A stretch of 34,679 bases of DNA, from the IMG/VR virus record IMGVR_UViG_3300007541_000082, positions 1 through 34,679 of that record. One strand, given 5' to 3'. Below the pieces are notes generated by a model. The model searched no databases and was not told the DNA's origin. It saw nothing but the letters and a program-made list of their open reading frames with translations. This DNA comes from a virus. A program made the position numbers and the translations under genes. Below, piece by piece: positions 1-34,679 of the stretch (the stretch's first letter is position 1; every line of letters begins with the position of its first letter).

Positions 1-1407
1 ATTCCTCCATTGAGTTTCGTCTTTAGTTGCCAAATCTAAATTCATCCAAAATATCCATGTAAATTCTACGCTAGATATTGGGCCGTTAATTATATTTACA
101 AGATCATTATCTCCGTCAAAAGTCCCACAATTACTATTAACCATTTGCAGGTTAATTGCAGCGGGTTTTGAGTAGGTAAGAGGTTGACCTAATACGTCGG
201 TATTACCGTTAGCTAAACGAGGTACTCTAACGTCAATTACTTCTACTTTGAAATAATCTACTTTAATAGTTGTTGAGCTGGTAGACGTAGCAAAGCCCCA
301 ATTATGATTGCCCCCAGAATTAATAGTTGCTTCAAAAACAAAAGTTCCATTTCCGTCTATGTTTGCAAAAAAACCACTATTCCCGAAATTCTTAACCTGA
401 AGTAATCCAGAAACATAATCAGAAGTTATTACAGTAACTATGACTTTTTTTCCAGCAGCAGAACCGTAGCCTTCAAAAGCGGCTGTGTTATTACTTGAGG
501 TGCCATTAAAAACAAGCTTGCCGTCTTCAATAAAAACCCCTTCTATAAGAGTCCAGCCTATATCAGTAAAAAAGTCTTCTTCAAAAAGAGTAATGTAATC
601 ACTACCACCTTCTTGATTCCAATAGCTGCCATTATCACCATTGGTAATTCTATCATCTTCTACGCGGAAAGTAGAGATTGTAGCATTATTGATAGTACCG
701 TGATAATTATTTGAAATACGGTTGTATACTGTATCAGTAAGTCCATCTTCAAATGAATACTCTATTACGGGTACGTCGTTTTCAATAAATCTAAAATAAC
801 CTAAGGTTGCTAATAGCTCTATTGCACTAGTATAGGAAACCCTACCGAGAGCTAAATTGCGAGTAGCTTTGTTGGAATCGTTGTAAGAAACAGTATTGCT
901 GTAAACTTCTATTCCATTGAGAATTATAGTAGCTACTCCGGTAGAACAATTGTATGAAAATTCAATAAAATACCTTGTGTTTAATTCAAGTATTACACCC
1001 GTATTTACATTAGTTCCTGTAATTCTAAATTTTAATTCTAAACTATTAACTTCAGTTCCTATAAAAAACCCGGTACTTATCGAATTTCTAAAATCTACTA
1101 TGTACTGATTTGTGCTAGATATACCACTAAATATTACCTCAGTCTCTATCTTAAAAGTGGTAGAAGACGATAAGGTAGGGGTATATCCTGAATATATTGA
1201 TTCTACACCGGTAAACTTTAACCCTTGGCCTCTTATGGGTTCACGGGTCTTGTCTACTCCGGGGGTTTCATCAAGTACAAAATTGTCACTTGGTTTTTTT
1301 TGATGTAACCAAGCACCAATAAGATCACTTTTGTTTGGAACACCGGGTAATATTGAACTACCACTTGAACCAAATGCAAAAGGTGTCGGTAAAATAGATT
1401 TAAACAT
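1..1407 (-). CDS. Lectin-domain tail fibre / receptor-binding protein, partial (3' end outside window)
   Basis: The minus-strand frame opens at ATG (bases 1407-1405) and stays open for 469 codons to base 1, so the C-terminus is missing. Residues about 58-200 read as a concanavalin A-like/LamG sandwich: a strand rich in 'GLKFTG', then 'FKIETEVIF', 'YFIEFSYN', 'ATIILNG' and 'LALGR'. A middle segment (about 225-400) looks like a carbohydrate-binding jelly roll with 'LFEEDFFTDIGW' and 'FVFEATINSGG'. A second LamG-like unit starts near residue 430 ('CGTFDGDNDLV' then 'WIFWMNLDL') and is cut by the window edge. Such tandem lectin folds are common in phage receptor-binding fibres, so glycan binding on the host surface is the inferred role. 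Its start overlaps the stop of the upstream gene as TAATG, implying translational coupling. It is transcribed opposite to the whole structural block. Function is inferred from fold, not from a recognised homologue. Confidence 0.82.
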   Translation of the reverse strand, partial: MFKSILPTPFAFGSSGSSILPGVPNKSDLIGAWLHQKKPSDNFVLDETPGVDKTREPIRGQGLKFTGVESIYSGYTPTLSSSTTFKIETEVIFSGISSTNQYIVDFRNSISTGFFIGTEVNSLELKFRITGTNVNTGVILELNTRYFIEFSYNCSTGVATIILNGIEVYSNTVSYNDSNKATRNLALGRVSYTSAIELLATLGYFRFIENDVPVIEYSFEDGLTDTVYNRISNNYHGTINNATISTFRVEDDRITNGDNGSYWNQEGGSDYITLFEEDFFTDIGWTLIEGVFIEDGKLVFNGTSSNNTAAFEGYGSAAGKKVIVTVITSDYVSGLLQVKNFGNSGFFANIDGNGTFVFEATINSGGNHNWGFATSTSSTTIKVDYFKVEVIDVRVPRLANGNTDVLGQPLTYSKPAAINLQMVNSNCGTFDGDNDLVNIINGPISSVEFTWIFWMNLDLATKDETQWRN

Positions 1408-1709
1408 TACATAGGTGGTTTGGCCAAAAACATAATCTTACCACTAGCTAGTGTAGTACCTTGTCCTGCTTGTAGAGGTAGAATACTGTTAGTGGGTAGT
1501 TCAGTTATAATACTTGACCCAGTTGCAAGATTCCCCCCAGAGATAGACAAACCACTTACTTCTTCCAAAACGAAAGCGTAGTTGTAAGTTGTGTTTTCTG
1601 GCCAAGAACCACTATTAGTAGAATCAAGTACAAAAGGCTTAACCTCTCGGTTGATTCCCCAACTGGCATCAGCAATTAACCGTAAGATGTTCGCGATTGA
1701 TGGTAACAT
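1407..1709 (-). CDS. Small fibre-associated protein, 100 aa
   Basis: This frame ends in TAA directly coupled (TAATG) to the lectin fibre gene. The open frame extends upstream to 1808, but I place the start at ATG 1709: it lies 24 nt downstream of a TATCTTTG promoter box on the same strand, and the longer version would overlap the divergent gene. The protein begins 'MLPSIANILRLIADASWG', followed by beta-rich sequence with Ser/Thr/Gly patches ('EEVSGLSISGGNLATG') and a hydrophobic end ('ASGKIMFLAKPPM'). No signal peptide or catalytic motif is evident. Being first in a two-gene unit with a fibre gene, it may be a fibre adaptor, chaperone or anchoring protein. That is positional inference only; I do not recognise the family. 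Confidence 0.65.
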   Translation of the reverse strand: MLPSIANILRLIADASWGINREVKPFVLDSTNSGSWPENTTYNYAFVLEEVSGLSISGGNLATGSSIITELPTNSILPLQAGQGTTLASGKIMFLAKPPM

Positions 1710-1733
1710 TTTGCTGAGTTTTAATCTTTCAAC

Positions 1734-1741
1734 CAAAGATA
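1734..1741 (-). promoter_or_regulatory. TATCTTTG -7 promoter box for the fibre unit
   Basis: Reading the minus strand, TATCTTTG occupies 1741-1734, 24 nt before the ATG at 1709. This matches the Bacteroidetes sigma-factor -7 element TAnnTTTG. A TTG lies 13 nt upstream, which is shorter than the usual -33/-7 spacing, so the -33 element is uncertain. Confidence 0.6.
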
Positions 1742-1786
1742 ATTGTAAAAAACTCAAGGTCATTAATGTATTTATTACAAAAGATG

Positions 1787-1794
1787 TATTATTG
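1787..1794 (+). promoter_or_regulatory. Weak -7-like box TATTATTG for the rightward unit
   Basis: TATTATTG differs from TAnnTTTG at one position and ends 4 nt before the ATG at 1799. If used, the transcript would start at or next to the start codon (leaderless). It sits opposite the minus-strand promoter in the divergent region 1710-1798. Confidence 0.35.
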
Positions 1795-1798
1795 CAGT

Positions 1799-2431
1799 AT
1801 GAAAACAACTGATTCGACTCACGAAGACATATTTCAAGATTGGCTCGATGAAGCTATTGCAGCAAATATTGTTACTGTTCAAATCAAGCATCCGTTACCT
1901 CGTTATGAACTTTGCCCTCAAGTTAAAGTACCATACACTAAACACTTGATTACAAAACAGAAAGAGATCACAAGGGAGTTACTTAAACCTTGGACATATA
2001 CGCCCGATTTCATTTTTTATTGGAACTCTAATTACTTAGGTAAATTATTTGTACCTTATAATAAGAGATCAAGTATTGATTCTAAGCACGCCTTCTTTTT
2101 AGCTAATAAGGATGTAACCGGTGCTTATTTCAGCATTGTTGATGTCAAAGCAAGTATCAATCGTTTTGGTAGGCGTGATTCAGATGTAATATTTCCATTG
2201 GCCCAAAAGCAACTGTACAATATCAAAAGACTTTACGTTCAAAAAACAGTTGTAATACCTTTGACAAAAGACGATCCATTTTCTACCTTGCTAGGTGCAA
2301 CTTGGGTTCCTCAAAACTATAAATCAGAACTTTACTATAAGCGAGATTACAAACGTGATGGTGTTGTTTTAAAGCGCGAGGGTGATTGTAAAGTTCCTTG
2401 GGAAATTCGTTCAGTCATCAATTTTATTTGA
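1799..2431 (+). CDS. PD-(D/E)XK-family nuclease, 210 aa
   Basis: The start at ATG 1799 (MKTTDSTHEDIF) is chosen over an in-frame ATG at 1766, which would overlap the divergent promoter region. The core reads as a PD-(D/E)XK fold: 'YTPDFIFYW' with Pro69-Asp70, then 'FSIVDVKAS' with Asp115-x-Lys117, followed by a helix containing 'FPLAQKQLYNIKRL' and a strand 'KTVVIPLT'. The Asp70 / Asp115-x-Lys117 arrangement is the usual metal-binding catalytic set. The C-terminus is basic (Lys/Arg/Tyr rich), suiting DNA contact. Phage enzymes of this superfamily act as Holliday-junction resolvases, recombination nucleases or host-DNA nucleases; the sequence does not say which. It heads the rightward gene block, next to a winged-helix-like gene and upstream of the packaging genes, so resolving branched DNA before packaging is one reasonable inference. 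Confidence 0.65.
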   Translation: MKTTDSTHEDIFQDWLDEAIAANIVTVQIKHPLPRYELCPQVKVPYTKHLITKQKEITRELLKPWTYTPDFIFYWNSNYLGKLFVPYNKRSSIDSKHAFFLANKDVTGAYFSIVDVKASINRFGRRDSDVIFPLAQKQLYNIKRLYVQKTVVIPLTKDDPFSTLLGATWVPQNYKSELYYKRDYKRDGVVLKREGDCKVPWEIRSVINFI

Positions 2432-2447
2432 TTACATTTGCTGTAAT
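2431..2447 (+). promoter_or_regulatory. Promoter box TACATTTG inside an ATTACA/TGTAAT inverted repeat
   Basis: TACATTTG (2433-2440) matches TAnnTTTG and ends 5 nt before the ATG at 2446. It overlaps a perfect 6-bp inverted repeat, ATTACA (2431-2436), 5-nt spacer, TGTAAT (2442-2447), whose right arm runs into the start codon. The arrangement suggests a leaderless promoter with an overlapping operator. Confidence 0.45.
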
Positions 2448-2808
2448 GAAACCTCACATTGTCATAAACTCTAAAGACAAAGAAAGCCAAATCCGGTCTT
2501 TTCTGGATTTGACTAAGGGTTTAACACATTCTCTTACTAAGGCTGAGACAGATTTTGCTGTTGAATTGATAAAAAGGTGCCAAGTTGGAAAACCCCGACT
2601 CAATGATTACCTGACTTATGAGATGCGACGATCTATACAGGAACATCTTGGTATCACAGACATCTATTTTAATACAATGCTGTCTCGCCTTAGAGCTAAA
2701 AATTTCATAATTAAAAATGGTTCTATTCAAGAAATAAACATATTATATACAATAATCAATCAGCAAAGTGTTGATTTGTTAATTCGATTTGATGCAAAAA
2801 AAGATTAA
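2446..2808 (+). CDS. Winged-helix-like DNA-binding protein candidate, 120 aa
   Basis: The start is taken at ATG 2446 (MKPHIVINSKDK), directly after a TACATTTG box, rather than at the in-frame ATG 2398 inside the nuclease gene. The protein is mainly helical: 'SLTKAETDFAVELI' (about 31-44), then 'MRRSIQEHLGITDIYFNTML' (about 59-78) and 'LRAKNFIIKNGSI'. The last stretch has the helix-turn-helix then wing pattern of winged-helix proteins ('LGITDIYFNTMLSRLRAKNFI'-type recognition segment split by a turn). The gene sits between a nuclease and an HU/IHF-like mini-gene. A role in transcription control, genome recognition or packaging initiation is possible. The HTH reading is by eye and I do not recognise a named family. 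Confidence 0.5.
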   Translation: MKPHIVINSKDKESQIRSFLDLTKGLTHSLTKAETDFAVELIKRCQVGKPRLNDYLTYEMRRSIQEHLGITDIYFNTMLSRLRAKNFIIKNGSIQEINILYTIINQQSVDLLIRFDAKKD

Positions 2809-3058
2809 ACGAATAATTGAAGAAACATCTAGTAGTATGGGTATATCAATGACTCATGCTCGACTAATGTATGAAGCACCTTTTAGAAGAATACGAGATA
2901 AAATTCAACAACAACCTGAAATAACAATTGATTCAACAGAAGATGATTTTGATTATTTTGTTTTGAAACATTTTGGTACATTTAGACTTAGTTTGAAAAG
3001 ACTCGAAAACTTAAAGCGTAACTTAATAACAAAGAGCGATGGCGAATCTAAAGAGTAA
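2792..3058 (+). CDS. Small HU/IHF-like protein, 88 aa
   Basis: The start is ATG 2792; a TTG one codon upstream is less likely. It overlaps the preceding stop by 17 nt. The sequence begins with two basic helices ('KKIKRIIEETSSSMGIS', 'THARLMYEAPFRRIRDKIQ'), then a strand carrying 'HFGTFRLSLKRL'. Helix-helix then G/HFGTF is the layout of the first half of HU/IHF family DNA-bending proteins. The long DNA-binding arm and the terminal RNP motif of classic HU are absent, so it is at most a truncated or divergent member. crAss-like phages are known to carry IHF-like genes. Low-complexity Asp/Glu ('STEDDFDYF') precedes the motif. Function is unproven; a nucleoid-like or regulatory DNA-binding role is the best guess. 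Confidence 0.45.
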   Translation: MQKKIKRIIEETSSSMGISMTHARLMYEAPFRRIRDKIQQQPEITIDSTEDDFDYFVLKHFGTFRLSLKRLENLKRNLITKSDGESKE

Positions 3059-3713
3059 AACCCTTCAAAAAAGACTTCAAAAAGGTCAGGGTGCAAGTGA
3101 CACTATTCGTAGTGTTGAAAGTCAATTAGAAAAAATGACCGTTCGTGAAAAGATGAACGATCAAATGCTTCATTTGGCGCAAATGAAATACAATTCAAGT
3201 TTAACAGACAAGTTTATTGTAAACTTGACTGGTCGTTGGATTGGTTTGGAAATTCGTGAACAAGATTATGAAATTCGTCAAGAAGCGAATGCCGATGTAA
3301 CTCGTTTCAATACGGCAATTTTTAAAGTAGCTGCTGTTGGTGCTGAAGTTTTAAATAAAGACATTGTACCCGGTTGTTTTGTTTGGATGAACGAAATTGC
3401 TTTTGGTGGTGCTGCTAAATCTACACCATGGGGTGATAGACAAGGTTTCTTAGTTGTTGAAGAAAACTATGTGATCGGAGTTGTTGATGGTGACTACGAT
3501 ATCCTTCGTCAAGCAACACCCGAATACATTAAAAAATACAAAAAAGAATATCAAGCCAGAATTTTGGAACATCACAATAAACGTCGTGTTGATTTGGGCT
3601 TGGATTCATTTGCTGATTACGACAGTTTGATAGATTTCTTGGAAAATTCTGAAAACAAGAACCAAGTTGAAGCAGCCATGAAACAAGTTGATAAAAAAAT
3701 CAACGATGAATAA
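3039..3713 (+). CDS. Conserved-looking phage protein with GroES (Cpn10)-like domain, 224 aa
   Basis: ATG 3039 overlaps the preceding gene by 20 nt. The N-terminus (1-50) is a charged helix. Residues about 53-155 follow the order of strands seen in co-chaperonin GroES: 'LTDKFIVNL', a loop with charged residues, 'FKVAAVGAEV', 'DIVPGCFVWMNE' (compare the GroES 'v-x-x-GD-x-V' hairpin), then 'GFLVVEENYVIGVVDGD' (compare 'y-x-v-v-x-e-x-dIlavi' at the GroES end). The C-terminal 60 residues are helical and charged. Some tailed phages encode a GroES-like protein (T4 gp31) needed to fold the capsid protein, and this gene lies in the same block as terminase, portal and capsid genes. The similarity is by pattern only. 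If it is not a co-chaperonin, it is an unrecognised small beta-barrel protein. Confidence 0.5.
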   Translation: MANLKSKTLQKRLQKGQGASDTIRSVESQLEKMTVREKMNDQMLHLAQMKYNSSLTDKFIVNLTGRWIGLEIREQDYEIRQEANADVTRFNTAIFKVAAVGAEVLNKDIVPGCFVWMNEIAFGGAAKSTPWGDRQGFLVVEENYVIGVVDGDYDILRQATPEYIKKYKKEYQARILEHHNKRRVDLGLDSFADYDSLIDFLENSENKNQVEAAMKQVDKKINDE

Positions 3714-4296
3714 TGGTTTGTTACTTAGCTATCAGAAGGGTTTAAATTTCTGGGAACTTCATCCTTATTGGAGAAACATCAAAGAAATTGATCGGTTTTA
3801 TCAAAAAGACCGAAGCCAAGAAGATGGTAAAACAACAAGGCACAAAAGCTCACGAATTATGTGGGCTTTATTGCTTATGTATGATATGGGTGTTGATAAT
3901 TTTTATCGACATTTACCTGAAAAAAGGCGTAGAATTGTACTTGCCGAAGAAATAATTCAAGAACCTAAATTTAATTGGTCTGAGTACGAAGATATTGAAA
4001 AAATAATTAAAGAAAGAGCTACTACACCTGCTCAAAGACATTATATAACTTTAATGAAAAAATTAAATGAAAGAGATGAGTTTATTAACAATACACCTTA
4101 TAGTTTAGATCAATATGTTGAAATAAACGGTAAAAACGTATTAGTTAAAGGTACTGCTGATCAATTAGAAAAAATGCTTTCTAGTAGTGATAAAATTTAT
4201 CAAACTTTGGAAACTATTAATAAAAAACTTGAGTTACAAAAAGTAGCTAAGAAAAACGAAAAACTTAAATCCGCAACAGAAGAAGGTTTGATATGA
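3706..4296 (+). CDS. Small terminase subunit candidate, 196 aa
   Basis: ATG 3706 (MNNGLLLSYQKGLNFWEL) is preferred over a TTG at 3688; it overlaps the preceding stop by 8 nt. The stop overlaps the terL start by 4 nt (ATGA). The protein is largely helical, with a basic, aromatic N-terminal part ('HPYWRNIKEIDRFYQKDRS', 'HKSSRIMWALLLMYDMG') and a C-terminal coiled coil ('KIYQTLETINKKLELQKVAK'). Length, helical N-terminus, coiled-coil oligomerisation segment and the slot directly before terL all fit a small terminase, the DNA-recognition part of the packaging motor. No HTH is clear enough to state. The assignment rests mainly on position, and crAss-like small terminases are too divergent for me to confirm by eye. 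Confidence 0.5.
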   Translation: MNNGLLLSYQKGLNFWELHPYWRNIKEIDRFYQKDRSQEDGKTTRHKSSRIMWALLLMYDMGVDNFYRHLPEKRRRIVLAEEIIQEPKFNWSEYEDIEKIIKERATTPAQRHYITLMKKLNERDEFINNTPYSLDQYVEINGKNVLVKGTADQLEKMLSSSDKIYQTLETINKKLELQKVAKKNEKLKSATEEGLI

Positions 4297-6563
4297 TTAA
4301 TAATAGCGAGTTTTTAGTTAAAGAACATCCAAATTTAAATCCGATCACGGAAAAACGTGAGCGTATTGAATATTGGAAAGAACAAAAACGTCGCTGTATG
4401 GAAGGTTACTGGGTAGGTGGTAAATGGATGCCCGGAGAACTTTACACATTTGTAAATATTTGGAACATTAAATTAAATGATCTCAATCGTAAAAACGCAG
4501 GTAAAATTATATCAAGACCTTGGTTGCGTGATCTTGATTGGGAAAAATTTTATATTGCTAGTGAAGCGTTTGGATTTTCTGGTTTTGAAAAAGATTTAAA
4601 AAATACCTGTGATATAAGATATGATCCAAAACTTAAAAATTATCATTTAGCAACTAAGGCAATAACTGAAGAAGAAATTAAATCCAAAAAATACATCCCT
4701 GCTCGTGATTATTTAAGAATGAATCACGGTGTTAATTTAGGTAAACCTTTATACAAAAATCCTGCAAAAAATGTAATTGATATTGAGGCTCGCGGAGGTG
4801 GTAAATCTTATACCGCATCTAGTTTAATATTTCATAATTTTTATTTTGATGGTTCGCATGATTACGATGCTTATATGGAAGCGCGTAAAAAAGGTGAACC
4901 TATGACTTCTGAAACTTTGGTTGGTGCTATTCACGCAATGTATAGTACAGACTTGATTGATAAATTTAAAGATGGTGTTGAATTTTTACCGGGTGGTTAT
5001 GAATACATGGGTGAAAATTATCCAAGCCCATTACTTGTACCAACAGCAGGTAGTTACGATCCCGGTAAAAAAGGCGCTGTTAATTTGTTGTCTAAAAGTA
5101 AACTACATCATAGAACATTTAATGAAAGTCCTTTTGCTGGTAATGGTACTCGACCTTCAAAAGCATTTATTGAAGAAATTGGTCTGTTCTTTAGATTAAT
5201 TGAAACTTTGGGTGCTATGAAAGATACTACTTATAACGGTACTTTCAAATTTGGCACAATTTGGATGTTTGGTACAGGTGGTGCTATGAAGTCTGGTGCA
5301 ACAGCAGCAGCTCAAAAGGTATTTTATAATCCAGAAGAATACGACTGTTTGTATTTTGAAGACATTTGGGAAAAACGTGGGCGTATTGGTTATTTCGTAC
5401 CTGCTGACTTTGCAATCAACGATTTTAAAAAAGGACCAAACTTAATTACAGATTTTGAACTTGCTAACGTAGTTCTTTCAGCAGAAAACGAACGTCTTAA
5501 AAAAGGAAAAGATCAAAAGCCTTATAACGATAACTTACAAAACAGACCTAGAAAACCTTCGGATGCATTCTTGGTAACAGGTGACAATACGTTTCCTGTA
5601 AAAGACCTAGACCTAAATTTAATTAGGATGGCTGAAAATCCAAGAATACTTTCTTCAAACTGGACGGGTTTTGTTGTTTTTGATAAAAATCAACCAAATA
5701 ATATACGATGGAAAAATACAACTGACAAACCTTTTAGAGAATGGCCTCCTGATGCAATAGAAGGCGAATACGGTTGTGTTGAAATTGTAGAACATCCTAA
5801 AAAAATGCGTCAAGGGATACCTTATCCTTTAAGGTATATTGCTGCAGTTGACCCTGTAGATGACGATGGTACGGAAGGGTCGTTGCAAAGCTGTTTGATT
5901 TTTGATTTGTATACAGAAAGAATTGTTGCAGAGTATACCGGTCGCACACCAATTGTAGAAGATTGGTATGAAAATACTCGATTACTACTTATTTATTATG
6001 ATGCTTTGTGTTTGTATGAATCAAACAAAAAAGGGTTTTATGCTCACATGAGAACTAAAAACTCTTTGCATTTACTTGCAAAAATTCCCGGAGTCCTCTC
6101 GAACATGGATATTAGTAATTACGACCCAGAAGGTGAGAACAAACAATACGGAGTACCCGGTACAACAGCGATTAACTTTTTTGGAAGAAAGGTTTATGAT
6201 AGCTGGTTGCGTAGACAAGCTAAAGGTCGTGAAGAAGGTGTAACAAATGCTATGGACATGAACCTGAGGGGTTTAGTTGTTGAAACTAAAAACTATTCTA
6301 AAGACGGTAACTATGATAGAGTGTCGGCTGCCGAAAAATTGTTTATTTTGTATGCCGAATATATGTACATCATGGGTGGTGAGGGAGCTGTTTGGGGCGA
6401 TACGTCTAATTTGGAAATCAAAGAACAACGTAAAACCGAAGAACGAGATGATGTTTACGAAAGGTACTTAAAAAATTTACAGAAGAAAGGATATGTCAAC
6501 CAGTCACAAACAACCGTCGCTTCGCTATACGGGTATACCCCGGCAAACGATTCCTTCGTCTAA
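4293..6563 (+). CDS. terL: Terminase large subunit (packaging ATPase/nuclease), 756 aa
   Basis: This is the motor that drives DNA into the prohead and cuts the concatemer. The ATPase part shows a Walker A-like loop 'EARGGGKS' (165-172) and a Walker B ending in the acidic pair Glu294-Glu295 ('KAFIEEIGLFF'), followed by a plausible coupling motif region ('GTIWMFGTGG'). The C-terminal RNase H-fold nuclease shows 'YIAAVDPVDDDGTEGS' with Asp520 and 'LLIYYDALCLYES' with Asp570 as candidate metal ligands. Length is in line with the large TerL proteins of crAss-like phages. The 4-nt ATGA overlap with the upstream gene supports this start and implies coupled translation. Its last 71 nt also encode the N-terminus of the portal protein. 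No intein or frameshift is visible. Confidence 0.93.
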   Translation: MINNSEFLVKEHPNLNPITEKRERIEYWKEQKRRCMEGYWVGGKWMPGELYTFVNIWNIKLNDLNRKNAGKIISRPWLRDLDWEKFYIASEAFGFSGFEKDLKNTCDIRYDPKLKNYHLATKAITEEEIKSKKYIPARDYLRMNHGVNLGKPLYKNPAKNVIDIEARGGGKSYTASSLIFHNFYFDGSHDYDAYMEARKKGEPMTSETLVGAIHAMYSTDLIDKFKDGVEFLPGGYEYMGENYPSPLLVPTAGSYDPGKKGAVNLLSKSKLHHRTFNESPFAGNGTRPSKAFIEEIGLFFRLIETLGAMKDTTYNGTFKFGTIWMFGTGGAMKSGATAAAQKVFYNPEEYDCLYFEDIWEKRGRIGYFVPADFAINDFKKGPNLITDFELANVVLSAENERLKKGKDQKPYNDNLQNRPRKPSDAFLVTGDNTFPVKDLDLNLIRMAENPRILSSNWTGFVVFDKNQPNNIRWKNTTDKPFREWPPDAIEGEYGCVEIVEHPKKMRQGIPYPLRYIAAVDPVDDDGTEGSLQSCLIFDLYTERIVAEYTGRTPIVEDWYENTRLLLIYYDALCLYESNKKGFYAHMRTKNSLHLLAKIPGVLSNMDISNYDPEGENKQYGVPGTTAINFFGRKVYDSWLRRQAKGREEGVTNAMDMNLRGLVVETKNYSKDGNYDRVSAAEKLFILYAEYMYIMGGEGAVWGDTSNLEIKEQRKTEERDDVYERYLKNLQKKGYVNQSQTTVASLYGYTPANDSFV

Positions 6564-8874
6564 GAAAACTTCTAAGAGTTGGATCGTTAACAACGTAGAA
6601 GCTGTTGATGGAGTAACCGGTCATTTGGCTTCTCGTATAAGAGCGCGGATTCAAAATAAAATCATCAATTTCAAACTTTGGGAAGGCGAGTTAGATGAAA
6701 ATGATATTCTAAATTTAACTGACCCAGATAGAATTTTAGATGGTTCTGCAATCACTAGCTTACAACACCATCCTATTTTAATTAGCAAATTTAACGTATT
6801 AATAGGTGAAGAAGCTCAAAGAAGTTTTTTACCTACTGCTGTTTTGTCCAATCCAACGGCTATTTCTGAAAAAGAAGAAGCCATGGCCCAGCAATTAAAT
6901 GCAAAAATTCTTCAAATATTAAACGACGAAAAAACAAGTGATGAACAAAAAAAGGCTTTGATGGATAAAGAACGTCGTCGATTAAAGACTTCGTTCCAAG
7001 ATCAAAGAGAAATTCGCGCTAATAGAATTATTCGCTATTTGTATCAAAGATTACGATTGGTTAAAAAATTTAATGATGGTTTTAAGAATGCCTTATTATC
7101 TGCTGAAGAAATTTACGACACAGACCCAATAGGTCGTGAACCAAATTTAGAAGTTCTCAATCCGGTAAACGTTATTACCATGATGGATGGAGGTTCTAAT
7201 AATATTGAAGATGCTGATGTAATTGTTGTTTACAACTACAGAAGTATTGGTCAAATTATAGATCGACATTATCATCGTTTAACAAAAAAACAAATTGAAC
7301 ACCTTGAATCAAATAATATTGGATACGATGCTTCAATTCGAGGTAGTGATTTTGTTGGCCCTAGAGAGCCTTATATTTTAGGAACCGCTTTAGAATCTGA
7401 TGATCGAATGATGCACAGTACAATTAATTTGTACGAAGCCTTGGCCGGTCATTCTGGTAATCCGTTTGGACCAACTTTCGATTCAGCAGGTAATATTCGA
7501 GAATTGAAAGTTTGTATTCGTTCTCGTAAAAAAATGCTTAAAGTCATTTATCCAAATCCTACAACGGGTGAAGAAGAGTGTATTTATATGCCTGAGACGT
7601 ACATTGTTGATGAATCAAAAGGTGAAAGCGCTAAAGAAGAATGGATTAATTGGTGGTGGACTTATTACAAGATAGGTGACAATATCTATTTTGGATTTCC
7701 AAACGAAGTTCAATACACACATCTGGGAAATCCAAGTTTGTCTTCTCCAGGGATCATTGGTTGCATTTACAATACGAACGGTGGTCGCGGTGTATCAATG
7801 ATGGATCAAACCAAATCGTACCAATATATGTACAACTTGGTTTGGGATAGATTACGCGATGCATTAAATAGCTGGTGGGGTCCAATTTTGGAGATGGATG
7901 ATTCCAAAAAACCCGACAATTGGAGTTTTGAAAAATGGATGTTTTATGCTCGTAAAATGAAAGTTTTACGGGTTGATTCATTTAATACCAAATCAGAAGG
8001 TATCGGTAAGGGTAAGATGGCCGGTAATTACAATACAACAGGTAGAATGTTGTATTCTGATATTGGTAATTACATTCAACAATTGACCAATATTTTAAGT
8101 TTCATCGAATTACAAGTTGCTATTGTTACCGGTGTAACCAAACAACGAGAAGGTCAAGTAAAAGAGCGCGAAACTGCAAGTGGTGTTCAACAAAGCTTAA
8201 TGCAGTCAACTAGTATTACCGAACCTTTGTTTTTGCAACATGAAGAGGTAAAACTTAGAGTTGTCACACATCTTGTAGAACAAACCAAGTTTCTGTGGAA
8301 AGATAAAAAATTCCAAGCCCAATATGTATTAGATAATGGGTCTTTAGAAATGTTTGATGTTGATGGTGATGAACACGCTGAGTGTAATTATGACATTCAC
8401 ATTACTAATGGTATAGCCGCTAAAAAGCTTGATAATGTTATTGAACAACTAGGTCACGCATCGTTGCAAAACGAAAAAGCAAATTTGGCTACTATTATTG
8501 ATTTGTTTGCTTCTGCAAGTATTGCTGAAAAACGCGCTGTTCTTTTGGCTCACGAAGACGAGATGGCTGAACAAGTGCAAGCTAATCACGAAAGAGCTAA
8601 AGAACTTCAGCAAATGCAAATTGATGCTGAAAAAGAGAAACGTCTTGAACAAAGAATTGATTCTCGTTGGGAAACCATGTACAAAGGTTCTGTTGACATA
8701 GAAAAAGCTTTAATACAAGCTGAAAGTTTCGGTAATGTCGAAAATGATAGAGACATTGATGCTTTGGTTGCAAAACGAAACAAGTTAATGGAAGATATGA
8801 AAGACATGGATGAAAAGTTAAGAAACGCCAATCGAGAGCTTGAAAGAAAAAAATCTCAAACTAAAAGCAAATAA
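6493..8874 (+). CDS. Portal protein, 793 aa
   Basis: The gene directly follows terL and has the size and composition of the large portal proteins of crAss-like podoviruses. The N-terminus contains 'NNVEAVDGVTGHLASRIRAR', then a long alpha/beta body with 'PNLEVLNPVNVITMMDGG', 'WINWWWTYYKIGDNIYFGFP' and 'WDRLRDALNSWWGPILEMD'. Near residues 535-575 lies 'FIELQVAIVTGVTKQREGQV' then 'ETASGVQQSLMQSTS', a portal-typical stretch. The C-terminal 120 residues are a highly charged coiled coil ('ERAKELQQMQIDAEKEKRLE'), consistent with a barrel or internal helical extension. ATG 6493 is preceded by AGAAAGG 4 nt upstream, one of few SD-like sites here. No nearby downstream Met offers an alternative, so the 71-nt overlap with terL appears real. 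The product forms the dodecameric DNA channel at the head vertex. Confidence 0.85.
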   Translation: MSTSHKQPSLRYTGIPRQTIPSSKKTSKSWIVNNVEAVDGVTGHLASRIRARIQNKIINFKLWEGELDENDILNLTDPDRILDGSAITSLQHHPILISKFNVLIGEEAQRSFLPTAVLSNPTAISEKEEAMAQQLNAKILQILNDEKTSDEQKKALMDKERRRLKTSFQDQREIRANRIIRYLYQRLRLVKKFNDGFKNALLSAEEIYDTDPIGREPNLEVLNPVNVITMMDGGSNNIEDADVIVVYNYRSIGQIIDRHYHRLTKKQIEHLESNNIGYDASIRGSDFVGPREPYILGTALESDDRMMHSTINLYEALAGHSGNPFGPTFDSAGNIRELKVCIRSRKKMLKVIYPNPTTGEEECIYMPETYIVDESKGESAKEEWINWWWTYYKIGDNIYFGFPNEVQYTHLGNPSLSSPGIIGCIYNTNGGRGVSMMDQTKSYQYMYNLVWDRLRDALNSWWGPILEMDDSKKPDNWSFEKWMFYARKMKVLRVDSFNTKSEGIGKGKMAGNYNTTGRMLYSDIGNYIQQLTNILSFIELQVAIVTGVTKQREGQVKERETASGVQQSLMQSTSITEPLFLQHEEVKLRVVTHLVEQTKFLWKDKKFQAQYVLDNGSLEMFDVDGDEHAECNYDIHITNGIAAKKLDNVIEQLGHASLQNEKANLATIIDLFASASIAEKRAVLLAHEDEMAEQVQANHERAKELQQMQIDAEKEKRLEQRIDSRWETMYKGSVDIEKALIQAESFGNVENDRDIDALVAKRNKLMEDMKDMDEKLRNANRELERKKSQTKSK

Positions 8875-8876
8875 TC

Positions 8877-9020
8877 ATGGCAAACCGTATTCAAGAAAAA
8901 CTCAAACGAGTTCGTGAATGGCGTAAACAGATTCATTCCAATCCTTTACAGAATATACCGCAAGATTTTGTGAATGATATTCAGATTTCTAAAGCAGGTC
9001 AATCTGAGAAAAAACTGTAA
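8877..9020 (+). CDS. Small basic protein, 47 aa
   Basis: A short ORF starts 2 nt after the portal stop and ends just before the terminator at 9049. It begins MANRIQEKLKRVREWRKQ, a strongly basic amphipathic helix, followed by 'IHSNPLQNIPQDF' and a polar tail. Tight spacing after portal, full use of the gap and its position before a terminator support a real gene. Its function is unknown; the basic helix could bind DNA, the portal or the scaffold. It is too short for homology judgement by eye. Confidence 0.6.
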   Translation: MANRIQEKLKRVREWRKQIHSNPLQNIPQDFVNDIQISKAGQSEKKL

Positions 9021-9048
9021 AGGATTTTAACCAACGTCTATCGAATAC

Positions 9049-9075
9049 ACCTCGCAATTAGCGGGGTTTATTTTT
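9049..9075 (+). terminator. Rho-independent terminator after portal/47-aa gene
   Basis: A 7-bp stem (ACCTCGC / GCGGGGT, one G-U pair; 9049-9055 with 9061-9067) with loop AATTA is followed by a T-rich tract to 9075. It separates the packaging/portal unit from the scaffold-capsid unit. Confidence 0.8.
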
Positions 9076-9076
9076 G
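9069..9076 (+). promoter_or_regulatory. TATTTTTG -7 box embedded in terminator U-tract
   Basis: TATTTTTG fits TAnnTTTG and lies 23 nt before ATG 9100, the same distance seen at the 1709 and 30280 starts. It would restart transcription for the scaffold-capsid unit. The T-run raises the chance of a coincidental match. Confidence 0.5.
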
Positions 9077-9099
9077 TTATGACGATAAATAGACTCACA

Positions 9100-10275
9100 A
9101 TGAACAAACCAAATTTTGACATGAATACCGACATTCAAATAAACCTCGAAGAAGTTCTCGGCGTAGCTGCTGAGAATAACGAGGGTAATATGGATGTCGA
9201 TAACACCAATTCGGCAGGTAACGTTGATAATTTCAATGATTCTAAAATAAACAATCTGTTTGAATCAGAAGAAAAGATTGAGTTACCCGAAGATTTTCAA
9301 TCTGTATTAGGACAAGACAATTCTGGACAAAGTGAGTCGGGGGTTTCCGGGCAAAACGTTGACGATACTAAACTTTTTGAAGTCGTCGCTCAAGAATACG
9401 TCAGCGCCGGAACCCTTAGTCCAGACGATGTGGCAGATGTAATCAAGGACGTTAAAACATTGGGTGATTTTATTACCAAGGTTGAAGAAAAACGCAAAGA
9501 TTCAAAATTAGCGAATCTGAGTGAAGATCAACATAAATATCTTGAAGCTGTTGAATCAGGATACGATCCACAACTTTTCTTGCAAGAAAAAGATTTACGA
9601 GATCGTTACAAATCAATTACTGATGCTCAGTTAGAAAAAACTGATACATCATTAGATCGTCCTCGTAAAGCTTTAGTTGCCGAGCATCTTATTTTGGTAA
9701 AGAATATGTCAAAAGAAGATGCTTTAGAACTCGTAGAAACTTACAATCAAGAAAAACTTATCGAGAAATCAAAAGAAGCTCGTACAAGTTTAGCCGGTTT
9801 TTACGAGCAAAAATGGCAAGCATCTGTCGAAAAAAATCAAGAAGCGCTTTCTCAAAAAGAACAACAAGAACTCGAAAAAGTCAATAAAGTAATTGAAGCT
9901 ATCAATACACAAGAAAAAGTGTTTGGTAATTCAATTAATGACACTATTCGAACCAAAATGCAAGAGTTTGCTACCAAGAATTACGGTACTAAACAGGAAC
10001 CGATAAACTTCTTGCAAAAAGCTTTGAAGGATGATTTTGTAGGTACTACTACTAAATTGTCATATCTCTTGGCTATGACCAACGGTTTGCAAAACATGAA
10101 TGCTTTGGTCAGTAAATCTGCAACCAAGGCTACAGATGCAATCAGTCAATTGATTCAAGGCAACAATAGAAAACGTGCAACTGGTGGAATTGACACAACA
10201 CCAAACAATAATTCTGGAAGTGGTTATTACAAAAACTTGCTTCCAGATATTGAAGCTGCATTAAACGAATTTTAA
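9100..10275 (+). CDS. Scaffolding / capsid-assembly protein candidate, 391 aa
   Basis: I choose ATG 9100 (MNKPNFDMNTDIQ) over ATG 9079, because 9079 lies only 2 nt after the promoter box and would precede the transcript start. The N-terminal 120 residues are acidic and Asn/Gly/Ser rich ('NNEGNMDVDNTNSAGNVDNF'), so probably disordered. Residues about 130-270 are charged helices and coiled coil ('SQKEQQELEKVNKVIEAINT'), and the C-terminus ends 'YYKNLLPDIEAALNEF', a compact helical tail. Acidic disordered N-terminus, coiled-coil centre and short C-terminal helix, placed immediately before the capsid gene, is the classic scaffold layout. The C-terminal helix would be expected to bind capsid subunits. 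No protease motif is visible. The assignment is by architecture and position. Confidence 0.65.
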   Translation: MNKPNFDMNTDIQINLEEVLGVAAENNEGNMDVDNTNSAGNVDNFNDSKINNLFESEEKIELPEDFQSVLGQDNSGQSESGVSGQNVDDTKLFEVVAQEYVSAGTLSPDDVADVIKDVKTLGDFITKVEEKRKDSKLANLSEDQHKYLEAVESGYDPQLFLQEKDLRDRYKSITDAQLEKTDTSLDRPRKALVAEHLILVKNMSKEDALELVETYNQEKLIEKSKEARTSLAGFYEQKWQASVEKNQEALSQKEQQELEKVNKVIEAINTQEKVFGNSINDTIRTKMQEFATKNYGTKQEPINFLQKALKDDFVGTTTKLSYLLAMTNGLQNMNALVSKSATKATDAISQLIQGNNRKRATGGIDTTPNNNSGSGYYKNLLPDIEAALNEF

Positions 10276-10318
10276 TGAAAACTAACACGAAAATTAACCA
10301 AAACCAAAACTACTTACC
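10276..10318 (+). promoter_or_regulatory. A/C-rich, G-poor leader of the capsid gene
   Basis: The 43 nt before the capsid ATG contain only two G residues and repeats of ACCAAAA, with no Shine-Dalgarno site. Such unstructured A-rich leaders favour initiation in Bacteroidetes. A similar G-free leader precedes the gene at 13560. Confidence 0.5.
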
Positions 10319-11800
10319 ATGAACGTAAGTCCATTTCAAGTAGTAGATGCCAAAGGAATGGCCGGACTTGTCCGAGATACGCATTTCCACGCACTCTACG
10401 AAACAACCCCTCAATTCGCCGGTAAGGTGATGAATAAAATGTTGTCAAACACATACGGCAACAATATTGAGGCTTATCTGGATAAATTACCATCGGAAAC
10501 TTTTGAGTACGATGATGATTATTTCTGGAAGCTTCAAGGCGATCACAATCGCAACATTCCTCTGATTAGTGCTAGTTGGAAAGGCTCTGCCGTTACAGCT
10601 AATACTGCAGGTGTTGGTGCAAATCGCGGTCAGTTTCAATTGGTGTTTCCCGAAAAATGGTTTGATGAAGGTCATATCATTGTCGGTGAGAAAAACGAAA
10701 TCTACCCTATTTATGTAGAGGCTATTGAAAAAACCGGTCAAGAAGAATGGACTTATCATTGCGTTAGCGCATTGGCCAGCCCAGACGGTATTCCCGGTGA
10801 AGAACTGGTTAGTGGTAAACTCTTTAGTATTGAGTTTTCTCCTGTAGAAAGCACCATGTCTATTCGCGGTACTGGAATTCGTCGTACAACTCCTATCGAG
10901 TTCCGCAACGGATTTACAACTGTTCGTAAAGAAAACACCATCCCCGGTAATATGAAGTCTCGTAAACTGGCGACTGGTTTTCCTAATCCGAACGGTGGTA
11001 AACCGATTGTATCGTGGATTGAATACGAAGATTTCATTCTTGAGTACGAGTTCATGGAAGAAAAGGTTCGTGGTATGTATTACGGTCGTACAAACCGTGA
11101 TGCTCAAGGACGTTCTTATATGCTCGGCCCCTCACAAAATGAGATCAAGATTGGAGCAGGTCTTCGTGAAATGATGGAGATGGCGAATACTTTCTACTAT
11201 TCTACATTCTCACTCAAAACCTTGGAAGATGCTTTGCTTACTCTTTGTGAAGGTAAGTTAGGTCGTGACCAGCGAGTATTTATGATTCGTACTGGTGAAC
11301 GTGGTGCAAAACAATTCAGCGAACAAGCTCGTGCAGAAGCAACGGCTTGGACACCAATCTTTGACCAGACTTCTATTCGCAAGGTTGCAAGTAACTTGCA
11401 CAGCCAAGCTCGTACCGGTGGTTTCCAATTTACCGAATGGGAGTTCTCAAACAGCATCCGCGTAATTATTGAGGTCGATTCTTCTTACAGCGATCAGGTT
11501 CGTAACAAGATACCTCACCCAGATGGCGGTAAAGCTGAATCTTATCGTTACGACATTTTTGATATTGGAACCGTACAAGGTTTGCCCAATATGCAAAAAG
11601 CGTATGTGAAAGGTTCTGAGTACATCCGTGGTATCGAAGAAGGTTTGCGTTCTCCGTTCTCTGCTGATTCTGGCACGAACTACAACAAAATGGCAAATCG
11701 TAAAGATGCTTGGACACTTACGTTATTCTCTCAGTTCGGTGTAATCTTGCGCGATGCAGAACACACCATGAGTTTGATTCCAAACGTATTGGCGGCCTAA
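10319..11800 (+). CDS. Major capsid protein (HK97-fold expected), 493 aa
   Basis: Length of 493 residues and position after the scaffold candidate and before connector genes match the major capsid protein of crAss-like phages. The N-terminus ('MNVSPFQVVDAKGMAGLVRD') leads into 'YFWKLQGDHNRNIPLISASW', then beta-rich and alternating charged segments. A likely long-helix region lies near 'LREMMEMANTFYYSTFSLKTLEDALLTL' (about 281-308; only part is quoted here as a landmark), followed by 'VFMIRTGERGAKQFSEQA'. The C-terminus ends 'TLFSQFGVILRDAEHTMS'. Codons are more GC-rich and CGT-biased than in the tailspike genes, as expected for a very abundant protein. The G-poor leader supports strong translation. 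No capsid maturation cleavage site is obvious. The HK97 fold is an inference from family knowledge. Confidence 0.8.
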   Translation: MNVSPFQVVDAKGMAGLVRDTHFHALYETTPQFAGKVMNKMLSNTYGNNIEAYLDKLPSETFEYDDDYFWKLQGDHNRNIPLISASWKGSAVTANTAGVGANRGQFQLVFPEKWFDEGHIIVGEKNEIYPIYVEAIEKTGQEEWTYHCVSALASPDGIPGEELVSGKLFSIEFSPVESTMSIRGTGIRRTTPIEFRNGFTTVRKENTIPGNMKSRKLATGFPNPNGGKPIVSWIEYEDFILEYEFMEEKVRGMYYGRTNRDAQGRSYMLGPSQNEIKIGAGLREMMEMANTFYYSTFSLKTLEDALLTLCEGKLGRDQRVFMIRTGERGAKQFSEQARAEATAWTPIFDQTSIRKVASNLHSQARTGGFQFTEWEFSNSIRVIIEVDSSYSDQVRNKIPHPDGGKAESYRYDIFDIGTVQGLPNMQKAYVKGSEYIRGIEEGLRSPFSADSGTNYNKMANRKDAWTLTLFSQFGVILRDAEHTMSLIPNVLAA

Positions 11801-11819
11801 AACTTTTAAACTTTTTGTC

Positions 11820-11850
11820 GTACTATTGTAATTCAAACTCACAATAGTAC
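11820..11850 (+). promoter_or_regulatory. Perfect 10-bp inverted repeat before the 308-aa gene
   Basis: GTACTATTGT (11820-11829) and ACAATAGTAC (11841-11850) are exact reverse complements separated by 11 nt. The right arm ends 4 nt before ATG 11855. There is no U-tract, so it is not a standard terminator. The left arm contains TACTATTG, one mismatch from the TAnnTTTG box. It may be an operator or an RNA hairpin that limits ribosome access after the capsid gene. Confidence 0.6.
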
Positions 11851-11854
11851 AGCG

Positions 11855-12781
11855 ATGACAAATCAAGTCAAAAAAGTAACCCAGAAGTCGGATGTCTCTG
11901 TTGCAGAGGCTCCGACTTTTTCTTTGCCTAATCGTGCCATAAAAGTTGTTTTGATTAAGCGAGAAAACAAGTTCATTTCTGAACAAAAAACCAAGATCAA
12001 TCCGTTTAAAAACGGACTAGGCGACAACTCCACAATCGGATATGAACTTCCATTGAGGTCTACTGGAGGGTTTATTAGCCCGTTCACTTCTATCGAAGAA
12101 CAGCACTTTATTGAAACTGCTTTAGGTTATCCTAAAGGAGCGATGTCTGTTGATAAACGAGAAAACAACTTTTGGAGAAATTATCGTTTGCGTCTAGGTA
12201 AGCTAGATCAACGTTGGGATTTATCTGACCCAGAGGACTATTTGAAATACATTGTTTCTTTGACAATGCGTGATTTGATTTGTCCTGAAGATGGCAATCC
12301 CAGAGATCGTAGTGGAACTTATCGTTATCAATTGATTGACGAATCCAAAGAAGAAAATCGCGCAATTGAGAGTATCACATTTACTCAAGAAGCCTACATG
12401 GAATTTGGTAAGATCAAAGACAATGCTCAATTGTTGCGTTATGTTCTTATCGAAAAAGAAGGCGGCTCTCGATTACCGGTAGGTCAAAGTAGTATTACTT
12501 GGCTTGTTACTCAAGTAAACGAGTTTATTCAAGATGACTCTCGTTCTTTCTTGAACATTGTCAAAAAGAAAAATTTAGAACTTCGTGCTTGGTTACATGA
12601 AGCCGTTAAAGTAAATGTGCTAGATCGTATAAGTGGCCTGTTCTATACCAAAGACGGAAAGCCTTTAGCCCTCAAGGATCGCAAAGCAGATATGGATGGT
12701 GCAATTGAGTTCTTGCTGGAAGACGACAACCAAGAACTTTATTTGACTCTTCAAGAACAAGTTCAAAAATCCAAAGAATAA
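11855..12781 (+). CDS. Conserved-looking head/connector-region protein, 308 aa
   Basis: The gene follows the capsid gene after a hairpin-bearing 54-bp gap. The N-terminal 45 residues are basic and probably extended ('MTNQVKKVTQKSDVSVAEAP', 'IKVVLIKRENKF'). The body holds 'GYPKGAMSVDKRENNFWRNY', 'LDQRWDLSDPEDYLKYIVSL' and 'AYMEFGKIKDNAQLLRYVLI', and the C-terminal half is helical and charged ('RSFLNIVKKKNLELRAWLHE'). I do not recognise a named family or enzyme motif. Placement between the capsid gene and a connector-like gene suggests a virion structural or assembly role. The extended basic N-terminus could contact DNA or neighbouring subunits. The start at 11855 is supported by the adjacent hairpin and lack of upstream in-frame Met. 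Confidence 0.7.
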   Translation: MTNQVKKVTQKSDVSVAEAPTFSLPNRAIKVVLIKRENKFISEQKTKINPFKNGLGDNSTIGYELPLRSTGGFISPFTSIEEQHFIETALGYPKGAMSVDKRENNFWRNYRLRLGKLDQRWDLSDPEDYLKYIVSLTMRDLICPEDGNPRDRSGTYRYQLIDESKEENRAIESITFTQEAYMEFGKIKDNAQLLRYVLIEKEGGSRLPVGQSSITWLVTQVNEFIQDDSRSFLNIVKKKNLELRAWLHEAVKVNVLDRISGLFYTKDGKPLALKDRKADMDGAIEFLLEDDNQELYLTLQEQVQKSKE

Positions 12782-12787
12782 ACGCTG

Positions 12788-13540
12788 ATGACTGCTTTAG
12801 AGTTTGATGACGAATTTCGTTTAAACTACCAATATGCCGGGGGTAATAGCGCCCCCGGTTTTAATGCTTACGCTCGAAGTTTATTCTTAACCAGAGCGCA
12901 AGAAGAGTTGGTTAAAGATGCATTCGATCCTACTTCAAATAACAAGAACAAAGGTTTTGAACAAAACGAAACTCGTAGACGACAACTCTCTAATTTAGTC
13001 AAGCAGTTTATTTTTTATCCAAGTATTGCAGTACCATATGACTTGAATTTAAACATTGACAACAACTCTTTGCTTTATACTGCAGCCTCTGAGTTGAACG
13101 TACTTAGAATAATTCACGAGCATATTGTTGTAGACCCAACCATTTGCAAAAAAAATACTTTACCAGTAGTTCCAATTACTCACGACGAGTACAATGATCT
13201 GAAAAACAATCCATTTCGAAGACCCGGTATTGAAAGAGCATGGCGAATTGACCAAGGAACAATTGACGATTCAAATAATTATTTGGAAATTGTTGCAGAT
13301 ATACCGTATATTCGCTACGTCTTACGATACGTCCGTCGTCCTAGACCTATCATAGTTGCTGATTTGACTTCAATTAGTAACGCTTCGTACTCTATCGAGG
13401 GTCAAACGACGGTTCAAACTTCGGAAATAAACGAAGCTTTTCATCCTGAAATTGTTACTCGTGCAGTTACGAATGCGTTAGAATCAGTAGGTGATCCTAG
13501 GCTACAGATGCATTTGTTAAAAGACCAACGAATTGAGTAA
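12788..13540 (+). CDS. Head-tail connector-like structural protein, 250 aa
   Basis: This gene starts 6 nt after the previous stop. The N-terminus has 'MTALEFDDEFRLNYQYAGG', then 'YARSLFLTRAQEELVKDAF' (helix). The centre has 'LLYTAASELNVLRIIHEHIV' and 'PITHDEYNDLKNNPFRRPG' followed by 'RAWRID'. A beta hairpin 'IPYIRYVLRYVRRPRPIIVAD' region is followed near the C-terminus by 'INEAFHPEIVTRAVTNALE'. The order helix, 'P-x-T-x-x-E/D-Y...NPFR-x-P', Arg-rich strand pair, and final 'HPEIVxRAVxxA' helix is a pattern I associate with virion proteins of Bacteroidetes phages at the head-tail interface. A connector/adaptor role is inferred from this and its neighbours; it is not proven by a motif. Confidence 0.65.
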   Translation: MTALEFDDEFRLNYQYAGGNSAPGFNAYARSLFLTRAQEELVKDAFDPTSNNKNKGFEQNETRRRQLSNLVKQFIFYPSIAVPYDLNLNIDNNSLLYTAASELNVLRIIHEHIVVDPTICKKNTLPVVPITHDEYNDLKNNPFRRPGIERAWRIDQGTIDDSNNYLEIVADIPYIRYVLRYVRRPRPIIVADLTSISNASYSIEGQTTVQTSEINEAFHPEIVTRAVTNALESVGDPRLQMHLLKDQRIE

Positions 13541-13559
13541 CAACTAAACCCAAATAACC

Positions 13560-14825
13560 ATGTCTTACTTAGAAGGCCCAGTTTCACGCCACGTCCTAGT
13601 GGCCGCAGAGTATAACCAAAATACTTCTGCAGTCGATTTTAACACCGAAATGACTGTTGGTCAAGTCGGTATTTTTAACGTTGATGGTAGCGGATTCGAT
13701 GCCAGCGACGGAGCAACTGCTGCTAACTCTAAAGGTCGCGGCATTATGGTTCGTCTTTCAACGGATAACGAAGAACCCGGTTCTACAGCAACTTTGGATA
13801 TTCTTTCAAATCCATTGTTTGCTCGCGATTTGGCAGGTATTGCAGTAAAATCGTTTGAATATCCCAAGCGTCACATTGTAAAGCTTGATATGAGTGCTGT
13901 AACATTTGTTGCAGGTGAGCAAGCTTTTCTGAATGTTCGTTTTAAGAACGTAGGTGCTTTGTCTGACAACCGTTTCTTGGACGTTTTTGCTGACCATTTG
14001 ATTGCATCAGGTGGAACTGGTGCTGCTGTTGTAGGTGCAGCTCTTGCTGCAAATTGGTCAAAGAACTTTGCTAAAAACAAAGTACAAGGTGCCAAGGTTT
14101 ACATGGGTGCAGCTTTGACTACTTTCACAAGTAAAATCAATTCTGCTTCTCACTTTGCTGTAACAACCGGTAGCAATACTGTTACTCAGTATAACGCTCT
14201 TACTGGCGGTGCTACTGTAAACACAACTGCAGGTGCTTTGAGCATTTTGGTTCTTATTGGCGGAGTACCTTATTTAATGACTACTGCCGGTGGTGTTGCT
14301 ACATGGACACTTGATCGTCCTTATGAAGGAACTGATTCTGCTCGTTTAGCTGCTGCTGCGTTTACTACTTCTGGAGCAACTAATATGTATGTCATTGCTG
14401 ATATGCAAAATAGCGTGGATTTCAACAATCCTTTGCGCCCCATTGTTTTTGAAGCATCTCTTCGTGCTGATACAAAAGGTCTTTCAGGTCTTGTTGTAAG
14501 CACTTTGCAAGCTGGTACTCGTGGTAACGGATATGGTCCTCAAGTAGCACTTGTTGAAGAATTCGCTCTTGCTCAATGGAGTTCTTTGCAATGGAACGAA
14601 ATTCGCCGTATGCGTACTCGTCGTTTGGAAACCGTTTCCACTAAACAATACGACACCTTGATTGTTACCATGCGTGTAAATACTGAAAAGTATCCCGGTT
14701 CTGTTGTAAACAGCGACTACGGTGTTGAAATCTACATTCCTCGCGATGCGGGTTCCAACAAAACTGCTGCAGATATGTTTACTGATCTCCAAGGTTACAT
14801 CAAAGCCCAAACCATTAAGCTTTAA
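13560..14825 (+). CDS. Abundant virion structural protein (auxiliary capsid candidate), 421 aa
   Basis: The protein is rich in Ala, Gly, Thr, Val and Ser and nearly all beta by appearance, without enzyme motifs. N-terminal 'EGPVSRHVLVAAEYNQNTSA' leads to a first domain, and residues about 155-290 form an Ala/Gly/Thr-rich insert-like region ('GGTGAAVVGAALAANWSKNF', 'TTAGGVATWTLDRPYEG'). The C-terminal domain carries 'EIRRMRTRRLETVSTKQYDT' and 'VEIYIPRDAGSN'. Codon use resembles the capsid gene (CGT, C-ending codons), it has a G-free leader ending ACC-ATG like the capsid gene's, and its own strong terminator follows. All three suggest very high expression. An auxiliary capsid or decoration protein is the favoured reading. 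A tail-tube or sheath protein is the alternative, but podovirus-type neighbours argue against it. Confidence 0.6.
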   Translation: MSYLEGPVSRHVLVAAEYNQNTSAVDFNTEMTVGQVGIFNVDGSGFDASDGATAANSKGRGIMVRLSTDNEEPGSTATLDILSNPLFARDLAGIAVKSFEYPKRHIVKLDMSAVTFVAGEQAFLNVRFKNVGALSDNRFLDVFADHLIASGGTGAAVVGAALAANWSKNFAKNKVQGAKVYMGAALTTFTSKINSASHFAVTTGSNTVTQYNALTGGATVNTTAGALSILVLIGGVPYLMTTAGGVATWTLDRPYEGTDSARLAAAAFTTSGATNMYVIADMQNSVDFNNPLRPIVFEASLRADTKGLSGLVVSTLQAGTRGNGYGPQVALVEEFALAQWSSLQWNEIRRMRTRRLETVSTKQYDTLIVTMRVNTEKYPGSVVNSDYGVEIYIPRDAGSNKTAADMFTDLQGYIKAQTIKL

Positions 14826-14848
14826 GGTAAACCTAATCTAAAGCAACG

Positions 14849-14882
14849 ACCCCCTTTTGTCTTAGACATGAGGGGGTTTTTT
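14849..14882 (+). terminator. Strong rho-independent terminator closing the capsid unit
   Basis: The stem ACCCCCT (14849-14855) pairs with AGGGGGT (14871-14877). An inner TGTC-TTA-GACA hairpin is stacked inside it, and a run of six T residues (14877-14882) overlaps the stem's last base. It is immediately followed by a TATCTTTG box. Confidence 0.88.
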
Positions 14883-14883
14883 A

Positions 14884-14891
14884 TATCTTTG
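14884..14891 (+). promoter_or_regulatory. TATCTTTG -7 box for the tailspike unit
   Basis: A perfect TATCTTTG sits 1 nt after the terminator's U-tract and 20 nt before ATG 14912. No good -33 TTG lies at the expected distance. Confidence 0.65.
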
Positions 14892-14911
14892 AGCAACACA
14901 ATCGAAAGACT

Positions 14912-15382
14912 ATGGCCTCGCTTTACCTTGAATTCGAAAAGGATTTTTCACAACTGCACGTTATTTCTGATATTGATTTCTCTAAAGATGGCCCTTTAGA
15001 AATTTATCACAATAATGTGTTGGTTTATTCGGTGACGATTCCATCAACAAATTACTTACGAACAACATTTGGTAGTCGTTTTGTTTATACAATAATTCCA
15101 ATAGACATTGATCTGCAAACTTTTGCTGATGGTATTTGGCACGTTTATTTAGCAGGTTTCTCTAAATCAGTTGGTGCTGTAAAGTTTGAATGCCTGTATT
15201 GTGGTCTTTCAAAAATGTTAGACGATAAGTGCACAATTAACGATGAAAATATTGTTTGTAAAATAAAAGCATATTTAATTGTAAGTGAGGCTTCTGTTAG
15301 AGCTAGAAACTTTATTAAAGCCAAACGAATGTATGATATAGCAAAAATGTATTTGGACCCTTATAACTGTAATTGCTCGTGA
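14912..15382 (+). CDS. Cysteine-bearing tailspike-cluster adaptor protein, 156 aa
   Basis: This is the first gene after the terminator/promoter pair. The N-terminal ~90 residues are beta-rich ('MASLYLEFEKDFSQLHVISD', 'GIWHVYLAGFSK'). It continues with Cys94-x-x-Cys97, Cys107 and Cys116, a helix 'SVRARNFIKAKRMYDIAKMY', and ends with Cys153-x-Cys155. The cysteine count is unusual among neighbours and could bind a metal or form a compact C-terminal knob. The stop overlaps the next start as GTGA. Being in a run of adaptor and tailspike genes, it probably joins fibres or spikes to the tail. I do not recognise a named family. Confidence 0.65.
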   Translation: MASLYLEFEKDFSQLHVISDIDFSKDGPLEIYHNNVLVYSVTIPSTNYLRTTFGSRFVYTIIPIDIDLQTFADGIWHVYLAGFSKSVGAVKFECLYCGLSKMLDDKCTINDENIVCKIKAYLIVSEASVRARNFIKAKRMYDIAKMYLDPYNCNCS

Positions 15383-15747
15383 GTACAACCATCAACTTAG
15401 ACAAATCCAAAGAACTTAATATTCTGTGTACTAAAGGGTACACTTTTGGTCCTTTGTTGCTACAAATGTCAGTAACAAATAGCGATCCAAAAGAGTATTA
15501 TGATATTACACAATGGTCTTTTGAAATGAAAGCTAAAGTGAGTAGTTTTCAATTAGAAGCTAATTTTCAATTTACTGATTTAATTAAAGGTGAAAATGGT
15601 CAATTGCTTATTACAAAAAGCGCTTCAGAGATGAATTTAATTCAAGCGATGACATACCTCTATGAATTACGAGCAACTTTACCAAACGGTGAAAGCTATC
15701 GTATTATCAATGGTAAGATAATTGTTAAAGACGCAGTAAATGACTGA
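15379..15747 (+). CDS. BppU-N-like (Ig-like) fibre adaptor protein, 122 aa
   Basis: I start this gene at GTG 15379, which gives a 4-nt GTGA overlap with the previous stop; a TTG two codons upstream (15373) is less likely. The pattern is a beta-sandwich seen at the N-termini of phage baseplate or fibre-attachment proteins: 'GYTFGPLLLQMSV', 'EYYDITQWSFEMKAKV', 'LIKGENGQLLITKSASEMN', 'YLYELRATLPNGESYRIING' then 'IIVKDAV'. The 'pG-x-x-Y-x-(I/L)-x-G-x-(I/V)-x-V' ending is characteristic. Here the domain stands alone directly before a tailspike gene, suggesting a separate adaptor that docks the spikes on the tail. The stop overlaps the spike start by 8 nt. Confidence 0.65.
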   Translation: MSTTINLDKSKELNILCTKGYTFGPLLLQMSVTNSDPKEYYDITQWSFEMKAKVSSFQLEANFQFTDLIKGENGQLLITKSASEMNLIQAMTYLYELRATLPNGESYRIINGKIIVKDAVND

Positions 15748-18646
15748 GTTGTATACACCCGGACAATTATTGGACGCTCACATAGATGTAATCATTCCAG
15801 ACCCGGGTCAAATTGTTTTTGAAACCAATTTTGAAAATCCAATAACAAGCGGGTTAGAATTTCAGGTTTTGACTGGTTTAGGTAATACTGCTTTAGATTT
15901 TCTAAAATTTCAAAACGCTATATTTACAGCTAGTTTACAAAACAAAATAGTATATATCCCTTCAAACGAACATTTAAAATTAATCGACTTTCCCATATTT
16001 CCAGATAACGCTAAGTTAATCAATGATGGTATTTATGAAAATGTAACTATTAATGAAAATTATGCATTTCAAAGTTGTTTATTTGGATTAGGTAGAATTA
16101 CTCAAAGTGATTTTTGGCCCGATCCTAATACAATTGGAACCGTTGGTTCTGTTTTTGATTATGGTGATCCTGAAGTTGTAAATAATCGAATTATATTATC
16201 TAGTGTTACAAATATAGGGTGGATTACTTCATATGCTAGTAAAACAGGTATAAAAGAAACCAGAGTGTTTGTAAACAATGGTGAAGGTAATCCTGCAGCT
16301 AGTGTTGCTTATTTGTCAGCTATTGGTAATAATGGTAGTGATTATTATATTGACTTAGAAGATGAAAATGGTGATCCTATAGCGGCTACTGTTGTAACAA
16401 ATGACACTATTGACTTAATGGATACCATTCTAGTCAATACAGGTTTCTTAAATCAACAAGGTGTAAACGTATTTAAGTTAAATCCTACTCGTAGAGGTAA
16501 TCGAGTTGTTTTAACTACACCATCAGAGTCTTCTAATTTTGAAGTAGGTGAAAAAGTGTTTTTAAAAACAGCAGGTCACTATATTGCTAGATACCCAACA
16601 GATCGTGCTTTTACACCATATTACTCTCATGTAGATATAATTGAAAGTATTACAGAAGGCGTTATTACTTTAAAAATTGGTGTACATGATTTAGGTGATA
16701 AATTAACTGATCTTGAATTGTGTAAATTTGAAAATCTTAGAAAGAATTTAACAACACATCCTAGCGGTGGTATTAGCGCTCACGCTGTTAAAAATGTGTA
16801 CATAGGTGGTAATGGTAAATTTATTCAGCATACAAATAAATCAATAATTGCTTTTGCAGGCGGTTGTATGATTGATTGTACAATAGACATTAATGAAGTA
16901 TACGGTGGTGGTTTCACAACAAATAGTTTTTGCAGAAGTACAGCTAAAATAAAGAAACTTTCTAGTTTTAGTACAATCGTTTCTTTAGCATTGGGTAGTT
17001 GTGATTTTAATGTAGAAATAGAAACACCTCGTTTGATAAAAAATAATAGTGATGCTAGTAGTAAAACTTCCAGAAGTATTATATTTCCTCACGAGAATAT
17101 AGTAAACGGTGTAATTAAAACCGGTGTAATAACAACTAGCTATGATTATGCTTTAGCTATAAATATTTTAGAGTTAGATTGTTTGCGTGTAACAATTGAT
17201 TATGCTTTTGAAATAAACAAAAATGAACAAGTAGAAACACCTAGTTTTGGTAATTGCATTCAATTGAGAAGTCAAGACCCTCAGTTGTTAGGTAACGCCA
17301 GAGGTTATCAAGGAAATAATATCATTAACCAAAGATCAAGTAGTTCACCTTATTTTGCTCAGTTATTAGGTATAGATGATGCTATAAATAATTATGAAGA
17401 GTTACCAAACATTTACAACATTGTATATACAGGTGCTTTTGGAGAAGGTGTAATCATAGGTGATTATAGAAACAACCATAATATTTTTTTAAACGTTAAA
17501 CGATTAATTAGAAAATTAACTGTTTCTAATTTACAAAGTACATATACTCTTGAAAATGGTTATAAAACACTTGTAACTTTTAGTGAAGGCGATACAAAAC
17601 AATTTTCAGATGGTCAGTTTGTTTCTTTTAAAGATGTTCAAGGAACAGGTTGGTCTGATTTAAACTCAGGAACAAAACAAATAACTCGTATTGTCAACGA
17701 TACTCAAATTGAAATAAACGTCGATAGTCATACTTATTTTACATATTCACCAGCAGGAACACCGATTATGTTAGGTGCTGAAGGTATATCTTATTATAAC
17801 GATTCTGTTTTTAGCTACAATAATAAAACAGAAGGTTACATTGATAATAAAGTTGATACAGCAATGACAGGTCTTCTTATTACAAACAGAGGTAATAATG
17901 TTGTAAATATTGAAGATGCTAAAAACAGAGTTTTAAAATCAAAAGTTAAAAGAGCTAATTTAGCTAATAGCAATAATCTCAATAACAGTGGTAATTATAT
18001 TGAAAGACCTAATTCTGGTTATATTGCTACTACTTCTGGTAAAGTATTTGTTGTAGGTGTTACTCCGGGAGGAGATGATATTTTAGAATATCCTAGTTTA
18101 CAAACAACTAAGTTTTTTTTACCTGTAAGATTAACTTCCAGTAGTTGTTTACTTTCTTCAAACGGCCAAAACATTTTAAAAATTGGCGATACTTTCAAAA
18201 AAGTAATAACTGGTAAAATCTACGGATCGTATAGTGGTGTAAAAACTATAATGGATACTTACAGATGGTTTGATACTGCAAACGGTCAAGTAAACATGGT
18301 TTTTGCAACAGAGATAACAGGTGGTCAATTTTTTACAATAACATCATATCTTCAATTCACATCGGGAACTCATGTAAAAACATGGTCTATTTTTGATGAT
18401 GGTGTTTTAATTCAAAGACAAGATCATTCAAAAATAATAGGTGTTCCACAAGCAACTTTTAATAATCATTTAGTTGCGTATTTTGATGCTTCATTTGCAC
18501 CTGATTTACCATTGGGTAATTCTTGGCAAAATTACGATGATGTCATAGCTTACGAAGCTTTATTTCAAGGAGAAGCTTTTAACAATAACACTTACGATAG
18601 AATTGTTATTGAAAGTGTTGAAGTTTTTTACGAACGTAACTATTAA
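15740..18646 (+). CDS. Beta-helix tailspike protein 1, 968 aa
   Basis: This long beta-rich protein has a short N-terminal attachment region ('MTELYTPGQLLDAHIDVIIP'). Residues about 80-560 have the short-strand, Asn/Gly/Ser-rich texture of a right-handed parallel beta-helix ('AVKNVYIGGNGKFIQHTN', 'AGGCMIDCTIDINEVYGGGF', 'FCRSTAKIKKLSSFSTIVSL'). The stretch 'RGNRVVLTTPSESSNFEVGE' followed by 'KVFLKTAGHYI' is the linker often seen before the helix in pectate-lyase-like spikes. The C-terminal ~220 residues form separate beta domains ('YIATTSGKVFVVGVTPGGDD', 'IMDTYRWFDTANGQVNMVFA'), perhaps a trimerisation or binding tip. Such spikes often bind or cleave capsular polysaccharide, but catalytic residues cannot be named by eye. 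AGA-heavy, AT-rich codon use differs from the capsid genes. Confidence 0.75.
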   Translation: MTELYTPGQLLDAHIDVIIPDPGQIVFETNFENPITSGLEFQVLTGLGNTALDFLKFQNAIFTASLQNKIVYIPSNEHLKLIDFPIFPDNAKLINDGIYENVTINENYAFQSCLFGLGRITQSDFWPDPNTIGTVGSVFDYGDPEVVNNRIILSSVTNIGWITSYASKTGIKETRVFVNNGEGNPAASVAYLSAIGNNGSDYYIDLEDENGDPIAATVVTNDTIDLMDTILVNTGFLNQQGVNVFKLNPTRRGNRVVLTTPSESSNFEVGEKVFLKTAGHYIARYPTDRAFTPYYSHVDIIESITEGVITLKIGVHDLGDKLTDLELCKFENLRKNLTTHPSGGISAHAVKNVYIGGNGKFIQHTNKSIIAFAGGCMIDCTIDINEVYGGGFTTNSFCRSTAKIKKLSSFSTIVSLALGSCDFNVEIETPRLIKNNSDASSKTSRSIIFPHENIVNGVIKTGVITTSYDYALAINILELDCLRVTIDYAFEINKNEQVETPSFGNCIQLRSQDPQLLGNARGYQGNNIINQRSSSSPYFAQLLGIDDAINNYEELPNIYNIVYTGAFGEGVIIGDYRNNHNIFLNVKRLIRKLTVSNLQSTYTLENGYKTLVTFSEGDTKQFSDGQFVSFKDVQGTGWSDLNSGTKQITRIVNDTQIEINVDSHTYFTYSPAGTPIMLGAEGISYYNDSVFSYNNKTEGYIDNKVDTAMTGLLITNRGNNVVNIEDAKNRVLKSKVKRANLANSNNLNNSGNYIERPNSGYIATTSGKVFVVGVTPGGDDILEYPSLQTTKFFLPVRLTSSSCLLSSNGQNILKIGDTFKKVITGKIYGSYSGVKTIMDTYRWFDTANGQVNMVFATEITGGQFFTITSYLQFTSGTHVKTWSIFDDGVLIQRQDHSKIIGVPQATFNNHLVAYFDASFAPDLPLGNSWQNYDDVIAYEALFQGEAFNNNTYDRIVIESVEVFYERNY

Positions 18647-18649
18647 GCC

Positions 18650-21600
18650 ATGCTAATAGATGTATCAGACCAAAGTGTAAATTTTGATTTAGAAGTTTTT
18701 ATAAACGTCAATACATCTTCAGATAACTCTGGTGAAAACAATACTTCATCGGCTTTTTCTACAGACGTTAGTTTGTTAGAAAGCAGGTTTGGTTTTATAA
18801 ATAATCCTTCTGCAGATAACTACGTTGCTTTACAAGCTTGTGCGGATTATTGCATAGCTAATAATAAAAGAATGGTTGTACCTTATTTAGGTTATACAAT
18901 CTATATATCAAAACCAATAGCGCCAGATAGAAAAAAAGGTATAAATATATTTTTAGATAATCCTGTTATAAACATAAATCCTGCTATAGGAATGTCAACC
19001 GTTTTTGGTTGTGTTTTTTGGGCCGGGCATATTACGCATCCAATGCAATCGCAAATAGAGGGGCTAAACAATGGCCAGTATCTCCATAGAATAGCAAGTG
19101 GTATTACAATAGGTGACAAAGAAGTTGTGGTAGATGCAACACTATACAACGCCGTTGAAGCTGGTGAAATTGTATTAGTTCGCTCAGATTTATTGTGCGT
19201 TGACAGGACTGGAGAAGCAATACCTACTGCTGGAGATAGAAGATATGGGGTATACGACTACTCTGTTCTTAATAAAATTGTGGAAAAGAAGCTATCAAGA
19301 ACAGATGAGTACATTCTTGTTTTTGAGCATCCGTTTGAGGAAACTGTGTACGAACCAAGAATAGTTCGCTTTCCCGTTGGTGACGATACCATTTACATTG
19401 ATTCGAATTTAGATGACCCTAGGCTATACGTTGGTCCTTGTGAGAACTTTATATTAAAAATGTCTGATAGAGGTAGTGTTGGTACATCCGGTAATCAAGG
19501 TTTTATTCAAGCTACTTGTTTGTATAATTTTGAGTTTGAAAATATAACAGTTAGTAATGCTGTAGGAGCATTTATATGTAATTCACTATGTTACGGTACT
19601 ATAAATACTCTCAAAGGAAATATTAAAGGTCCTGTTTTAGCAATAGCATTTAATTCTACCAATGTAGAATGTAAAAATATACAACCTACGGTAAACGGTC
19701 CTGCAGATTCAGCAAATCAACTTGTAAAATTAACAATTGTTGATAATACTAATATTATACCAACAACTACAGCATTATCATTATTTAATCAATTACAAGG
19801 AGCTATTGATAATTTTGGTCAATTAGATTATGATTATGATGCTGTATGGTATGCTACAAATAATAGAAAAAATGCAATATTATATAATAAAAATACAAAT
19901 TCTTGGATATTTTACCAATCAATTTCTGAAATGTGGAGTGTTAATACAAAACCTGTTTTTTTAAATAATGTAAATATTGTAACATCTGGGTGGGGTAATT
20001 CTTATTATATACCTCAAGGTAGTATAACCGTTGGTGATTTTGATTACAATATTGAACAAATTTCAAAAGAAAATAGATCAACTATAAACATACATGAAGG
20101 TGCTAGAAATATTTATATTGATGGAGTTAATATTTCTACTGCTAAATCGTATGATTATGGTGACACAGATGTAAATCTTGTAGGTAAAGGCTTAACTATA
20201 ACAAATGTGAATATTTATTCTAACAGATTTGTTGATTTAAATAATGGAGAATCTATTGATTCTGATTCTTTGGTTATAGGTAATTCAATGAATGAAGGAG
20301 ATATTCCATTTAATGTCAAAAACATAAATGTAACTAATATTAACACTACAGGAAAACCTGTAAATAGTGTTGTTGAAGTTACAGAATGTCCTTTATATCC
20401 GAGTAAAGATACCATATCAATTAGATTAGAAGGTAGTTTTGCAGGAAATTTTGATAGAGACTATATTTTAAATATTAATTCTGTATCTGCAGGAACAACT
20501 ACAATATTAAATTTTGGAAGTATTAATTTAGATTTAAGAGATTTTATATTTAAAGATCAATATATTGTAATTAGTCAAATAAATTCATCAAACGAATGGG
20601 TTGTTTTAAATACACATTTAAAAGTAGTAAACGTAACTATTAATACGATAACTGTAAATTATGATAGTACAGGATTAAACGCTGCAAATTATGTTGCTAA
20701 TTCTGGAATAATATATAAAAATTATTTTAACTACCTTCTTCAAGGAAATAATCCTCAAGATGGTAATATAATACGATCTTTAAATAGTACGGAAAATTTT
20801 GAAGATAGATATTATTTATATTACTCAAGTTTTAGGAATGCTGTTTTTGTATTTTCTATAAATGGTTATGCAGGTAAAGGTAAAGGTTGGTATATGTTGC
20901 CAACAAATCAAACACCAGTAGAACCATTACTTGTTAATAATAATTTGATAGGTGTAGATTTTTCTAATATAACAACTGTTTATGATGAAAATGATTCTTT
21001 TAGTTTTTCAACGTTTAGTTCTGGTACATACGGTGTTTATTTAGGACATGATGTAGAAAGAGTTATTTTTGGACCTTGTAAAAAATTTACAAATGTTTCT
21101 GGTGAAACTTTAACATTTATACCAGAAAAACCTTACTCTACATTTACAGGTATTTCTTTTGATAATATTAAATCATATAGAGCTTCTCTTAGAGGAGTTT
21201 ATACTAAAGGTGGTGTAAGAAATTCTTTTAGAAATATTAATTTTGAAAGATTTGTTCCTATAAATATATTTTCAGAAAATATACCATCATCTAGGTTTTT
21301 AGTAGATGTAGAAACAGTTAATGTAGAATATGTAAAAAATAACATATTTGATAACATTATAACAGACGATACTACATACGCTATAATAGAACCAATTAGA
21401 AATCAAGGTGTTTTTAATTCATTTACTAATATTTTTGATCAACGTACTTTAGATTGGAAAAAATTAAACAGAAGATATTTTAGACAATCTTCTAGTGCCG
21501 ATACAAGTCTTTTAAGATCAGCTTTTGATTTTTCACCTCCTTCAGGAGTTTTAATTAATCCTAAAACAGGTAGAATTAAAGAAAACACAACATTTACATT

Positions 21601-22027
21601 TGATAGTCTTTTATTTGATGGTAGTTCTTTTAGAACTGGTTATGAATTATATATAAGATTTTCAGGTAAAACTCAAAGCACTCCTATTATTGATACAAAA
21701 GCAATTACAGCTTTTAGTGGAACAAGTTTAGTTTCTATACTTGAATCAACGTTACCTCAAGACAATGATTTTGAATTAAACATACACATTCAAGTTTTAG
21801 ACACTCTTTCTGAACCAGATGGTACACCTGCTGTAGGAAGATGGTTTAGTATATCAAATACAATTAAAAGTGCAAATTTACCGATTGTATATTATGAAAA
21901 CACTAAAATTATTCAATTAAATACAACAGGAGGTGTTAAAAGATTTCAATTTGATGTAATCTGCGGTAATGGTGAACAAGTTGACTTGTTTGCATATATT
22001 GTAGAAGCAAAAAGCAATATTCATTGA
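18650..22027 (+). CDS. Beta-helix tailspike protein 2 (pectate-lyase-like), 1125 aa
   Basis: This gene starts 3 nt after spike 1. Residues about 50-85 carry the typical pectate-lyase-superfamily entry 'ADNYVALQACADYCIANNKR' then 'MVVPYLGYTIYISKPI', followed by strands. Residues about 140-230 form the pre-helix barrier-like segment ('ITIGDKEVVVDATLYNAVEA', 'YILVFEHPFEETVYEPRIVR'). From about 265 onward the sequence is Asn/Ile-rich short strands ('VSNAVGAFICNSLCYGTIN', 'NIYIDGVNISTAKSYDYGD') of a long beta-helix, ending in beta domains with 'ELNIHIQVLDTLSEPDG'. Base composition changes sharply inside the gene: bases 19021-19080 hold 30 G/C of 60 and 19201-19260 hold 27, against 14 in 19741-19800 and 8 in 20521-20580. 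This suggests a mosaic origin. Polysaccharide binding or depolymerase activity is likely but unproven. Confidence 0.75.
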   Translation: MLIDVSDQSVNFDLEVFINVNTSSDNSGENNTSSAFSTDVSLLESRFGFINNPSADNYVALQACADYCIANNKRMVVPYLGYTIYISKPIAPDRKKGINIFLDNPVININPAIGMSTVFGCVFWAGHITHPMQSQIEGLNNGQYLHRIASGITIGDKEVVVDATLYNAVEAGEIVLVRSDLLCVDRTGEAIPTAGDRRYGVYDYSVLNKIVEKKLSRTDEYILVFEHPFEETVYEPRIVRFPVGDDTIYIDSNLDDPRLYVGPCENFILKMSDRGSVGTSGNQGFIQATCLYNFEFENITVSNAVGAFICNSLCYGTINTLKGNIKGPVLAIAFNSTNVECKNIQPTVNGPADSANQLVKLTIVDNTNIIPTTTALSLFNQLQGAIDNFGQLDYDYDAVWYATNNRKNAILYNKNTNSWIFYQSISEMWSVNTKPVFLNNVNIVTSGWGNSYYIPQGSITVGDFDYNIEQISKENRSTINIHEGARNIYIDGVNISTAKSYDYGDTDVNLVGKGLTITNVNIYSNRFVDLNNGESIDSDSLVIGNSMNEGDIPFNVKNINVTNINTTGKPVNSVVEVTECPLYPSKDTISIRLEGSFAGNFDRDYILNINSVSAGTTTILNFGSINLDLRDFIFKDQYIVISQINSSNEWVVLNTHLKVVNVTINTITVNYDSTGLNAANYVANSGIIYKNYFNYLLQGNNPQDGNIIRSLNSTENFEDRYYLYYSSFRNAVFVFSINGYAGKGKGWYMLPTNQTPVEPLLVNNNLIGVDFSNITTVYDENDSFSFSTFSSGTYGVYLGHDVERVIFGPCKKFTNVSGETLTFIPEKPYSTFTGISFDNIKSYRASLRGVYTKGGVRNSFRNINFERFVPINIFSENIPSSRFLVDVETVNVEYVKNNIFDNIITDDTTYAIIEPIRNQGVFNSFTNIFDQRTLDWKKLNRRYFRQSSSADTSLLRSAFDFSPPSGVLINPKTGRIKENTTFTFDSLLFDGSSFRTGYELYIRFSGKTQSTPIIDTKAITAFSGTSLVSILESTLPQDNDFELNIHIQVLDTLSEPDGTPAVGRWFSISNTIKSANLPIVYYENTKIIQLNTTGGVKRFQFDVICGNGEQVDLFAYIVEAKSNIH

Positions 22028-22055
22028 CAGGTGCTAAATCTTTTGATTAAATGAC

Positions 22056-22063
22056 TATCTTTG
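22056..22063 (+). promoter_or_regulatory. TATCTTTG -7 box just upstream of the 211-aa gene
   Basis: The box ends 7 nt before ATG 22071, so a transcript from it would be leaderless or nearly so. A near-repeat, ATCTTTTGAT (22038-22047) and ATCTTTGAT (22057-22065), spaced 19 nt start to start, flanks the region. CAGGT (22029-22033) and ACCTG (22066-22070) form outer inverted arms. Confidence 0.6.
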
Positions 22064-22070
22064 ATACCTG

Positions 22071-22706
22071 ATGAGCGAAAGAACCGACATACTCGCAGTA
22101 GCTTTAGACTCAGCATTCGCAGTAGTCGACAAATCTTCTTATGGTGAATTTGCCATTGAAGATGAGCGAGTTATGTTGAAATTCGCTAACTTTTACGACA
22201 TAAGTGAAAACAGCAGTTGTGACCCCATTTTAAACGTTGAACTAGAATCCTGTACGCAGGATTTTGTTTTTGATGAGCGTTACATTTTTGATGTACAAAC
22301 CATAGAAGACAATCAAACCATGTACAGAGCAGGATACTATACCTTAAAAACAGGTGCTTCAACATATCGTGCTGTACCTAGCACTTATCAAGAAATTGTT
22401 TCAGATATTGAAAGCACAAATCCCGGCAAGTATTTTGAAATTACCGGCGGTCGACCCGCCGCGACTACTCCGGGGGGTATCTCAATTGCACATACGGCTT
22501 CTGATGAAATCGCTTGTCATGTGTTTTTAGTAGCTGCTGGTTTAATTAATGGTGTAAAAGATATTACTGGAACAGCTATGACACCTATAGATCAGGTTTT
22601 TATAAATGTGACAATAAACATTCCTAGCGTAGACACTACATTATGGGACATTTTCTTAATCAATAAGATTATTGCTCCCGGAACCTACAAATACTCAATG
22701 TACTAA
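22071..22706 (+). CDS. Unrecognised tail-fibre-cluster protein, 211 aa
   Basis: This is the first gene after a TATCTTTG box. The protein starts 'MSERTDILAVALDSAFAVVD', an amphipathic helix, followed by 'VMLKFANFYDISENSSCD' and a beta-rich part ('FVFDERYIFDVQTIEDN', 'MYRAGYYTLKTGASTYRAV'). A Gly/Pro/Thr hinge ('GGRPAATTPGG') precedes a hydrophobic stretch 'ACHVFLVAAGLINGVKDI' and a final beta region. The stop overlaps the next start as TAATG, so it is translated with the HxH fibre. It may be a fibre assembly partner or fibre base protein. No family is recognised and no catalytic residues are visible. Confidence 0.65.
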   Translation: MSERTDILAVALDSAFAVVDKSSYGEFAIEDERVMLKFANFYDISENSSCDPILNVELESCTQDFVFDERYIFDVQTIEDNQTMYRAGYYTLKTGASTYRAVPSTYQEIVSDIESTNPGKYFEITGGRPAATTPGGISIAHTASDEIACHVFLVAAGLINGVKDITGTAMTPIDQVFINVTINIPSVDTTLWDIFLINKIIAPGTYKYSMY

Positions 22707-23980
22707 TGAAAAAGTACACCAATCAATTGAAAATTAATTCTGGTCGTTCTATTGGTTCTCAAGAACCAATTGATGACAGAGTTGTTTGGGCAACTGTTGC
22801 AGAATTACAATCTGCTATTACAGATGGTTCTATTGCAAAGTGGTACTTTGGAATGCCTGTTTATATTGGTGAGTTGAATAAATGGTATGTTTGGTGTGAT
22901 ACTGCTACTGCAGTTAGTAATGCAAACATAGATGCTACCACAGCTATTTTAAGTCCGGGTGCAACTTATCCATCTATTTATAGTATTGAATATGCTGGAA
23001 AGACTTTTAACTTTTATTCGTTTGCAATACCAGATCACAATCACGACAGTTTATATTACACACAAGCGCAAATAACTGCATTCTTAGCAGCTAAAGCGGC
23101 TTTGTCTCATACACACACGGAGTCTCAAATATCCGATCTTGATAAATATTCTAAAGATGAAATAGATACGTTTTTAGCCAATAAAGCTGATGAAACTCAT
23201 ACTCATAGTATAGCGGACGTTGATACTTTAGGTACAGAATTGAGTAATAGACCTGTTAAAACAGATTTAATATTCAACAATGGAAATAGTACAACTTTGC
23301 TATTTGATCGTTATGGTTTTGGTAGAACGTACTTTACCCCTCTAGCGCCTACAAATGCATCAGCTTTGACTATCGACGTAACAGGTATTGTTGCTGGTGC
23401 AAAAGCTTATGTGTTTTCAAATAGAGTTGCGTCTCCAAGTATTACCGGTAGTTCTTGTCAAATAAGTATCTACAACGGTTTGTATAAAAGCAATTCTCTC
23501 AATTTAATTGAAATTGTTTACTTGGGATTGTTTACAGGTACTCATTATTTTGCAGTTAATTACATTACAGCATTTCAAGCATTATCTGTTCAAGACAATC
23601 AACTTTCTTATGACCCTTCTACAAACGTATTAGGTTTAAATAAGACACCTTTAAACCTTACTGTTCCCGGTAGTGCATTGACTTGGGAACTAAACACCGG
23701 TGTTAATGCTTACGTTAATTTAAGTCAAAATTCAACTTTAACAATTACATACGTTGAAACAGGTGATACTGGTAGATTGATTGTTGCTCAAGATGCTACT
23801 GGTAACAGAACACTTACTGTGCAAGGACCAACTACAAGTGAAAGACATTTTCAACCCGGAGGTACTGGTGGTTCAACACTTGTTTTAGATTTAAGTACAG
23901 CTCCTAGTAGTGTTGATTTGTTAGAATTTTATTTTGATGGTGCATTCTTTTATTGGAAAAGCACTAAAGGATTTGCTTAA
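22706..23980 (+). CDS. Tail fibre with His-x-His repeats, 424 aa
   Basis: The N-terminus ('VVWATVAELQSAITDGSI', 'FGMPVYIGELNKWYVW') resembles the small attachment domain seen in many Bacteroidetes phage fibres. Residues about 109-172 contain three His-x-His motifs, HNH (111-113), HTH (135-137) and HTH (165-167), separated by helical segments 'YYTQAQITAFLAAKAAL' and 'KYSKDEIDTFLANKADE'. In trimeric fibres such as T4 gp37, HxH motifs coordinate iron along the axis, so a slender metal-stabilised trimer is inferred. The C-terminal half is beta-rich ('YVNLSQNSTLTITYVETG', 'RLIVAQDATGNRTLTVQ') and ends 'FYFDGAFFYWKSTKGF', a likely tip domain. It is coupled on both sides by TAATG overlaps. Confidence 0.75.
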   Translation: MKKYTNQLKINSGRSIGSQEPIDDRVVWATVAELQSAITDGSIAKWYFGMPVYIGELNKWYVWCDTATAVSNANIDATTAILSPGATYPSIYSIEYAGKTFNFYSFAIPDHNHDSLYYTQAQITAFLAAKAALSHTHTESQISDLDKYSKDEIDTFLANKADETHTHSIADVDTLGTELSNRPVKTDLIFNNGNSTTLLFDRYGFGRTYFTPLAPTNASALTIDVTGIVAGAKAYVFSNRVASPSITGSSCQISIYNGLYKSNSLNLIEIVYLGLFTGTHYFAVNYITAFQALSVQDNQLSYDPSTNVLGLNKTPLNLTVPGSALTWELNTGVNAYVNLSQNSTLTITYVETGDTGRLIVAQDATGNRTLTVQGPTTSERHFQPGGTGGSTLVLDLSTAPSSVDLLEFYFDGAFFYWKSTKGFA

Positions 23981-24699
23981 TGGATCGTGACAAAATTCTA
24001 TACAGTATAAAAGAAGCTTTAGGGATTCTTTCAGATGATAGGTCTTTTGATTTACCTGATAGCCTTATCATGTATGAATATGAAATAGCTAGAGCTACTT
24101 TTATTGAACAACTGTATTCTAAAGGAGGTCGATACAATGATGTCGATCTCTTACAATTTGTCAAAGTAACTTTAGAGCAAACCAACAATACACCTTGTCC
24201 AAACGTTCCTTCTCGTTGCAAAATCCTTCGGAGCAAAGAACCACTACCGAGTTCATTCATCTATGTTCACGGTCGTTCGTTAATTGACAATGTAGGTAGC
24301 TCAAATCCTCTTTCAAGAGGTTTTGAAGTTATAGAGTACAATCGTGTTAGAGACATACGAAACACCGAGAGAATCGTTAAAAACAAGGTTTCAGTTTTCG
24401 TATTAAACGACTACGTCTACATCTTTGGTGACAACAACCCTTCTTTAGTTACCATGAATGAAGTGGTTGTTTCAGGTATTTTTGAAAGTCCAGATGCAGT
24501 AATGCAATCTGGTAGTTGTTACGAAAATTGTAACAACTATCCAATGAAAAACCAATATCATACTTATGTGATGGAGATGATTTTTAACAAGTTGATTTCT
24601 AAGTTATCTATTCCAAAAGATGAAGTAAACGATTCAAACAGTAATGTTCAAATGCAAGCGCAAGCGCCTGCTAAAAAACAAAAAGCTTCCAATGATTAA
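23980..24699 (+). CDS. Tail/connector ring-type structural protein, 239 aa
   Basis: The start overlaps the fibre stop (TAATG). The N-terminal helical part includes 'YSIKEALGILSDDRSFDLPD' and 'YEYEIARATFIEQLYSKGG'. The middle has 'NTPCPNVPSRCKILRSKEPL' and beta strands ending 'VFVLNDYVYIFGDNNPS', then 'EVVVSGIFESPDAVMQ', then a helical C-terminus and a Gln/Ala/Lys tail. The 'V-x-V-x-GIFExP' strand followed by a Cys-containing stretch is a pattern I associate with crAss-like virion ring or connector proteins. Placement shortly before the adaptor and tail stabilisation genes fits a ring stacked below the portal. The exact ring position cannot be given. A Shine-Dalgarno-like AAAGGAGGT inside the gene (24121-24129) leads to no useful ORF. 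Confidence 0.62.
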   Translation: MDRDKILYSIKEALGILSDDRSFDLPDSLIMYEYEIARATFIEQLYSKGGRYNDVDLLQFVKVTLEQTNNTPCPNVPSRCKILRSKEPLPSSFIYVHGRSLIDNVGSSNPLSRGFEVIEYNRVRDIRNTERIVKNKVSVFVLNDYVYIFGDNNPSLVTMNEVVVSGIFESPDAVMQSGSCYENCNNYPMKNQYHTYVMEMIFNKLISKLSIPKDEVNDSNSNVQMQAQAPAKKQKASND

Positions 24700-25252
24700 A
24701 AGCAAGTTTCACGGTGGCCCTGGTCATCCTCTGAAACGAGATGACAAATACAACGGTATTCCAGAGTATTATCAGGAATATGTCAAAATGTGTAATGATA
24801 GAAATATTGAACCTTTACCTAAATTAGTTTTTAACCGATTCAACAACAAACTACTTTTTAACATTCGACAAGAAATAATTGACGAAGGTTTTGAGTGGGA
24901 GATGCCTCTAAGTGTTGGTAATATTACGGTTTGTAAGTACAAACGTAAACTAACTCGCAGAAAAGATGGCACCTATGCACTACCAGTAAATCCCAGAAAG
25001 ACGGCTGCAGTTAGACGACTTGATCCAAACGCAAAACCAATCTATTACACCAATCAGCATACCGGCGGGTATCAAACAAAAATAGTTTGGTCACGTTTGA
25101 AGAAATCAACCAAGCATTTGTTCTATTATTCTTTCAATAGTTGTAAGCCCTTTAGATACTTACTTTTCAAAACTATAACCGATCAGACTAAGAGAGTGAT
25201 AGATAAATACTTTATCTTTGAGCCTCTACATACATCTGGAGAAATCCAATGA
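24692..25252 (+). CDS. Conserved-looking basic tail-region protein, 186 aa
   Basis: ATG 24692 (MIKSKFHGGPGHPLKRDD) overlaps the previous stop by 8 nt and is preferred over ATG 24644 inside that gene. The protein is very basic. It contains 'EYYQEYVKMCNDRNIEPLPK', 'VFNRFNNKLLFNIRQEIIDE', 'WEMPLSVGNITVCKYKRKLT', 'YTNQHTGGYQTKIVWSRLKK' and 'YYSFNSCKPFRYLLFKTITD'. The 'W-x-x-P-L-x-x-G-x-I-x-x-x-K' strand followed by a Tyr/Trp/Phe-rich region looks like a compact alpha/beta domain. I do not recognise a named function. Its tight packing between ring-like and adaptor genes suggests a virion or assembly role in the tail module, and its charge would suit contact with DNA in the channel. Confidence 0.65.
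   Translation: MIKSKFHGGPGHPLKRDDKYNGIPEYYQEYVKMCNDRNIEPLPKLVFNRFNNKLLFNIRQEIIDEGFEWEMPLSVGNITVCKYKRKLTRRKDGTYALPVNPRKTAAVRRLDPNAKPIYYTNQHTGGYQTKIVWSRLKKSTKHLFYYSFNSCKPFRYLLFKTITDQTKRVIDKYFIFEPLHTSGEIQ
25213..25220 (+). promoter_or_regulatory. Possible internal TATCTTTG promoter
   Basis: A perfect TATCTTTG lies inside the 3' end of the 186-aa gene, 28 nt before ATG 25249. The spacing is close to that of the leadered promoters, but the coding context means it may be chance. Confidence 0.3.
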
Positions 25253-25536
25253 GTGATACAACACTAAAAGCTAGACCCATGAGTGGATACAAAAGCTGGT
25301 CACATTCTGTAAACAACGATACAGAAGACAAGTCAATTCGTGTAAGACAAGTTGAAAACGGTTTTGTAATTGACGTTGATATTTGGAAAAAATCCAATAA
25401 AGATGAATCAATTTGCAAAACTTACATTTCTTCAACAAATCCATTAGAAGGTATTAAAAACGTCAACGAAGCAGATAAACTCGGTTTTGGTAAGCAAGAA
25501 ATCGACCAAATGGAATTTTTCTTAATAAATTCGTAA
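25249..25536 (+). CDS. Small tail-module protein, 95 aa
   Basis: ATG 25249 overlaps the preceding TGA by 4 nt (ATGA). The protein is charged and probably two-layered: N-terminal 'KARPMSGYKSWSHSVNND', strands 'SIRVRQVENGFVIDVDIWKK', then a helix 'DKLGFGKQEIDQMEFFLIN'. No cysteine pairs, signal peptide or membrane segment are present. The gene lies between a basic tail protein and the adaptor gene, with 2 nt to the next start. It is probably a minor structural or assembly factor, but I do not recognise it. Confidence 0.6.
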   Translation: MSDTTLKARPMSGYKSWSHSVNNDTEDKSIRVRQVENGFVIDVDIWKKSNKDESICKTYISSTNPLEGIKNVNEADKLGFGKQEIDQMEFFLINS

Positions 25537-25538
25537 AG

Positions 25539-26294
25539 ATGTCTTTTTCTGGTAGATATACGACTATTGGGGTAGTCCTTGATAAAATTAAAGTTCGTTC
25601 TGGTGCCAGCATTAATGAATCTGATGCAGCAGAATGGATTGCTGATTTGATGTCTACTTTAGCACCTTATTCTATTTTGCACGTTGTTGTTACAGATGGT
25701 AATCCAAACGACAATAATCCACAACCAATAGAAGTTAAAGAATATCGTGCAGAGTTACCTTGCGATATTGTTGAGTTGATGCATATTATTGATTTGAAAA
25801 CTTTCACACAATTAAGAAGTAGTTCATCACCAGCAAAAATTATTAACTTTTCTAAAAATCCAAACTTCAATTATAAATCAATCAATCCTTCTTCAACCGG
25901 TTCACCAGACGCTTATCAGTTGAAAAACGGTTATATTTATACTGATTTTGAAGAAGGTCATTTAGTTTTAGTTTACAGAGCTTGGCCTAGAGATCAAGAC
26001 GGTAACTTTTTAATACCAGCAGATAGACCAGTTATTGATGCATTTGCTTGGCACATACAAGAACAAATTGATTACTTTCTTTGGCGAAGTGGTGAAATAG
26101 CCGATAAGGTTTTTCAAGTAACTCAACAAAACAGTTTGTGGGCTAAAGGTAAAGCTGTGAGTTTCATAAATGCTGAGAGTGATGGTGAAATGTATTCAAC
26201 TACGAATATATGGAGTACACCTCTTAGCAGAGACAACTTCTTTAGAACCGCTTATGCATCAATGGGTAGACAAATTGCAGAGCGCATTCATTAA
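25539..26294 (+). CDS. Head-tail adaptor (P22 gp4 / T7 gp11-type) protein, 251 aa
   Basis: The N-terminal helical part ('YTTIGVVLDKIKVRSGASIN', 'DAAEWIADLMSTLAPYSIL') is followed by a beta domain with 'EYRAELPCDIVELMHIIDL', then 'DAYQLKNGYIYTDFEEGHLV' and 'LVYRAWPRDQDGNFLIPAD', then a helix 'IDAFAWHIQEQIDYFLWRSG'. The series 'Y-x-x-x-LPcDi-x-x-i', 'G-Y-I-x-T-x-F-x-x-G-x-(V/L)-x-(L/V)-x-Y-x-A' and 'D-x-D-G-x-x-x-I-P' is typical of tail tubular A / gp4-like adaptors that sit under the portal ring. Its stop overlaps the start of the tail stabilisation gene (TAATG), matching the adjacency of these two genes in crAss-like genomes. Confidence is good for the class, lower for its exact ring. Confidence 0.75.
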   Translation: MSFSGRYTTIGVVLDKIKVRSGASINESDAAEWIADLMSTLAPYSILHVVVTDGNPNDNNPQPIEVKEYRAELPCDIVELMHIIDLKTFTQLRSSSSPAKIINFSKNPNFNYKSINPSSTGSPDAYQLKNGYIYTDFEEGHLVLVYRAWPRDQDGNFLIPADRPVIDAFAWHIQEQIDYFLWRSGEIADKVFQVTQQNSLWAKGKAVSFINAESDGEMYSTTNIWSTPLSRDNFFRTAYASMGRQIAERIH

Positions 26295-29200
26295 TGGAAA
26301 TCGGTCGTAAAATATACGGTAAACTCAATCGTGATTTATCTAAAGAATTGCACGATGAAAATACCTATTACGACGCTCGTAATATGCGCTCCCTATCTGA
26401 TAATCGTCAGAGTACGGGTGCAATAGCTACTGTTAGAGGTACTGCTTTAAAATTCACAATACCCGACGTATCTATAGCAATTCAAGTTGATCAAGAAGGT
26501 AAACCTGTTGTTGTTTTAAATTATGGTTCTGGTGTTTTGCGATTGTATGGTGAACACTACAATCGAGTATCAACAGCACCACCTCAACAATTTCAGAACA
26601 TTCGTTCTATTGGTAGCGCTGTTGGTAAAAACAGCATTTTTCTTTTAGCAACTGCGGAAACCGGCGAACCCTCGGAGTCATCCATGGGTTCTATTTGGGA
26701 GTACAACACGGCAGAAGATACACTTCGATTATTGTACTTTGATGCTCTAAACATCTCACAGAAGTATCCTGTTGAGATGTATTACAATTACGAAAATCAA
26801 AACGTTGAAAAACTTTATTGGTGGGGTGATCTAAATTTTGTTCGTCACATCAATGTTAGAGAATCTAACTTATCTGAGAAACCTCTTGATTTCTTAGATG
26901 TAGCTCCTTTGATTAATCCTAGTTCTCCAGAGTTAATTCAAACAAATGCTGGTCAAGGTAATTTCAAACCCGGTATAGTTTCATGGGCTTTTAGTTACGT
27001 CAACATTAACGGTGTAGAAACACAAATTTCACCTGAGTCAAATCCCGCCACAGTTCAGGATGCCTCCGGGGGTAAACCACAAGATGAAACAGTTGCTGTA
27101 TCATTTAGTTTGCAAATAGACAATCTTCGTAGTGATTTCGATATGATTCGAATATATCGTATTCATTATACAGATAAGATTGCAGAACCAGTTATTACTC
27201 TTATAAAGCAAGATCAACTTTCATCTACATTTTATTCTTTTGTAGATGATGGAACAGAATTTGTTTCATCTTTCGGATTAACTCAATATTTACTATTAGG
27301 TACAGAACCGTTTAAAAGTAGTACGGGTGCAGTAAAAAATAACCGATTAATTCTCATAGATAACACTTATGAAGATTTTTTAGTCGAATTAGATACTCGT
27401 GCATACGGATTTAATTCTTCTGGTAATATAGCTGAAGTATTTGACAACAACGGTGTTAACTCTTTAATTACACCTTCAAACTGGAATCAATTACCAATTG
27501 ACCATGATTGCATTAATAAGTCAATTAAAGCAGAAACTGATTTTAATACTGATGGTAATGGTTTTGGTGTTGATCCTTTTTATTACAATTTTTATAATTA
27601 TAATACTTCCGGTATTAGAGGTGCTGAGGGTCCATATATTAAAATTACTGAAGTTAATGAATTTTCAATTGAAAAAATACCTCAAAGAGTTCCAAGTGAA
27701 TTAGGTCTTTTTACAAAACCATCTTCCGAAGGTTATAAAAAAGCGACTAATTTTTCATATCAAGGTTTTAAACGAGACGAAACTTATCGTATAGGTATTG
27801 TGTTTTTTAACAAATACGGTCAGCGTAGTTTTGTTTCTTGGATTTGTGATTATCGTATTGGTGATCATAAAATCAATCCTTTAACAAATGATCTTGGTGA
27901 AATATTAGAAGTACATCTTCACATAGAATTAAAAAGTTCTGCCAAAAGTATTTTGGAAGCACAAGGTGTGTACGGTTATCAGTATGTGTTTGTTGAACGA
28001 AATAGTTCTAACAAAACAATCTTGGCTTCTGGTATAGTAGGACCAACAATTTTTAGCATTATTGAAGGTTATGGTGATTTAAATAATAACATACCCCCTT
28101 ATATGGGTATGCTTGGTTCTGTAGATGGAAATCTTTTGAAACAAGGTTCTTATTTACCAAACGGAGACACGAGAGCGATTGGTACAGGTTTTCTCGGTAA
28201 TGAATTAGCTGTATTTGTGCCAACTATATTAGAATTTCGTTCTATTGAACTAAATGAATTTTCACCCACAGATGGTTACTTTAAAATAACAAATGCTCAA
28301 GCTGTAACCAATCACATTTATCGTAGAGCGTATAACACAAGTTCAGGTAATTATTCAACCACAGAAACATGGACTACTGGTAGACCTTATGCTTTTGCAG
28401 ATATTAATGACGATTTACACGTCCAATTAGATTCAATATTTGCTATTAAAAACACATTACCTGAAAGCATAAGTTATCCTCTAATTAAACCGGTTACTAT
28501 TAAATCAAGCTCAAATATTCTTAATTTTCAATCTCTTGATTCTGTAGTTGGTGTGCTTGTAGATAAAGACACAGGTGCTTCACAAAGTATCTCTTCTCGA
28601 ATAGTTAGACCAATACATTCTGGAAAAGATTCTGATGTTTATACTCACGATGTTTTAATATTTGCTTCAAAATCATTAGGTGATCAAATTCAAAGTTATA
28701 TTGTTAATTACTCTAAATTAGGAGTAGATGATTATTTATTGCAAGCTGATTACAAAAGATATTTACCTAATCAATATGGAGGTAACACTTTTGCAGATCG
28801 TTCAAGAAACAAATACATTCCTTGCAGTAGATTTTTCAAAATAAATGAAACAATTTCATCAATACCTTCTATTGAAAACGTATGTCATGGAGATAGTTTC
28901 ACATCTATTCATAACTACTGTCGGTCTGAATTAGCTTTTACAGATATTACTGGTAAATCTGGTCACAGAGATATTTATCAGTACATTTCAGAAAGTATTA
29001 TTGCAGAACCGTTAAGAATGTACTCTGCAATAATTACTCGTAAACCGGGTCAAAAACTAGAAGATTATTACAAGTACAATACAGCTTACGATAGAAAACA
29101 CAATGTTCGTGAGTTTTTTGGTAAACCTCTTGTTTTAAACACAAACCCTAATCGTTTTAACGAGGTAAAGTATTCTGATGCCAAAAGTCCCGGAGAAACC

Positions 29201-30199
29201 TTAGACTCTTGGTTAACCTTCGCCCAACTAAACGTCGGCTATCTTGAGGGTTCATTTGGTAAGCCTACTCGTGCTTTGGTTGGTTCTGGTGATGAACTGT
29301 TCATTTGGCAAGAAAACGCTTACGGGGTGTATGCTATTGAGCCTTCAGTAACCAATGTTGATAGTGTAGGTAATACGGTTTACATTGGTACTGGTCAATT
29401 TTTACATAGCTTCACTTATCTTTCAAAGAAAAGCGGCCTTCAACAAAAATGGGCCATTTCTTCAAGTCCGTATGGTTTTATTTGGTACGATCAACAACGC
29501 AAAGCAATTTTCGGATTAGGTCAAGATCGAAATAGATTAGATGTTGATGGTATTACAACTTATGTAAGAAACCTACCAGTTTTCGGTAATAATCCGCTTT
29601 CTGAAAATAGTGTACTCGCAGGCCATTCGGCAATTCACAACGAAACCTTTTTGTTCTTTGTTCACAACAATACTAAGGAAGCATGGGTTTTCGATCATTT
29701 GAAAAAAGGCTGGTCATATAGAGCAGATGCGGACCCTAGTTTGGTAATTGATTACTACGGTAAAATGTATCTTCAAAAAATGCAGACTGGTCAAGTATAT
29801 GCGTTTGGTGAAGGTAATCCCGGTAGTATGTTGGGTGTATCTTATCCATCGTCGGTAACAGTTATTGTTTCAGACAAACCCGGTATGGTAAAAATATTGG
29901 ATAATTTGTTTTGGAACAGCGAAGTATATCTTGGTCAAAATCATATTCACGACGCAACTTTTGAAAAAATTCGCATTTGGAATGATCATCAAGATACAGG
30001 TTTAATTGATCTAAACTATCCTGACTTGGTACGTTTACTGCGCGAATGGAGATATGTAGTACCTGATGCTGAAAGACTTGAACGCTTTCAAAGTCAATAT
30101 TTTTACATTGAGTTATATACTTCAAATTCAAACAATTATGATTTAATATTACAAAGTTTGAAATATCGGTACAGAGTTCATCCTGTACCATTTATGTAA
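26294..30199 (+). CDS. Tail stabilisation protein (P22 gp10-like, crAss Tstab type), 1301 aa
   Basis: The N-terminus reads 'GRKIYGKLNRDLSKELHDEN' then 'YYDARNMRS' and 'TGAIATVRG'. This is the 'G-x-x-N-x-D...l-x-x-x-e-Y-x-d-A-x-N' opening seen in the large stabilisation proteins of crAss-like phages. Next come Ig- or fibronectin-like parts ('GIVSWAFSYVNINGVETQIS', 'DMIRIYRIHYTDKIAEPVI'), several hundred residues of mixed beta sheet, and a C-terminal beta-propeller-like region ('GSGDELFIWQENAYGVYAIE', 'GHSAIHNETFLFFVHNN', 'KEAWVFDHLKKGWSYRADAD'). The protein is expected to form the hexameric hub or nozzle below the adaptor rings. Its start is coupled to the adaptor gene, and an 80-bp regulatory gap follows it. 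The length is large but usual for this family. Confidence 0.82.
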   Translation: MEIGRKIYGKLNRDLSKELHDENTYYDARNMRSLSDNRQSTGAIATVRGTALKFTIPDVSIAIQVDQEGKPVVVLNYGSGVLRLYGEHYNRVSTAPPQQFQNIRSIGSAVGKNSIFLLATAETGEPSESSMGSIWEYNTAEDTLRLLYFDALNISQKYPVEMYYNYENQNVEKLYWWGDLNFVRHINVRESNLSEKPLDFLDVAPLINPSSPELIQTNAGQGNFKPGIVSWAFSYVNINGVETQISPESNPATVQDASGGKPQDETVAVSFSLQIDNLRSDFDMIRIYRIHYTDKIAEPVITLIKQDQLSSTFYSFVDDGTEFVSSFGLTQYLLLGTEPFKSSTGAVKNNRLILIDNTYEDFLVELDTRAYGFNSSGNIAEVFDNNGVNSLITPSNWNQLPIDHDCINKSIKAETDFNTDGNGFGVDPFYYNFYNYNTSGIRGAEGPYIKITEVNEFSIEKIPQRVPSELGLFTKPSSEGYKKATNFSYQGFKRDETYRIGIVFFNKYGQRSFVSWICDYRIGDHKINPLTNDLGEILEVHLHIELKSSAKSILEAQGVYGYQYVFVERNSSNKTILASGIVGPTIFSIIEGYGDLNNNIPPYMGMLGSVDGNLLKQGSYLPNGDTRAIGTGFLGNELAVFVPTILEFRSIELNEFSPTDGYFKITNAQAVTNHIYRRAYNTSSGNYSTTETWTTGRPYAFADINDDLHVQLDSIFAIKNTLPESISYPLIKPVTIKSSSNILNFQSLDSVVGVLVDKDTGASQSISSRIVRPIHSGKDSDVYTHDVLIFASKSLGDQIQSYIVNYSKLGVDDYLLQADYKRYLPNQYGGNTFADRSRNKYIPCSRFFKINETISSIPSIENVCHGDSFTSIHNYCRSELAFTDITGKSGHRDIYQYISESIIAEPLRMYSAIITRKPGQKLEDYYKYNTAYDRKHNVREFFGKPLVLNTNPNRFNEVKYSDAKSPGETLDSWLTFAQLNVGYLEGSFGKPTRALVGSGDELFIWQENAYGVYAIEPSVTNVDSVGNTVYIGTGQFLHSFTYLSKKSGLQQKWAISSSPYGFIWYDQQRKAIFGLGQDRNRLDVDGITTYVRNLPVFGNNPLSENSVLAGHSAIHNETFLFFVHNNTKEAWVFDHLKKGWSYRADADPSLVIDYYGKMYLQKMQTGQVYAFGEGNPGSMLGVSYPSSVTVIVSDKPGMVKILDNLFWNSEVYLGQNHIHDATFEKIRIWNDHQDTGLIDLNYPDLVRLLREWRYVVPDAERLERFQSQYFYIELYTSNSNNYDLILQSLKYRYRVHPVPFM

Positions 30200-30233
30200 A
30201 TTACCAATTCTGTAATAAACAGCCTTATTGTTT

Positions 30234-30263
30234 TGTAATTTAAAGTGCTATCTTTGAATTACA
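30234..30263 (+). promoter_or_regulatory. TATCTTTG promoter flanked by a 7-bp inverted repeat
   Basis: TATCTTTG (30249-30256) lies 23 nt before ATG 30280. TGTAATT (30234-30240) and AATTACA (30257-30263) are exact inverted arms enclosing it. TGTAAT/ATTACA occurs five times between 30211 and 30290 (30211, 30234, 30258, 30274, 30285). A TTG ending at 30230 sits 18 nt before the box, a reasonable -33 element. Confidence 0.65.
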
Positions 30264-30279
30264 CAGAACTATTATTACA

Positions 30280-33200
30280 ATGGCTGTAATGACTAAGAAA
30301 GACTTTGAGGACTTACGCTTCGATGAAGATGGTAGCATTATGTACCCCAAGACAACGATTAATTATCTTCTTACTGGCGGCTTGATTGATGAAGACAACG
30401 CTGTAGATAAAAACAACAGCCAACGTGCTTCTGAAGAAAGAGCTAGAATGAAAGCCGAGCGTCTCGAAGCTTGGTCTACTGGTATTGGTTTGGTTGCTAA
30501 TGTTGCCGGAGCTGCTTTTGGAGTACCCGGTTTAGGTACAGCAGCTTCTGGCTTATTTAAAACTTTTACAGGTAAAGCAGGTGAAGGTTTAACTCAACTT
30601 GGTCAAGTAGGTGGTGATGCTTTGACTGGTATTGGAAATTTGTTTAAAAAAGACAATGATTCTAAAGTTGATTCTTACGATGGAAAAGTATTCAGTCCTG
30701 AGGATGCAGCTACCTTAGGTATGCCCAATCCAGATATAAGTCTTGATTTAGGTTTACAAAACCCAGCACGAAAACCTCAAGCATCAATTGATCCTTATGG
30801 TGGAAAGGTATTTAGTCCTGAGGATGCCGCTAAGTTAGGTATACCTAATCCAAATTTAAATGTCGATTTAGGTTTACAAAGTCCTACGCCAAAATCTAAA
30901 GTAGAAATTGATCCTTACGAATTTAATTTTAAAGATGATCCTACATTAGGCATACCCGATCCAGATTTAAATCTTGGTAACTTGGTTTTAAAGTACGGTG
31001 GTTCTATGAGCAGTTCAAATAGTTCTACTGGATTAACTGAGTTCAAAGGTCTTTCTCACCAATCACCAGAAGGCGGTATTGATATGACCTCTCCAGGTGG
31101 ACAGCCTACGCTTGTGGAAGATGGTGAAACTCTTTATAACGACTTCGTATTTACAAACTCAAGGGTAATTCCCAAAGATGTTGCATACAAAGCAAAACTT
31201 CCTAAAAGTATTGAAGGTAAAACATTTGCTAAAGCAAGTAAGATACTAGAAGAAGACTACAAATTAAATCCAAATAGTATTCAATCGAAACAATCATTTC
31301 AAAGAATGATGGAGCGATTGATTAATCTTCACATGGAAGTTGTTCCAGAATCTCGTCCTGAGAATATGGGTCCGGCTGCTGTAAACAATAGTGTTCAAGG
31401 TGCAGCTACTTACAAGTATGGTGGTTATTACAAGTCTTTGAAAAAAGGCGGACCGACTAACCCAACACCTAAGGCTAAAGCAAATAGACAGGTTGAATTA
31501 ACACCTGAACAAAAAAAGCGTCAACGAGAATTAGATGAAAAAGCTATTGAAAATCAAAACATAAATCCTTATGGAAATAATCAAAGAACGTATTTTGATG
31601 AATTAAATCCACAACAAAAATCTCAACAATTTGATTATCCATCTTCAGTTAACGATCAAGCTAGTTATAACGATCAATCTGGTTATGATAATGCATTTGA
31701 TGATTTGTATTCTTTTTCTGACGGTCAGCAAGTAGACCCTGTAAATCCAGAAACTCCTTCACAAAACGATCAAACTCTACCTAGTGATGATCCGTATTTT
31801 ACTCCAGAAGGTTTAGCTTCTACTGAAGAAGAATATAACAATATAATGGGTGGTACTGATAATGAATATGGTGAAATAACAGAAGCTCAGAAAAAATTAA
31901 TAAAGGTTTTGGTAAATGATCATGGTTATTCACCAAGAATGGCATTGCTTACGGCATCCGTTTCTTCAAAAGAAAGTAACGGTAATTTTACTGTAAAAGA
32001 GGAAGGTTACGGAAATACTTCTAACGAACGAATAAGAGAAGTTTTTACAGATAGAGTTGCCGATCTTTCAGAAGAAGAATTGACATTATTGAAAAAAAAT
32101 GATGAAGCTTTTTTCGATCATGTTTACATGAATGAGGGTTCTAAACTTGGTAATACTGATAAAGGAGACGGTTATAAATATAGAGGTCGAACTCTTATAC
32201 AACTTACTGGTAAAGGAAACTACAGAGATTTATCACGGGAATTATTTGGTGATGATAGATTAGTTGAAAATCCTGATTTATTAACAACTGATTTAAATGT
32301 ATCTACCAAAGTTATTGCTCGGTTTTTAAACAAAGGTAAAACAGCAGAAGCTATTAGTGGTATTAGTAGAACAAACGAAGAATTATCTAAAGAAGATTTT
32401 GAGAAATATTTAGATGCGGTTTATGCTAAAGTTGCAGGTTTATCTACAACCAAAAATTTAAATAAACGTAAATTATATCCTGCAGGTATTAAAAAAATGC
32501 GTCAATGGGCATCTACTTTTTATGACGATAATGATTTTTGGAATACTGAATTTGATATGTCATATAAGCCATCTACTTATACAGAAAGTTATAATCCAAC
32601 GAAACCTTCTAAAGGTATAGACCCTGAAGATGTTGCTAGAGCCGAAGAGGTTATTGCAAATCCTGAAAAAGCAGGTAAATCACCGAAGCAAGAAAAGGCT
32701 GAAGCTGAAGCCGAAGCTCAAGCTCAAGCTCAAGCTGAAGCTAAACCTGAACTCGACATTAATACACCTGATCAAGAGGTTTGGGAAGAAAACGATTTAA
32801 ATCAGATATTAAGTTACGAAGAATTTTATAACGATTATACTCCTCCAAAAAATTCTAGATTAGATGACATTTTAAGATTATCACCTGTTATTACTTCAGC
32901 AGCACAATTAGCTTCTGCGTTTGCTAAACCTGCTAGAAAAAATCCTTCAATGCTGGACATTAGAAATCCAGATCGAGCAGAGAAGTTCAACGAAGAGCCT
33001 GTTATAGCTAGAACTAATGAAGCGTTTGCAAATGCGGAGCAAGCTATTATGCAAAGCACAAGTAATCCGGGTCAATTGCTTGCAGCCTTGTCTGCGTTAA
33101 GTGGTCAAGCGGCTGGCCAAAAATCAGCGATTGCCATGGAAAAACAAAAGTTCGAAACAGCTCAAAAAGACCAAAAAGCACAAGGCGATTTGAACGTAGC

Positions 33201-33492
33201 ATCTGCTAATCAAAACTCAAGATTAGCTATAATGAATGCTAACGATGCTGATGCTGCAGCATACTCGGATAACCTCAACAACGCATTAACCGCATTCTCT
33301 CAAAATCTTCAAGGTGTCGGTCAAGAAATGCGTAATCGCGAAATTATGCGACTCATCAATCCGTTTGACGAAAACGGTAAAATCATTCCGGGTAAAGAAG
33401 GTTTATTGTCATATATGCCGACAATAATGCAACTTCAAGGTTTTTATGGCATGAACACAAAACAAGACAAAGACAAACAAGATGCCGGTTAA
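30280..33492 (+). CDS. Large virion protein with embedded GH19 peptidoglycan hydrolase, 1070 aa
   Basis: The start is ATG 30280; ATG 30289 (MTKKDFEDLRF) is an alternative. The N-terminus is followed by a charged helix and a Gly/Ala-rich hydrophobic stretch (about 66-122, 'GIGLVANVAGAAFGVPGLG'). Three ~40-residue tandem repeats come next (about 130-237, 'GKVFSPEDAA-LG-PNP'). A beta domain around 245-345 carries 'FKGLSHQSPEGGIDMTSPGG' and 'LVEDGETLYNDFVFTNSRVI'. Residues about 534-750 match GH19 lysozyme/chitinase: candidate catalytic Glu565 in 'SKESNGNF', then 'YRGRTLIQLTGKGNY' from Tyr634. An Ala-Glu-Gln linker ('EAEAEAQAQAQAQAEA', about 806-822) leads to a helical C-terminus. A virion-carried wall-digesting or ejected protein is inferred: the hydrophobic segment would suit envelope penetration, and GH19 would open peptidoglycan on entry. 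It could also serve in lysis, but size and context argue for the virion. Confidence 0.8.
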   Translation: MAVMTKKDFEDLRFDEDGSIMYPKTTINYLLTGGLIDEDNAVDKNNSQRASEERARMKAERLEAWSTGIGLVANVAGAAFGVPGLGTAASGLFKTFTGKAGEGLTQLGQVGGDALTGIGNLFKKDNDSKVDSYDGKVFSPEDAATLGMPNPDISLDLGLQNPARKPQASIDPYGGKVFSPEDAAKLGIPNPNLNVDLGLQSPTPKSKVEIDPYEFNFKDDPTLGIPDPDLNLGNLVLKYGGSMSSSNSSTGLTEFKGLSHQSPEGGIDMTSPGGQPTLVEDGETLYNDFVFTNSRVIPKDVAYKAKLPKSIEGKTFAKASKILEEDYKLNPNSIQSKQSFQRMMERLINLHMEVVPESRPENMGPAAVNNSVQGAATYKYGGYYKSLKKGGPTNPTPKAKANRQVELTPEQKKRQRELDEKAIENQNINPYGNNQRTYFDELNPQQKSQQFDYPSSVNDQASYNDQSGYDNAFDDLYSFSDGQQVDPVNPETPSQNDQTLPSDDPYFTPEGLASTEEEYNNIMGGTDNEYGEITEAQKKLIKVLVNDHGYSPRMALLTASVSSKESNGNFTVKEEGYGNTSNERIREVFTDRVADLSEEELTLLKKNDEAFFDHVYMNEGSKLGNTDKGDGYKYRGRTLIQLTGKGNYRDLSRELFGDDRLVENPDLLTTDLNVSTKVIARFLNKGKTAEAISGISRTNEELSKEDFEKYLDAVYAKVAGLSTTKNLNKRKLYPAGIKKMRQWASTFYDDNDFWNTEFDMSYKPSTYTESYNPTKPSKGIDPEDVARAEEVIANPEKAGKSPKQEKAEAEAEAQAQAQAEAKPELDINTPDQEVWEENDLNQILSYEEFYNDYTPPKNSRLDDILRLSPVITSAAQLASAFAKPARKNPSMLDIRNPDRAEKFNEEPVIARTNEAFANAEQAIMQSTSNPGQLLAALSALSGQAAGQKSAIAMEKQKFETAQKDQKAQGDLNVASANQNSRLAIMNANDADAAAYSDNLNNALTAFSQNLQGVGQEMRNREIMRLINPFDENGKIIPGKEGLLSYMPTIMQLQGFYGMNTKQDKDKQDAG
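30665..30990 (+). repeat. Three tandem ~120/111-bp coding repeats
   Basis: Units containing GGAAA(A/G)GTATT(C/T)AGTCCTGAGG recur at 30682 and 30802. The TTAGG(T/C)AT(G/A)CCC/CCT...CCA(G/A)AT landmark recurs at 30715, 30835 and 30946. Units are in frame, 40, 40 and about 37 residues, with the third degenerate. They encode Asp/Pro/Gly/Leu-rich segments in the 1070-aa protein. Confidence 0.8.
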
Positions 33493-34679
33493 TCGTTTTA
33501 GTCGCCAACGCAATTATGCAACGTTTACTCCTGAGTCTCTGGAGCAAATGTCTATTGTACCCGGAGTATACAATAAGCAATATCAAGATAGAGAGACTGC
33601 TAAAAATCTGATGGCTAATTTGGGTTTTAACGCATCACCATTTCATACAGATTACGCTAAAGAACTCAGTCAAAAATGGACTGATCGAATTGCTGAAGAC
33701 ACAAAGCAATTTAACAAATACGGTTTTAGTGATCCAAACGTAAGAGCGCGTATGGATCAATTGGTTTCTGAATATGGTGACTTGCTTAAAACTGAAGTAG
33801 CTGGTGTTAATCAATGGAATGCTTTGTATCAAAAGAACATTGCAGAATATGACGAACGTGCTAAAAATGCCGAAAGTGGTGAAGAACAAACTTGGATTTT
33901 AGCACAGAAAAACATTTATGCTCAACGAGCATCTACAAGTGCTTTAAAAAACGAAGATGGCACTTTTGCAGTACCGCCCTCGGATAATTTCGTGGGCTGG
34001 AGGGATACCCTGCAAGAACTTATGGATTTGATGGAAGAATCTGATATTCTAAAAAACTACAGAATGTCAGATGGTAAAATAATTGATGGTATTACTTATA
34101 ATACTCAAGGTCCGATTATAGGTGAAAAAACAGAAAATCGTGCAATAAATGCTGGTGTAAGTATAGCTAACGCTTATATTGGTAAACCAGATGTACAACG
34201 CTTTTTAATTAAGTTGCACGAAGTTTATGGTGCTGAGAGTGGTATTAAAGTAGACAAAGTTAATGGTAAAGTTGTTGCTAATTTTATCACTGAAGATAAA
34301 AACGGTATTCCTACATTTAATACCGACACCGTAATTGGTAGAGATATAGCTGCCGCGATTGAAGCAAAATTTGGTGTTAGTGTTATACCAATTATTCAAA
34401 CTGCAAAAGGTGGCAGGTCTTCTTATGCTACCATAGGTGGTTCTATAGATTTGGGAGATGTACCTAAAATAAATGTTACAAGTTCTCAATCAAATGAAAC
34501 CATTACAGATAATGCGTATTCTCGAATTGTTGGTCAAATTAATAAATCTACACAAGATTTAAACAATGCCAACACAATGTTGGAAAGTAATATTTCTTCA
34601 TTTATTGAAAGTATTAATAATAGTTTTAATGCAGGTATTGTGGTTGATTCTGCTAATAAAGATAATGTAGAAACAAATA
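33482..34679 (+). CDS. Large internal virion/cargo protein, 5' part only (399 codons, runs off window)
   Basis: The frame opens at ATG 33482 (MPVNRFSRQRNYATFTPES), overlapping the end of the GH19 protein gene by 11 nt, and stays open to the window end. The N-terminal 150 residues are helical and charged ('YAKELSQKWTDRIAEDTKQF', 'RARMDQLVSEYGDLLKTEVA', 'ALYQKNIAEYDERAKNAES'). The region after about 195 is mixed ('GVSIANAYIGKPDVQRFLIK', 'VIGRDIAAAIEAKFGVSVIP'), then an Asn/Ser-rich helical part follows. crAss-like phages place very large internal or cargo proteins after the tail stabilisation gene, and this fits by position and texture. No enzyme motif appears in the visible part. It could equally be an ejection protein, and the downstream sequence is needed for any firmer call. 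Confidence 0.75.
   Translation, partial: MPVNRFSRQRNYATFTPESLEQMSIVPGVYNKQYQDRETAKNLMANLGFNASPFHTDYAKELSQKWTDRIAEDTKQFNKYGFSDPNVRARMDQLVSEYGDLLKTEVAGVNQWNALYQKNIAEYDERAKNAESGEEQTWILAQKNIYAQRASTSALKNEDGTFAVPPSDNFVGWRDTLQELMDLMEESDILKNYRMSDGKIIDGITYNTQGPIIGEKTENRAINAGVSIANAYIGKPDVQRFLIKLHEVYGAESGIKVDKVNGKVVANFITEDKNGIPTFNTDTVIGRDIAAAIEAKFGVSVIPIIQTAKGGRSSYATIGGSIDLGDVPKINVTSSQSNETITDNAYSRIVGQINKSTQDLNNANTMLESNISSFIESINNSFNAGIVVDSANKDNVETN

Follow-up and report, generated by a model that had tools for sequence, protein, structure and literature searches.

Transcription in F. johnsoniae begins 4-5 nt after the promoter box (PMC6847099), and leaderless mRNAs are a minority both in B. thetaiotaomicron, where 3.7% of 5' UTRs are shorter than 10 nt (PMC7366714), and in F. 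psychrophilum (5.5%; PMC9723704). The late genes of crAss-like phages are thought to be transcribed by the host RNA polymerase (PMC10136315), and our literature search returned no paper joining 'leaderless' with 'crAss-like'.

The stretch analysed here (the window) is a linear virus record of 34,679 bases that, judged from its sequence, covers the late region of an environmental-type crAss-like phage. Its large terminase (TerL) shares 33% identity over 91% of its length with that of Cellulophaga phage phi14:2 (2e-94), the PHROG family hit by its capsid protein is phrog_11589, major head protein (1.5e-98), and the crAss-type TerL, portal and major head protein stand in the order usual for Crassvirales, the portal coming after TerL in the relatives. 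The first-pass annotation had reported seven promoter boxes in two spacing classes, and all seven lie at the positions and distances that it gave; an eighth, at 11821..11828, had been overlooked. Table 1 lists these boxes, the genes behind them and their counterparts in relatives that share gene order with the window at ~35-78% protein identity.

Table 1. Promoter boxes and genes of the window; gaps are in nt from box to ATG.
Feature	Position	Strand	Description	Counterpart in syntenic relatives
-7 box TATCTTTG	1734..1741	minus	leadered, gap 24 to ATG 1709; predicted leader ~20 nt	TATCTTTG, gap 18
Divergent gene	start 1709	minus		
-7 box variant TATTATTG	1787..1794	+	leaderless spacing, gap 4 to ATG 1799; cagt precedes ATG	TATTATTG, gap 4; tagc precedes ATG
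PD-(D/E)XK-type nuclease (motif from sequence)	1799..2431	+	first gene of packaging operon	66% identity
-7 box TACATTTG	2433..2440	+	leaderless spacing, gap 5 to ATG 2446; directly after nuclease stop codon	TATATTTG, gap 5; TTTG 21 nt upstream
120-aa protein	2446..2808	+	low-confidence winged-helix/MarR-like fold	
Small genes	between 2446 and 4293		between winged-helix-like gene and TerL	
TerL	4293			
Portal	6493			
Terminator-like hairpin + -7 box TATTTTTG (9069-9076)	9041..9076	+	leadered, gap 23 to ATG 9100	layout kept, gap 21
Pre-capsid gene	9100			
Capsid	10319		further genes follow	
-7 box variant TACTATTG	11821..11828	+	leadered, gap 26 to ATG 11855	TATTATTG, gap 23
Terminator-like hairpin + T tract + -7 box TATCTTTG (14884-14891)	14846..14891	+	leadered, gap 20 to ATG 14912	layout kept, gap 15
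-7 box TATCTTTG	22056..22063	+	near-leaderless, gap 7 to ATG 22071; predicted leader 2-3 nt	TATATTTG, gap 4
211-aa protein	22071..22706	+	first gene of next block (to 30199)	54-56% identity
-7 box TATCTTTG	30249..30256	+	leadered, gap 23 to ATG 30280; TTG 18 nt upstream	TATCTTTG, gap 32 (one relative)
Endolysin-bearing structural gene	30280			

Pfam yielded no match above cut-off for the proteins encoded behind the short-gap boxes. The nuclease likewise gave no significant match in the PHROG search, and its assignment comes from the invariant residues P69-D70 and D115-V-K117. The winged-helix-like fold of the 120-aa protein is unproven, the closest PDB structure being non-significant at E=0.46, and the structure prediction for the 211-aa protein reached a pLDDT of only 30. 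Viral-contig searches with the 211-aa protein and with the protein starting at 30280 found no relatives directly; those used for these two loci were reached through neighbouring genes.

The motif TANNTTTG occurs in the window as a whole at the level expected by chance (50 vs 51.95 expected), so that it is position that matters: within 50 nt upstream of the 28 gene starts there are seven matches against 1.06 expected. Allowing both TAHHTTTG and TAHHATTG, nine boxes are found in these upstream regions (1.28 expected in shuffles), with three at gaps of 3-7 nt (0.15 expected, p=0.0005) and six at 15-30 nt (0.49 expected). No match to the canonical TTG-N19-TANNTTTG was found in the window, where a TTG near the -33 spacing accompanies one of the eight promoters, the box at 30249. 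A further TATCTTTG, at 25213-25220, was considered as a promoter and set aside, as it lies within coding sequence with conserved residues and is probably not one.

The spacing class is kept at all seven genes in syntenic relatives, and the short gaps are nearly fixed while the long ones drift (Table 1), as expected if a short gap must place the transcription start on the AUG. The conservation extends to the short-gap starts themselves, the N-termini of whose products agree with those of relatives at these ATGs. The nuclease box is off consensus, and in the window two other in-frame ATGs, at 1766 and 1784, precede the one at 1799. At the winged-helix-like gene the gap of 5 nt persists even though the intervening bases before the ATG differ; since this gene lies inside an operon, leadered readthrough transcripts of it must also exist. 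The 211-aa gene, with its gap of 7 nt, is a borderline member of the short class. Among the leadered genes, the box at 1734..1741 diverges from the nuclease promoter, and homology backs ATG 9100 as a start, the earlier in-frame ATG 9079, 2 nt from the box, not being conserved.

The strong hairpins before 9100 and 14912, at -13.5 and -19.9 kcal/mol for the stretch that was folded, run straight into the box, with the T tract forming part of the box or abutting it, and this arrangement is kept in relatives. Across phages, a terminator-like hairpin adjoins the box at 8 of 88 leadered sites and at none of 33 short-class sites.

We then tabulated box-to-ATG distances over 80 TerL relatives, the window and phi14:2 (~1.1 Mb, reported as 85 crAss-like loci), with near-duplicates removed and ten scrambled boxes as controls. 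The distance is bimodal: 25 boxes lie at 3-6 nt (3.6 in controls) and 59 at 15-30 nt (11.8 in controls), compared with only 8 at 7-14 nt (5.3 in controls), the density at 3-6 nt differing from that at 7-14 nt with p=7.5e-7. The first-pass annotation had proposed this tabulation as a check on its two classes, and the excess at both distances, with the trough between them and the conservation at orthologous genes, bears them out. In environmental crAss-like phages the short class makes up 27 of the 112 detected promoters, about a quarter. A peak at a gap of 2 nt was rejected as a leaderless signal, as many of its sites precede a small gene with a conserved start ~30 nt further on.

It could be argued that AT-rich DNA yields these short-gap boxes by chance, which the window-wide abundance of TANNTTTG would fit, or that the true start codon lies further downstream, as it does in the gap-2 subgroup of other phages. 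For the set as a whole this is already contradicted by the figure of 25 against 3.6 in scrambled-box controls, by the exact conservation of the 4- and 5-nt gaps and of the N-termini, and by the pyrimidine signature described below, and we regard it as very improbable.

Both spacing modes are a property of the phylum's promoter system. In Bacteroidota chromosomes (1.5 Mb from ~30 genomes) boxes number 21 at 3-6 nt, 14 at 7-14 nt and 72 at 15-30 nt, against 3.5, 7.1 and 17 in controls, and the leaderless share of environmental phages shows no significant excess over that of hosts (p=0.056 and 0.31). In 64 loci of gut-type crAss-like phages the main gap is ~20 nt (65 boxes at 15-30 nt vs 7.6) and the short mode is absent (2 boxes at 3-6 nt vs 1.7 expected). 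The short-to-long ratio thus differs between gut and environmental loci (2:65 vs 25:59, p=9e-6), labels that denote which reference terminases drew the loci in rather than the origin of each sample, and the contrast probably follows the hosts. The avoidance of 7-14 nt in environmental crAss-like phages, together with a short mode that is present in Bacteroidota chromosomes and missing from gut phages, calls for an explanation in terms of host translation.

The gap distribution peaks at 4 nt, which fits the published distance from box to transcription start; if initiation occurs at that distance, position +1 at a gap of 4 nt is the A of the AUG. A pyrimidine followed by a purine is the usual initiator context. 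All 20 phage sites with gaps of 3-4 nt have a pyrimidine directly before the ATG; the share over all gene starts is 52% (p=2.3e-6), and among leadered sites it is 53 of 88. Host gap-4 sites do not carry this signature (5 of 10). At the nuclease gene the predicted +1 is the A of the AUG, with a T before it; ATGs at gaps of 3-4 nt fall at the predicted +1 in pyrimidine-purine context. The earlier proposal that the short class should give leaderless mRNA is well supported at the level of sequence by the 4-nt peak and this initiator signature, together with the conservation of class and the bimodal distances.

We consider it probable, at about 0.8, that the host RNA polymerase transcribes these late phage genes from ordinary Bacteroidota sigma-A promoters, some of which give leaderless mRNA. 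The host enzyme would read the late genes from a -7 element TAHHTTTG, or its variant TAHHATTG, and would begin 4-5 nt after the box. Transcripts of the nuclease and winged-helix-like genes would then start on the A of the AUG or one base before it, and would be leaderless; the 211-aa gene would have a leader of at most 2-3 nt (0 in relatives), and the other promoters would give leaders of ~16-22 nt. Against this reading count the single TTG near the -33 spacing among the eight window promoters, the off-consensus nuclease box with its upstream ATGs, the borderline gap of the 211-aa gene, the missing pyrimidine signature at host sites and the operon-internal position of the winged-helix-like gene. 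Leaders of ~3-10 nt appear to be avoided; a plausible reason is that such a leader leaves the 30S subunit too little room to bind upstream of the AUG, yet is too long for recognition of an AUG at the 5' end; that they are poorly translated is a plausible reading of the trough.

The assignment to sigma-A is consistent with the occurrence of TAHHTTTG upstream of gene starts above chance. For the -33 element of such promoters, TTTG or TTG about 19-20 nt before the -7 box, the picture is mixed: a TTG at spacer 18-21 is enriched over the whole set, at 10 of 33 short-class and 28 of 87 leadered phage promoters (controls 4 and 5), but in the window it accompanies the 30249 box only. Its equal frequency in both classes indicates that both are one promoter type. 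Since crAss-like phages carry virion RNA polymerases and the window promoters show little of a -33 element, the box could instead be the site of a phage polymerase, or of a phage factor that redirects the host enzyme, rather than a plain sigma-A element. However, the box, the spacing modes and the position of the -33 element all match host promoters, and it is early genes that the virion polymerase is reported to transcribe, making this alternative improbable.

The first-pass annotation had also suggested that spacing encodes gene type or timing. This part is not supported, since the pre-capsid gene and the portal change class between lineages. The gap before the pre-capsid gene is 15-29 nt in the window, phi14:2 and most lineages, and 3-6 nt in two separate clades, which implies at least two changes of class on a TerL tree built by a quick method; one lineage (L026) has 10 nt. 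In most of the lineages that have a box before the portal the gap there is 15-25 nt; in phi14:2 and L053 it is 6 nt. Because these gaps vary between lineages, class does not follow gene function, and an association of class with gene type was rejected on the same grounds. Every gene identified in the window falls in the late structural and packaging region, so timing is not separable within it. A regulatory code, in which leaderless genes would form a functional or temporal class translated, for instance, under altered initiation late in infection, would agree with the places that short gaps occupy in the window (the start of the packaging operon, a point within that operon and the head of the block at 22071, and no capsid or spike units), with the retention of class in the nearest relatives and with the gut phages that lack the short class. 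The lineage switches and the presence of both classes, with common promoter elements, in the late region speak against such a code, to which we assign a low probability. Under the sigma-A reading, promoter class would be stable within a lineage and switch rarely, and it would alter how translation starts without sorting genes by function.

Short gaps might also mainly save space, as a leaderless promoter of ~12 nt fits between packed genes. Short-class boxes do lie nearer to the upstream stop codon than leadered ones (median 36.5 vs 65 nt), and the box at 2433 begins right after the nuclease stop. The difference in distance is marginal, however (p=0.052), the region upstream of several short-class promoters is wide or divergent, and the gut relatives do without the class; we therefore regard this explanation as possible but rather doubtful.

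Ribosomes of this phylum ignore Shine-Dalgarno sequences, and sigma-A promoters with leaderless products would bear on how leaderless translation works there. A more far-reaching proposal is that leaderless initiation in environmental crAss-like phages is a translational control of some late genes, tied to host ribosomes and lost, or never possessed, by the gut lineages, such that promoter class would predict how a protein is made; we hold this to be unlikely.

Compared with described systems, the promoters of the window have the -7 box and the two spacing modes in common with the sigma-A (sigma-ABfr) promoters of Bacteroidota, defined by TTTG or TAHHTTTG (PMC6847099, PMC7366714), but differ from these host promoters in standing before phage genes and in also using the variant TAHHATTG. 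The short class makes up about a quarter of the promoters detected by sequence in environmental crAss-like phages, whereas RNA mapping puts leaderless mRNAs at a few per cent in hosts. As in the leaderless mRNAs described from Bacteria (PMC3160421), the box stands directly before the AUG and a 5' AUG is predicted, here from sequence only. Gut crAss-like phages (Asinivirinae, e.g. Kehishuvirus and Mahstovirus) resemble the window in placing the box before late genes and differ from it in having no leaderless class. In phi14:2 (Crassvirales, Steigviridae), the late promoters share the box and both gap classes with the window, with recognisable TAHHTTTG boxes at gaps of 4, 5, 6, 24 and 29 nt, but it is other genes, such as those for portal and tail protein, that carry the classes. 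This phage is cultivable, and 5' ends lying exactly at the AUG are a testable prediction for its named genes, those with gaps of 4-6 nt being g070, g093 and g110.

The terminator-like hairpins, each with a T tract that enters the −7 box of the following operon, form a layout that is conserved among relatives and found only at leadered promoters (box 15-30 nt before the ATG). This layout also occurs in the crAss-like phage loci L004, L053, L067 and L068. The promoter pair between the minus-strand and nuclease genes is predicted, from box spacing, to be leadered on one side and leaderless on the opposite side. Over the −33 position of promoters in loci L068 and L070 lies a dyad, present in L068 as two tandem copies 28 nt apart; it is likely an operator of the phages carrying these promoters.

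Promoter-associated features
Feature	Locus	Position
Dyad TACA[CT]-N7-GTGTA	L068	1524-1540
Same dyad	L068	2135-2179
Same dyad	L070	2122-2138
Same dyad	L070	6019-6035
Terminator-like hairpin, T tract entering −7 box of next operon	window	9041-9076
Same layout	window	14846-14891
Divergent promoter pair, conserved	window	1709-1799

In many gut crAss-like loci (L202, L220, L223, L225-L227, L229, L242, L245-L248), a terminase match of 735-750 residues extends over ~3.2 kb, which would fit a ~1 kb insert in the gene, an intron or similar. Three crAss-like terminase contigs (L098, L100 and L101) lie inside bins named Nitrososphaeraceae, Neisseriaceae and Dependentiae, placements that are probably binning errors.

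The TAHHATTG subtype of the box may constitute a separate promoter class. In one clade (L034, L035, L041, L042, L044, L051, L057, L076 and L096), the box of the pre-capsid gene is TAATATTG, which resembles the window box variants TATTATTG and TACTATTG.
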